From: Prevotella sp.
GTDB taxonomy: Bacteria > Bacteroidota > Bacteroidia > Bacteroidales > Bacteroidaceae
Assembly: GCA_017470345.1 (NCBI GenBank)
Contig: JAFUEP010000040.1
Span: 1 to 49,863 of the forward strand
DNA length: 49,863 bases
Direction of reading: 5' to 3'
Under the pieces are notes generated by a model. That model searched no databases. It was not told where the DNA came from and saw nothing but the letters and a program-made list of their open reading frames with translations. Positions 1 to 49,863 of this stretch are shown one piece after another (positions within the stretch are counted from its first letter, which is position 1; every line of letters begins with the position of its first letter). A program made the translations under genes and the position numbers.

Positions 1-41
1 GGTCGCCCAAAGTGACAAAAACATCACCCAAATGATGATAA

Positions 42-773
42 AACAGCGGAAAACGCAATGAAGGGAAGGCTGAAGCCAAAACGTGCCATGGGCAAAACCT
101 CATGCCAATCCATACAAGAAGAATTAAACGACAATTCCTATTTATTATGCGCAAGAAGGGCGGCTACATCGTGGCGCCCAATCATCATCCCGACACGGAG
201 TGGGGCTACGTCTTTCGCGATAATGTCATCACTGCGCCGGGCGATGCCATCGAGACTCAAGTCTTTCTGGGTCGTCCGTGGCATGCGCAACCGAAAGTGG
301 CCTTCATCAACACTAAGGCCGAGGTAACCGTCTACCCCGAGGGCTGGCGCAACCACATGGGCGGTCTGCCCACACTTTTTGCTGAGTATGGCACCACCGA
401 CTGGCAGGGGCATCGCCTGGATCTATCGCACCGCTGCTCGCGCTACTGGGTAGAGAACGAGCAGAAGGACACCATCTGGTGTACGTCTAAGGCCGTCATC
501 ACTGCCGACGAGGCTGCCCTCTATACGGTCGAGAATGTGCTCTCGGGCACCGATGGCTGGCAGCCTCGCCAGGTAATGACGTCCTGCCCCCAGCCCGTGG
601 TCGGCATTGTTGGCAAGTACCTTATATGGCAGCCCGTGGCCGATGCCGTGGGCTATGTGGTGACCGTCAACGGACAAACCAAGCGATTTACCACCGACTG
701 CCGCACGCCGTACAACAAAAAGAACACCTACCGCGTGCAGTCCGTCAGCCGGTGGGGAGCACTGAGCAGATGA
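42..773 (+). pseudogene. 5'-truncated pectin methylesterase (CE8) remnant
   Basis: The frame encodes the C-terminal half of a Bacteroidales pectin methylesterase, a secreted enzyme that removes methyl esters from homogalacturonan. Recognisable family features start at about base 150: GGYIVAPN, then WGYVF, the LGRPW motif with its conserved substrate-site Arg, FINTKAEV and an EGWRNHMGG block, followed by an Fn3-like C-terminal extension. The N-terminal half of the beta-helix, which carries the catalytic Gln/Asp/Asp residues (QD...L and DFIFG-type motifs), is absent. Bases 1-145 carry no pectinesterase sequence in any forward frame, and this frame has stops at 33-41. ATGs at 102 and 147 are in frame, but a product would have no signal peptide and no catalytic acids. 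I therefore read it as a pseudogene. A short functional fragment is possible but unlikely. Confidence 0.75.
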
Positions 774-787
774 ATATTTTCTGGAGT

Positions 788-827
788 TAAAGGTGTTAAA
801 GACAATAGCTTTGCTATGGATTTCACC
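788..827. terminator. Possible bidirectional hairpin between convergent genes
   Basis: An inner perfect stem ATAGC/GCTAT (805-809, 813-817, loop TTT) sits inside outer arms GGTGTTAAA (792-800) and TTTCACC (821-827). It lies between the convergent pectinesterase remnant and pectate lyase genes. There is no clear T-tract on either side, so the terminator call is weak. Confidence 0.3.
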
Positions 828-847
828 CCTGAGACAAAGGCCGCCGT

Positions 848-2938
848 TTATCTAATGACGATTTTTTGCCCGTTCTGGATGTAGATGCCGGGACGGGCAT
901 TGTCGTTTACCCGCTGGCCTGAGAGGTTGAAGAGTGGCGATCCCACAGTGTCATCCAGTCGGTGTATGTCGTTCACTGCAGCCGCTGCCGTCAGGCTGAT
1001 GCGTATGTTCTTCACGTTGCCCGTGTACTGCCCGTTGCTGCTGAGCCAGGTCATGGTGAGCTGTTTGATTCCAGCGGTCAGGTCGGCATCGAAGGTGTAG
1101 GTGCGATAGGTCTGCCATGCTCCAGTGTTGGCAATGGCCTGCGTCTTTGTGCCCTCAGTGCGTCCGCTCTTTTGGTCGGCAAGGTCGAATCGCAGTCTGA
1201 AGTCATTGCGTGTGGTGGCAGCGGCGTAGGTGAAGGTGTAGGTGCCGGCCTCCTTGCAGTTGAGCAGGAAAACGGCCTGGTCGTTGTGGCTGAAGCTGTC
1301 GAACGAGTCGTTGAGCACCTTGGCCGCCTTCTTGCCGCTGGGGTCGGTGATGATGCTGGCCTTGTTCAGGTCGAGTGCCTCAGTGGGTATGGTCAGCGCG
1401 CCGGTGAGGTCTTCCTCCGTGGCCTCCTCGGTATAGCCCTCAACGGTCCCGCCAATGTTCTGGGCGTCGGTAATGTCGGCAACGAGCTGGTTCAAGTAGT
1501 TCTCCAACATGGTGTAGCCCCTTTCGTCGCGAATCTTGCCGTCGGTGGCATCGGCGGGGTCCAGGCCTTGGCTCGTCTCCCATGCGTCGGGCATGCCGTC
1601 GCCATCACTGTCGGCAGGAGCCTCCTGAGTGTTCAGCGCGGGCCATGGACTCTCATCGCCACCGATGCCGGCAGCCACGTCATTCTGTGAGTTAATGAAT
1701 CCTTTTCCCAGCCCAGTGCCGGTGTAAGTGGCCTGGCCGTTGCGGGTGTCGCTGATGATGATGTTGTCCAGCTGGTCGCGGTGAAGCGAGGCACCGGCAT
1801 AGCTCAATACGCGCTCGTATGCTTGCTCAGCTGCGTGTGTGGTGACACAGGCAAAGGGTATAGGCTCCGTGATGCGCATGGTGTCCTTGGTGGCCTGCGT
1901 GTAGGTATAGTCCACGCCGCTGCCATTGGTGATCTGGTTGTACATGCCATAGGTCCAGTTGTCGCGTGTCACCTGGCTGTATTGGGTGTTGACGTTGCCC
2001 TCGACGAAGTACTTGCCCCAGACGTGCCACATGGGATACCATCCGTTCCATGTCCCGTCGCTGTTCGTGCAGTAGTCGGTGGTACGGATGCCGATGCCGG
2101 CAATGCGCATGCCCTTTGTGCCGGTGGGTGAGCCTGGTCCGGGCTTGTAATAGTTGTTGACGATGTTCACGTTCATGCCCTCACCACCGTAGCACCCGTT
2201 GCCTCCGAAGTTGTAGATGACGTTGCAGCGCATGTCCATCCGTTCGTCGGTCTGTGTGCCCTGTCGTGGGCCTAAGCGTGGCGTTCGTGAGGTGTGGTGT
2301 GCAATAAGGTTGTGGTGGAACGAGGCTCCGCTGCCACCCCAGTTGCCGCCGTATCCATGCGAGCCTTTCGTATGTCCGCTGTTCACCAAGCTCTGCGACA
2401 CGAGGCACCACTGCACGGTGAGATTCCTTCCGCCATAGACGGAGAGACACTCGTCGATGCTCCACGACACGTAGCAGTGGTCGACGATGATGTTGCTCTC
2501 GTCAAGCGAGCCCAGTCCGTCGCCCTCGTGCTTGTCCACATGTCGATTGCCGAGACGGAAGCGCATGTAGCGCACGATGACGTTCGAGCCGATGGTGACG
2601 GGATAGTCGGCCAGGCAGATGCCGTCGCCGGGAGCCGTCTGCCCAGCCACAGTGGTGTTGGATGCGAACTTCAGTGCTGACTTCAGGTAGATGGTCCCGC
2701 TGACGTCGAAGACGATGGTGCGCGGTCCTGGCTGGGCGTTGGCCCATCTGAGCGAGCCAGTGCCTGAGTCGTTGAGGTTGGTCACGTGGTAGACGTTGCC
2801 GCCGCGGCCTCCCGTCACATAGCGGCCAAAGCCCTCTGCCCCAGGGAAAGCAGGCGTTTTCTCGTTTTGTGCCGTGGCCGTCAGCTGCAGGCAAAGCAGC
2901 AGGGCGGTGGCCGCGGTCTTCAGGATATTGTGTTTCAT
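848..2938 (-). CDS. Secreted pectate lyase, PL1 family, with C-terminal binding module and sorting tail
   Basis: This 696-residue protein should cleave de-esterified homogalacturonan by Ca-dependent beta-elimination outside the cytoplasm. A signal peptide ends near residue 23 (TATAQ) and has no lipobox. The beta-helix catalytic domain spans about 28-410. It carries FPGAEGFGRYVTGGRGG at its start, the VDHCYVSWSIDE metal-site region and SRTPRLGPRQG with the candidate catalytic Arg near 216-220. A Ca-binding type DSDGDGMPDAWE segment follows near 440, then a beta-sandwich binding-like module at about 513-650. The last ~35 residues (FNLSGQRV ... GIYIQNGQK) resemble the short type IX secretion tails of Prevotella. 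It lies 21 nt downstream of the GH3 gene on the same strand and is probably co-transcribed with it. The family is secure; pectin rather than another polyuronide is inference. Confidence 0.92.
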   Translation of the reverse strand: MKHNILKTAATALLLCLQLTATAQNEKTPAFPGAEGFGRYVTGGRGGNVYHVTNLNDSGTGSLRWANAQPGPRTIVFDVSGTIYLKSALKFASNTTVAGQTAPGDGICLADYPVTIGSNVIVRYMRFRLGNRHVDKHEGDGLGSLDESNIIVDHCYVSWSIDECLSVYGGRNLTVQWCLVSQSLVNSGHTKGSHGYGGNWGGSGASFHHNLIAHHTSRTPRLGPRQGTQTDERMDMRCNVIYNFGGNGCYGGEGMNVNIVNNYYKPGPGSPTGTKGMRIAGIGIRTTDYCTNSDGTWNGWYPMWHVWGKYFVEGNVNTQYSQVTRDNWTYGMYNQITNGSGVDYTYTQATKDTMRITEPIPFACVTTHAAEQAYERVLSYAGASLHRDQLDNIIISDTRNGQATYTGTGLGKGFINSQNDVAAGIGGDESPWPALNTQEAPADSDGDGMPDAWETSQGLDPADATDGKIRDERGYTMLENYLNQLVADITDAQNIGGTVEGYTEEATEEDLTGALTIPTEALDLNKASIITDPSGKKAAKVLNDSFDSFSHNDQAVFLLNCKEAGTYTFTYAAATTRNDFRLRFDLADQKSGRTEGTKTQAIANTGAWQTYRTYTFDADLTAGIKQLTMTWLSSNGQYTGNVKNIRISLTAAAAVNDIHRLDDTVGSPLFNLSGQRVNDNARPGIYIQNGQKIVIR

Positions 2939-2959
2939 GAGCTTGTTTCGTTGATTGTG

Positions 2960-5209
2960 TTAATTCAAGTTGACGTGCAGTGTCTGCAGGTCGGCGTTGG
3001 CGCTCGAGGCTCCCACCATCACGTCGTACTTACCGGGCACCACGCGCATGGTGTTGGTCTCGCTGTCCCATACCTCAAAGCGCTCGCGAGGCATGCTGAT
3101 TTCCACCTGCTGCTGCTCGCCGGGTTCGAGGGTCACGCGGGCATAGCCACGCAGCGACTTCACGGGCCCCTCAGTGTCGGCAGGCCGACGCACGTAGACC
3201 TGCACGATTTCTGTTCCCTTGCGTCTGCCGGTGTTTTTCACGCTGACGGTCACCTTGCCGTTGGCCAGTCGGGCCTTGCCGTATTCGAACGTGGTGTAGC
3301 TCAGCCCGTAGCCGAAGGGATAGAGCGGTTTGCCACGGAAATAGCGGTAGGTGCGGCCCTCCATGCGATAGTCGTCGAAGGGGGGCAGCTGAGTGTCGTC
3401 ACGATAGAAGGTGACGGCCAGCTTGCCGCTGGGGTTGTAGTCGCCAAAGAGGACGTCGGCCAGCGCGTGGCCTCCCTGCTCACCGGCGTACCAGGCCTCG
3501 ATGATGGCGTCGCAGGTCTCCTCCTGCTCCTGTGCCAGGCCTACGGCGCTGCCGCTGCAGCACACCAGCACCACCTTCTTTCCGTCGGCGTGGAGGGCCT
3601 TGAGGATGTCGCGCTGCACCTGCGGCAGCTCAATCGAGGTGCGGTCGCCGCCGTCGAATCCCGGTGCGGTGACGCGTGCCTGCTCCTTCTCGAGGTTGGG
3701 CGAGATGCCGCCCACGAAGACAACGGTCTCCGCCTCGCGGCAGGCCTCCAGTATCTCGTCAATGGTGTAGGTCTTCTCACCCATTTCTTTCATCTGCAGG
3801 GTGGTACTGCCGTCGGCGGCTTCTGCCTGACCGCCCACAGCCATCTCCTTCACCGTCATGTCGGTGATGCTGCATGCCGTGAGATACTTCACCGGTCCCG
3901 CCTTCGCCTGAATGCCCTCCAGTGGGGTGACGGTGTGGGCGGGCTTTCCGAAGTAGATGCCCCACAGCATGGTGGAGTCGGCGGCGTTGGGGCCCATGAC
4001 CATCAGTCGGCTGCTGGCCGATGTGCTGTTGTCTAACGGCAACACGCCGTTGTTTTTCAGCAGCACCATCTGTTCGCGTGCCATCTGGCGTGCTATCTGC
4101 CGGTGCTCGGCCGACGAGACCACACTCATGGGAATCTGTGCCCAGCCCACCTGGTCGTCGCTGTCGAAGTCGCCCAGCTCAAAGCGGCCGCGCAGCAGTC
4201 GGCGCACGCTCGTGTCGACGTCCTGTTCGCTGATGTCGCCGCGGGCAATGGCCTGTGGCAGGCTCTTGTAGGTTGAGCCACATTCCACGTCGGTGCCGCT
4301 CAGTATGGCCTTTGCGGTGGCGGCTGCCGAGTCGGCCGACACCTCGTGGCGGTGGGGCTGATAGAAGTCGTTGATGGCCCCGCAGTCGCTGACCACCAGC
4401 CCCCGGAATCCCCAGTCACGACGCAGTATTTGCTGCAACAGGCGGTCAGAGCCGCAGCAGGGGTCGCCCTCGAAGCGCTGGTAGGCACACATCACCTGCT
4501 GCACCCCGCCTTGCTGCACCAGGGCTTTGAAGGCAGGCAGATAGGTCTCCCAGAGGTCGCGTTGCGGCAGGTCCTCGACGTTGAAGCTGTGGCGCAGCTT
4601 CTCCGGTCCGCTATGCACGGCGAAGTGCTTGGCGCAGGCGTGCAGCTTCAGGTACTTGTCGGAGCGGCGCACGTCGAAGGCCGACTGCCCCTGCAGGCCG
4701 CGCACCACGCGCAGCCCCATTTCTGCATTCATGAAGGGATCTTCGCCGTAGGTCTCCTGGCCACGTCCCCAGCGGGGATCGCGGAAGATGTTGATGTTCG
4801 GCGTCCAGAACGACAAACAGCTGTATTTCCCCACCTTGCCCTCGCGTCGGGCCTTGGTGTTTTTGGCGCGTGCCTCATCGCTCACGGCCACGTAGATGCG
4901 CTCGATGAGTTCGTTGTCGAACGAGCAAGCCATGCCGATGCACGAGGGGAACACCGTGGCCAGGCCGTTGCGCCCCACGCCGTGCAGAGCCTCGCTCCAC
5001 CAGTTCCAGGCCGGGATACCCAGACGCTCAATGGCTGGTGAGCCGTTCATCATCAGTTTCGTTTTCTCCTCGATGGTGAGGCGTCCCAGCAGGTCTTCCA
5101 CACGCTCGTCCACGGGGCGCTGTGCATCCTGATAGGGCAGCGTCTGGCCCGTTGCAGTCAGCGAGGCTGCAAGGGTCAGACAGCACAGGGTTAGTTTCTT
5201 TCTTCTCAT
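2960..5209 (-). CDS. Secreted GH3 exo-glycosidase (beta-glucosidase/beta-xylosidase type)
   Basis: This 749-residue GH3 enzyme releases single beta-linked sugars from the non-reducing ends of oligosaccharides, probably in the periplasm. A signal peptide (residues 1-21) precedes the (beta/alpha)8 domain, which has PRWGRGQETYGEDP near 145-157 and CAKHFAVHSGPE near 192. The nucleophile motif is LVVSDCGAI with Asp275. The second alpha/beta domain follows, then a C-terminal Fn3-like domain beginning near the YPFGYGLSYTTFEY motif. The SDCGAI nucleophile context is typical of the bacterial and plant beta-xylosidase/arabinofuranosidase branch of GH3, so xylosidase or arabinosidase activity is more likely than glucosidase, but sequence alone does not settle it. 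There is no C-terminal sorting tail, unlike the pectate lyase downstream. It is the first gene of a two-gene leftward unit divergent from the regulator at 5489. Confidence 0.93.
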   Translation of the reverse strand: MRRKKLTLCCLTLAASLTATGQTLPYQDAQRPVDERVEDLLGRLTIEEKTKLMMNGSPAIERLGIPAWNWWSEALHGVGRNGLATVFPSCIGMACSFDNELIERIYVAVSDEARAKNTKARREGKVGKYSCLSFWTPNINIFRDPRWGRGQETYGEDPFMNAEMGLRVVRGLQGQSAFDVRRSDKYLKLHACAKHFAVHSGPEKLRHSFNVEDLPQRDLWETYLPAFKALVQQGGVQQVMCAYQRFEGDPCCGSDRLLQQILRRDWGFRGLVVSDCGAINDFYQPHRHEVSADSAAATAKAILSGTDVECGSTYKSLPQAIARGDISEQDVDTSVRRLLRGRFELGDFDSDDQVGWAQIPMSVVSSAEHRQIARQMAREQMVLLKNNGVLPLDNSTSASSRLMVMGPNAADSTMLWGIYFGKPAHTVTPLEGIQAKAGPVKYLTACSITDMTVKEMAVGGQAEAADGSTTLQMKEMGEKTYTIDEILEACREAETVVFVGGISPNLEKEQARVTAPGFDGGDRTSIELPQVQRDILKALHADGKKVVLVCCSGSAVGLAQEQEETCDAIIEAWYAGEQGGHALADVLFGDYNPSGKLAVTFYRDDTQLPPFDDYRMEGRTYRYFRGKPLYPFGYGLSYTTFEYGKARLANGKVTVSVKNTGRRKGTEIVQVYVRRPADTEGPVKSLRGYARVTLEPGEQQQVEISMPRERFEVWDSETNTMRVVPGKYDVMVGASSANADLQTLHVNLN

Positions 5210-5249
5210 AGCTGTTGTTGATTGCTTTTCTTGTTTCTTTTTCTCCGTG

Positions 5250-5257
5250 CAAAGTTA
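5250..5257 (-). promoter_or_regulatory. Candidate -7 element for the GH3-pectate lyase unit
   Basis: On the minus strand this reads TAACTTTG, a match to the Bacteroidetes -7 consensus TAnnTTTG, about 40 nt upstream of the GH3 start. No good TTTG -33 box is visible at the expected spacing, which may mean the promoter needs an activator. Confidence 0.45.
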
Positions 5258-5422
5258 GTCATTCTTATACGATAGCATGTGCACAATTTGTTGTTTAGGG
5301 GGGCTTTTCGTGCGTTCTGCGCCTTGACTGCATAGAAAATCCACCAGAAGGAGGAAAAAAATGCCCCTCAATGCCAGGAAAAACTGATTTCAGGCATCAT
5401 TTCCAAAATAATCAGGATTCGT

Positions 5423-5453
5423 TTTGCCGTTTCAAAGGAAAACAGTATCTTTG
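5423..5453 (+). promoter_or_regulatory. Bacteroidetes-type promoter of the hybrid regulator
   Basis: TTTG at 5423-5426 and TATCTTTG at 5446-5453 are separated by 19 nt, matching the -33/-7 consensus. The -7 box lies 35 nt before the ATG at 5489, so the start codon choice is consistent with the transcript. Confidence 0.75.
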
Positions 5454-5488
5454 CAGCCGTGTAGTATAAAGCAACACTACGATATGCG

Positions 5489-8400
5489 ATGAAGAGAACC
5501 ATTTTTTCGCTGTTCGCTGCTATCCTGACGGTGCTGACCGCACCGGGTCAGCCCTATTGCAGCGTGAAGCAATTCAACCTGCGCGACGGTCTGCCCTCCA
5601 ACGTGCTCTCCAGTCAGGTGCAGACCTCCGACCAGCTCTTGTGGTTTGCCACGTGGAATGGTCTGACCTGCTACGACGGCTATCGCTTCACCACCTACCG
5701 CGATGTCCCCGTCGACGGACGTCCGCGCGTGCTGACCACCAACCGCCTGTTGGCTATCAACACCAACAGCGCGGGCGACATCTGGTGTATCACCTACGAC
5801 CTCAACGCCTACCTCTTCAGCCGCCGCAGCTCACAGTATGTCGACATTGCCAGCCGCATCAACCAGCGCTTTGGCATCACCTTCCACTGCGCGCGCGCCA
5901 TAGCCCTGAAGAACGGCTACACATGGCTGCTGAGCAGCGAGACGGGCGGGGTGGCTGTGCGCGTCGACGACCGTCGCTACGACGAGGAGGACGGGCTGGA
6001 GGTCGTCAGTCCTGACGACGAACGGCTCGGAGCCAGCGAGATTTTCTGGGCCTTCATCGATGCCGAGGGCCATGAGTGCGTCTTCACCGACCGGGGGGTG
6101 GCCCGCTTCGACGGCAGCTTCCGCAGCGACCTGCCCTTCCGACAGGTGCAGACGGTGGGCGGCATCACCTTCTGGGGCACTAACGACGGCCGCATCAGCC
6201 GCTCCGAGCCGAGCGCTTCGCAGCCGAAGCCGCTGGCCGTGCCTGCTGCCGTCAAGGCGCTGAGCCGCCTGCTGGCTGTCGGCGACGATCTGCTCGTCGG
6301 CGGCACCAACGCCGGACTCTACGTCTACGACGTGCGACGGGCCCGTGGGCGCCTGGTGAGCCTGCCCGCCGGCGTCGATCCGCTTAAGAGCGCGCTCACG
6401 GCCTACGTCGACAGCCGCCAACGCCTGTGGATGGGCTCCGATGGGGGCGGCATCGTCTGCGTCGACCCCTCCAGCGGCCAAGCAGAACTGCTGCCGACGG
6501 GCGACGCCATGCTCCTGCTGCGCCAGAGCAACCGCACCTTCTTCCACGAAGACCGCAGCCACACGCTCTGGGCTGCCACGGAGCAGGGCTTCTTCGGCTA
6601 CTACGACGAGCGTGAGCGACGGTTCGTGGCGTGTCCGCTGCGCACCAGCCTGACCCAGCCCGTCGTCGACCGCTGGCTCTTCGATGCGCAGGGCAACCTG
6701 TGGTACTCAGGCGAACACAACCTGTCGATGGTCAGTTTCGGACAACGACACACGGTTCAGGTGACGGGCATGACCGAGGTGCGCAGCATCATGTTCGACC
6801 ACCAAGGACGCATCTGGGCCGGCAGCCTGGGCGGCGACCTCGCCATCTATGCTGCCGACGGCACCCTTCAGGGCTATCTTGACAGCCGAGGCCGGCTCAC
6901 ATCCCGCCATGTGCGATTCTCAACCCACATCTACTGTCTCTATCAGGACCGCCAGCAGCGCATCTGGATTGGCACCAAGGGCGACGGCCTCTACCGGCTC
7001 GACCCCGACGGGCGCCTTGTGCACTACGCCCTTGGGCAGCTGCCCAGCAACCAGGTCTACGACGTGCACCAGGACCAGCAGGGCCGCATCTGGGTGGGCA
7101 CCTTCGAACGCGGCATCTGCCTCTTCCAGCCTGCTGAGGCCGCCGACGGCGAGGACGACGTCTTCCTCAGTGCCCCTGAACAGCTGAAGAACTACCCGAT
7201 TGACAACTTCCACAAAGTGAGGCGCATCACGGAGACCCCTGACGGCACCATCATCGTCTCGGCCAGCAACGGCCTCGTCGCCTTTTCCGAGCATTTTGCC
7301 GACCCACAGGCCATCGAGTTCCATGCCCACAAGCACGTGCCTGGCGACAGTGCCTCACTCATGACCAGCGACGTGATGCAGGCTCTGGTGACCAATGACC
7401 GACAGGTCTACATAGCCACTGTCGGCGGTGGCCTGCAGACGGCCGATGCCTCCAGTCTGCTCAGCGAGCCGCTGCGCCTGCACTGGGTGAGCGGATTCAG
7501 CGATCAGGGCACGGTGCTCACACTGCTGCAGGACCTGCGCGGGAATATCTGGATGGGCCGCGAGAACAGCATCGGCATGCTCCATCACGACACCCACCAG
7601 CACTGGCAGTTCGGCCCCAACAACATCAGCGAGGACATCGAGTTCACTGAGGCCAAGCCGGCTTTCAACGCCGTCACGGGTCAAATAGCACTGACGACCA
7701 CCGACGGCTTCGTCCTTTTTCAGCCCGAGCTGTGGCAGGAGGACAGCTTTGTGCCCCCGCTGGTCTTCACCGGCGTTCAGCTGCACGGCCGGAAGGGCAC
7801 GCCGCAGATGCTGCTGAACGACTCGCTCGAGCTGGAGTCTGACCAGCGCAACCTCACCATCCATTTCGCTGCCCTCGACTATCAGGACAACTACCTCATC
7901 AACTATGCCTATCGTCTCGAAGGCATCGACCACGAATGGAACACACTGGGTGCCGAGCACTCCATCACCTTCAACAACCTGCCCCCCGGGCGCCATCGCC
8001 TGCTGGTGCGATCCACCAACAGCCACGGGGCATGGGTGGACAACGAGCACGCCCTCTTCATCTATGCCCACCCCACCTTCTGGGAGTCGGGCTGGGCGCG
8101 CCTGCTCTATGTGATCCTGGCCCTGCTGGTCGTGGGAGTGGCCATTTGGATATATCGGCTCTACGTGCGCAACTCCATGGAGCGAAAGCTCAACGACCTG
8201 AAGACCCGCTTCTTCACCGACGTCAGCCATAAGCTACGCACCCCGCTGACGCTCATCGGAGGGCCCGTGACGCAGGTGCTCGAGAGCGGCGGACTGACCG
8301 ACACGGCCCGTCAGCACCTGGAGATGGTGAGGCGCAACGCCCACAACATGCTGAACCTAGTCGACAAGATGCTCACCTACAGCAAGGAACACCCCACTTA

Positions 8401-9403
8401 TATCAGCCCGCTCTCAACGTCGGCTTCGAACGCAGAGGACGTCGGCACCGCGGGCACTGAGGCCGACGGCCAGCTGCCGCTGGAGCAGACCGTCACCGAT
8501 CTCGACGCTTCCCGCCCGCCGCAAGCGACGACCGCCGACGAGCGCCTGCACCTGCTCATCGTCGAGGACAACGACGACCTGCGACAGTTCCTGGTGAGCA
8601 TTCTGCAGAGCGACTACGACGTGAGCGCAGCCTGCAACGGACGTGAAGGTCTGGAGAAGGCTGAGCGCGAACAGCCCGACTTCATCCTCACTGACGTGAT
8701 GATGCCCGAGATGGACGGCCTCACCATGGTGCACCGCATCAAGGACAATCAGGACATCTCGCACATCCCCATCGTCATCCTTTCGGCCAAGGCCTCCTTG
8801 GATGACCGCATAGAGGGCCTGAAGGCGGGTGTCAACGACTACATCACCAAGCCTTTCTCGGCCACCTACCTGAAGCAGCGCATGCAGAACATCATTCAGA
8901 ACCAGCGCTTGCTGCAGCAGACCATTCTGGCCAGCATCAAGCCCGACATGAAAGGCGTGTGGACGGAAGAGCCGGCAGCGACAGGGGAGGCGAAGACCGT
9001 CGAGCCTGAAACGGATTTAGAAGAGGGGCAGACGCTCAGGCTGAAAGCTACTACCATCGTCGACACCGACAAACAGATGATGGAGCAACTGTTGGACTAC
9101 ATCGAGACAAACCTTTCAAACTCAGACCTGCGCATCGAGGACATTGCCTCGGCCCTCTGCCTGGGACGCACCGTCTTCTACAACAAGTTGAAGACGCTCG
9201 TGGGCATGAGTCCCGTTGAGCTGCTGCGCCACATCCGCATTCAGCATGCCGAAGACATGGTGGCCAAATCTGCCATGCCTTTCTCGCAGATTGCCTATAC
9301 CGTGGGCTTCAGCGACCCCCGCTACTTCGGCAAGTGCTTCAAGAAGCAGACAGGACTCACACCCTCGGAATATCGCGAACGTGTGGCTAACCACTCCGAC
9401 TGA
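5489..9403 (+). CDS. Hybrid two-component system regulator lacking the histidine-kinase ATPase domain
   Basis: This 1304-residue protein has the layout of Bacteroidetes HTCS sensors of polysaccharide loci. A signal peptide is followed by periplasmic regulator-propeller repeats (about 25-750), a Y_Y_Y domain (about 788-847), one membrane helix (about 872-892), a HisKA dimerisation helix (about 905-965), a receiver domain (about 1021-1135) and an AraC-type DNA-binding domain (about 1190-1298). The receiver phospho-acceptor Asp1069 is present in LTDVMMPEMDG. Two things are wrong for a kinase. The H-box reads SHKLRTPL (His914, Lys915) rather than the usual SHELRTPL. Only ~55 Ser/Thr/Asp-rich residues separate HisKA from the receiver, leaving no room for an HATPase domain, and no N, G1 or G2 box is visible. 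It likely controls the divergent GH3-pectate lyase unit (inference). The ATG at 5483 in another frame stops at once. Confidence 0.93.
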   Translation: MKRTIFSLFAAILTVLTAPGQPYCSVKQFNLRDGLPSNVLSSQVQTSDQLLWFATWNGLTCYDGYRFTTYRDVPVDGRPRVLTTNRLLAINTNSAGDIWCITYDLNAYLFSRRSSQYVDIASRINQRFGITFHCARAIALKNGYTWLLSSETGGVAVRVDDRRYDEEDGLEVVSPDDERLGASEIFWAFIDAEGHECVFTDRGVARFDGSFRSDLPFRQVQTVGGITFWGTNDGRISRSEPSASQPKPLAVPAAVKALSRLLAVGDDLLVGGTNAGLYVYDVRRARGRLVSLPAGVDPLKSALTAYVDSRQRLWMGSDGGGIVCVDPSSGQAELLPTGDAMLLLRQSNRTFFHEDRSHTLWAATEQGFFGYYDERERRFVACPLRTSLTQPVVDRWLFDAQGNLWYSGEHNLSMVSFGQRHTVQVTGMTEVRSIMFDHQGRIWAGSLGGDLAIYAADGTLQGYLDSRGRLTSRHVRFSTHIYCLYQDRQQRIWIGTKGDGLYRLDPDGRLVHYALGQLPSNQVYDVHQDQQGRIWVGTFERGICLFQPAEAADGEDDVFLSAPEQLKNYPIDNFHKVRRITETPDGTIIVSASNGLVAFSEHFADPQAIEFHAHKHVPGDSASLMTSDVMQALVTNDRQVYIATVGGGLQTADASSLLSEPLRLHWVSGFSDQGTVLTLLQDLRGNIWMGRENSIGMLHHDTHQHWQFGPNNISEDIEFTEAKPAFNAVTGQIALTTTDGFVLFQPELWQEDSFVPPLVFTGVQLHGRKGTPQMLLNDSLELESDQRNLTIHFAALDYQDNYLINYAYRLEGIDHEWNTLGAEHSITFNNLPPGRHRLLVRSTNSHGAWVDNEHALFIYAHPTFWESGWARLLYVILALLVVGVAIWIYRLYVRNSMERKLNDLKTRFFTDVSHKLRTPLTLIGGPVTQVLESGGLTDTARQHLEMVRRNAHNMLNLVDKMLTYSKEHPTYISPLSTSASNAEDVGTAGTEADGQLPLEQTVTDLDASRPPQATTADERLHLLIVEDNDDLRQFLVSILQSDYDVSAACNGREGLEKAEREQPDFILTDVMMPEMDGLTMVHRIKDNQDISHIPIVILSAKASLDDRIEGLKAGVNDYITKPFSATYLKQRMQNIIQNQRLLQQTILASIKPDMKGVWTEEPAATGEAKTVEPETDLEEGQTLRLKATTIVDTDKQMMEQLLDYIETNLSNSDLRIEDIASALCLGRTVFYNKLKTLVGMSPVELLRHIRIQHAEDMVAKSAMPFSQIAYTVGFSDPRYFGKCFKKQTGLTPSEYRERVANHSD

Positions 9404-9440
9404 TTGCCCTCCTGTCAATTGTCAACAACGAATTAAAAAA

Positions 9441-9471
9441 AGGGGAGAGACCAGGCGGTCTCCCCTCTTTT
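9441..9471. terminator. Bidirectional Rho-independent terminator
   Basis: A stem of GAGACC (9447-9452) with GGTCTC (9457-9462), extended by G-rich and C-rich flanks, has loop AGGC. It is followed by TCTTTT on the plus strand. On the minus strand a run of seven T follows (A-run 9435-9441). It lies between the convergent regulator and 939-residue protein genes and would serve both. Confidence 0.8.
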
Positions 9472-9495
9472 CGATTGTTCGCATGTGATTCATGC

Positions 9496-12315
9496 TCATT
9501 TCACCAGCACTTTCTTGCCGCCGATGATGTAGAGCCCCTTCGTAGGCTTCTCTACCTGAACGCCTTGCAGCGTGTAGACGCGCTGTGAGCTGCGGTCGTA
9601 GCTGACGTTGCTGATGCCGGCAGGATCAGCATCCTGGAACTTGATGCTGTAGATGTTGCCCACCCAGTTGCCGGCAGCGGTTTCGCCATAGAGCAGCAGG
9701 CGCACCTTGGCCTTCGGCAGGTTCATGGTGAAGATGACGTTCTCGTGGTTGCCCCATCCGCCCGTGTTGGGCACGTCCTTCACCTCGTTGTAGATCTCAT
9801 TGCCGGCTTGCGTGACCGTGGTGCGGACGGAACCGCCCTCAGCGGGATTCGACATTTCGAGCACCATGTCGTAGGCCTTGACTTCCTGCACATCGATACA
9901 GTACTCCACGCTGCCACCTTGGTAGCCGTAGCCGATGTTGCCGCCGCCCTCTACCTGCCAACGGTTGAAGGCGCCCTGCTTCAGGTCGAAGGGATTCTCC
10001 TCAGTATCAGGGATGACCTGCCATACAATCTCCTTGATGCCTGCCATGTTGGCAATGGCCGTCTCGAGTGCCTTGTAGGCGTTGGCCTTCTCGGTCAGCG
10101 TCTCAGCATTGGCCTGAGCGTCGCGGGCGTTGTCGAGGGCCGTCTGCAAACTCACCACAAGCTGCTGCTCGTAGACGTCGGGGTCGCCATACTGGGCGAT
10201 GAGCGCCTCGGCCTGCTCGTAGAGTGCTGCGAAGCGGTCGTCGCTGTAGAGCACCTTCAAATCCTCGTAGGCCTTCTCCACGGCCTGCTGGCCCTGGCCC
10301 TCGGTGCCCTCAATGGGGGTGAGGACGAACGCACGGGGGTTGCCGGCGTAGCTGGCATCAATCTTGCATGAGAAGCGCAGCGTGACCAGACCCTCGGGCA
10401 TGGCGGGGATGGTCATCGATTTGGGCTCGAACACCTGCCAGCCGCCGGTGCCGGGCATCGGCTCGCTCTCGGTGACGCCAATCTCGAGGGTCTCACCCTG
10501 ATATTCCACCATGGCAGTGGCGACGAACGTCAGCTCGGCGCTGTTGGCCGAACCGAACTCAAAGTCCATCTTGTAGGCTTGGTCCTTGGTGTTGTAGATG
10601 GTGTACTCCACCCAACCGTTGTTGCGGAGATTGTCAATCTGGGTGATGCCGCCGTCAACCTTCGTTCCGGCATTGTAGATGTTGCTGTACCAGTTGAGGT
10701 TGAACGGAGTCTCCTCGGTGGTAGGCAACACGTTGTACTTGGGAGCCGCTTCGAGCTGGGCGATGGCCTCCTGCAACTGATAGTAGACGTCGGTGATGAT
10801 TTCGGGGTCGTCGTCTTCCACCAGTTCGGTGAAGGCGTCGATGGCGTTCTCAAGGGCGGTCAGCAGATCCTCGTTGCCGCCAATCATATAGTGCTTAACG
10901 CCTGTCCCGTACTGGGCCAGGAGGTCGTTGGCCTTGTTGCTCAGTTCCTCGGCTTCGGCATAGGTGTGCTGCTCGCGCGTGACCTGCTTGACGGTGATGC
11001 CGCGGAAGTTGACGTAGTTGTCGATATGCATGGTCATGAAATAGGTGGCGCCGGCCTCGGCCTCAAACTTGTAGATGGTGCTGTTGACGCGGTCCTCATA
11101 GGTCTGCCAGGCTCCTGTTCCGCCGTCGATGTCCCACTGGGGCATCATCTTAGTGACGCTATCGGCGGCAAGGATGTTGACATGGAACATGTTGTTGTTG
11201 GCAGCGGCAATCTTGAACTGCGGATAGTAGACGCCAGCCTCGGTGGTCACGAACTTGTAGACCAAGTCCTTGTTGTTGGTGTATTCGAAGATGACGGGAG
11301 CATCCTCATAGTAGCCGCGCTCGTTCTCGCAGATGCCATCAGTGGCGAAGTGATAGAAGGGCAGGTCGAAGCTGGCATTGTCGCCGCCGATCATCTGGCC
11401 GGTGACATGGCGCAGGTTGTTCTCAATCTTGTCGGTGGCCTCGATGTCGGCTTTCAGGGCGTCGGCACTGACACTGTAGTTTGCAGCAGCGACGGCAGCG
11501 TGCAGCGTCTCATAGTTGGCGTTGAGCGTGGCATTCTCTGCAGTGCTCATCTGGCCGAAGTTCTCCTTCATCCAGATGCGGCGCGTGGCCTGTTGCAGCA
11601 CAGTGGCGGGGGTAGCAGCCTCTTGTGGCAGCACCTTCAGGCTCTTCACGTAGAAGCCCAGGATGCCGCCGTCGGCCGACGTCATGTTGCTGTCGTCGTC
11701 TAGGAAGTGGCGGCTCAGCCAGAAGGTGACGTAGTTGTGGCCCTCCAGGAGGTCGACGGTGGTGTAGATGGTCTCCCATTCACCCTCGCTGAAGGCATAG
11801 CTGGTCTCAGTGATGGCAGGGCTGAGGATGTTGCCTTCCTCGTCGAGCACGGCGGGTTCAATCTCGGTGGTCTCAGCTGTCACCTTCGAGAGTTTCAGTG
11901 CACGGGCATACTGCTCCCACTCAGGTGCTACGCTGATGGAAGCACGCTCAGAGGCGTCGAGACTGGCTGAGGTGGAGAAGGCCACCTGCCAGTTGTTGGT
12001 GGTGGAGCGCACCTGCACCTCGACACCGTACTTGCCGGCAGCGGGGGCGTTGATCTCGAACACGGCATACCATGCGCGGGGATCCCATTTGCCGTTGATA
12101 CGGTTCTGGTCGTTGGTGTTGACGGCAGCCCAGTTGTTGAGCTCTGTGTCGGTGCTCAGCTCTGGAGCTACGAGAATGCCATAGTCCTCACTGGCTACGA
12201 ATGAGGTCACGGCATCGCCCACGTTGAAGGTCTGGGCCTGGGCTGTGAAACAGCCCGTCAGAAGGGCCGCAGCCAGGGCGGCGCGCTTCATGCCAAAGGT
12301 AAACAAATTCTTCAT
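9496..12315 (-). CDS. Secreted multi-module protein: four beta-sandwich modules alternating with three helical spacers
   Basis: I do not recognise a named family for this 939-residue protein. A signal peptide ends near residue 27 (AQAQ). The chain then alternates: beta-rich module 28-235, helical segment 240-310, beta module 315-445, helical segment 450-525, beta module 530-670, helical segment 675-770, beta module 775-895. The beta modules share a TGxWQ/TGGWQ or TGGWG turn (GTGAWQTY, GTGGWQVF, NTGGWGNHE), as seen in CBM6/CBM35-like folds. The helical parts look like FIVAR or coiled-coil spacers (DLLTALENAIDAFTEL). The last ~35 residues (VYTLQGVQVE ... GLYIIGGKK) match the short T9SS-like tail. 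No catalytic motif was found. It follows the CBM6-bearing GH3 gene after 62 nt and may be co-transcribed. A surface or secreted glycan-binding role is inference. Confidence 0.8.
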   Translation of the reverse strand: MKNLFTFGMKRAALAAALLTGCFTAQAQTFNVGDAVTSFVASEDYGILVAPELSTDTELNNWAAVNTNDQNRINGKWDPRAWYAVFEINAPAAGKYGVEVQVRSTTNNWQVAFSTSASLDASERASISVAPEWEQYARALKLSKVTAETTEIEPAVLDEEGNILSPAITETSYAFSEGEWETIYTTVDLLEGHNYVTFWLSRHFLDDDSNMTSADGGILGFYVKSLKVLPQEAATPATVLQQATRRIWMKENFGQMSTAENATLNANYETLHAAVAAANYSVSADALKADIEATDKIENNLRHVTGQMIGGDNASFDLPFYHFATDGICENERGYYEDAPVIFEYTNNKDLVYKFVTTEAGVYYPQFKIAAANNNMFHVNILAADSVTKMMPQWDIDGGTGAWQTYEDRVNSTIYKFEAEAGATYFMTMHIDNYVNFRGITVKQVTREQHTYAEAEELSNKANDLLAQYGTGVKHYMIGGNEDLLTALENAIDAFTELVEDDDPEIITDVYYQLQEAIAQLEAAPKYNVLPTTEETPFNLNWYSNIYNAGTKVDGGITQIDNLRNNGWVEYTIYNTKDQAYKMDFEFGSANSAELTFVATAMVEYQGETLEIGVTESEPMPGTGGWQVFEPKSMTIPAMPEGLVTLRFSCKIDASYAGNPRAFVLTPIEGTEGQGQQAVEKAYEDLKVLYSDDRFAALYEQAEALIAQYGDPDVYEQQLVVSLQTALDNARDAQANAETLTEKANAYKALETAIANMAGIKEIVWQVIPDTEENPFDLKQGAFNRWQVEGGGNIGYGYQGGSVEYCIDVQEVKAYDMVLEMSNPAEGGSVRTTVTQAGNEIYNEVKDVPNTGGWGNHENVIFTMNLPKAKVRLLLYGETAAGNWVGNIYSIKFQDADPAGISNVSYDRSSQRVYTLQGVQVEKPTKGLYIIGGKKVLVK

Positions 12316-12369
12316 ACTGAATGTCGTTTTAATGATTAATATTTAGTTAGTAAAGTAAAAATATTCAGT
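12316..12369. repeat. Seven-base inverted repeat between GH3 and the 939-residue gene
   Basis: ACTGAAT (12316-12322) and ATTCAGT (12363-12369) flank a 40-nt AT-rich stretch between the GH3 stop and the next ATG. It could form a hairpin in the shared transcript. The arms are short, so this may be chance. Confidence 0.3.
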
Positions 12370-12377
12370 TTAATGGT

Positions 12378-15131
12378 TTATTGGAAACGTTTGATGTACT
12401 TTGTGCCACCGCTGATGAACAGCCCGTGGCGACGTTGAAAGCTGGACGCCGGGTGTTGAGTGTCGAGGCGGCGCCCCTGCAGGTCGTAGACGCCATCGGT
12501 CTTGCCGGCTACCGGGGCCAGGGGTGTGGCGACGTGCGACGGCTGGCTCAGGTAGGTGCCCTTCACGGTGGCTGCGCCGGTGGTAATGGTGGCGCGCAGG
12601 CGGATGTCGGCCGACGAGGCACCGACCATCACGTCGACGATGCCCTCCTCCACGTCGAAGGTGTTGGTCACGGGGTTGAAGTAGGTCAGCTGGTCGTGGC
12701 TCAGAGACAGCTCCACATGGCGCGTCTCGCCTGCGGGGATGCTGATGCGGTCGAAGCCCTTCAGCTCCTTCAGCGGCCGCTCTATCTGACTGCGGGCGTG
12801 GGTGTAGAGCTGCACCACCTCGTCGCCGTCGTGCAGTCCGGTGTTCGTCACGTCGAAACTCACGGTGAGCGTCTCACCCTGTGCCAGGTGCTGGCGGCTC
12901 AGCCTCAGGTTGCCATACTCGTAGGTGGTGTAGCTCAGGCCGTAGCCGAAGGGGTAGAGAGGCTCTTTGTCGTAATACATATAGGTGTAGTGATGGCTGC
13001 GGATGTCATACTGCTGCATGCCGGCAGGCAGGTCGGCCAGTGCGCGATACCACGTGCTGGTGAGCTTGCCCGAGGGGTTGTAGTCGCCGTAGAGCACGTC
13101 GGCCAGTGCGCGGCCTTGCGCCTGACCTCCGTACCAGGCCTCTACGATGGCTGGCACGTTCTGCTGGGCCCATGAGATGGTCATCGACGAGCAGGTCTGC
13201 AACACCAGCACCACGTTCTTGTTCACCGAGCACACCTCCTGCAGCAGCTGCTGCTGCCCGCCGGGCAAGGTGAGCGTCTTGCGGTCGCGGCCTTCGTCGC
13301 TGCTCTCGAGGTCGGTGCCCAGGCAGATCACCACGACGTCGGCCTTGGCCGCAAACTTGCGTGCCGTGGCATAGTCGTTGGCCTTGGTGTCGTTGACGTT
13401 GCAGCCACGCACGTAGTAGAGCGGCCCGTTGCTCTGCAGGGGGTTGGGGTCGTCAGGGTTGTAGAAGTGGAACCAGTCCATGTTGGCCCCGTAGGTGTTG
13501 CCGGTGAAATAGAACTGAAAGTACACTTTGTGCTTGCCGTTGAAGACGGCCGGGTCTACGTTGAAGGTATTCTGCTGGTATGTGCTCCAGCTGCCCGTAG
13601 GGGGCAGCGAGACCTGCAGGTCGGGCGTGCTCTTCACGCGGGTGTCGAGGTTGATGCGCACCACGGTGGGGTTGCTGTTCTGTGCGGCAGCGTTGATGGT
13701 GAGCTTGCTCACGCCTTGGCCGAAGTCTACCTCCGAGAAGCTCACCCAGTCGGCATTGTGGATATAGCCTAGGTTGCCGCCTGAGCCGTTGGCTTCGATG
13801 ACGAGGTGGTTGTTGCCGTGGGTGCTCATGTCGTCGCAGTCCTCAAACTCTACACGGCCGTCGCTGCTGCTGACGCCCATCTTCTGGGCAATGCCGTCGA
13901 GGGGAGTGGTGAGGGCCGTGGGAGAGCCGCTGTATCCGCCCAGACTGACAGTACGGGCCAAGGGGCCAACGACGCACACCGTCTGCCCCCGTTTCAACGG
14001 TAGCAGTGGTTCTCCGCCCTCAGCAGGGCTGTCGTTCTTCAGCAGCACGATGCTTTCCCGGGCGGCGCGCAGGGCCAGCTCCTTGTGGTGCTGACAGTTG
14101 AGCATCGTGTCGGGTGTCAGCTGCCAGCGCACCTCTGAGGGGCCGTCGAACTCGCCCACCGAGAAGCGGGCTTCCAGCACGCGCACCAGTGCGCTGTCCA
14201 GCTCGGTCTCGGTGAGGTAGCCCTTCTGTATGGCCTCTTTGCAGTATTGCTGGAAGGTGCTGCCGCAGTTCAGGTCTTCACCGTTGCGCATGGCCACGCC
14301 CGATGCCTCGGCACCGGTGCTGACATACCTGTGGTTCTGATAGATGTCGTCGATGGCGCCGCAGTCGCTGGTGACGAAGCCCGTGAAGCCCCACTCCGTG
14401 CGCAAGATGTCGATGAGCAGTTCGTGGTTGGCGCCGCATGGCGTACCATTCAGGGCGTTGTAAGCCGACATGATGCTGCGCACGTTGGCCTCGCGGACGC
14501 ACATCTCGAATGCAGGCAGATAGTATTCACGCAGGTTGCGCGCGTCCATGTCCGACGAAGTACTGTGGCGCCCGCCCTCATAGTTGTTGGCGGCGAAGTG
14601 CTTCGCCGTGGCGATGGTTTTGAAGTATTTGGGGTCATCGCCCTGCATGCCCTTCACATATTCCACGGCGATGCGCCCGCATAGATAGGGGTCTTCGCCG
14701 TAGTTCTCCTCGTCGCGCCCCCAGCGCGGGTCGCGGCTCATGTTGATGGTGGGACACCAATAGACGAGCCCCTTGCCCTGCTTGTTGTTATATACGCGGG
14801 CCTCGTCGCTGGTGGCGGTGGCGCATTGGAAGACCAGCGGCAGGTCCCAGGTGGCCGACATGGCCTTCGACACGGGGAAACTGGTGGCCAGCCCGGAGCG
14901 GGCCACGCCGTGCAGCGCCTCGCTCCAGTAGTTGTAGCCTTTCAGCCCCAGGCGGTCGATGGAGAGGGTCTGATGGCCTACCTGGTTGATTTTCTCGTCT
15001 AATGTCATCTGGGCTACCAAGGCTTTGGCGCGTTCGTGGAATCCCAGTGAGTTGTCTTTCCACGTCGGCTGTGCCTGTGCTGACAGAGCAGCGAAGATGG
15101 CTATCATGACGGTTTGAAGTGACTGCTTCAT
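12378..15131 (-). CDS. Secreted GH3 exo-glycosidase with an internal CBM6-like module and sorting tail
   Basis: This 917-residue GH3 enzyme hydrolyses beta-linked terminal sugars. A signal peptide (1-21) precedes the TIM-barrel domain, which has DPRWGRDEENYGEDP near 134-148, AKHFAANNYEGGRHS near 176 and the nucleophile motif FVTSDCGAID with Asp256. A ~135-residue CBM6-like beta-sandwich (about 427-560, with VEFEDCDDMS, TGSWSTYQ and NMDWFHFYN) is inserted into the second alpha/beta domain. That domain then resumes with the strand VVVICLGTD and the loop SSDEGRDRKTLTLP, whose Glu is a candidate acid/base. An Fn3-like domain follows YPFGYGLSYTTYEY, and a T9SS-like tail ends the protein. The specificity is probably xylosidase, arabinosidase or glucosidase. 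It differs from the GH3 at 2960-5209 in having the insert and the tail. Confidence 0.93.
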   Translation of the reverse strand: MKQSLQTVMIAIFAALSAQAQPTWKDNSLGFHERAKALVAQMTLDEKINQVGHQTLSIDRLGLKGYNYWSEALHGVARSGLATSFPVSKAMSATWDLPLVFQCATATSDEARVYNNKQGKGLVYWCPTINMSRDPRWGRDEENYGEDPYLCGRIAVEYVKGMQGDDPKYFKTIATAKHFAANNYEGGRHSTSSDMDARNLREYYLPAFEMCVREANVRSIMSAYNALNGTPCGANHELLIDILRTEWGFTGFVTSDCGAIDDIYQNHRYVSTGAEASGVAMRNGEDLNCGSTFQQYCKEAIQKGYLTETELDSALVRVLEARFSVGEFDGPSEVRWQLTPDTMLNCQHHKELALRAARESIVLLKNDSPAEGGEPLLPLKRGQTVCVVGPLARTVSLGGYSGSPTALTTPLDGIAQKMGVSSSDGRVEFEDCDDMSTHGNNHLVIEANGSGGNLGYIHNADWVSFSEVDFGQGVSKLTINAAAQNSNPTVVRINLDTRVKSTPDLQVSLPPTGSWSTYQQNTFNVDPAVFNGKHKVYFQFYFTGNTYGANMDWFHFYNPDDPNPLQSNGPLYYVRGCNVNDTKANDYATARKFAAKADVVVICLGTDLESSDEGRDRKTLTLPGGQQQLLQEVCSVNKNVVLVLQTCSSMTISWAQQNVPAIVEAWYGGQAQGRALADVLYGDYNPSGKLTSTWYRALADLPAGMQQYDIRSHHYTYMYYDKEPLYPFGYGLSYTTYEYGNLRLSRQHLAQGETLTVSFDVTNTGLHDGDEVVQLYTHARSQIERPLKELKGFDRISIPAGETRHVELSLSHDQLTYFNPVTNTFDVEEGIVDVMVGASSADIRLRATITTGAATVKGTYLSQPSHVATPLAPVAGKTDGVYDLQGRRLDTQHPASSFQRRHGLFISGGTKYIKRFQ

Positions 15132-15162
15132 GGTGTTCTTTCTTTTGATTTGATTTGCGCTG

Positions 15163-15170
15163 CAAAGTTA
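15163..15170 (-). promoter_or_regulatory. Candidate -7 element for the CBM6-GH3 gene
   Basis: The minus strand reads TAACTTTG, a match to TAnnTTTG, about 32 nt upstream of the start at 15131. No exact -33 TTTG is seen. Further upstream are two small inverted repeats that could be operators: TATCAC/GTGATA (15202-15219) and GTCAA/TTGAC (15235-15246). Confidence 0.45.
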
Positions 15171-15332
15171 CGTCAAAACGCTTTCCGTCGGGGGCAATAA
15201 TTATCACTAAATGGTGATATATTGACGATGTCGTGTCAAAATTGACCTTACAATCACAATGAGCGGATAACCGAAAACATTTCTCGCGGCTCCTTCGACT
15301 CACCTCCAAGGTTAGAATCCGTGCCAACACCT

Positions 15333-17087
15333 TCATTTATCGACAGCAAAGGGCAGGTACCAGGTGGCAGGGTCGAGCAGATTGGCGGTGATGCCCGAGG
15401 CTGCGCCCTCGCCTCGCCGAGCCAGGATGCGTCGGGCCAGATAGGCAGGGTCGTTGCGGCGAAGGGCCACGCGCATAAGATCGTAGAAGCGTTGGCCCTC
15501 GAAGGCTAACTCTAGAGCCTCCTCGTCGACGATGAGGTCTTCTACGGCTTTTATCTGCTCGTCAAGGGAGCCATCGGGCATTGTGTAGAACTCGTTGCGC
15601 TCGGTATAGCCACAGCCGCGTGAGTGGATGCCCAGAGTGGTGTAGCCGGCGGGGTCTTCGGTGCGCAGAACGTAGTCGGTGTTGCGGAAGTCAAACTGTG
15701 CCAGGTAGGTGCTGTCAGCGGGGTATTGGTGCTGCATCTCGGCAATGACACGGTTGTTCACTCCCGTTGAGAGGAAGCGGAAGGCCAGCTCGGGCATGCC
15801 GGCACGGTTGAGCGCCTCAGCGAGATGGAGGTAGACCATGGCCCGTCGCCAGATGTGCACGTTGGTGCTGTAGAAGTATTTCTCGAGCCGCTGCTGCGTA
15901 GGGCGTCCGGTGGTGGTCGAGAGTCCGCCTATATTGTAGTTGTAGGTGTGATAGACGGCCGAGAGGCGTAGGTCACCAGCGCGGTTTTCGGTGAGGTTTG
16001 AGGGGGCGTAGCCCACATCGCCGGTGGTGGTGAGGTTGCAGTAGACCTGTCTGGCCGAGAGCTGGCGCAGGGCCTCTGAGGGGAGAAGCGAGTAGTAGCC
16101 GTCGTTCAGCGTATTAGTATTGAACAGGCTGGGCAGGGAGCTGTAGTTGGGCGAGGTCGGGATGCTGTCGCCGGGTGTCATGGAGATCAGTTCTCCGGCT
16201 TCGCTGTAGTGCTCGGATGTCGGCCCGAAGGCTTGCAGCGACCATGCGTCGGTGTATCGCTCATATTTGCCGTCGTCGCGTGTCCACTCCAGCCGCATCG
16301 AGCCTAAGGGCCAGGCGGTGTTGGTGCCGTTGCGTGTGGATATGTAGTGATAGTAGCAGAGGGCTGCCTCGCGGTAGTTGCCGGCCCAGAGGTTAAGCTC
16401 TCCCATCAGGACATGGATGGGAAAATACGTGAGTCGCGACTCCACGTTGCCGATGGTGCCGTAGCCAGGCATCTCGGTGGTGGCCCAGGGGGCGAGGTCG
16501 TCGATGAAGTAGCTGCAAACTTGCTGAAGGCTATACAAGGGGAAGCTCGTCTCGTCGATGTTCATGTCGAGCAGGGGCTCAGTGACGAAGGGCACCTGTC
16601 CGTAGATGAGTGCGAGTTGGAAGTAGGTCCAGGCGCGGTAGGCTTTCACTGCGGCATATTCCTTCTCGAATATGCGGCGCCCCTGACTGTTTTTCAGTGT
16701 GGTGTCGGCCTTGGCCAGGAAATAGTTGCAGTTGTTGATGACTGCATAGTAGTCGCGTGGCCTGTTGTAGCGATTGGCAGTGCCGATGTTGAACAATGCC
16801 ACGTCGCGAACGTCGGCTGGTGCATAGTTGTTGACATCGACCAGGTCGCCGCGCACTTCGCCCAGCACGATGGTGCGGTCGGCCAAGGCTTGCATCTGCT
16901 TCATGATGCCCGTCACGTTGTAGATGGAGTCGGTGGCTCGGCTGAGCATGCCCTCGTCGGCGAAGCGCACCATGTCGGAGTCTTGGTCGAGCATGTCGGC
17001 GCATGAAGTAATCATCATGCTAAATGCTAAATGACAGATGATAAATGACAGACCTGTCAGTCGTCCTTTGCTTATCTTTGTAATCAT
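15333..17087 (-). CDS. SusD-like outer-membrane glycan-binding lipoprotein (SusD-1)
   Basis: This 584-residue SusD/RagB-family lipoprotein would cap its SusC partner and deliver oligosaccharides to it at the cell surface. The lipobox is MMITSC with the lipidated Cys near residue 29. The N-terminal TPR-like helices include AVKAYRAWTYFQLALIYGQVP. The C-terminal FEGQRFYDLMR motif is a hallmark of the family. It is the last gene of the long leftward operon, 14 nt after SusC-1. The signal peptide segment FIICHLAFSM is encoded by a 7-nt period repeat (17017-17051), so a change by one unit would shift the frame. Length is normal for the family. Start chosen as the only ATG giving a full signal peptide. 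Confidence 0.93.
   Translation of the reverse strand: MITKISKGRLTGLSFIICHLAFSMMITSCADMLDQDSDMVRFADEGMLSRATDSIYNVTGIMKQMQALADRTIVLGEVRGDLVDVNNYAPADVRDVALFNIGTANRYNRPRDYYAVINNCNYFLAKADTTLKNSQGRRIFEKEYAAVKAYRAWTYFQLALIYGQVPFVTEPLLDMNIDETSFPLYSLQQVCSYFIDDLAPWATTEMPGYGTIGNVESRLTYFPIHVLMGELNLWAGNYREAALCYYHYISTRNGTNTAWPLGSMRLEWTRDDGKYERYTDAWSLQAFGPTSEHYSEAGELISMTPGDSIPTSPNYSSLPSLFNTNTLNDGYYSLLPSEALRQLSARQVYCNLTTTGDVGYAPSNLTENRAGDLRLSAVYHTYNYNIGGLSTTTGRPTQQRLEKYFYSTNVHIWRRAMVYLHLAEALNRAGMPELAFRFLSTGVNNRVIAEMQHQYPADSTYLAQFDFRNTDYVLRTEDPAGYTTLGIHSRGCGYTERNEFYTMPDGSLDEQIKAVEDLIVDEEALELAFEGQRFYDLMRVALRRNDPAYLARRILARRGEGAASGITANLLDPATWYLPFAVDK
17017..17051. repeat. Heptanucleotide tandem repeat (5 units) in the SusD-1 signal peptide
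   Basis: Five consecutive 7-nt units on the plus strand, ATGCTAA, ATGCTAA, ATGACAG, ATGATAA, ATGACAG, lie within the coding sequence for the SusD-1 signal peptide. Confidence 0.85.
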
Positions 17088-17101
17088 AATTGCTATTTTT
17101 A

Positions 17102-20100
17102 TTACAGGTTGATCTTAATTCCCGCCACGACGGAGCGGCTGTGTGGCAGCAGACCGATGTCGATGCCCTGTCCGATGACGTTGCCCGTGACGGCCGTCTC
17201 AGGGTCGCCGCCCAGATAGTTTGAGAAGGTGAGCAGGTTCTGTCCTTGGAGCCAGAACTCCAAACCCTGCAGGAACTGCGTATTGAGGGGGAGACGATAG
17301 CTCAAAGTGACGCTGTGGAGCTTCAGGTAAGATCCGTCCTCAATCCAGCGGTCGCTGAATCGGCCGTTGCCCATGGGGTCTTGGAAGGTGATGCGGGGTA
17401 TGTCGGTCTGGTGACCCTCGCCATGCCAGCGGCGCGTCATGGCCATGGTTTGGTTCATGAAGCGCTGTCCACCCTCGAGTTGCGAACGCTGGTAGTTATA
17501 GATGTCGTTGCCCAGCGAGTAGGTCAAGGCAGCATCAAGGCTCCAGCGCTTCCAGTGCAGGGCGGTGGTGACAGTGCCGTAGGCGTCGGGATTGGGATTG
17601 CCGATGACGGTGCGGTCGCGCTCGTCGATGACACCGTTGTGGTCGAGGTCGGCAAAATGTATGTCGCCCGCTCCGAAATAGACGTGGTCCACACCATTGT
17701 CGGCCAACCTGTAGAGGCTGGCGGCATTGGCCTCCTCAGTAGTAGCGAAGACACCCTCGGTGCGGTAGCCGTAGAATACGTTGGCGGCCTGGCCCACAGC
17801 CGTGCGGATGGTTGCACCGTAGCATTCGGTGTCGATGGTGCCGCCGGGCAGTTCGGTCACCTTGTTGTTATAGTGGCCCACGCTGGCCCCCAGTTCCCAC
17901 TGCCAGGAGGGAGTGGTGACGAGACGGCCTAGCACGTAGAGGTCGAAGCCCTTGTTGGTCAGTGTGCCGCCGTTGTGCCAGTTCGACTCCAGTCCGGTGA
18001 GGTAGCTATGCTGTTGCAGGGTGAGCAGATGGCAGGTCTTGGCACTGAAGAGCTGCAGTCGCACGTTAAGGCGGTTGCGGAGGAAAATGCCGTCGAGGTC
18101 AAGGTGCAGGCGGCGGGTCGCCTCCCACTGCAGACGGCTGTTGCCGATGTTGCCCAGGCTAAGACCGAGGATGGCGTCGAGGTAGCGTTGGGAACTGAAG
18201 TAGCTCTTGGCAGCGAGGTGGCTGATGTCGCTGTTGCCGGCGACGTCGACGCCAGCATCCAGACGCAGGTAGTCGATGCCAGGCGTGTGGGCAAACCAGG
18301 GCTCGGCTGTCAGCACCCAGCCTGCCTGCACGCCGGGGAAGATGCCCCAGCGCGTGCCGAAGGCCTTCACACCGCTTTCTGCATCCAGTCCGAAGTCGGA
18401 AGAGGTCTCAGCTGTGAGATTGAACTGCAGGAAATAGCGCTGCCGATAATCGTAGTTGGCCTGTGCATACCATGCTATCGAGGTCCATGAGGCACTGTTG
18501 CCGTCGACACTGGAGTTAGGTCCGCTTTGGATGAAGGGGGTCTTGTCGTTGCCGGTGTCGTAGCCCAGTTGGCTGTCGAGCGAGTAGCTCTCCCAGTTGA
18601 TGCGTGCGCCCCCAAAGATGCCGATGCTGTGGTTTTGGTAGCGTTGGTGCCAGTTGAGGCGGGTGTCGCTCATCACGGAGTTTTGCTTGGAGAAGAGCGA
18701 GCGCACCTCGTTTTCTCGTGTGGATGCCAAACGGTAGACGTAGTAGTCGGGCACACCGTAGATGGGAATGTAGTATTTCTCGTTGGTGCTTACAAGATTG
18801 TAGCTGAAATGCTCGCTGATGTTGAGATGCTGGCTGAAGTCATAGCGAGGTGTGACGGCTATGTTGAGCATTGAGTTCTGGAAGTGGTTCTTGTTCTCAG
18901 CATCACCATAGATGTTGAGGGCATAGGGATTCCCGAGTTTCCAGTTGTAGGTGGCATAGCCCAGCAGAGCCTCCTCCAGATAGGTCTCGTCGTTGACGTC
19001 GAGGTGGTTGCTTTGCTTCCCGGCAGCGAAGGCATAGGGGCTGAGGAAAGGACTCTTCGCATAGGCCAGGAACGAGGGTGAGGAGACGGGACCGTCGTCA
19101 TAGCCTGCCGGTGTGCCGTCGTTGCGCAGGTTGCGGTTGAGGTTGGAGAAGGAGGCATCGAAGCGCGTCTTGAAATGCGTCGAGAACTTGATGTCGGTGT
19201 TGAAACGAATGTTCAGCCGGTTCATGGTGTTGAATTCGAGCGTGCTCTGGGCGTTGGCATAGCCAAGTGAGAGATTGTAGTTGGCCACGTCGTCGCCACC
19301 CTCTACGTTGATGCCGTAGTTCTGGGTGAAGGCCGTGCGGTAGACCTGATCCTTCCAGTCGGTGTTGTTGTGATATTGGTTGTAGTAGTGATAGTTGGGA
19401 TCTTCGTTGAGGAACTTGAAGTCGCTCACGGTGGTGTTGGTCGAACGGAGCAGTTCGCTGGCGTAGCTTCGATACTGCTCGACGCCCATCATGTCGATGA
19501 ATTTGGGCTCAAGCGTGATGGATGCCGAAAGCGTGGCGGTGATGCGCGTAGCCATCGACTTGTTGCGACGTGTGTCGATGAGAATGACTCCGTTGGCTCC
19601 CTTGGCACCGTAGAGCGACGTGCCGTTGCGCATGACGGTGACGCGCTCAATGTCGGCCGTGGAGATGTTGGCCAGGACATCGTTGTAGAAACCGCTGTGC
19701 ATCATTTGCCTGCTACGCTGCTGGTCGAAGACGAAACCGTCGACAACGATAAGCGGCTGGGCGTCGGCATGAAGGGAGTTCAGCCCACTCATGAACATCA
19801 CGCTGCCGATGGCGGGCGTGCCACTGCGACTGACGGTGTGGACCTGCGCGCCAAGCTGCCGCCGGATGTCGTCGCCGATGGTGAGCGAGGTGGTGTAAGG
19901 GCTGACGGCGGCCGTGGCGTCGGCGGCGACGGCGAATGGGGTCAGCGAGGCGGGCTGGAGCGCCGCGTCGGGCATCTCTTCATGGCGACCTATGCCAAGA
20001 AGCGTAGTGTTGAAGTCGGGGGCACTGATGCTGAGCACCGAGCAGTAGTCGGGCACGCTGATTTCGTAGCAGCCATCGTCGCCGGTGAGGGCACTGAAGC

Positions 20101-20320
20101 CTTCCGTCTGGTCGCTGCTGACGATGGCGCCCGCCAGCGGTTGGCCGGAAGCAGCATCGAACACGCGTCCGCGTAGCACTCGCTGTGCAGCTGCCGGGGC
20201 GAAGAATGAAGCGAGAAAGAAAGTCAGGCAGAGCGAAACCAGGACGCAGCTTCTCATTCTGCCTCTATCAGTTGTATGGATGGTTGCTGTTTTCATGATT
20301 CTATTGTTTTTTCTGTTCAT
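17102..20320 (-). CDS. SusC-like TonB-dependent outer-membrane transporter (SusC-1)
   Basis: This 1072-residue SusC/RagA-family porin imports oligosaccharides across the outer membrane using TonB energy. After an N-terminal leader and signal peptide (hydrophobic CVLVSLCLTFFLASFFAPAAA), a carboxypeptidase-regulatory-like domain begins at RVLRGRVFDAASGQPLAGA. The plug domain follows (PLIVVDGFVFD, DIERVTVMRNGTSLYGAKG, NGVILIDTRR), then a ~22-strand barrel ending in VVAGIKINL. The plug motif reads RNGTSLYGAKGANG where most relatives have LKDASATAIYGSRGANG, so this is a divergent member. The start at 20320 is 3 nt from the stop of the preceding FAS1 gene, suggesting coupled translation. ATGs at 20296 and before RSCVLVS are alternatives. 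Its partner is SusD-1 downstream. Confidence 0.93.
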   Translation of the reverse strand: MNRKNNRIMKTATIHTTDRGRMRSCVLVSLCLTFFLASFFAPAAAQRVLRGRVFDAASGQPLAGAIVSSDQTEGFSALTGDDGCYEISVPDYCSVLSISAPDFNTTLLGIGRHEEMPDAALQPASLTPFAVAADATAAVSPYTTSLTIGDDIRRQLGAQVHTVSRSGTPAIGSVMFMSGLNSLHADAQPLIVVDGFVFDQQRSRQMMHSGFYNDVLANISTADIERVTVMRNGTSLYGAKGANGVILIDTRRNKSMATRITATLSASITLEPKFIDMMGVEQYRSYASELLRSTNTTVSDFKFLNEDPNYHYYNQYHNNTDWKDQVYRTAFTQNYGINVEGGDDVANYNLSLGYANAQSTLEFNTMNRLNIRFNTDIKFSTHFKTRFDASFSNLNRNLRNDGTPAGYDDGPVSSPSFLAYAKSPFLSPYAFAAGKQSNHLDVNDETYLEEALLGYATYNWKLGNPYALNIYGDAENKNHFQNSMLNIAVTPRYDFSQHLNISEHFSYNLVSTNEKYYIPIYGVPDYYVYRLASTRENEVRSLFSKQNSVMSDTRLNWHQRYQNHSIGIFGGARINWESYSLDSQLGYDTGNDKTPFIQSGPNSSVDGNSASWTSIAWYAQANYDYRQRYFLQFNLTAETSSDFGLDAESGVKAFGTRWGIFPGVQAGWVLTAEPWFAHTPGIDYLRLDAGVDVAGNSDISHLAAKSYFSSQRYLDAILGLSLGNIGNSRLQWEATRRLHLDLDGIFLRNRLNVRLQLFSAKTCHLLTLQQHSYLTGLESNWHNGGTLTNKGFDLYVLGRLVTTPSWQWELGASVGHYNNKVTELPGGTIDTECYGATIRTAVGQAANVFYGYRTEGVFATTEEANAASLYRLADNGVDHVYFGAGDIHFADLDHNGVIDERDRTVIGNPNPDAYGTVTTALHWKRWSLDAALTYSLGNDIYNYQRSQLEGGQRFMNQTMAMTRRWHGEGHQTDIPRITFQDPMGNGRFSDRWIEDGSYLKLHSVTLSYRLPLNTQFLQGLEFWLQGQNLLTFSNYLGGDPETAVTGNVIGQGIDIGLLPHSRSVVAGIKINL

Positions 20321-20322
20321 TC

Positions 20323-22047
20323 TTACTCTTCTTCATGGGGTCTGAGGATGATGCAGTCAAGACGCAGCGTGCGGGTATAGCGCGAGGACAGGCTGTTGGT
20401 GACGTTGCTTTGCACGCGCAGCGTGACTTGCGGTTCGTCGAGGTCGAGGGCGCAGGTGGGGAACTGCAGGTTGGTGGCCACGAGGACGGTGTCGACGACG
20501 TCGGGCCGCGTCTCGTAGTTGACTGAGTTGTCGGCGGGGCGCCGCAGGGTGGTGCTGACAACGGAGTCGGCCTGGTTGCGGTAGGTCAGCGTGAAGCGCA
20601 CGCGACAGGGCAGGCGGTCGTCGTCGGAAGCATTCTCGTTGTAGGCAATGGCCGGCACGAAGACGCAGTAGATGTCGTAGCCGATGTTGGAGAGTTGGTC
20701 GGGAATGTTGTAGGTGACGCTGGTCGACGAGCTGGTGGTGAGGGGTTGTGCCTCGACAAAGCTGTTGTCCGACACTTTGCCGTAGAAGGCGTTGCTCACG
20801 GGAACAGCGCGCTGGCTGAGCGGCTCACGGGCCTGAACGATGGTGTCGATGTAGTGGGTCTGTTCGGTCTCCACCTTCACCTGCTGGAAGAAGGTTTGGC
20901 GCTTGTCAATGTTCCACTTCGGCTCGACGAGCACCTGCCCGTTGCTGCACTCCACAGCCTCGGCTCCGCTGAGTGCGCCTCCGTCGGCATAGGGATGGTA
21001 ATAGACGTAGTATCGCTCATCGGCATAGTTGGGGCGGTTGCGGTAGAGCGTCTGATAGGCCGTGGAGATGAGCGAGTCGGCCGGCGACGGCTGGGCGTTG
21101 AGGTTGAAGATGGTGCCGTCGGCGATGGCCCGGCGGGTGTGGGTGAGCACCATCGAGTCGCGCTTGGAGGTGGCGTTGGTGTAGTTGAAGTAGTGGATGT
21201 ATTCATCGTACATCCGCCGCCACGCTTCGTCAGTGGGCGCGAGAGCCAGGTAGTTGGAGTCCTCGCGGTTGATGTTGCCATACTCGCGCAGCAGGGAGTT
21301 GGTGAGGTGGAAGACGGAGTCGAGATAGACCGTTTTGCCGTCGACGATGTCGCCGGCTACGCTCTCGGCAGCGTCGAACTCGTAGACGTTGTAGCTGCTG
21401 AGGAAACGATAGAGCGAGTCGGTGCGCCCTGTCTGCGAGAGGGCCTCGAAGACATTGGCGAAATAGGGCTCAGGCTGGTCGATGGTGTAGAGCACCCCGT
21501 TGGCAAAAAACTGGTTGCTGCTCAGCAGACGCGAGTTGCCGAAAGCATCGTGTGTGAGCACCTCATACTTGCCGTTCATCATCTTCACCGAGTCGTTGGT
21601 GAGCGATGATACGCTGCGGTTAAACAGGGCGATGTGGTTCTGAACGAACTGGCGTATCACCTGGTTGTCGGCGTCGCGAGTGCCGTCGGCCTTCTCCTTG
21701 CTGTAGCGACTGGCGAGCGTCTCGGCCTCCGCGGCCGTGAAGTGGGCGTTGGTGGGTGCGAAGACTGTGAACATCTGGCTGCTGGCCAGGCGGGCGTCAT
21801 AGCCCACGGCCTCGACTACACGGCAGAAATTAGTCAACTCGGGATTCTGCTTCATGGCTGTCCATAGCGTGCCGCTGAGCTGAACGTCTTCAGCGTAATG
21901 GTCATCCCACTGATCTGAGCAGGAAGCGGAAAACAAAGAGGATATCGTGAAGCAGGCGGCGCATAGCAATAGCGCGGCCATTTTCTTAGCTTCCTGTCCT
22001 GCGTTGTCAGACATTTTATTCTTGGATTTCATAATTCTTCTGTTCAT
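20323..22047 (-). CDS. FAS1 (fasciclin)-domain surface lipoprotein, Fas-C
   Basis: This ~574-residue lipoprotein has lipobox LFSASC followed by SDQWDDHY. Two FAS1-like domains follow: one starts at LSGTLWTAMKQNPELTNFCRVVEAVGYD with the FTVFAPTNAHF signature, the other includes NVFEALSQTGRTDSLYRFLSSY and YLALAPTDEAW. The C-terminal ~200 residues are beta-rich and of unknown type (SSTSVTYNIPDQ ... TLRLDCIILRP). FAS1 domains mediate adhesion and protein or glycan contacts. Here a role as accessory surface binder for the SusCD complexes is inference. I chose the ATG at 22047 (MNRRIMKSK), 28 nt after the upstream stop. The longer frame to 22134 overlaps the previous gene and is unlikely, and MKSKNKM at 22032 is also possible. 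The leader resembles those of SusC-1 and SusC-2. Confidence 0.88.
   Translation of the reverse strand: MNRRIMKSKNKMSDNAGQEAKKMAALLLCAACFTISSLFSASCSDQWDDHYAEDVQLSGTLWTAMKQNPELTNFCRVVEAVGYDARLASSQMFTVFAPTNAHFTAAEAETLASRYSKEKADGTRDADNQVIRQFVQNHIALFNRSVSSLTNDSVKMMNGKYEVLTHDAFGNSRLLSSNQFFANGVLYTIDQPEPYFANVFEALSQTGRTDSLYRFLSSYNVYEFDAAESVAGDIVDGKTVYLDSVFHLTNSLLREYGNINREDSNYLALAPTDEAWRRMYDEYIHYFNYTNATSKRDSMVLTHTRRAIADGTIFNLNAQPSPADSLISTAYQTLYRNRPNYADERYYVYYHPYADGGALSGAEAVECSNGQVLVEPKWNIDKRQTFFQQVKVETEQTHYIDTIVQAREPLSQRAVPVSNAFYGKVSDNSFVEAQPLTTSSSTSVTYNIPDQLSNIGYDIYCVFVPAIAYNENASDDDRLPCRVRFTLTYRNQADSVVSTTLRRPADNSVNYETRPDVVDTVLVATNLQFPTCALDLDEPQVTLRVQSNVTNSLSSRYTRTLRLDCIILRPHEEE
21956..22035 (-). repeat. 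Leader segment shared with SusC-2 (copy in Fas-C)
   Basis: This 80-nt segment, coding for the start of the Fas-C signal peptide, aligns without gaps to 29209-29288 at the start of SusC-2 (53 of 80 bases by my count). Both encode an MKxKxxMSD ... LLCAA-type leader. Confidence 0.6.
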
Positions 22048-22075
22048 GCGATGGCAATTCTTTTCTTTCTCTCTC

Positions 22076-24100
22076 TTACAAGTCATCCTCAGGTTCTCCC
22101 TCGTCGGTGACGCCGTAGACACTGCGCGGCACAATCTCGATGAAGTCGAGCATCAGCTCGCTGGAGCCATTGTTCGAGACGTTGCGGAAGCGCAGGAAGT
22201 GGTCTTCGTCGGGACTGATGTGAACGGTGCAGACTATGCGCCGCACGCTTTGGGAGTGTAGTCCCAGGAAATAGTGCGAGCCGCCTTGAAGCATGTAGGC
22301 ACCCATGGGGCCGCGGAAGTATCCCTGATTCTTGAGGGCCTTGCGTTCAGACACCTTCTCGTCCTTCGAGAGCAGGCTGTAGTTGCTGGCCAGCGGCACG
22401 CCAAGGTCGTTGAGCGACTTGGTCATGTCGATAGGTATGCCCTGAGGCTTGTCGTCGAAGTAAACCTGGCCAATGCCACGGGTGTCGCTCGGGGCATAGC
22501 CCAGACGAATCTGATACTCGCCCTCGGAAGGCACGGGAGGCAAGCGGAAAGTGACGTCGTAGTCGCCCTGCAGATTGATCTCGTCGCCCTGGAAGCAGCG
22601 GTAGTGGTTGTGGGGACGACGGTAGAGCAGGTAGCCGTTCACCTTCACGCCCTTGAGGTAGCCCTGCGGGAAGTAGTAGTTGCGGCCGTAGTGCTCGGCC
22701 TCGTCGTGTCCGTGTGTGGGGTCGCCGTTGAGGCGTATGCCGTTGGTGATCATCTCGGGGAAGAGGGTCGAGAAGTCCATGCGAATACGTCGGTTCTGCA
22801 CACGGTCGCGTGTGTCGACATCGAAGGCCACGATGTCGCTGACGTAGAAATAGATGCCGTTCATGGCTGAGCTCTTGTAGCCAGTCACCTTGTCAACGCG
22901 CTGCCCTTCGTACTTCCACTGCTCGTCGTAGCGTCGGTTCAGGTAGTGGCCATAGCGTGTGCCTTGCCCCAGGTATTTTCCGACGGTGAGCTTCTGGGCG
23001 TTGACCATGGTGTGGGAGAGCAACGTCTCGTACCAGTCTTCGGGGTTGTTCTGCGTGGTCTCAATACCGATGTCGACCAGACCGTTGCTGTTGAGCACGT
23101 TGTAGGGGGTGAGCTTCTCCTTGCTGAGCACGTTGCAGCCCAGAATGTGGTAGCTGACAAAGCGGTTCAGGGGGTTGCGGCGGTCGGTGAGCTCGCTGAA
23201 GGCATGCCAGGGCTGGGCTACGTCGTCGGGGTAGACGGGATCGTAGATGTCGCAGGCCTTCTGATAGAGCTGCTCGAGGGTGGTGATGCCATATTTGGTG
23301 TTATAGACGCTGTCCGGCTCGGCAAAGACGGTGAAGCCGTAGAGCATCTCCTCGGGCACTGTGGCGCTCTCGGAGTTGATGTCGCTGGAGTAGTACCATC
23401 GCGGATATGGCTTCGGATCCCAGTTCACATCTTTATATAGGTATAGCGAATCGGCCATGCCGGTTTGCATGAGAGCCTCAACGAAGAGCGAGACGTTGGG
23501 ATTGAGCTTCATCAAGTCGACGACCATGCGATTGGAACTCTCAAGCACCTGATTGACGGGCTGCATGATGCCATTGTCGACAGAGTCGTCCTGCAGCTCG
23601 TAGATGATGTGAGCATCGTCGTTGAGGAAGACGACGGAACGGTCGAACTCGTCGGTGCCATGGCTGATCTCGAGGTAACGGTGGTTCATGTTGGCCGTGG
23701 CGAGCACGCCGTCGCCCATGGCAGCCGTTGAGAAACTGTTTTTCACCAGGTGCGTGCGGGCGATGGTGTCGCAGTCGGCATCGGTGAGCTGGCTGATGTC
23801 GCTCAGGCCACGGCGGTGCAGATAGGTGTCGACAGCGTCATTGGTGGGAGCGAAGCAAGTGTAGGTGCCGTAAGCGGAGAGGAGCTTCATCAGCCCTGCA
23901 CGCTCCACGATGGCAGCGTACTGGCTGAACTGCGTGTTCTGCTTGAGGTAGTCGCTCATCGTCTGTCCGGTGTAGGTGTAGAAATGCTCGGCATCAGGCT
24001 CGTCGGAGCAGGAGGTGAGGCCCACCCCCGCCCCTCCCCAAGCGAGGGGGGGTAAGATAGCACTGAGCCACAGAAGCGATGTCTTTACTATTCTTTTCAT
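22076..24100 (-). CDS. FAS1 (fasciclin)-domain surface lipoprotein, Fas-B
   Basis: This ~674-residue lipoprotein starts at MKRIVKTS (24100; an ATG at 24115 is also in frame) and has lipobox VGLTSC followed by SDEPDAEHF. FAS1 domain 1 includes MSDYLKQNTQFSQYAAIVERAGL and the TCFAPTNDAVD signature. Domain 2 includes MVVDLMKLNPNVSLFVEALMQTG, YGFTVFAEPDS and RFVSYHILG. The C-terminal ~250 residues form a beta-rich domain (VKVNGYLLYRRPHNHYRC, YDVTFRLPPVPSEGEYQIRLGYA), reminiscent of a ligand-binding jelly roll but unassigned. The signal peptide contains PPLAWGGAGVG, encoded by a C-rich dispersed element (24021-24052) inserted in frame. It sits between SusD-2 and Fas-C in the operon. Confidence 0.88.
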   Translation of the reverse strand: MKRIVKTSLLWLSAILPPLAWGGAGVGLTSCSDEPDAEHFYTYTGQTMSDYLKQNTQFSQYAAIVERAGLMKLLSAYGTYTCFAPTNDAVDTYLHRRGLSDISQLTDADCDTIARTHLVKNSFSTAAMGDGVLATANMNHRYLEISHGTDEFDRSVVFLNDDAHIIYELQDDSVDNGIMQPVNQVLESSNRMVVDLMKLNPNVSLFVEALMQTGMADSLYLYKDVNWDPKPYPRWYYSSDINSESATVPEEMLYGFTVFAEPDSVYNTKYGITTLEQLYQKACDIYDPVYPDDVAQPWHAFSELTDRRNPLNRFVSYHILGCNVLSKEKLTPYNVLNSNGLVDIGIETTQNNPEDWYETLLSHTMVNAQKLTVGKYLGQGTRYGHYLNRRYDEQWKYEGQRVDKVTGYKSSAMNGIYFYVSDIVAFDVDTRDRVQNRRIRMDFSTLFPEMITNGIRLNGDPTHGHDEAEHYGRNYYFPQGYLKGVKVNGYLLYRRPHNHYRCFQGDEINLQGDYDVTFRLPPVPSEGEYQIRLGYAPSDTRGIGQVYFDDKPQGIPIDMTKSLNDLGVPLASNYSLLSKDEKVSERKALKNQGYFRGPMGAYMLQGGSHYFLGLHSQSVRRIVCTVHISPDEDHFLRFRNVSNNGSSELMLDFIEIVPRSVYGVTDEGEPEDDL
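24021..24052. repeat. C-rich dispersed element inside the Fas-B signal peptide
   Basis: The plus strand reads CCCACCCCCGCCCCTCCCC, then AAGCGA, then a G-run; the C and G runs can pair. The first part nearly matches 49733-49757 near the window end. On the minus strand it encodes PPLAWGGAGVG within the lipoprotein signal peptide. Confidence 0.75.
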
Positions 24101-24155
24101 TGCTACAATAATCATAACTCTTTTCTACTTTTTTATGTACTTAACGTCTGTAAGT

Positions 24156-25877
24156 CTATTCGCTAATCTCAAAAATCGACTTGTCGCCGCTTCCGAAAGC
24201 AGAATTCTGTACGAGGTGCTTGTTCACCTTCAGTTCTTCTTCGTTGTAGGGCCAGAAGATGGCATCGAGGAGCTTCAGCCGACTCTCTGCGGCTGACTTG
24301 TTGTTGGTATACTTGCGTCCGGCCTGGCTGACAAGGTAGTTGGTGTTGCCTTCGCGCATGGAGCGACGGACAAGGTCGAACCACCTCTTACCCTCGAACA
24401 TCAGCTCGCGGTTGCGCTCGTCGTAGACCAGGTTGAGCATGGATGTCTTGGTGGTATAGCGGCTGTAGGTCAGCGCCGATGTGGTCAGCGAGTTGCCGTA
24501 TGAACGACGGTTGACGGCATCGACCAGGGTGAAAGCCTGCCGAAGCAGCGCCAGACCCTCGTCTCCGAGTGTGCCGGAGTTCGTGGAATCGGCCATGAGC
24601 GTGAGGGCTTCGGCCTTCATCAGCATGACGTCGGTGAGCCGGTAAATGATCCAGTTGGCATGGCATCGCTCCTGGGGCCAACGCTGTCCATAGTAAGCAG
24701 TGTAGGGGTTGGTGGTGATGTTTACTGTGGCATCTTGACTGGCGTATTTTGCCACCACCTGCGATGTGGCGTTGCGTGAGATGCACTCCCAGGAACGGGC
24801 GTCGTAGCGGTTGAGGTAGATAGCGAATTGCCCGTCGCTGATGTCGTTGGCCACAATGTCAGAAGGGCATAGCGTTCCGTTGCCCTTGTCCTGACTGCCG
24901 AAGCGCAGGCTGATGCTCTTGTTGGGAAAACTGGACTGGTTGTCGTCGAAATAGAGTTCGAAGATGCTTTCGGAGGAGTTGCCTGTGACGAAGATGTCGT
25001 AGAAGGCGCGTCCGTAGTAGTTGCCTGTGGCCATGACATCACTGATAAGCGGATAGCCATTGATGAGGCGGTCGACGCGTCCTGAGGAGACGCCTCCCAC
25101 CCGCTCTGCCTCCTCGTTGTAGGCGCGCAGCTTCGACTGTAGGACGGCATCGGCGTGCTCGACAGCGCGTTCATAGTCCTGTTTCCAAAGATACATGTCG
25201 CAAAGCATGGCATGGATAGCATCCTGCGTGATGCGGCTGGTCTGATAGACCGGCTTGGTTTCCGGGTAGAAACGTACGGCATCGTTGATGACGCGCTCGA
25301 GGTCGTTGGTGATGGAGTCGAGCACCTCATGGAAGGGCGTGGCAGGCAGATCCATCGTCTGCGTATCTTCGATGAAAGGTTGGGTGGAGAAGGGCACGTC
25401 GCGGAAGGTACGTATGAGGTAGAAATAGCAGAGGTCACGCACTGCCGAGGCCTCGGCGATGGTGGCGCGCAATTCGCTTTGTGTGTAGTTGGGATCGCGC
25501 TCTGCCACCTTCGGCGCATAGAGCAGAATGGTGTTGCAACGGTTGATGACGTCGTAGAAGGGCGCCCATGTGCTGTAGGCATTGTAGGAGTTGATGTTCT
25601 CTTGGACAATGTTGCCCATGTTGGTGTCGTCGCTGATGCGCTCGCCGCCCATGAGGTTCTCGCTGCGTGCCTCTCCCCAAATGATAGCGCGGTCAATCCA
25701 CTCTTGCGACTGCATGGCGAGGTAGCAGCCGGCCATGACATTCTCTACGTCGCTCTCCTCGTCCCAGAAATTGTCGAGCACAATCTGGTCAAGCGGCTTA
25801 ACCTCCAAGAAATCGGAGCAACTGCAGAAAATTAAAAGATTAAAAAATGATAAGATTAAGATATTCTGAAGTTTCAT
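24156..25877 (-). CDS. SusD-like outer-membrane glycan-binding lipoprotein (SusD-2)
   Basis: This 573-residue SusD/RagB lipoprotein has lipobox LIFCSC followed by SDFLEVKPLDQIVLDNFW, the usual mature N-terminus of the family. Helical TPR-like units follow (EASAVRDLCYFYLIRTFRDVP), then the C-terminal LVYDERNRELMFEGKRWFDLVRR motif that identifies SusD proteins. It pairs with SusC-2, whose stop is 27 nt upstream. The signal peptide (ILILSFFNLLIF) is encoded by four 8-nt units (25831-25862), a repeat pattern that parallels the 7-nt repeat in SusD-1. Sequence divergence from SusD-1 is large, so the two pairs probably bind different ligands or different parts of one ligand (inference). Confidence 0.94.
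   Translation of the reverse strand: MKLQNILILSFFNLLIFCSCSDFLEVKPLDQIVLDNFWDEESDVENVMAGCYLAMQSQEWIDRAIIWGEARSENLMGGERISDDTNMGNIVQENINSYNAYSTWAPFYDVINRCNTILLYAPKVAERDPNYTQSELRATIAEASAVRDLCYFYLIRTFRDVPFSTQPFIEDTQTMDLPATPFHEVLDSITNDLERVINDAVRFYPETKPVYQTSRITQDAIHAMLCDMYLWKQDYERAVEHADAVLQSKLRAYNEEAERVGGVSSGRVDRLINGYPLISDVMATGNYYGRAFYDIFVTGNSSESIFELYFDDNQSSFPNKSISLRFGSQDKGNGTLCPSDIVANDISDGQFAIYLNRYDARSWECISRNATSQVVAKYASQDATVNITTNPYTAYYGQRWPQERCHANWIIYRLTDVMLMKAEALTLMADSTNSGTLGDEGLALLRQAFTLVDAVNRRSYGNSLTTSALTYSRYTTKTSMLNLVYDERNRELMFEGKRWFDLVRRSMREGNTNYLVSQAGRKYTNNKSAAESRLKLLDAIFWPYNEEELKVNKHLVQNSAFGSGDKSIFEISE
25831..25862. repeat. Octanucleotide period repeat (4 units) in the SusD-2 signal peptide
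   Basis: Four imperfect 8-nt units on the plus strand, ATTAAAAG, ATTAAAAA, ATGATAAG, ATTAAGAT, encode part of the SusD-2 signal peptide. Confidence 0.6.
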
Positions 25878-25904
25878 AACCCTTGAATTCTTTAGTTTTT
25901 AGTT

Positions 25905-28900
25905 TTAAAAATCTATCGTCGCACCCAGTGTGTAGGACTTGGCGCGTGGCGTTTGTGCCTGGTCGATGGCGGCGCCATAGCTGCTATAACTGATTTCGGG
26001 GTCAACACCGGTGTATCTAGTCAGGCAGAACAGGTTGTTGGCACTGAGGTAGAAGCGCATTCCGTGCAGCCCTATGCGCTTGGCACTCTTGTCTGGCAGC
26101 GAATAGCTGATCTGTGTGTAGTTCAGACGGAGGAAGGAGCCGTCTTCGACGAAGCGGTCGCTGACGAGCGTGTTGTAGTTTGACGAAGAGCCGTACATGG
26201 CGCGTGGGATGGTGGTGACGTCGCCCTCCTTGCGCCAACGGTAGTTGACGGCCTGGCTCTGGTTGTTGTTCGAAACCATGGCTTGGGCGTCGAGACGTGC
26301 CAGGTTGAGAATCTTGTTGCCTAAGCGATAGTTGAACTGCGTGTTCAGGCGCCACCGGCCGTAGTTGAGCGTGACGCCGAAGCCACCTGTGAGCTTGGGC
26401 AGCGAGCTGCCGAGGTAGACAATGTCGAGCTCGTTGATGTTGCCGTCGTAGTTCAAGTCTTCGTAGATGGCATCGCCACCCTTGAAGCGATAGTTCTTGC
26501 CGGGCAGGTCGTCGCTGCTGGAGAAGGTGTACATCATGCGCAAAGGCATGTCCTGATCGTCGTAGATGACAGTGCCGTCGTCGGCGATGGCCACGGGGGC
26601 CGTCTTGCCGTCGGCGATGAACTGCTGCTGCTCCTGGCGCGTCATGGCGGCGAAAGTCGAATATTGGTACTGGTAGACACCCTTGAAGCGGAATCCGTAG
26701 ATGGCGCCGAAGGGGTTGTTCAGCTGAACGCGCTGCAGAACGCTGCGGTTCTCTTGGGTGAACTTGATGTTCATGGTCTCCAGAGTGGTGGGGTCCATGG
26801 TGAGGATCTTGTTGCTGTTGTTGCCGAAGGTGGCATTGAAGTCGGCCGTGAACTTGCCTGCCTTGATGATACGGTTGGTGTTGACGTTGAACTCCCATCC
26901 CGTGTTGCGCATTGAGCCCACGTTCTTGTAGGCCAGTTCGCTGAAGCCGCTGTTGGTGGGAATCTTCACGGGCATGAGCATGTTGCGGCGAGTGGCCGAG
27001 TACCATTCGAGGGCGATGTTGAGACGGTCGTCAAGGAAATGGATGTCGGTGCCGACGTTGTACTGCTCGTTCGTCTCCCACTGCAGTCCGCTCAGACGGA
27101 TATTATTGGGATACATCACGGCCATATCGACATACTGATAGTTGGCAGGCGAGTATTTGCTTTCGTAGAGATAGTCGGCTGAGGGCTGGTTGCCCACGCG
27201 GCCCCAGCTGGGCCTGAACGAAAGCATGGACAGCCAAGAGCGCACGCTCTCCATCCAAGGTTCGTCGATGATGTTCCAGCGCAGCGAGACGGCAGGGAAA
27301 TAGCCCCATCGGCGTTCGGGGCCAAATTTGGTGGTGCCGTCGGCTCGGATGCTGAAGTCGGCCATATACTTGCCCTTGTAGGCATAGTGGGTGGAGAAGG
27401 TGTAGTACATCGAGCGCCACTGGCTGAAACTGGACGAGGGTGCCCCGTCGATGATGCCGCCCGAGCCAGTGCTGGTGATGCCGCCCGAGGGCAGACCGTA
27501 GGTAGAGGTGGCCTGACTGGTCGATTCTCCGCTGACGAGTTCGAAGCGGGCCATCATCATCAGCGAATGGTCGTCGTTGTTGAAATGGGGGATGACGGTC
27601 AGCGTCTGCTTGGTGTTGAAGGCTACGCTCTTCGACGAGCCGGTGTAAGCCTTGTTCACACCCGAAGTCCAAGCCGTGGTGACGAGCTCTGAGGGGTAGT
27701 AGCGATTGGTGAAATTGTTGAAGATGTTCATGTTGGCGCGGGCCTCCCAGTTTAGCTGCCATTGGTCGTCGTTCATGCCAAGGAGCTTGTACTTCAGGAT
27801 GAGCTCGGGCGTGATGTCGTAGGTGCGCTCATGGTTGCGTGCCAGGTTGGCTGAGGCAACGGGGTTGACGAGCGACATCTGGTTGCTGCCACCGCCGAAC
27901 ACGGAGGAGGCCGTCTGCAGCATCTCGTAGTAGTTGGCGGTGGCCTGTCCGTCCTCGTCTTCCTCGTAGATGGCCATGTTTGGCATTTTCTTGTAGGCGA
28001 TGGCGAGCAGTTGGTCGTAGTTCTTGCGGTTCTTGGTATAGGTGAGCGAGAAGTTGGTTGAGATGGTGATGCGGTCAGAGACATAGTAGTCGAGCGCCAC
28101 GCGTGTCGACATGCGCTGCAGGCGCTGTTTGATGACCGAGCCGGTCTCGTTGTCGAAACCGCCGGAGATGCGGAACGTGGCCTTCTCGCCGCCTCCGCTG
28201 ACGACAAGGTAGTGATTCTGGCGCAGGCCCCACTGCGTGACGGCATCCACCCAGTCGGTGTTGTTGTTGTACTGCTGATATTCTGAGAATGTCGGGGCGT
28301 AGTTTATCTCGTCAATGTCAGAGGCCACGTCGCTTTGCCTGGGGTTGAAGTAGCTCTCCTTGAGCAGCATGGTGTAGTCGTCGCCGTTGAGCATTTTGTA
28401 GCCTTGGGGCTGATAGGTGCCCGTCAGCCGGAGCGAATAGCTCAGCCGCGGCGCACCTCGCACACCGCGTTTGGTGCGTATCTCGATGACGCCATTGGCA
28501 CCGCGCGAGCCGTAGATGGCGGTGGCGGCGGCATCCTTGAGAACGGTGACGTCCTCGATGTCCTCGGGGTTGACATTGAGCAGCTGGGCGAACTTCTCGT
28601 CGTTGGCAGTAGAGACGTCGAAGTCGCTCATGTCAACGTTCCACTCGTTGCCGTTGACGACGATGAGAGGATTGGCATCGACGGCACTCGAGATGGAGGC
28701 GGCACCACGGAGGCGCATGGTGCTGCCAGAGCCGAGGTTACCGCTGTTCGAGACGATGTCGAGACCCGAGATGCGTCCCTGAAGGGCTTCGTCGACGGTG
28801 GTGAAGGCCATACCCTCTACGTCCTTCATTGAGAGGCTCTGCACGGCCATCGACGCCTCGCGCTCGGGTATGGCCAGTCCGCCGCCGTTGACGCGTCTCT

Positions 28901-29285
28901 TGGCCTTGACGGTCACCTCCTGGATGGTGGTGGCCGAAACCAGCTTGATGTTGTAGGTGCTGCGATTGATGGCCAGCACCTGCGACTTGCATCCTACGTA
29001 GCTGAAGCGCAGCTTGTTCTTCTGGTCTTTAACCTTCATGGAGAAATGACCGTTGAGGTCGGTGGTGGTGGCGTTGATGATGCGGCCCGTGGCATCAACC
29101 TCGCAGACGGAGGCTCCCATGACGGGGTCGAAGTCGTCGCTCACCGTGCCGCTGACGCTGGCGACGTTCTGCGCCTGTGCGCAGAAGGATGAGTGGAAAA
29201 TCATGATTGCTGCACACAGCAATATCTTCGTCATCGTCTTAGCTCTCAATCCTATATAGTCTGACATGATTCTTTTTGGCTTCAT
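25905..29285 (-). CDS. SusC-like TonB-dependent outer-membrane transporter (SusC-2)
   Basis: This ~1126-residue SusC/RagA porin has a signal peptide ending near CAQAQ and a carboxypeptidase-regulatory-like domain (VSGTVSDDFDPVMGASV). The canonical plug motifs are present: GRISGLDIVSNSGNLGSGS, MRLRG, PLIVVNGNEW, EDVTVLKDAAATAIYGSRG and ANGVIEIRTKRG. The barrel ends in SYTLGATIDF. Unlike SusC-1 it keeps the standard LKDAAATAIYGSRGANG sequence. I chose the ATG at 29285 (MKPKRIMSDY), which aligns with the Fas-C leader. A start at 29351 would overlap the upstream FAS1 gene by 11 nt. SusD-2 follows 27 nt downstream. Confidence 0.94.
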   Translation of the reverse strand: MKPKRIMSDYIGLRAKTMTKILLCAAIMIFHSSFCAQAQNVASVSGTVSDDFDPVMGASVCEVDATGRIINATTTDLNGHFSMKVKDQKNKLRFSYVGCKSQVLAINRSTYNIKLVSATTIQEVTVKAKRRVNGGGLAIPEREASMAVQSLSMKDVEGMAFTTVDEALQGRISGLDIVSNSGNLGSGSTMRLRGAASISSAVDANPLIVVNGNEWNVDMSDFDVSTANDEKFAQLLNVNPEDIEDVTVLKDAAATAIYGSRGANGVIEIRTKRGVRGAPRLSYSLRLTGTYQPQGYKMLNGDDYTMLLKESYFNPRQSDVASDIDEINYAPTFSEYQQYNNNTDWVDAVTQWGLRQNHYLVVSGGGEKATFRISGGFDNETGSVIKQRLQRMSTRVALDYYVSDRITISTNFSLTYTKNRKNYDQLLAIAYKKMPNMAIYEEDEDGQATANYYEMLQTASSVFGGGSNQMSLVNPVASANLARNHERTYDITPELILKYKLLGMNDDQWQLNWEARANMNIFNNFTNRYYPSELVTTAWTSGVNKAYTGSSKSVAFNTKQTLTVIPHFNNDDHSLMMMARFELVSGESTSQATSTYGLPSGGITSTGSGGIIDGAPSSSFSQWRSMYYTFSTHYAYKGKYMADFSIRADGTTKFGPERRWGYFPAVSLRWNIIDEPWMESVRSWLSMLSFRPSWGRVGNQPSADYLYESKYSPANYQYVDMAVMYPNNIRLSGLQWETNEQYNVGTDIHFLDDRLNIALEWYSATRRNMLMPVKIPTNSGFSELAYKNVGSMRNTGWEFNVNTNRIIKAGKFTADFNATFGNNSNKILTMDPTTLETMNIKFTQENRSVLQRVQLNNPFGAIYGFRFKGVYQYQYSTFAAMTRQEQQQFIADGKTAPVAIADDGTVIYDDQDMPLRMMYTFSSSDDLPGKNYRFKGGDAIYEDLNYDGNINELDIVYLGSSLPKLTGGFGVTLNYGRWRLNTQFNYRLGNKILNLARLDAQAMVSNNNQSQAVNYRWRKEGDVTTIPRAMYGSSSNYNTLVSDRFVEDGSFLRLNYTQISYSLPDKSAKRIGLHGMRFYLSANNLFCLTRYTGVDPEISYSSYGAAIDQAQTPRAKSYTLGATIDF

Positions 29286-29288
29286 AAT
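29209..29288 (-). repeat. Leader segment shared with Fas-C (copy in SusC-2)
   Basis: The 80-nt 5' coding segment of SusC-2 that aligns without gaps to 21956-22035 in Fas-C, including identical TTCATAAT at the start-codon end and GCAATA and TTAGCT blocks. Confidence 0.6.
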
Positions 29289-29340
29289 ACATTTCGTTAA
29301 TGTAGTCGGAAATTGGCTTACTCCCCCAGAGGGGTGCTCT

Positions 29341-31935
29341 TCACTCTCCACTCCCTATGCCTCCACCGGGGGTCCAGTCCATGGGTTTGAGCTGGTCGGC
29401 ACTGTAGAACAGCGGCCGGTCGATGAGGTGCACCACGGCGTAGGACGAGCTGTAGAGGTTGCCCGAGGCGGCCGTCTCCGGGTCTTTGCTGGTGAAGAGG
29501 TATTCGCGACACATATTATTATATAGTGCGGCATCCGAGGTCAGCACGGTGCGCTCGTGGTGCAGGGCGTCGGTGATGCTGATGTGGCTGTTGTCGGCAT
29601 CAACCTGAAGCGAGAAGAACTTGCGGTTCTCGGGGTTAAGCTTCGATGTCTCATAGCGTCCGTTGACAGGCCCTTGGCCCATGTAGACGGAGAAGTCCTG
29701 GATGTGGTAGCGCAGGAAGTCGAGGATGCGTTGCCGTATCTGGTAGCGCATATGCTTCTTGGCGTCGCGGTCGCCGCCCCAGGCCTCGTCGGTCTGTGCC
29801 TCAAGGTCTTCCCAGTAGGGCAGCAGGTGGGCGTCGTGCAGGGAGTCGAGGCTCTCGTTGGTGGGCACCCAGATGGTATAGTGGTAGTTGTCGAAGAGGC
29901 GTATGTTGAAGTCCACGCACGAGTAATTGTCATCGATGACAGAGGTGGTGAGGTTATACTGTGCCGAGTCGGGATCACCGCCGCGCAGCAGGTCGAAGAA
30001 GCGGGCATACTCGGGATGCTCACTCAGCGTCTTGTAGACCGACTTCCGGCTTGAGTTGGGCACCTCGCTCTCCACGACGTAGGCCTTGCCATTGCCGTTT
30101 TTCGTCTGGTCGAAGATCTGAGTCACGCCGACCGGTCGCTTTTGCTCTATCTGCAGTCCGCCCTCGATGGTCATGCTGCCCGCAACGCCGCTCTGGCTGA
30201 CGCGGATGGTGGCACCGCCCTTAGTGCGATAGTAGAGGTTGCCGTCCTCGACATCACCCACGACGATGAGGTTGTCGAGCACGTCGCGCAGGCGGTTCTC
30301 CACCTGCGAGGACGTCGCGTCGCTGAGGGCGTCGCCCACGGTGTTGGTGTCGATGTCGTAGCGATAGCGGTGGGCGCTGACGGTAGCACGGTCGTAGTTG
30401 TAGTAGAACTCATAGAGCACGGTCTGCGACGAGCCGAAAGAGCAGGGGTCAACGTAGTGCAGCAGACTCGTGTTCGTGGGCACAAAGAAACTGTAGTATG
30501 AGTCCATAGAGTTCAGGTAGGGCTTGAAGCCCAGTTTGTCGATGCCCCAGTAGATGATGTTCATCGTCTCAGTATGTACCAGTGCGGGGAAGGCCACGCT
30601 CGAGTAGGTGGCCGGTGCGAAGACCTTGTTGGTGAGATAGACCACACCGTTGCAGCCCATGAAGCATGAGTCCACGTCGCTCTTCTTCACTCCCATCGTC
30701 ACCTTGGCGTCGTTGACGATGTTGTCGAACTTCGAGGGCACGGTGCTGATGAACTCGGGCACCATGTTGACGTTGAGCAGCTCGACGAGCACCTGGTCAG
30801 GCACGTTCGCCCACTCGTGGTACTGGTCTTGCAGGGCCAACCCGTCGTGGTTCCACCAGTCGTCGAGGGCTTGGTTCGAGGGAACGAGCATGGCACCGCA
30901 GTCGTAGTGCAAATCCTTGCCTTGGGTGTTGGTGTACATATAATGGTTCATGCCCGGGTCGAAGGACAATAGTGCGCTGACCGGCTGGCGGCTAGGATCG
31001 CGGTCCAGCTCCTGACGGTTCTGCGAGCTGAAGTATCGCAACACGAAGACCGAGTCTTGCCCATTGCCGTTGCCGGCAAGGCGGTTGTAGGTGAGCGTAG
31101 CCTCCTCGCTGTAGTAGGGCGCGCAGAAGCGGTCGATCAGCGTGCTCCATTGACTCATTGAGGGGTGGTCGCGCAGTATCTGGGCCATGTTGTCGCTCGA
31201 GAGCATCACGCCCTCCATGCGCTGTATGTAGCCGTTCTTGCAGGTGATGTCGCGCTCCACGATGCGCTGGCCGTTGACCCATGCCTCCTGGCGCGAGGTG
31301 GCTTGCCCGTTAGTGAGCATCTGCAGGTCGTCGTCGGTGATGTTGTTGTACTGCATGAAGCGGGGCAGGAAGTGAATCATGGGCTGCGCCTCGTCGTCCC
31401 TGAGCAGCACGATGCCTTGCGGCTTGTGGCGGTGGGCATCCCAGTAGCGCGTCTGGGGCATCTGCGACGGCATCCAGCGGGCAACCGAGTCGTAGGGCGT
31501 CAGCGACGACTCGCGGCGCATGCACTGGCCCTCCAGGGGGTCAGGCGAGGCCTCGACGTTTGAGAGCAGCTCCACGAGATAGGCATTGTTGATCATAGCC
31601 GAGTTGAGCAGCAGCTTCTTCTGGGCGGCCGAGAGGGCGGCGTAGCTGCTGACGCCCCAGGGGTTGCTTGCAAACCAGCGGCTGAAGGCCTCGTCGTCGG
31701 CAGCGAAGAGGGTCTTCGACCCCGTCTGGCGCATCACCTGGTCGTAGCCCAGGTCGTCGATGAGCGAGAGCATCGTCTGATAGTTGCCAGCCTCTTGCAG
31801 CCGTTCGTAGATGGAGTTGCCCAGCCATTCGGGCTGCCCCTCCAGGTCCTTGTTGTCGCACGACAACAGCGAGGCGATGGCTGCCAATAGCATGGCGGGC
31901 GAAAGAAAAATCAATTTGCAGAATCTACGGTACAT
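29341..31935 (-). CDS. Large FAS1 (fasciclin)-repeat surface lipoprotein, Fas-A
   Basis: First gene of the long operon. This 864-residue lipoprotein has lipobox ASLLSC followed by DNKDLEGQPEW. I see about four divergent FAS1-like repeats. Repeat 1 includes SIYERLQEAGNYQTMLSLIDDLGYD with TLFAADDEAFSRW. Repeat 2 includes MSQWSTLIDRFC with AMLVPSNQALDDWW. Repeat 3 includes NIIYWGIDKLGFKPYLN with YSFFVPTNTSL. Repeat 4 includes SVYKTLSEHPEYARFFDLL with YTIWVPTNESL. The VPTN/FAPTN-type strand is the family signature. The C-terminus is Gly/Pro-rich (WTPGGGIGSGE). Anchored by lipid and probably surface exposed, it may bind host or plant glycoprotein or glycan near the SusCD pores (inference). The start is placed by the promoter at 31966-31994. 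Confidence 0.88.
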   Translation of the reverse strand: MYRRFCKLIFLSPAMLLAAIASLLSCDNKDLEGQPEWLGNSIYERLQEAGNYQTMLSLIDDLGYDQVMRQTGSKTLFAADDEAFSRWFASNPWGVSSYAALSAAQKKLLLNSAMINNAYLVELLSNVEASPDPLEGQCMRRESSLTPYDSVARWMPSQMPQTRYWDAHRHKPQGIVLLRDDEAQPMIHFLPRFMQYNNITDDDLQMLTNGQATSRQEAWVNGQRIVERDITCKNGYIQRMEGVMLSSDNMAQILRDHPSMSQWSTLIDRFCAPYYSEEATLTYNRLAGNGNGQDSVFVLRYFSSQNRQELDRDPSRQPVSALLSFDPGMNHYMYTNTQGKDLHYDCGAMLVPSNQALDDWWNHDGLALQDQYHEWANVPDQVLVELLNVNMVPEFISTVPSKFDNIVNDAKVTMGVKKSDVDSCFMGCNGVVYLTNKVFAPATYSSVAFPALVHTETMNIIYWGIDKLGFKPYLNSMDSYYSFFVPTNTSLLHYVDPCSFGSSQTVLYEFYYNYDRATVSAHRYRYDIDTNTVGDALSDATSSQVENRLRDVLDNLIVVGDVEDGNLYYRTKGGATIRVSQSGVAGSMTIEGGLQIEQKRPVGVTQIFDQTKNGNGKAYVVESEVPNSSRKSVYKTLSEHPEYARFFDLLRGGDPDSAQYNLTTSVIDDNYSCVDFNIRLFDNYHYTIWVPTNESLDSLHDAHLLPYWEDLEAQTDEAWGGDRDAKKHMRYQIRQRILDFLRYHIQDFSVYMGQGPVNGRYETSKLNPENRKFFSLQVDADNSHISITDALHHERTVLTSDAALYNNMCREYLFTSKDPETAASGNLYSSSYAVVHLIDRPLFYSADQLKPMDWTPGGGIGSGE

Positions 31936-31965
31936 AATTATTTTAGTTAGCTTTTAAATTGGTTG

Positions 31966-31994
31966 CAAAAGTACACAAATGATATGCTGTCAAC
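31966..31994 (-). promoter_or_regulatory. Promoter of the FAS1-SusCD operon
   Basis: On the minus strand a -7 box TACTTTTG (31966-31973) lies 17 nt downstream of GTTG (31991-31994), close to the TTTG/TAnnTTTG consensus. It is 30 nt upstream of the Fas-A ATG and is the only good promoter I see for the seven-gene unit. Confidence 0.6.
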
Positions 31995-32378
31995 GTGCAA
32001 TTATTGTTGCTTTTGAGGGAAAAATTGGTCAGTGGCAGGAAAAAACGAGGGACATCGCGGATTGGGGCAATAAATGATGCCCTTCATCGTGGTCACGTTA
32101 TCCAGCCCAGCCATGCGCTTGCGCTCAAGCCTCTGTCCTATACAGTTTGGTTATAGCCTAATATGCATCTGACTTCATTGATATGTCACCTCTATACTTT
32201 TTTAATCGTATTGATTTGCGATTATAATCTTTGATTGGCTTCCTGCAATACACTCTTCATTCCGGAATAGATCTACGATTCATCCCAAATTCGTGCTTTT
32301 CTGGTGGGGAAAATGGGGCTCACTTTGCACGAATCCTTGCAGATGTGGGGAAAATGTGGGGAATATTGAGAAAAGAAA
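31995..32378. other. Non-coding stretch between operon promoter and tRNA-Leu
   Basis: There is no credible gene. It contains an 8-base inverted repeat ATTCGTGC/GCACGAAT (32289-32296, 32327-32334) and four G-runs in two paired copies of TGGGGAAAATG (about 32305-32361). I cannot assign a function. Possibilities are regulatory DNA for the operon or a remnant of an old insertion at the tRNA. Confidence 0.5.
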
Positions 32379-32415
32379 AATCGCTAAATCTCTTGTATTC
32401 AGAGGTTTAGCGATT
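32379..32415 (-). terminator. Rho-independent terminator of tRNA-Leu
   Basis: Arms AATCGCTAAATCTC and GAGGTTTAGCGATT (14 bp, one wobble) enclose a 9-nt loop. On the minus strand the hairpin is followed by a T-rich tract (TTTTTCTTTT). It starts 18 nt after the tRNA 3' end. Confidence 0.85.
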
Positions 32416-32433
32416 GCTTCCGAGCTTAACTCG

Positions 32434-32515
32434 TACCCAGAGCCGGGGTCGAACCGGCACGGGTTGCCCCACTGGTGTTTGAGACCAGCGCGTCTACCGA
32501 TTCCGCCATCTGGGC
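32434..32515 (-). tRNA. tRNA-Leu (anticodon CAA)
   Basis: Read on the minus strand it forms acceptor GCCCAGA with TCTGGGT (terminal G-U pair), anticodon stem CTGGT/ACCAG with loop CTCAAAC giving anticodon CAA, a long class II variable arm (TGGGGCAACCCGT) and T-arm GCCGG-TTCGACC-CCGGC. The discriminator base is A and CCA is not encoded. Confidence 0.95.
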
Positions 32516-32589
32516 ATTGAAATGCGGCTGCAAAGTTACGAAGTTTTTTTGAATTAGGCAAAAGAATCTCCTAAAAATCTTAAAAATAC

Positions 32590-32620
32590 TTGGAAATCTC
32601 AAAGATATTGCTTATCTTAG
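32590..32620 (+). promoter_or_regulatory. Promoter of the GDP-mannose pyrophosphorylase gene
   Basis: TTGG (32590-32593) and TATCTTAG (32613-32620) are spaced by 19 nt, each one base from the TTTG/TAnnTTTG consensus. Transcription would begin just after, which rules out an upstream ATG at 32590 and fixes the start at 32653. Confidence 0.6.
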
Positions 32621-32652
32621 CAGCCGAAATCTTTACATCCGGATATATTAGC

Positions 32653-33744
32653 ATGAACCTATCAAACAAAAATTATTGTCTTATATTAGCTGGCGGACGT
32701 GGAAAACGCCTGTGGCCGTCGAGCCGTTGGGAGTGTCCTAAGCAGTTTGCTGACTTCTTCGGGACGGGTCGCACGCAGCTGCAGTCGACCTACGACCGCA
32801 TGTCGACGGTCGTGCCTGCTGAGAACATCCTTGTCTGCACGAGTGCGGACCTGGAGGAGATGGCGCGCCAGCAGCTGCCGCAGCTGCCGGTGGAGAACCT
32901 TCTGCTGGAGCCAGTCAACCGCAACACGGCGCCTGCCGTGGCATGGGCGGGCCGTCGCATCAACCAGCGCTGCGAGGACGCCCGTCTGTTGGTGGTGCCC
33001 TGCGACCAGCTGATCATCGGCGACGAGGCTTTCCGCCGCAACGTGCTGCAGGCTCTCGACTTCGTTGCTGATAACGACATCATGCTGACGATGGGCATCA
33101 GGCCGACGCGTCCGGAGCCTGGCTACGGCTATATTCAGATTGGCGAGCCGACGCTGTCGACGGGCATCTTCAAGGTGAAGTCGTTCACGGAGAAGCCTGA
33201 GCGCGACTTTGCGAAGATGTTCATGGAGAGCGGTGAGTTCTTCTGGAACACGGGCATGTTCGTGGCCAACGTACGCCACCTGCGCGACTTCTTCCTGAAG
33301 TCGTTCCCCGACATCCCGAACCGCTTCGACGCCATGCCTCAGGAGGCCACGCTCGAGGAGGCCGTTGACTACGTGAACGCCTACTACTCGTCGTATCCGA
33401 ACATGTCGATGGACAAGGCAACGCTGGAGAATTGGGACGGGTCGTACGTGATGTGCTGCGACTTCGGCTGGGCCGACTTGGGCACGTGGCACTCCATCTA
33501 TGAGTGCATGCAGAAGCAGGAGGGCGACAATGTGGTGATCGACTCAGAGGTGATGCTTGAGGACTGCAAGGACAACATCATCAAGCTGCCGCACGGCCAT
33601 GTGGGTGTCATCAACGGACTCGACGGCTACATCGTGGCCGAGGAGGGCGACGTGCTGCTGATCTGCAAGAAGGGCGACTCGTCGGCGCTCATCCGCAAGT
33701 ATGTCAACGAGATTGGCATCAAGTACGGGGAGAAGTACATCTAA
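32653..33744 (+). CDS. manC: Mannose-1-phosphate guanylyltransferase (GDP-mannose pyrophosphorylase)
   Basis: This 363-residue cytoplasmic enzyme makes GDP-mannose from mannose-1-phosphate and GTP, feeding GDP-fucose, polysaccharide and glycoprotein synthesis. The nucleotide-binding signature LILAGGRGKRLWPSSR is followed by CPKQF. PCDQLI and the FTEKP motif for sugar-phosphate binding are present, as is the GYGYIQIG block. The length fits the short, single-domain form without the isomerase half of bifunctional ManC/AlgA proteins. It has its own promoter and a strong terminator, so it is a stand-alone transcript unrelated to the glycan loci around it. The start at 32653 (MNLSNKNYCLIL) is supported by the promoter position; the longer frame to 32590 would lie in the promoter. 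Confidence 0.95.
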   Translation: MNLSNKNYCLILAGGRGKRLWPSSRWECPKQFADFFGTGRTQLQSTYDRMSTVVPAENILVCTSADLEEMARQQLPQLPVENLLLEPVNRNTAPAVAWAGRRINQRCEDARLLVVPCDQLIIGDEAFRRNVLQALDFVADNDIMLTMGIRPTRPEPGYGYIQIGEPTLSTGIFKVKSFTEKPERDFAKMFMESGEFFWNTGMFVANVRHLRDFFLKSFPDIPNRFDAMPQEATLEEAVDYVNAYYSSYPNMSMDKATLENWDGSYVMCCDFGWADLGTWHSIYECMQKQEGDNVVIDSEVMLEDCKDNIIKLPHGHVGVINGLDGYIVAEEGDVLLICKKGDSSALIRKYVNEIGIKYGEKYI

Positions 33745-33766
33745 GCTCCCCACTCCACTGCCAATC

Positions 33767-33804
33767 AAAAAAGCCTGCGCGAAACGTTTCGCGCAGGCTT
33801 TTTT
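33767..33804. terminator. Strong bidirectional Rho-independent terminator
   Basis: A perfect stem GCCTGCGCGAAA / TTTCGCGCAGGC is flanked by six A on the left and six T on the right, so it works on both strands. It serves manC and the convergent 1523-residue gene. Confidence 0.95.
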
Positions 33805-33820
33805 AATTCTTCAATCATCT

Positions 33821-36800
33821 TTATTTCACCAACACGTTGGTGGCATGACCATCGACGACGACCAGATACTGGCCGGCGGCCACGGGGACGACGGCGTCGC
33901 CCTTGCCCTTGAAGCAGAGCTGGCCGGCGAGGGTGTAGACGGCGACCGTCATGCCCTTGGCCCCGCTGACCTCGATGGCTCCCTGACGGGCGGCAATCTG
34001 GACCTGGCGTCCGCTGACGTCCTTGATGGCGTTGACCACGGCGACGGGTGCGGCGTTGCTCAGTGCCGACTCGCCCTCGTCGTAGAGTGCCGTGACGTGA
34101 TAGGTGTGCAGTCCGGTCGAGAGAGCGCCGACGTTGTGCTCATAGGTCTGTGCCCCAGCCTCAGCCGTGCCGACGAGCTGTCCGTCGCAGTAGATGTTGT
34201 ATCCGCGCAGGGTGAGCGCCTTGCCCTCATAGCTGATGTCGTCGAGCATGAAGACACCGCCGTTCTGCGAGTTGCAGTGGATGGCGAAATACTTGGCGCC
34301 GGCGGGCAGGTTGGCACGGAAGCGGCCGAAGTAGCTCTTCGGGGCCTCATATTCGTTGACGAGGTTGTCGGCCTTGAAGTCGTTGACCTGGTTGCCCTCG
34401 GTGGAGTAGAGCACCTCGAAGGTCTCGTTCCATACGCCGGCGAGGCTCTGGGCGAAGATGGTGACGGTCTGCTCCTCGCCTGACAGCTCCGGCGAGACGA
34501 GCCAGTCGTTGTTCTTGTTGCCGGGGGCATTGTTAGCCTTGAAGCAGGCAAGGAACTGCGAGCCCGTGTTAGCCTCGAACTCGGGATGATCCTTCATCTG
34601 AGCCTCAGTGACGCCAGCCTCGCGGAAGTTGAAGGTCAGGAAGGCCTGCGGCTGGTTCATGCCGGGCCACCAGAGGCCGTTGATGCCGGCCGTCTCGGTG
34701 CGGTCCTGATCGTAGTTGCCCCACTGTCCGAAGGACGTCGAGAACGTCTCGTAGCCCTCGAAGCTCTCGGTGACCGAGTTCTTGCCCGTGACGGGCGTCC
34801 ACTGTAGCAGCGACTTACCGTCGGCCGATTCGGCGACGAGGCCCGTGACGGCCTCCAGCTGCGAGGCGACGATGCGGAGGGGCTGCTCGGCGGTGGTGTT
34901 GTCGTCCTCGTCGAGGTCATAGTCGTAGCTGACGACGGCCCACACGCGTGACTCGGCGGGGTCGGTGGCCACGGTCTGATAGTCGAAGGCATAGCGTGCG
35001 CGGTCGAAGGAGGCGAGTGCGCCGTCGGCCTCGTAGGTCTTCACGTTCTGCCCGTTGACGAAGACGCTGACCTGATAGCCCTTGGCCTCGCGGTCGCCCA
35101 CGTTGTGGACGGTGACGTCGACGTGAGCCTTCTGTCCGGCCGTGGTGCGGCTCTGCACGTCGGCATAGACGGCGAGGTCATACTGGTTGACATTGCGGAA
35201 GTTGACGTCGTCGATGGCGATGAGTCGCAGCTGCGGGTCGTTGAGCTCGGCGACGAACGATGCCGTCACGTACTTGGCCTCCTTATAGGCCGAGAGGTCG
35301 ATGCTGCAGACGACGAAGGCCTCCTCCTTCTGGTCGGCGAAGTTGAGCGTCATGACGGTGTCGGCCTGGGCCTCGCCGTTCTTCTGGATGGCCACCTTCA
35401 GAACGTTCTTCGAGCCCGGGTCGCCATAGGCGGCGAAGACGAGCTTCGGCGTGACGGCGCCAGCCATCGTGACCTTGCCCGAGGTGAGCGTGGCCACGGC
35501 GCCTATCTTCTCCGACTCGACAGCCGTAAGGCAGTTGTCGCCGTCGGACGACATGCCAGAGTACATGCGCCACGACGTGCTGGCGTCATTCGAGCGCGTA
35601 GCCCAGATGCCCTTGAGGCCGCTGCTGAGGAATCCCTCCATGAAAGGCAGCGTGTAGGGAGCGCCGTGGATGAGCGGCGCAGCGAGTGCGGCGTTCGACT
35701 CGCCCAGCTCGTTGACGGCCGAGACGCCGTAGATGGTCTGTCCCTGAGCGCCCGTCTGCGGTAAGCCGCTGACGGTGTAGGTCATGTCGGTGACGTCACT
35801 CTTCACCTTCGTCAGCTGGTTGTTGATGACGCCATAGACGTTGTAGGTCAGCTCCTCCGTGTCGACGTAGCCGCCGTTCTGGCCATGCGTCGGAGCCTGC
35901 CATGAGAGCGTGGCCGTGCCGTCGAGGTTGTCGGCCAGCGCCACCTGCTGAGGCACGGCGGGTGCATCGGTGCCGACGTAGACGGAAGCCGTGGCCGTCA
36001 GTCCGGCGCCAGCCTCGTTGTAGGCCGTGACGCCATAGACGACCTGGCCGTTGACGGCATCCTCGTCGACGACGGTGTAGTGCTGTCCGGGCACGACGTC
36101 AGTCAGCGTCGCGACGAGGTCCTGCTGCTCGCCGCGGGTGATGACGATGCGCGAGAGACTCTCGAGCTGTGTGCCGTCGTTGGCCACGGAGGGTGCGTCG
36201 AAGTCGATGGTGACGATGAGGTCGCCGTCCTGAGCTGCCTTGAGTTGCAGGTTCTTCACGCTGTCGGGCGTGATGAGCAGCTGTCCGGCCGAGACGCTGA
36301 GGTTGTCGATCATGAGGGCGTTCTGCAGGGCGGGGCTGGTGCAATGGAAGGCGAAGTGATAGTCGCCCGTCTGCTTCACCTTGATCTCGCCCGTCATCTC
36401 TATCGGGCTCTGGTGGTTAGTGGTCGAGACGACCGTCTCGGGAATCAGCACCTCGTAGGCCGAGGGATCCTCGCCGATGCCGCAGGCCACGGCCAGCCGC
36501 TCCTTGAAGGCCGGCGAGATGCTGTTGGCCAGGAACTTCACCTCGTAGGCGATGCCCTCCATGAGGTGGATGGGCGGCGTGAGCACCCAGTCGTCGGCTG
36601 CCGTGTACTTGGCGTAGCTGTAGCGCATGCGACCGCTGGTGGAGTCGAAGTGGATGAAGTCCCATGAGGTGCCGTCGCCGTTCTGGTCGATGACGGTGTA
36701 GCCCGTGCCGGCATCGGCGTCCTCGAAGTCGTCCGTGAAGGGCACGTCGTAGGGCTGTCCCACCTTGATGACGTCCGACGTGGCGCTGACGCCCTCGACG

Positions 36801-38392
36801 TCGTCGCGGAAGGGCACGATCTTATAATAATAGCCATTATACTTCATGTCGGCCAAGGACTCCGTGAACGTGGTCTTGGTCGTGGCCGAGGCCACCTTCA
36901 CCTCGCCCGGCATGCGATAGACGTCGTAGGTCAGGGCATCCTTGACGAAGCCGCCGTGCTGGCCGACGTTGCCGGCCCAGGTCAGCGTGGCCTCGCCGGT
37001 CTCCTCATTGTAGGTCAGCTGGATGTTGGTGGGCATGGGCGTGTCAGTGCCTACCCACCCTACGGCCACGTTGCGGCGACCCTCATGGCCACCGGCCGTG
37101 AGCACGACGACCACCTTCTGGCGCCAGTCGCCCTTGGGGTTGACGATCTTGGCCACGTAGTCGCCGGGCTGTGCATCGCCCTCGATGGGGTTGGCATCGT
37201 CGTCGTTGAACGTCAGCACGTAGTGGACGGTGCCCGTCAGGGGCTCGCCACTGACGGTCGTCTTGGGGATGGTGAATCCGGCCAGTCCGACGCCGGTACC
37301 CACCTCCGACGGGAAGCTGACCATCATCTGCTCGATGTCGGCCGGGGCCTCACCGTCGGGCTCATAGAGCACGTTCAGGCAGGTGTATTCCTCGACCTCG
37401 GGCAGGTAGGCGATGAGCTCGGTGCGGCCCGTCGTGACGTCGACCTCGCAGAGGCGTCCGAGCATCAGCTCCTCCTCCTCGTCGAACTCCGTGGCCTGCA
37501 TGTAGAGGCGGTCGGTCTTGCGGTCGAAGGTCATGCTCTCGAAGACGGCGGCGAAGGGGAAGTCGAGCGTGCCGATGTAGGTCAGTCGGCCGCTCTGCTT
37601 GTCGATGGAGCAGAAGCTGCCGTTATCGGTGACGCCATACATCTGGCCCTTCGAGTTGATGGCCAGCATGACGATGGTCGAGTCGCTGGTGGTGACAATC
37701 TCGCGCGACATGTTCTCATAGTCTATCCTGAGGAACGAGTTGCCGCTCGAGCCGTCCTGCTTCCATCCGTAGCAGATGCCGGTGGTGGGGTCCCAGTCGG
37801 CAGCCTTGACGATGAAGTTCTGGGCGTTCAGGGTCGTGCCGTGCATGCCCGTGGGCTCCCAGGTGTCGGCGTCCCATTCGCAGTAGGTCCACCTGCCGGC
37901 GCCGGTGTAGGGCAGGTCGATGCTGGCCACGCCGTGCAGCTTGTGGTTATAGTAGGCGCCGCGGCCGTTGAGGTCGAAGTCGACGTCGGCCATCGGCTCG
38001 CGCACGAAGCCGTTCGACTGGCTGAACTTATAGAAGCCATACTCCAGGAGCATGCGGCCCTCGACCTCGTTATACTGCAGCATGCCCGAGAACGTCAGCG
38101 GCTTCTCGCCCTCGGCCACGGGGCGCACGTAGCTGCGGTGGCCGGGACGGAGGCGGCGCATCTTCTCCTCGGCCATGGGCAGCTTGATGCCCTCGGCCTT
38201 GAGGCGCTCCACGAGGCGGTCGCCGAAGGACGTGCCTTCGGTCGGGGCGTTGCTCACTGGCTGGCTCAGGTTGACGATGGCGGTCGTCGGCTGGGCCTTC
38301 AGCTGCTGGCGTACGGTCTGTGCCTGGGCCGTCGTGGCGGCAAGCATCATGGCCGATGCCAGAAGGAATTGTGTCAATGTTGTTGTTTTCAT
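33821..38392 (-). CDS. Giant secreted mosaic protein with Fn3 and choice-of-anchor-J modules and a sorting tail
   Basis: This 1523-residue protein starts with a signal peptide (AATTAQAQ) and then a ~400-residue region with propeller-like features (GQMYGVTDNGSFCSIDKQSGRLTYIG). Later modules are Fn3-like (PTNIQLTYNEETGEATLTW; VPQQVALADNLDGTATLSW), three jelly-roll modules of the choice-of-anchor-J/cleaved-adhesin type (VPFTDDFEDADAG...W, LPFMEGFLSSGLKGIW, VTESFEGYETFSTSFGQW ... NNDWLVSPELSG) and a CARDB-like domain (VDVTVHNVGDREAKGYQV). The end (VYTLAGQLCFKG ... NVLVK) looks like a T9SS tail. No catalytic site is visible. Related architectures are surface adhesins and gingipain-type haemagglutinin regions. 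An adhesin or substrate-binding role is inference. It is transcribed alone from the promoter at 38453-38484. Confidence 0.88.
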   Translation of the reverse strand: MKTTTLTQFLLASAMMLAATTAQAQTVRQQLKAQPTTAIVNLSQPVSNAPTEGTSFGDRLVERLKAEGIKLPMAEEKMRRLRPGHRSYVRPVAEGEKPLTFSGMLQYNEVEGRMLLEYGFYKFSQSNGFVREPMADVDFDLNGRGAYYNHKLHGVASIDLPYTGAGRWTYCEWDADTWEPTGMHGTTLNAQNFIVKAADWDPTTGICYGWKQDGSSGNSFLRIDYENMSREIVTTSDSTIVMLAINSKGQMYGVTDNGSFCSIDKQSGRLTYIGTLDFPFAAVFESMTFDRKTDRLYMQATEFDEEEELMLGRLCEVDVTTGRTELIAYLPEVEEYTCLNVLYEPDGEAPADIEQMMVSFPSEVGTGVGLAGFTIPKTTVSGEPLTGTVHYVLTFNDDDANPIEGDAQPGDYVAKIVNPKGDWRQKVVVVLTAGGHEGRRNVAVGWVGTDTPMPTNIQLTYNEETGEATLTWAGNVGQHGGFVKDALTYDVYRMPGEVKVASATTKTTFTESLADMKYNGYYYKIVPFRDDVEGVSATSDVIKVGQPYDVPFTDDFEDADAGTGYTVIDQNGDGTSWDFIHFDSTSGRMRYSYAKYTAADDWVLTPPIHLMEGIAYEVKFLANSISPAFKERLAVACGIGEDPSAYEVLIPETVVSTTNHQSPIEMTGEIKVKQTGDYHFAFHCTSPALQNALMIDNLSVSAGQLLITPDSVKNLQLKAAQDGDLIVTIDFDAPSVANDGTQLESLSRIVITRGEQQDLVATLTDVVPGQHYTVVDEDAVNGQVVYGVTAYNEAGAGLTATASVYVGTDAPAVPQQVALADNLDGTATLSWQAPTHGQNGGYVDTEELTYNVYGVINNQLTKVKSDVTDMTYTVSGLPQTGAQGQTIYGVSAVNELGESNAALAAPLIHGAPYTLPFMEGFLSSGLKGIWATRSNDASTSWRMYSGMSSDGDNCLTAVESEKIGAVATLTSGKVTMAGAVTPKLVFAAYGDPGSKNVLKVAIQKNGEAQADTVMTLNFADQKEEAFVVCSIDLSAYKEAKYVTASFVAELNDPQLRLIAIDDVNFRNVNQYDLAVYADVQSRTTAGQKAHVDVTVHNVGDREAKGYQVSVFVNGQNVKTYEADGALASFDRARYAFDYQTVATDPAESRVWAVVSYDYDLDEDDNTTAEQPLRIVASQLEAVTGLVAESADGKSLLQWTPVTGKNSVTESFEGYETFSTSFGQWGNYDQDRTETAGINGLWWPGMNQPQAFLTFNFREAGVTEAQMKDHPEFEANTGSQFLACFKANNAPGNKNNDWLVSPELSGEEQTVTIFAQSLAGVWNETFEVLYSTEGNQVNDFKADNLVNEYEAPKSYFGRFRANLPAGAKYFAIHCNSQNGGVFMLDDISYEGKALTLRGYNIYCDGQLVGTAEAGAQTYEHNVGALSTGLHTYHVTALYDEGESALSNAAPVAVVNAIKDVSGRQVQIAARQGAIEVSGAKGMTVAVYTLAGQLCFKGKGDAVVPVAAGQYLVVVDGHATNVLVK

Positions 38393-38452
38393 ATCGTTAA
38401 AGTTTAATCCGTAAGTTTCAGCCGATGTTTAGTCGAAAGGACAATGTGCGTG

Positions 38453-38484
38453 CAAATATACGCATTATTTATGAAAACGGCAAA
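38453..38484 (-). promoter_or_regulatory. Promoter of the 1523-residue mosaic protein
   Basis: On the minus strand a -33 TTTG (38481-38484) and a -7 TATATTTG (38453-38460) are separated by 20 nt. The start codon is ~60 nt downstream. The 21-bp repeat array begins 16 nt upstream of the -33 box. Confidence 0.7.
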
Positions 38485-38500
38485 TAAATGAAAGGAAAAA

Positions 38501-38616
38501 AAACGTCGGACAAAACTAAAATCACAGTGTGACGAATTAAAATCCCAGTGTGATTTTAATAAATCTCAGTGTGACGAAATAAAATCACACTGAGATTTTA
38601 GTTTTGGACGACGTTT
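38501..38616. repeat. Four 21-bp tandem repeats nested in a 32-nt inverted repeat
   Basis: Outer arms 38501-38532 and 38585-38616 match as inverted repeats at 29 of 32 positions. Four units start at 38518, 38539, 38560 and 38581, exactly 21 bp apart, with core AAAATCnCAGTGTGA in units 1-3 and AAAATCACACTGAGA in unit 4. An inner hairpin TTAAAATC/GATTTTAA (38537-38559) is perfect. A run of eight A (38496-38503) puts T8 after the structure on the minus strand. It lies 35 nt after the metallopeptidase stop and just upstream of the next promoter. Confidence 0.9.
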
Positions 38617-38651
38617 CCCGTACGAACTTGTTCCCCTTGCAATGGCTTTGC

Positions 38652-40784
38652 TCAGCGGACCACGACCTTGCGGCCGTCGCTGATGTATATGCCGCCGCGC
38701 GCGGGCTGGTCGACGGGTCGGCCCTGCAGGTCGTAACAGTTCTTAGTTCTTAGTTCATAGTTCATAGTTTGGATGCCCTGGGTGGAGGGGTCGGCGTAGT
38801 CGATACTCCTGAGCATGGCCGAGGCGGCGGGCCCGACGGTGATGTTGAAGACGAACGTGGCCTGGGCATACTCCTTGGGGTTCTTGCGATAGCGGAGGGC
38901 CTGGCGGATGGTGTAGGTCTTGCCCTCAGTGCACTTGCCGGGATACTGGCCGAGCGAGAAGGTCAGCGACGAGGGCTGGAACTCGGAGAAGAGCATGCCC
39001 GAGCTGTACTGGCTGACGTTGCCTGCGGCCGTGAACCAGTGGCCGTAGCCGTTGGCGGTGCTGCCGCTCTGGACGAGCTCGCCCGTGGGTCGGACGGCGT
39101 AGAACATGATGCGGCCGTTGGCAGGGCCCTGGCTCGACCACTCCTGCATCTTGGTGTTGATGCTCGAGAGCTGCAGCTGGAAGGCGGTGCCGAGGGTGGC
39201 GGCAGCCTGTCCGCCGACGCTAACGGTGGTGCCGGTATAGGCGGTGGCGTCGCGGGGGAAGGTGACGTCGTAGGTGAAGGTGGCGTCGGCGATGGGTCGG
39301 CCGTCGAGGGTCGGGTTGGCATAGACGAGTGCGCGTGCGCCGATGTCGGTGCCCTCAAGGCTGAAGCGATAGGGCCACATGTCGTCGTGTTCGATGGTCT
39401 CGTCCCACTTATGCTGGAAGTAGGTCTTCAGGGCGGGCGCGACGACGAGCCAGAGGCGGCTGACGCCCTCGGGCACGCGGAAGGCATAGTCCTCGGTGAC
39501 GAGGCGCGTGCCCTGGCAGTAGACGCTGTCGGCCGCGAAATACTGGCGCGAGCCGTCGTCCATCAGTGCCACATAGCCCATACGGAAGCCTCGCGAGGCG
39601 CGCGGTCCGCCGTTGACGTAGTGGCGGTTGTCGGTGGTCGACGTGCCGGTGTCGCCGTTGAGGTATTCGCCCGGGTCGGCATCGAGTAGGGGGGCGCCGA
39701 CGGCCAGGCCGGTCAGGTGGGTGACGACCTCGGTGCCGGCAGCGGGCACCTGGAGGGGGATGATGTTGAAGCCCGTCGACTGCGGACAGCTGTAGTGGGC
39801 CACCTGATATTCGCCCTCGTCGGTCAGCACGCAGCGGTAGGTGAAGTCGCCGATGTAATTATTGCGGTAGGGGGCGCAGGCGTCGAAGTCCCACGTGGCG
39901 CAGCGGCAGGCATAGTCGAAGTAGAGACGGTAGAGGTCGCGGGGCGACAGCTGCTTGAGGGCCATGAGCGACTGGTTGAAGTCGACGGCGCCCGTCATGG
40001 GCTGGCGCCACACCTGGGCGACGGTCGTGATGTCGTCGTAGTGCTGGCAGAGGTAGTAGTGGAACCAGTAGGACTGATAGCGGTGCCACTCGTGGCTGAA
40101 GGCATAGTTGTGGCTGTTGCGGAAGACGCCGATGCTCTGGTTGAACATCTCGGCGGGGTACGACTGGTTGGCCTGCCACTGGGCCGTCTGCTCCCAGATG
40201 GTCTGTCCGTTGCCGACGGCGAGGTGGAAGCCGGTGCCGATGGTCGTCGACGACTGGTGGTTGTGGCCGCAGGCGGCAGCATAGCACATGTAGTGGAACG
40301 AATGGCCAACCTCGTGAGCCACCGAGTGGCCGACGGGATGGCAGGGCTGGGGGTTGACCCACAGGGCGTTGACCTCGAAGTCGTAGCCCGAGCCGTAGCA
40401 GCTCCACTCGTCGGTGTGGAGCAGCAGGACCATCATCTTATACTTGTTGAGATTGGTCGTCAGCGTGTCGACGAAGCCCAGCTTGCGATACTCCAGGTCG
40501 TAGAACGACTGGCACTTACGCATCAGGTCGTCCAGGTCGATGTAGTAGAAGTCGCTGCGGGGCAGCTCGTTGGGCTTCGTGGTGTAGCCGTTGTCCCAGA
40601 AGATGACGATGTCGTCGTTCTCCACCGAGCGGCTCTTCGACCAGGTGTGGGTGCCGTCGGGGTCGCTCTCGGCGTAGAGGCTGCTGTTCCAGCGCCACTC
40701 GTCGGGGATGTAGACTTTCTTTTGTGCAGCTGCCGTGGCTGCGAAGGCTGTCATCAGACAGACGATGTAGAATAATCGTTTCAT
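38652..40784 (-). CDS. Secreted HEVGH metallopeptidase-like protein (DUF6055-like) with DUF4859-like module
   Basis: This 710-residue secreted protein has a signal peptide (AATAAAQ), then a domain of the DUF6055 type with the zinc-peptidase motif SVAHEVGHSFHY (His157, Glu158, His161). Further conserved residues WEQTAQWQANQSYP and HEWHRYQSYWFHYYL follow. A beta-rich module at about 495-655 (GHWFTAAGNVSQYSSG ... SLGQYPGKC ... RQALRYRKN) looks like DUF4859 and resembles the end of the CotH protein next door. The tail NCYDLQGRPVD ... GGIYISDGRK is T9SS-like and is preceded by NYELRTKN, encoded by a 7-nt repeat. Peptidase activity follows from the HExxH motif but the substrate is unknown; a mucin or plant glycoprotein would fit the surroundings (inference). 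No clear promoter box is seen upstream. Confidence 0.85.
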   Translation of the reverse strand: MKRLFYIVCLMTAFAATAAAQKKVYIPDEWRWNSSLYAESDPDGTHTWSKSRSVENDDIVIFWDNGYTTKPNELPRSDFYYIDLDDLMRKCQSFYDLEYRKLGFVDTLTTNLNKYKMMVLLLHTDEWSCYGSGYDFEVNALWVNPQPCHPVGHSVAHEVGHSFHYMCYAAACGHNHQSSTTIGTGFHLAVGNGQTIWEQTAQWQANQSYPAEMFNQSIGVFRNSHNYAFSHEWHRYQSYWFHYYLCQHYDDITTVAQVWRQPMTGAVDFNQSLMALKQLSPRDLYRLYFDYACRCATWDFDACAPYRNNYIGDFTYRCVLTDEGEYQVAHYSCPQSTGFNIIPLQVPAAGTEVVTHLTGLAVGAPLLDADPGEYLNGDTGTSTTDNRHYVNGGPRASRGFRMGYVALMDDGSRQYFAADSVYCQGTRLVTEDYAFRVPEGVSRLWLVVAPALKTYFQHKWDETIEHDDMWPYRFSLEGTDIGARALVYANPTLDGRPIADATFTYDVTFPRDATAYTGTTVSVGGQAAATLGTAFQLQLSSINTKMQEWSSQGPANGRIMFYAVRPTGELVQSGSTANGYGHWFTAAGNVSQYSSGMLFSEFQPSSLTFSLGQYPGKCTEGKTYTIRQALRYRKNPKEYAQATFVFNITVGPAASAMLRSIDYADPSTQGIQTMNYELRTKNCYDLQGRPVDQPARGGIYISDGRKVVVR
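38738..38770. repeat. Heptanucleotide tandem repeat before the metallopeptidase tail
   Basis: Units AGTTCTT, AGTTCTT, AGTTCAT, AGTTCAT and AGTTT lie in a row. On the minus strand they encode NYELRTKN in frame, between the last folded module and the sorting tail. Confidence 0.85.
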
Positions 40785-40807
40785 ATTTCCTTGATGATTT
40801 TTTTATT

Positions 40808-40891
40808 AGAAACGAATTAGCACAAATTTTGAAAAATTCTTATTTGGGGTTTTCCGCAAGAATTTATCTTAATTAGTGCTCATTTGTTTCC
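40808..40891. repeat. Long imperfect inverted repeat between CotH and metallopeptidase genes
   Basis: Arms 40808-40840 and 40859-40891 (33 nt each) match at about 26 of 33 positions around an 18-nt loop. It begins 26 nt after the CotH stop on the minus strand. It may be a terminator, although no T-run follows, or a leader structure for the metallopeptidase gene. Confidence 0.6.
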
Positions 40892-40916
40892 ATCTTTTTA
40901 TTGTTTAAGTGTTTCT

Positions 40917-42821
40917 TTACCAATCCCAACTATAGTTGATCGTGAAGTGGACGTCGACGTTGACCTTGAGGAGGGTGCCGGCGTGGGGATAGCGGATCTG
41001 CATGGTGACGTCGTGGGCGTCGTCCCAGCACTGATACTGGTAGAGGCCGCAGTTCCAGTTCCACAGGTCCTGGAACACCTCGATGTAGACGTGGCCGTTG
41101 GCGTAGGGGCCGGGGTTGCCGTCGGCGTCGAACCATCCGCCGAAGACGCCGTTGGTGCCGTTGATGCCCTCCGAGCCGTCAGTGCAGAGGGGGACGATCT
41201 CGACGGCCGCCTCGCTCAGCTGGCCCTCCGTGAGGCCCATCAGCCGCAGCACCTCTGCCTTGTCGACGTGGACTTGGGCGGTCTGCGAGTAGCCGAGGTC
41301 CCAGTCCATGGCGACGTCGACGTCCACGGTGCCGCAGACCTTGTCGTCGCCTATGGGCGTGGCGTCGGGCATGGGGATGTTCTCAATCAGCGTGGTCATG
41401 AAGTCGCGGCGGCTGAGCAGCCACTGGTGCATCTTCCTGACCTCGGTGTTGAAGTTCTTGCCGACGATGGTCCAGCGACGGTCCTCGCGCTCTGTCGCCC
41501 CTCGGTTGAGGTTGGACACGTGCTTCAGACACTCATCCCATCCGGCGCTGACGATGGAGTCCTTGACAGCGGCCCACTGCGCCTTGTAGGCTTCGACGAA
41601 CGCGGGGCAGCCGAAGAGGTCGGTGAAGAACTGCGGCACGGCGTTGTACTGGCCGTTGCGCTTCAGGGGGTTCGAGCCCATGACGGTCTCGTGATAGTCG
41701 GTGAAGAAGGTGTGGCCGGTGTACATGTTGCCCCAGTCGAAGTCGTAGCCACCGTCGAAATCCCACAGCGGACCCATGACCCACTTGCCGTCGCCGTCCT
41801 TATGCATATAGACGGAACGGGGAGCCGAGAGCTCGACGTTGTAGACGAACTCCTGGATCTGCAGATACTTGATAAACGAGGGGATGTCGAGCAGCTGCTC
41901 CACCTGCCCGTAGTCGCGGTCCTTGATGGCTTGCTCCAACTGGGCAAGCTCGGTGCGGACGGAGTCGCAGGTGTGGTTGGTGAAGCGCTCGTCGTCAGGA
42001 TACTTCACACAGACGGGCATGCGATAGACCTTCGAGGTGAAGTTGTCGGCGGCATAGGGGCTCTCGGCCGGGCCGTCGTCGACGTCGAGGGAGATGAGGA
42101 TGCCGCGGTCGTCGCTGACGGCCACGCGGTTCTTGCCCTGCTGCACCTGCTCGGTGAGCTGATAGAGGCCGCGATAGTCGCCGTTGAGGAAAAGCTCGAC
42201 GTAGCGGGTGTGGTTGGTGTAGGGCAGTCCGAGCCAGCGGCCGACGGCGAAGACGTAGGTGTTCATCAGGTCGGTCACGTCGCGATAGTTGGCCAGCAGC
42301 ACCCAGCTCTTGGCCTTGGCCAGGCCGAGCATCTTGTGCTTCTCGAGGAGCTTCAGGCGATAGGGCTTCTTGTCGTACCAGAGGAAGGAGCTGTTGCCGC
42401 GGCCGCGGATCTGGGCGTCGGCCGAGAAACTGGTGAACGCGCCGCGGGCGCCGAGCGAGAGGTGGCACGGGGTGTAATAGTCGCGCGAGGTGACGTCGCT
42501 GCCGTCGTTGGTCGTGATGTAGAGCTGGAACACCTCGTAGGGGTCCTTCGTCTCCACGGCGGGCTCGTCCCCGATGGTCAGGCTGTCGATCTTGGCTCTC
42601 TCGAAGGGGACGGCCGCCCCGCTCGTGACGTTGAACAGAATCTCCGCCATGTCGTCGCTCAGCGTCATGTCGCGGATGCTGTCGACGACCACGGGGAAGT
42701 CCCACTGGGCGCCGCGGTCGGTCATGTGGACATGCATGCGCTGCTGTGCCCCGGCGCGGTTAATGAAAAACGGACTATGAATCATGAACAGCGCCAGCAA
42801 TAGTAGCCATCGGCTTCGCAT
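40917..42821 (-). CDS. Secreted CotH-kinase-like protein with C-terminal DUF4859-like module
   Basis: This ~634-residue protein resembles the CotH family, atypical kinases that phosphorylate secreted proteins such as spore coat CotB. The family core is present: IRGRGNSSF near 137, KKPYRLKLLEK, NYRDVTDLMNTYVF, YRGLYQLTEQVQ and the metal/catalytic-type DFDGGYDFDWGN near 355. A C-terminal beta-rich module (about 485-634; GGWFDADGNPGPYANGH, LYQYQCWDDAHDVTMQIRY) resembles DUF4859 and matches the neighbouring metallopeptidase. I start it at MRSRWLLLLALFMIHSPFFIN (42821), a good signal peptide. In-frame ATGs also exist at 42827, 42842, 42863 and 42884, inside a 7-nt repeat. The ATG at 42884 overlaps the GH127 stop, so coupled translation is possible. 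Kinase activity in vivo is unproven for this branch. Confidence 0.87.
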   Translation of the reverse strand: MRSRWLLLLALFMIHSPFFINRAGAQQRMHVHMTDRGAQWDFPVVVDSIRDMTLSDDMAEILFNVTSGAAVPFERAKIDSLTIGDEPAVETKDPYEVFQLYITTNDGSDVTSRDYYTPCHLSLGARGAFTSFSADAQIRGRGNSSFLWYDKKPYRLKLLEKHKMLGLAKAKSWVLLANYRDVTDLMNTYVFAVGRWLGLPYTNHTRYVELFLNGDYRGLYQLTEQVQQGKNRVAVSDDRGILISLDVDDGPAESPYAADNFTSKVYRMPVCVKYPDDERFTNHTCDSVRTELAQLEQAIKDRDYGQVEQLLDIPSFIKYLQIQEFVYNVELSAPRSVYMHKDGDGKWVMGPLWDFDGGYDFDWGNMYTGHTFFTDYHETVMGSNPLKRNGQYNAVPQFFTDLFGCPAFVEAYKAQWAAVKDSIVSAGWDECLKHVSNLNRGATEREDRRWTIVGKNFNTEVRKMHQWLLSRRDFMTTLIENIPMPDATPIGDDKVCGTVDVDVAMDWDLGYSQTAQVHVDKAEVLRLMGLTEGQLSEAAVEIVPLCTDGSEGINGTNGVFGGWFDADGNPGPYANGHVYIEVFQDLWNWNCGLYQYQCWDDAHDVTMQIRYPHAGTLLKVNVDVHFTINYSWDW

Positions 42822-42840
42822 CGTCATCACCCTCCCCCTC

Positions 42841-42885
42841 ATTGTACATTGTACATTGTTCATTATACATTGTACATTACTCATT
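42841..42885. repeat. Heptanucleotide repeat placing an ATG every 7 nt upstream of CotH
   Basis: Units ATTGTAC, ATTGTAC, ATTGTTC, ATTATAC, ATTGTAC, ATTACTC lie in a row. On the minus strand this gives seven ATG codons at 42842, 42849, 42856, 42863, 42870, 42877 and 42884, cycling through all three frames, across the GH127 stop/CotH start junction. Confidence 0.9.
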
Positions 42886-45276
42886 GACCTTCCATTCCAA
42901 GACGCCGCCCGACTGGCCCTGCTGCAGCTTGGCCAGGATCTTCAGGCCGCGGGTGACGACGGGTTTGAAGTCGACGCTGTTGTAGCAGTCCTTGCTGACG
43001 GTGAAGGGCGTGTGCTCCTCCACCTCGCGCCACTGGCCGTCCTGAGTCTTGTAGTAGAGCGTCCACGACTCCGGCACGCGGAACGAGCCGTCGTAGTGGT
43101 CGAAGTCGAGCCAGTAGACCTGCACGTTGCTCACCGTGTAGTCGCGGTCGAACTCATAGCTGATGGCCTCCGTCGTGCCGCGCTTCAGCCACCAGTAGTG
43201 GTAGGGCTTGCTCGTGTCCGACGACGCGCGGGGCTCCCACTGGTCGTTGACGCCGCCGGCCCAGCCGTCGGTGGGGGCCGTCTCGGGGGCATCGTTCTGG
43301 ATGGGGCCGCGGTTGCTGAAGGTCTGGGCGCGGGAGGCGATGGTCTCCTCGGGCGTCGGCACGGTCTCGACGGGCGTGCGGGCTATCCACACCTCCATGG
43401 CCTGCGCCCCGCGGTTGTTCCATGTGGAATAGGGGATGGCGCGCAGCGTGGTCTTCACCACCTCGCCCGAGCGCTCCACCTTGCGGGCCTCGCCGTCGAG
43501 GACGACGACGCCGCCCAGCAGGTCATGCTCGAAGTGGGCCGTCAGGGCCGACGCGTCGAGCAGGTATTTGTCGAAGATGGTCTTGTCAGGCTGGTCGCTG
43601 GCTTCCAGGCAATAGACGACGGGGCCGCGCTCCAGGGCCACCTTGCCGCGCAGGTCGGCGGCATTGTCGTTGGCCACGATGCGGCGCACGTCCATCGGCA
43701 GGTCGAGCTCGATGACGTCGCCCCGCTTCCAACGGCGGCTGATGGTGTAGTAGTCGTGGTTCTCGGGCTTGAAGCTCTCGCCGTTGACGCTGATGCTGTA
43801 GGGCTTGGCGCGGTCGGCATAGCGGTAGAGGTTGTTGTTCGTGGGCGAGGCCTTCAGCCACGAGGGGATGCGCAGCTTGATGGCGAAGCGTCCGCCGCCC
43901 TTCTTCACCGTGATGCGCACCTTGCCGTCCCAGGGGTAGTCGGTCGTCTGTTCCAGTTCGACCTTGCCAACGCGGGCCGTGCCCTGGGCATAGAGGTTGA
44001 CGTAGATGTCGTCGCCCTCGGTGGCATAGATGTAGTTAGGCACGGAGGCGATGAACCGCGTCACGTTGCCCGGACAGCAGGCACAGCCGAACCATCGCTG
44101 GCGCTCGTGCTCGCCGCTGCTCTCGAGGGGGTTGTCGTAGAAGAAGCGGTCGCCAGAGAGCGACACGCCGCTCAACACATTATTATATAATGCCCGCTCG
44201 ACGACGTCGACGTATTTCGACTCGCCCGTGGCCAGGAACATGCGGTGGTTCCAGTAGACATTGGCGATGGCGGCGCACGTCTCGCAGTAGGCCGTGTGCG
44301 AGTTCAGCTCATAGTTGGGGCCGAAGCCCTCGCCCTGTGCGCGGCTGCCGATGCCGCCCGTGATGAAGAGCTTCTTGCTTGACATGTTCTGCCAGATGCG
44401 CTCCAGGGCCCGGCTGTAGGCCGTGTCGCCCGTCAGCGCTGCCACGTCGGCCACACCGCTGTAGAGGTAGCCGGCGCGCACGGCATGGCCCACGATCTCC
44501 TCCTGGCGGAGGATGGGCATGTGGTCCTGCGAGTATTCGCTGGGATGATGGCCGTCGGTGCAGCGGCCCGTCTCCTCGACGAAGTAGCGGGCGCCGTCGA
44601 GATACTTGCGGTCGCCCGTCACCTTATAGAGCTTGCAGAGCGCCATCTCGATGATGGGGTGGCCGCCGGGGCGGTGGATCTGTCCCTCATTGGGGCCGAA
44701 CGTGCGGCAGACGAGGTCGGCATTCTTGATGGCCACGTTGAGGAAGTTCTTCTTGCCCGTGGCGCGATAGTGGGCCACGGCGCTCTCGATGAGATGGCCC
44801 GAGTTGTAGAGTTCGTGCGAGTTGATCTTCTCCCACTTCGACCGTCCCCACCAGCCCGAGAGGCGGTAGCACTTGTTGGTGACGCAGGTGGTCAGGTAGC
44901 CATCGGGCTCCTGTGCCCGGGCGATGAGGTTGATGACCGAGTCGAGATAGTGGTCGAGGCGCTGGTCGTAGTGGACGGCCAGGGAGTAGCTGGCGCCCTC
45001 GATGACCTTATAGGGGTCGGTGTCGTCGAAGGAGAAGTCGCCCTTGTGCTCGCCCTCAATGAGCCCCGCGGCCAGTGCGAAGTTGTCGAAGCGTCCGTTC
45101 TTCTCGCACTCGCGGAAGGCCGACGGGATGCTGACGGTGCGGTTCACCTCGATGCGCGGTGCCCAGAAGGCGTCGTCGAGGTGCACCCGCGTGAAGGGCA
45201 CCTCCTGTATCTGTGCCTCGATGGCCAGCGCGACGAGGACGCCGGCACAGGCCGTTAGGAATCTCTGTTGGTTCAT
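42877..45276 (-). CDS. Secreted GH127/GH146 (DUF1680) beta-L-arabinofuranosidase, copy 1
   Basis: This 799-residue protein has a signal peptide and the alpha/alpha-barrel catalytic domain of the DUF1680 enzymes, which remove beta-L-arabinofuranose with a zinc-bound cysteine nucleophile. The metal and catalytic motifs are intact: CETCAAIAN (Glu332, Cys334) and WFGCACCPGN (Cys400, the expected nucleophile, and Cys401). SFDDTDPYKVIEGASYSL and QEPDGYL mark the substrate cleft. A C-terminal discoidin/CBM32-like domain (about 670-799, WTLYYKTQDGQW) follows. GH127 and GH146 are not separable by eye. Beta-L-Araf occurs in plant hydroxyproline-rich glycoproteins and in rhamnogalacturonan II side chains. 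It is divergent from GH97 and leads a unit with the CotH gene, whose possible start overlaps its stop. Confidence 0.92.
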   Translation of the reverse strand: MNQQRFLTACAGVLVALAIEAQIQEVPFTRVHLDDAFWAPRIEVNRTVSIPSAFRECEKNGRFDNFALAAGLIEGEHKGDFSFDDTDPYKVIEGASYSLAVHYDQRLDHYLDSVINLIARAQEPDGYLTTCVTNKCYRLSGWWGRSKWEKINSHELYNSGHLIESAVAHYRATGKKNFLNVAIKNADLVCRTFGPNEGQIHRPGGHPIIEMALCKLYKVTGDRKYLDGARYFVEETGRCTDGHHPSEYSQDHMPILRQEEIVGHAVRAGYLYSGVADVAALTGDTAYSRALERIWQNMSSKKLFITGGIGSRAQGEGFGPNYELNSHTAYCETCAAIANVYWNHRMFLATGESKYVDVVERALYNNVLSGVSLSGDRFFYDNPLESSGEHERQRWFGCACCPGNVTRFIASVPNYIYATEGDDIYVNLYAQGTARVGKVELEQTTDYPWDGKVRITVKKGGGRFAIKLRIPSWLKASPTNNNLYRYADRAKPYSISVNGESFKPENHDYYTISRRWKRGDVIELDLPMDVRRIVANDNAADLRGKVALERGPVVYCLEASDQPDKTIFDKYLLDASALTAHFEHDLLGGVVVLDGEARKVERSGEVVKTTLRAIPYSTWNNRGAQAMEVWIARTPVETVPTPEETIASRAQTFSNRGPIQNDAPETAPTDGWAGGVNDQWEPRASSDTSKPYHYWWLKRGTTEAISYEFDRDYTVSNVQVYWLDFDHYDGSFRVPESWTLYYKTQDGQWREVEEHTPFTVSKDCYNSVDFKPVVTRGLKILAKLQQGQSGGVLEWKVNE

Positions 45277-45308
45277 CTTCTTTTGTTGTTTGTTTGGTTA
45301 GTTTGGTG

Positions 45309-45316
45309 CAAATTTA
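45309..45316 (-). promoter_or_regulatory. Candidate -7 element of the GH127/146 copy 1 gene
   Basis: The minus strand reads TAAATTTG, a match to TAnnTTTG, 33 nt upstream of the ATG. No convincing -33 TTTG is present. Confidence 0.5.
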
Positions 45317-45363
45317 GTAATTATATAAGAGAAATGATAAAAGAATCGTCCATTTGTACAATT

Positions 45364-45398
45364 TTTGCATGTTTTTTAAAGGAAAATGCTTAACTTTG
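45364..45398 (+). promoter_or_regulatory. Promoter of the GH97-GH127/146 unit
   Basis: The -7 box TAACTTTG (45391-45398) is exact. TTTG at 45364-45367 is 23 nt away, slightly wide. The ATG at 45426 is 28 nt downstream, which rules out the earlier in-frame ATG at 45354. Confidence 0.6.
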
Positions 45399-45425
45399 TG
45401 GCTCGTACTAATAATTATCAGACCG

Positions 45426-47255
45426 ATGAAACATGTCAGACTACTAACGCTCTGCCTACTGCTTTCACTGACGGGCAGCGTCGCCAACGGGGCGAAGAGC
45501 TACACCCGCAAGTCGCCCAACGGCCGCATCACGGCCACGGTCAGCGACCACCGCCGCATCGACGTCGCCCTCGACGGACGCCAGCTTGTCAGCATCGACG
45601 CCGCCCTCAACGGCCTGCGGCCCGAGGTGCGCGTCTATGACGAGGGCGTGGCCTATCGCTTCACGACGAAGGAGAAGGGCGAGACCATCGTCCGCAACGA
45701 GGTGGCCGAGTTCCGCTTCCCTGCCGACGCGAAGGCGTGGCTGGCCTATAGCACCAATAAGGAGAAGCCGTTCGCCATGGCATTCCAGAACACCTACAGC
45801 GTGACGGCGCTCAGCGACACCGTCGCCACCGACCGGCTGGCCTTCCTGCCCGCCACGGTCGAGGTGGGCGGCGGCACGAAGGTGACCATCCTCGAGAGCG
45901 ACCTGCGCAGCTATCCCGGCATGTTCCTGCGGCCCGGGCGGTCGACGCTCACCGCCGTCTTTCCCCCCTACCCCAAGCGGATGGACTACTACCGGTGGCG
46001 CGGCATGTCGTATGTGGCCGAGGCTGAGGACTATATAGCCAAGAGTAGCGGGGCCCGCACCTATCCCTGGCGCATCGTGGCCATCACCGACGACGACCGC
46101 CAGATGCCTGTCTGCCCGCTCGTCGGACGGCTGGCCGAGCCCAGCCGCATCGCCGACACGTCGTGGATCCGTCCCGGCAAGGTGGCCTGGGACTGGTGGA
46201 ACGACTGGAACCTGCGGGGCGTCGACTTCCTCGCCGGCATCAACACCGCGACCTACCGTTATTACATCGACTTCGCCGCCCGCTACGGCCTGCCCTACGT
46301 CGTCCTCGACGAGGGCTGGTACGACTCCTCGCGCGGCGACCTGATGCACCCCATCGCGGCCATCGACCTGCAGCAGCTCATCGACTACGGGCGCCAGAAG
46401 GGCGTCGGCATCGTCCTCTGGACTGTCTTCAACGTGCTCGACGAGCACCTCCAGGAGGCCTGCGCGAAGTATGCGGCCATGGGTGCCAAGGGCTTCAAGG
46501 TCGACTTCCTCGACCGCAACGACCAGACGGCCGTCGAGATGGCCGAGCGCATTGCCGACGCCTGTGCGCAGCATCGGCTGATCCTGGACTATCATGGTTT
46601 CTACACGCCCACCGGACTCGACGTCACCTATCCCAACATCCTCAACTATGAGGCCGTCTTCGGCATGGAGGAGTGCCGATGGGCCAAGAAGACGACCGAC
46701 ATGCCCCTCTACGACGTGACGTTCCCCTTCATCCGCGGCATGGCCGGACCCGTCGACTTCACGCCGGGCGCCATGCGCAACGGCACGCGCAGCAACTGGA
46801 CCGAGTGCTACGAGAAGCCCGTCAGCATGGGCACACGCTGCCATCAGGCAGCCTGCTACGTCGTCCACCGCTCGCCCTTCACGATGCTCTGCGACGCCCC
46901 GACCAGCTACGAGCAGGAGCCTGACTACACCCGCTTCATCGCCTCGGTGCCCGACGTGTGGGACGAGGCGCGCGTCCTGCAGGGCGAGATGGGCAAGTAC
47001 ATCGTCGTGGCCCGCCGCAAAGGCAGCACATGGTACGTCGCCGGACAGACCAACTGGGACGCCCGCGACGTGACGCTCGCCCTCGACTTCCTCGGCTCGG
47101 GCTCATGGCAGGCCACCCTGCTCACCGACGGCATCAACGCCAACCACAACGCCGAGGACTACCGCTTCACCCACGCGAAGCTGACCCCCGCCGACCGCCT
47201 GCCGCTCAGCATGGCCTCGGGCGGCGGCTTCGTCGTCAAACTGGAACAAGAATAA
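45426..47255 (+). CDS. Secreted GH97 glycosidase, retaining (Asp nucleophile) type
   Basis: This 609-residue protein has a signal peptide (LLTLCLLLSLTGSVANGA) and the GH97 layout: N-terminal beta-sandwich, (beta/alpha)8 barrel and C-terminal sheet. Barrel motifs include KVAWDWWNDWNL, VVLDEGWYD and AKGFKVDFLDRNDQ. In the retaining GH97 branch (alpha-galactosidase and beta-L-arabinopyranosidase) the Asp of the KVDF motif is the nucleophile, here Asp360. The inverting SusB-type alpha-glucosidases lack it. LILDYHGFYTPTGLDVTYPN, the NYEAVFGMEE acid region and FTPGAMRN also fit. Flanked by two GH127/146 genes, a role in removing alpha-Gal or beta-L-Arap from arabinose-rich side chains is likely (inference). 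The next gene starts 22 nt downstream, indicating an operon. Confidence 0.93.
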   Translation: MKHVRLLTLCLLLSLTGSVANGAKSYTRKSPNGRITATVSDHRRIDVALDGRQLVSIDAALNGLRPEVRVYDEGVAYRFTTKEKGETIVRNEVAEFRFPADAKAWLAYSTNKEKPFAMAFQNTYSVTALSDTVATDRLAFLPATVEVGGGTKVTILESDLRSYPGMFLRPGRSTLTAVFPPYPKRMDYYRWRGMSYVAEAEDYIAKSSGARTYPWRIVAITDDDRQMPVCPLVGRLAEPSRIADTSWIRPGKVAWDWWNDWNLRGVDFLAGINTATYRYYIDFAARYGLPYVVLDEGWYDSSRGDLMHPIAAIDLQQLIDYGRQKGVGIVLWTVFNVLDEHLQEACAKYAAMGAKGFKVDFLDRNDQTAVEMAERIADACAQHRLILDYHGFYTPTGLDVTYPNILNYEAVFGMEECRWAKKTTDMPLYDVTFPFIRGMAGPVDFTPGAMRNGTRSNWTECYEKPVSMGTRCHQAACYVVHRSPFTMLCDAPTSYEQEPDYTRFIASVPDVWDEARVLQGEMGKYIVVARRKGSTWYVAGQTNWDARDVTLALDFLGSGSWQATLLTDGINANHNAEDYRFTHAKLTPADRLPLSMASGGGFVVKLEQE

Positions 47256-47277
47256 CAACCAAATACGATCAACAGAC

Positions 47278-49695
47278 ATGAAAAAGCTCATCCTTTCGTT
47301 TTTCATCGGTGCTTTGGCCGTCAGCCATGCTGCGGCACAGAGCGGCTACCCCATCACCCCCGTCTCGTTTACGGCCGTCAAGGTCGCTCCCGGCACGTTC
47401 TGGGGCCAGCGACTCGAAGCCTCGCGCAAAGTGACCATCCCCCTCGCCTTCTCCAAATGCGAGAGCGAAGGCCGCTACAGGAACTTCACCAACGCGGCCG
47501 AACACCTGAAGGACCCCTCGAAGGTGTTCAAGGTCAACGGCGTCGGCTACTCCTTCGACGACACCGACCCCTACAAGACGCTCGAGGGCGCGGCCTACAT
47601 CCTGCAGACCTATCCCGACAAGAAGCTCGAGGCCTACTGCGACTCCGTCATCGACATCATCGGCTCGGCACAGGAGCCCGACGGCTACCTCTACACCGCA
47701 CGCACGCAGAACCCCGCCAACCCGCACCACTGGGCCGGCGACCGCCGATGGGTGAAGGAGGAGGACCTCTCGCACGAGCTCTACAACCTGGGCCACATGA
47801 TTGAGGGCGCCGTGGCCTACTGGCAGGCGACGGGCAAGCGCAAGTTCCTCGACATTGCTTGCCGCTATGCCGACGTGGCCTGCAAGGAGGTAGGCCCCGG
47901 ACCGGGACAGATGTGCGTCGTGCCCGGCCACCAGATTGCCGAGATGGCCATGGCCCGCCTCTACCTGGCCACCGGCCAGAAGCGCTATCTCGACTTTGCC
48001 AAGTTCCTGCTCGACTATCGCGGCAAGACGACCATCACCCACGAATACTCGCAGGCCCACAAGCCCGTCGTCGAGCAGGACGAGGCCGTCGGTCATGCCG
48101 TCCGCGCCGCCTACATGTATGCCGGCATGGCCGACGTGGCCGCGCTGACCGGCGACCAGGACTACGTCAAGGCCATCGACGCCATCTGGGACAACATCGT
48201 CTCGAAGAAGCTATACATCACCGGCGGCATCGGCGCCACCTCCAGCGGCGAGGCCTTCGGCAAGAACTACGAGCTGCCCAACATGTCGGCCTACTGCGAG
48301 ACGTGCGCCGCCATCGGCAATGTCTACGTCAACTACCGCCTCTTCCTGCTCCACGGCGAGGCGAAATACTACGACGTGCTGGAGCGCACCCTCTACAACG
48401 GACTCATCAGCGGCGTCTCGCTCGAGGGCAACGGATTCTTCTATCCCAACCCCCTCGAGTCGATGGGCCAGCACCAGCGACAGGCATGGTTCGGCTGCGC
48501 CTGCTGTCCGTCGAACATCTGCCGCTTCATCCCCTCGCTGCCGGGATATGTCTATGCCGTCAAGGACCGCAACGTCTACGTCAACCTGTTCCTCTCGAAC
48601 AAGGGCAGCCTGAAGGTGGGCGGCAAGAAGCTGACGCTCAGCCAGACGACGGACTATCCCTGGAACGGCGACATCACCATCAACGTCGACCAGAACGCCG
48701 CCGGACAGTTTGCCATGAAGATCCGCATCCCCGGATGGGTGCGCAATCAGGTGGTGCCCTCCAACCTCTATCAATACACTGACAACAAGCGCCCGACGGT
48801 CTCCTGTCAGGTGAACGGCAACACCGTTGCCGTTACCCCCGGCGCCGACGGCTACCTGACCATCGACCGCCGCTGGAAGAAGGGCGACCGCGTCCAGATC
48901 CACTTCGACATGGAGCCGCGTACCGTCCGCGCCAACAACCGCGTGGCGGCCGACCGCGGCATGGTCAGCATCGAGCGCGGACCGCTGGTCTACTGCGCCG
49001 AGCATCCCGACAACAGCTTCGACGTGATGAGCGCCCTCATCAACCAGGCACCGCAGTTCCAGCTGGGCCAAGGCGAGATTGCCGGCACGCCCGTCGTCAC
49101 GCTCACGACCGACGCCCAGACGCTCCACTTCAACAAGCAGGGCCGGCTGGAGACGCAGGACCAGCGCCTGACGCTCATCCCATACTATGCCTGGTGCCAT
49201 CGCGGCAGCGGCAAGATGCGCGTATGGCTGCCGCAGGACCTCAACGCCACCAACCCCTCGCAGCCCGCCACGCTGGCCAGCGAGAGCCGCGTGACGAGCT
49301 CGTCGCAGGTGCCGGCCCTCTCGGCCATCAACGACCGTCTGGTGCCGAAGGACGAGAACGACCGCTCGGTGCCCTACACCCACTGGTGGCCTAAGAAGGC
49401 CGTGACGGAGTGGCTCGGCTACGAGTTCCCTGAGGAGGCCACCGTCCAGTCGGCCACCGTCTACTGGTTCGACGACCGTCCCTGGGGCGGCTGCCGCGTG
49501 CCTAAGTCATGGCGCATCCTCTATCAGGACGCTCAGGGACAGTGGCAGCCCGTCAGCGGGCCCGACGCCTACCCGACCGACCTGGGCGCTGCCTGCACCG
49601 TCAACTTCGACCCCGTCAAGACCCGCGCCGTCCGCCTGGAGGTCGTCCTGCCGGATGAATTCGCCGCAGGACTGTATGAGTGGATCGTGAAGTAG
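47278..49695 (+). CDS. Secreted GH127/GH146 (DUF1680) beta-L-arabinofuranosidase, copy 2
   Basis: This 805-residue paralogue of the enzyme at 42877-45276 has a signal peptide ending SHAAAQS. Catalytic motifs are intact: CETCAAIGN (Glu341, Cys343) and WFGCACCPSN (Cys409, expected nucleophile, and Cys410). SFDDTDPYKTLEGAAY, HELYNLGHMIEGAVAY and ITGGIGA also match the family. The C-terminal discoidin/CBM32-like domain (about 680-805; VYWFDDRPWGGCRVPKSWRILYQD) parallels copy 1. The proteins differ in the 80-90 and 140-155 loops (SKVFKVNGVG insert; QNPANPHHWAGDRRW versus CYRLSGWWGRSKW), near the active-site entrance, which suggests different linkage or aglycone preference (inference). It is co-transcribed with GH97. 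Confidence 0.93.
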   Translation: MKKLILSFFIGALAVSHAAAQSGYPITPVSFTAVKVAPGTFWGQRLEASRKVTIPLAFSKCESEGRYRNFTNAAEHLKDPSKVFKVNGVGYSFDDTDPYKTLEGAAYILQTYPDKKLEAYCDSVIDIIGSAQEPDGYLYTARTQNPANPHHWAGDRRWVKEEDLSHELYNLGHMIEGAVAYWQATGKRKFLDIACRYADVACKEVGPGPGQMCVVPGHQIAEMAMARLYLATGQKRYLDFAKFLLDYRGKTTITHEYSQAHKPVVEQDEAVGHAVRAAYMYAGMADVAALTGDQDYVKAIDAIWDNIVSKKLYITGGIGATSSGEAFGKNYELPNMSAYCETCAAIGNVYVNYRLFLLHGEAKYYDVLERTLYNGLISGVSLEGNGFFYPNPLESMGQHQRQAWFGCACCPSNICRFIPSLPGYVYAVKDRNVYVNLFLSNKGSLKVGGKKLTLSQTTDYPWNGDITINVDQNAAGQFAMKIRIPGWVRNQVVPSNLYQYTDNKRPTVSCQVNGNTVAVTPGADGYLTIDRRWKKGDRVQIHFDMEPRTVRANNRVAADRGMVSIERGPLVYCAEHPDNSFDVMSALINQAPQFQLGQGEIAGTPVVTLTTDAQTLHFNKQGRLETQDQRLTLIPYYAWCHRGSGKMRVWLPQDLNATNPSQPATLASESRVTSSSQVPALSAINDRLVPKDENDRSVPYTHWWPKKAVTEWLGYEFPEEATVQSATVYWFDDRPWGGCRVPKSWRILYQDAQGQWQPVSGPDAYPTDLGAACTVNFDPVKTRAVRLEVVLPDEFAAGLYEWIVK

Positions 49696-49732
49696 AAAAG
49701 ATAATACCTTTTAATAAAGATAAAGTTACAGA

Positions 49733-49757
49733 CCCCACCCCCAACCCCTCCCCTTGC
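49733..49757. repeat. C-rich dispersed element downstream of the last gene
   Basis: It reads CCCCACCCCCAACCCCTCCC, then CTTGC. It is nearly the same as the element inside the Fas-B signal peptide at 24021-24043. Here it is intergenic, 38 nt after the GH127/146 stop. Confidence 0.75.
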
Positions 49758-49802
49758 TTCCTATGGAAATTTGCAAGTGCATTTAGTTAATAAATTCTAA
49801 TG

Positions 49803-49833
49803 GAGCGGACATTTTCTGTTCGCTCTTTCTTTT
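49803..49833 (+). terminator. Rho-independent terminator of the GH97-GH127/146 unit
   Basis: Stem GAGCGGACA / TGTTCGCTC (9 bp with one G-U pair, loop TTTTC) is followed by TTTCTTTT. It lies 108 nt after the stop codon. Confidence 0.8.
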
Positions 49834-49863
49834 CATCCTGAGCAGCTCATGTTCCTGTTCGTA

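Follow-up and report, generated by a model that had tools for sequence, protein, structure and literature searches.

A conserved cassette of FAS1 lipoproteins and two SusCD pairs in Bacteroidota, a probable capture and import unit for pectic material

The xus genes of Prevotella bryantii are arranged as two SusCD pairs. In the RG-I polysaccharide utilization locus (PUL) of Bacteroides thetaiotaomicron, according to the available text of PMC8002723, two gene numbers lie between a pair of SusCD units (BT4164/65 and BT4168/69), and one of the two is BT4167, a surface glycan-binding protein (SGBP) that binds RG-I. BT4163 is listed within this locus, PUL77, in an excerpt of PMC13088901 that gives its substrate as unknown, and the accessible part of PMC4769552 reports that PUL77 is overexpressed on purified RG-I.

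The locus described here lies in a stretch of 49,863 nucleotides from Prevotella sp. (contig JAFUEP010000040.1), hereafter the window. ORF calls and family profiles place seven genes on the minus strand between 15333 and 31935 in the order FAS1-SusC-SusD-FAS1-FAS1-SusC-SusD, designated F1-C1-D1-F2-F3-C2-D2. This is the arrangement that a first, sequence-only reading of the window had proposed. No enzyme gene is found among the seven, which belong to the FAS1, SusC and SusD families only, so that the same reading's description of an enzyme-free unit also holds. In cassette order, the intergenic gaps are 55, 27, 40, –11, 2 and 14 nt, with –11 changing to 28 nt if F3 begins at its later start. 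The earlier estimate of about 3 to 55 nt was thus close. The promoter that had been claimed has a candidate 5' of F1 (TTG ... TACTTTTG; 31966..31993, minus strand). Read by eye against the Bacteroidetes-type consensus, its –7 box TACTTTTG (31973-31966) is perfect and its –33 element imperfect. We estimate at roughly 0.7 the probability that the seven genes encode a single outer-membrane unit that captures and imports glycans, and that this cassette, conserved in Bacteroidota, serves pectic material.

All three FAS1 proteins, F1 (29341..31935), F2 (22076..24115) and F3 (20323..22086, alternative ATG start 22047), are encoded on the minus strand and match the FAS1 profile PF02469 with 46.6, 53.7 and 45.2 bits, respectively, against a cut-off of 22 bits. 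As anticipated from the sequence, they share VPTN/APTN motifs, seen by eye, and each carries a lipobox (C-DNKD, C-SDEPD and C-SDQWDD), although the lipobox rule used also flags 32 of 64 C1 proteins and is weak evidence by itself. HHalign divides F1 into four FAS1-like segments and F3 into two, the latter followed by a C-terminal region with no assigned fold. The predicted model of F2 (pLDDT 87.8) shows, by fold matches, a FAS1 pair and a C-terminal CBM-like β-sandwich. By eye, the C-terminal regions of F2 and F3 looked like CBM6 domains, but profile comparison returned nothing for this family (probabilities below 1%), nor did it match the two C-termini to each other. Among solved structures, sequence comparison mostly recovered the FAS1 portions of proteins such as periostin and TGFBIp, along with a few marginal matches. 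By lipoboxes and position, the FAS1 proteins appear to be lipoproteins encoded beside SusCD, as SGBPs are. The CBM-like fold of F2 by itself shows no function; given its predicted FAS1-FAS1-CBM-like architecture, the FAS1 lipoproteins could act as SGBPs, as the first reading had supposed.

The two SusC proteins, C1 (25905..29285) and C2 (17102..20320), both on the minus strand, score 678 and 520 bits against TIGR04056 (SusC/RagA; cut-off 368 bits), the main match of C2 beginning at profile position 125. Their SusD-type lipoprotein lids, D1 (24156..25877) and D2 (15333..17087), also on the minus strand, match PF07980 with 76 and 39 bits, over the cut-off of 23.1, and PF14322 with 48.8 and 31.6 bits. 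The pairs differ in the motif that precedes the plug. C1 has a TonB-box-like sequence, EVTVKA in the window copy. Of the 64 C1 rows, 57 could be anchored and 48 of these show such a motif; counted by alignment columns, it is present in 53 of 64. In C2, a TonB box was found in 0/64 sequences by alignment columns, in 0/53 anchored rows (of 64) and in none of the 12 anchored rows among 13 distant cassettes. No C2 examined, including one from a cassette beyond the own family, thus shows a recognisable box. The anchor is missing from seven C1 and 11 C2 rows of the 64, and such rows are outside the anchored counts; as a control, all nine anchored sequences among 12 other SusC proteins of the own genome carry the box. 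C2 therefore appears to be without a recognisable TonB box, with a degenerate one possible, and the contrast with C1 indicates that the two SusCD pairs are probably unequal.

The cassette is not confined to the window. The seven-gene series recurs, identically arranged, at three other places in the own genome, giving four paralogous copies with 31–68% identity. Of the 20 SusC proteins in this genome that exceed the family cut-off, eight come from these copies, which therefore make up a considerable part of its uptake systems, and all eight of its FAS1 matches (E up to 0.001) fall within them. The comparison took in 59 relatives. Of the 80 loci fetched, 60 show the full order, and the remaining 20 are for the most part truncated or split. 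Over the part that their contigs cover, 79 of the 80 agree with it; the only exception is an orphan F2 (L090). Distant cassettes retain the order in 7/7 untruncated cases among eight fetched, and Bacteroides-like genera have all seven genes in four of five regions. In two other families, F1-C1-D1-F2-F3 recurs in 8/8 regions from 7 genomes, D2 lying beyond the reach of those regions; a long F1 match outside the own family was found in only 7 genomes of a 395-genome phylum sample. The cassette is thus found in several Bacteroidota families. Its seven genes diverge together, with pairwise distances correlating at 0.84–0.95 over 64 loci, and at 0.73–0.89 among pairs that differ by over 35% (Mantel test for F2 and C2, 0/999). 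Conserved order and co-divergence rule out two unrelated SusCD units adjoining by chance. Since every FAS1 match of the own genome lies in one of the four cassettes and the order is conserved elsewhere, the scattering of FAS1 genes that would have counted against the first reading is not seen, apart from the one orphan F2. The comparison of sequences supports the FAS1 lipoproteins as a fixed partner of both pairs.

The conserved neighbours of the window copy suggest a pectic substrate. Downstream lies a GH3 gene with CBM6 (12378..15131, minus; Pfam), a partner of this cassette clade with homologues 68–77% identical in L145, L146 and L147. It is followed by a 939-aa secreted protein with CBM6 and no assigned activity (9496..12315, minus; PF03422; homologues 40–79% in L145, L146 and L148) and a hybrid two-component regulator (HTCS; 5489..9403, plus; Pfam; homologues 67% in L146 and 50% in L148). 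Further out are a second GH3 (2960..5209, minus; Pfam), a PL1-like β-helix lyase with a CBM6-like domain (848..2938, minus) and a CE8-like pectinesterase (102..773, plus). The lyase is 33% identical to a PF00544 pectate lyase, with homologues at 79% and 51%, its CBM6 and Beta_helix matches being below cut-off. The 223-aa esterase reaches 28.9 bits against PF01095 (cut-off 27) and is 83% identical over 211 aa to a homologue, its relative in L146 being longer at 416 aa. In three more genomes of the clade, GH3 accompanies the cassette in 3/3, and the HTCS, PL1-like and CE8-like genes in 2/3; RG-I/pectin-type neighbours also stand beside some distant cassettes. Together with the predicted CBM-like domain of F2 and the geometry of the RG-I PUL, the conserved PL1-like, CE8-like, GH3 and HTCS genes are the basis of the pectic reading. 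The partners of sister clades are quite different (GH51, Glyco_hydro_cc, DUF6055), which suggests that carrying the cassette does not by itself determine the substrate.

The first reading had instead favoured an arabinose-rich glycoprotein target. In that case the window copy would capture extensin or arabinogalactan protein from the plant cell wall, in concert with GH127 enzymes and a DUF6055 metallopeptidase whose genes lie on its right. DUF6055, two GH127 genes and GH97 do lie within 18 kb of the cassette, and DUF6055 proteins resemble metallopeptidases of the HExxH...E type: the gluzincin motif HExxH is present in 21/21 scanned (of 22), as in those of the window and of L011, with a glutamate 21–37 residues further on in all 21. 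Moreover, across 20 genomes, 20 of the 41 DUF6055 genes have an F1 gene no more than 25 kb away, where 1.7 were expected. A Fisher test in the same analysis gave P ~0.001, a value hardly altered by its counting the own genome as a relative (last cell 43 instead of 42). These counts keep 59 F1 genes (rows under 100 bits left out, one split F1 counted once) and omit two DUF6055 rows, a fragment of a counted gene and one under cut-off. According to the available part of PMC13164431, Svx cleaves extensins, and two of three tested DUF6055 proteins match the Svx/AvrXca NCBIfam equivalog faintly (32.2 bits in L011 and 35.9 bits in L030, far below the cut-off of 625). However, the window's own DUF6055 protein has no match to this profile. 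GH127 is a weak general partner, being near cassettes in 8 of 75 cases against 3.2 expected (nine rows under 100 bits left out). The right-hand block itself, from 32371 to 49696, is 92–96% identical to and collinear with G065, where the same GH127/DUF6055 genes adjoin sister cassette A; the homology ends at 32371, just past a tRNA-Leu(CAA) (32433..32515, minus; ARAGORN) that marks the junction with the neighbouring locus. As the block lies beside the sister cassette in the relative and the conserved neighbours of the window copy are pectin genes, a glycoprotein target is unlikely for this copy. For the sister cassette beside GH127 and metallopeptidase genes, the extensin idea gains support.

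The unit could also import proteins or peptides like RagAB of Porphyromonas, with the FAS1 proteins as protein receptors. C1 and C2 do match RagA among solved SusC-type structures, and FAS1 proteins mediate cell-surface interactions in animals and plants (available text of PMC6032426). Nevertheless, two entries named SusC homolog (8aa4 and 5t3r) outscore RagA, the neighbouring genes are mostly for carbohydrate enzymes and F2 ends in a predicted CBM-like domain, which makes a peptide importer improbable. That the FAS1 proteins are adhesins fixing the cell to plant fibres, with the SusCD pairs as ordinary separate transporters sharing an operon, would suit an adhesion fold and the cassette copies that stand among housekeeping genes with no adjoining enzymes. 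It is improbable, however, because all seven genes keep a common order and diverge together, and because BT4167, which occupies the F3 position in the RG-I PUL of B. thetaiotaomicron, is called an SGBP binding RG-I in PMC8002723.

We therefore return to the pectic capture unit. In the mechanism that we infer, which covers surface location, binding, complex formation, transport and substrate and draws on the predicted fold of F2, F1 together with F2 and F3 would be surface lipoproteins that hold the pectic polymer. Enzymes encoded outside the cassette, here the PL1-like lyase, CE8-like esterase and GH3, would cut it, and C1-D1 would import the oligosaccharides with TonB energy. C2-D2, the second and unequal pair, may serve in binding, as a gate or as a partner of C1-D1. 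In a bolder and more doubtful version, the surface machine would be asymmetric: C1-D1 alone would be energised, and a TonB-silent C2-D2 (passive receptor, gate or half of a hetero-oligomer) would be held and fed by FAS1-CBM lipoproteins. The whole would be a general, exchangeable capture module for pathways that use pectin, RG-I, arabinan and, given an Svx-like peptidase, extensin. With these results, what had been two SusCD pairs and some unknown lipoproteins becomes a module that is defined and recognisable by gene order, and FAS1 proteins gain a likely part in how bacteria capture glycans. The results raise the question of why a conserved SusC would be without its energy-coupling motif, and the sister clade beside Svx-like peptidases offers a candidate route by which rumen bacteria might use extensin from plants.

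When comparing the cassette with known systems, the first reading's view that no such unit had been described functionally proves half right. The RG-I PUL (PUL77, BT4145-BT4183), compared by gene numbers only, shares the C-D-x-x-C-D geometry and places an SGBP where the cassette has F3 (PMC8002723). However, the literature searched, a set that leaves out most subscription papers, yielded no report of such a cassette with FAS1 proteins; one paper (PMC10199937) combines the terms fasciclin, SusC, SusD and polysaccharide utilization. Unlike PUL77, rumen Prevotella-type genomes carry several diverged cassette copies with other partners. Tandem SusCD PULs such as xusABCD of Prevotella bryantii (xylan) and BT0361-BT0364 (arabinan) likewise have two SusCD pairs, and the arabinan PUL also has a surface binding protein, but the available text of PMC8002723 names no FAS1 protein and no seven-gene enzyme-free order for them.

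Among FAS1 proteins, the units of the F2 model superpose on periostin/TGFBIp-type multi-FAS1 proteins, and F1 likewise has four FAS1-like units, whereas prokaryotic members typically have a single FAS1 domain (review, available text of PMC6032426). In contrast to the periostin/TGFBIp type, the cassette proteins are putative bacterial lipoproteins, and F2 carries a predicted CBM-like domain. In utilisomes, as described in the accessible part of PMC7618045, surface lipoproteins act with SusCD, as we propose here; the cassette differs from them in its predicted FAS1-CBM-like proteins and its two probably unequal SusC proteins.

The seven genes at 15333-31935 on the minus strand of the window belong, by open reading frames and profile matches, to the families named in the sequence-only reading, in the order F1-C1-D1-F2-F3-C2-D2 (F, FAS1 lipoprotein; C, SusC; D, SusD). 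None of the seven encodes an enzyme, and all three FAS1 proteins carry a lipobox. The next gene downstream, 201 nt away, is a GH3. The source assembly, GCA_017470345.1, has 68 contigs, is 61.6% complete and is probably a MAG. Searching its contigs returned eight FAS1 matches, two apiece on four contigs, and each of these places is a whole cassette in identical order, with 31-68% identity among copies; the contig C16 copy stands apart in every one of the seven. Eight of the genome's 20 SusC proteins above the family cut-off lie inside the four cassettes. Cas9-like and Cas1-like genes were recognised by eye some kilobases past the cassette on contig C34 (locus L094, 4437-9569).

The linkage of FAS1 genes to SusC and SusD withstood a genome survey, the order being kept across 80 loci, at distant places and in two other families. 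Using F2, we scanned one genome per species (84,980 species) and kept the best 80 of 431 places, which by their titles lie nearly all in gut or rumen Prevotella-type genomes and include the isolates Hallella seregens, Xylanibacter rodentium and Marseilla massiliensis. The exact seven-gene order is found in 60 of these best 80 loci. Manual sorting of the other 20 gave 12 cut by a contig end, five with one split gene, two with F2 doubled and one with F2 alone. The doubled F2 genes (L028 and L029) are tandem duplicates within an otherwise normal cassette; the solitary F2 (L090, 9992-12022) stands without SusCD, and GH43- and GH29-like genes adjoin it (by eye). Large proteins of two families without Pfam matches, U1 (L108, 2778-5348) and U2 (L100, 256-3945), often precede cassettes.

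Within the family, 214 of the 301 genomes, from 18 of the 30 genera, match F1 when weak matches are counted; among 59 relatives, 12 have an F1 above 100 bits. Eight more distant places were fetched; one is truncated, and cassette order is present in the other seven. Two Bacteroides-like genera of the same family hold all seven genes in four of five regions; in the fifth (L144), the ORF caller placed an antisense frame at the D1 position. A phylum sample of 395 genomes, with at most two candidates scored per genome, yielded long F1 matches (120-166 bits) in seven genomes of two other families in the class. Each of the eight regions taken from these genomes has F1-C1-D1-F2-F3; C2 follows in both stretches long enough to include it, and D2 lies beyond the stretches read. 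We inferred the genus or family placement of several source genomes. The seven genes diverge together: their pairwise distances correlate at 0.84-0.95 (64 loci) and at 0.73-0.89 among pairs more than 35% apart, part of which is expected for any linked genes because related sequences share history. The cassette is a real, conserved, enzyme-free unit with a predicted role in capture and import.

The most surprising part of the cassette is C2. We looked in the segment that joins the N-terminal CarboxypepD domain to the plug for a TonB-box-like motif (EVTV type, which we take to define the box). By alignment columns, the motif is found in C1 at 53 of 64 loci and in C2 at none of 64; with a plug anchor, the counts are 48 of 57 and 0 of 53 anchored rows, respectively (of 64). 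Distant cassettes gave 11 of 20 for C1 and 0 of 13 for C2, with an anchor in 16 and 12 of them, respectively; five anchored C1 rows lack the motif, though some of these come close to it. Only a single C2 protein among those tested came from outside the family. As a control, 12 other SusC proteins of the same genome were examined, and all nine that could be anchored have the motif, as do three of its four C1 copies, the fourth being without an anchor. Of this genome's four C2 copies, two align to the SusC family profile only from position 125 or 126 onward, and two from position 2. The two SusC proteins therefore appear unequal, C2 being without a recognisable TonB box; a degenerate box is possible.

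An extensin or arabinogalactan target had been proposed for the window copy, citing arabinose-directed enzymes nearby. The genes to the right of the cassette include DUF6055, CotH, GH127, GH97 and GH127, and a 1523-aa choice-of-anchor J protein is encoded at 33821-38392. Window 32371-49696 is collinear with the related genome G065 at 92-96% identity, starting just past a tRNA-Leu, and the CotH kinase-like protein (40917-42884, between DUF6055 and GH127) falls within this block. This tRNA-Leu(CAA) marks the break (window 32371-32515, the gene itself at 32433-32515; L105, 10997-11079). In G065, the same tRNA is ~200 bp from a PLC-like gene, with F1 of a clade A cassette some 8 kb beyond; contig C37 of our genome also matches that side. 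Given this collinearity, the arabinose genes belong with the sister clade A cassette, and the proposed target is not supported for the window copy. Since collinearity ends at 32371, window 1-32371 is a block absent from G065 at this place, either gained here or lost in G065. This species-variable block carries the cassette with its pectin genes and lies beside the 3' end of the tRNA-Leu(CAA).

In 58 loci, D2 is followed on the same strand by an ORF of 280 aa or longer, and in 22 of these the first such ORF encodes DUF6055. All 21 of these metallopeptidase-like proteins that were scanned (of 22; one contains Ns) share HExxH and a conserved later E. Against NCBIfam, two of three tested gave a faint Svx/AvrXca match, and the window protein gave none. 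In 20 genomes hand-picked to span the clades, F1 is no more than 25 kb away from 20 of 41 DUF6055 genes (1.7 expected under uniform placement) and from 8 of 75 GH127 genes (3.2 expected), and 11 of 59 F1 genes have DUF6055 near. Among 59 relatives, DUF6055 exceeds the cut-off in 7 of 12 with F1 versus 5 of 47 without. The search of our genome found only two DUF6055 genes, at window 38652-40784 and L011, 561-1949 (three matches, two being pieces of one gene), each sharing a contig with a cassette. Excerpts of PMC13164431, and of earlier work (PMC10815107), report that Svx of Pectobacterium cuts extensin. The extensin reading is better placed with the sister copy than with the window copy.

In the cassette tree, clades mostly retain their own partner genes: DUF6055 downstream in clade A, mostly U2 (a 1200-aa protein) in clade B, and Glyco_hydro_cc with a GH51 in clade C. 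Clade D comprises the window, L014 and L015; genome G633 was assigned to it outside the tree, by 64-78% identity for most genes. A GH3-CBM6 gene follows the cassette in these three related genomes (68-77% identity; in L146 two genes intervene), and then a relative of a 939-aa protein (40-79%). In the window, the latter (9496-12315) is a CBM6 protein. A hybrid two-component regulator, a PL1-like lyase and a CE8-like protein also occur in two of the three genomes, the CE8-like protein of G633 being only 31% identical and part of a larger, 1194-aa product. L145 continues with different genes. Directly downstream of the L014 cassette, one protein (19194-21743) combines GH28 and GH10 domains. We take CE8 with the lyase to indicate homogalacturonan; GH3 could act on xylose or arabinose. 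Some distant cassettes adjoin GH106, GH88, GH115, RhaT and rhamnose-type catabolic genes, others GH28 and pectate lyase, and further ones, judged by eye, show none of these in the flanks read. Within ~25 kb of the C16 copy are GH95, GH2, GH3 and a GH88-like gene. Together, the neighbours of the clade D, distant and C16 cassettes indicate pectin and RG-I, and the window cassette most likely imports pectic glycans.

The FAS1 nature and wide conservation of the cassette seem undescribed in the literature searched. In B. thetaiotaomicron, according to excerpts of PMC8002723, the RG-I PUL has the surface glycan-binding protein BT4167, which binds RG-I, and the SusCD pairs BT4164/65 and BT4168/69. 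An excerpt of PMC13088901 groups BT_4163, 4164 and 4165 in PUL77 with substrate 'unknown', and one of PMC4769552 reports PUL77 overexpression on purified RG-I. The gene numbers of this RG-I PUL, as given in these excerpts, fit the cassette order, a likeness by gene numbers alone, which suggests that the cassette arrangement is of a known kind.
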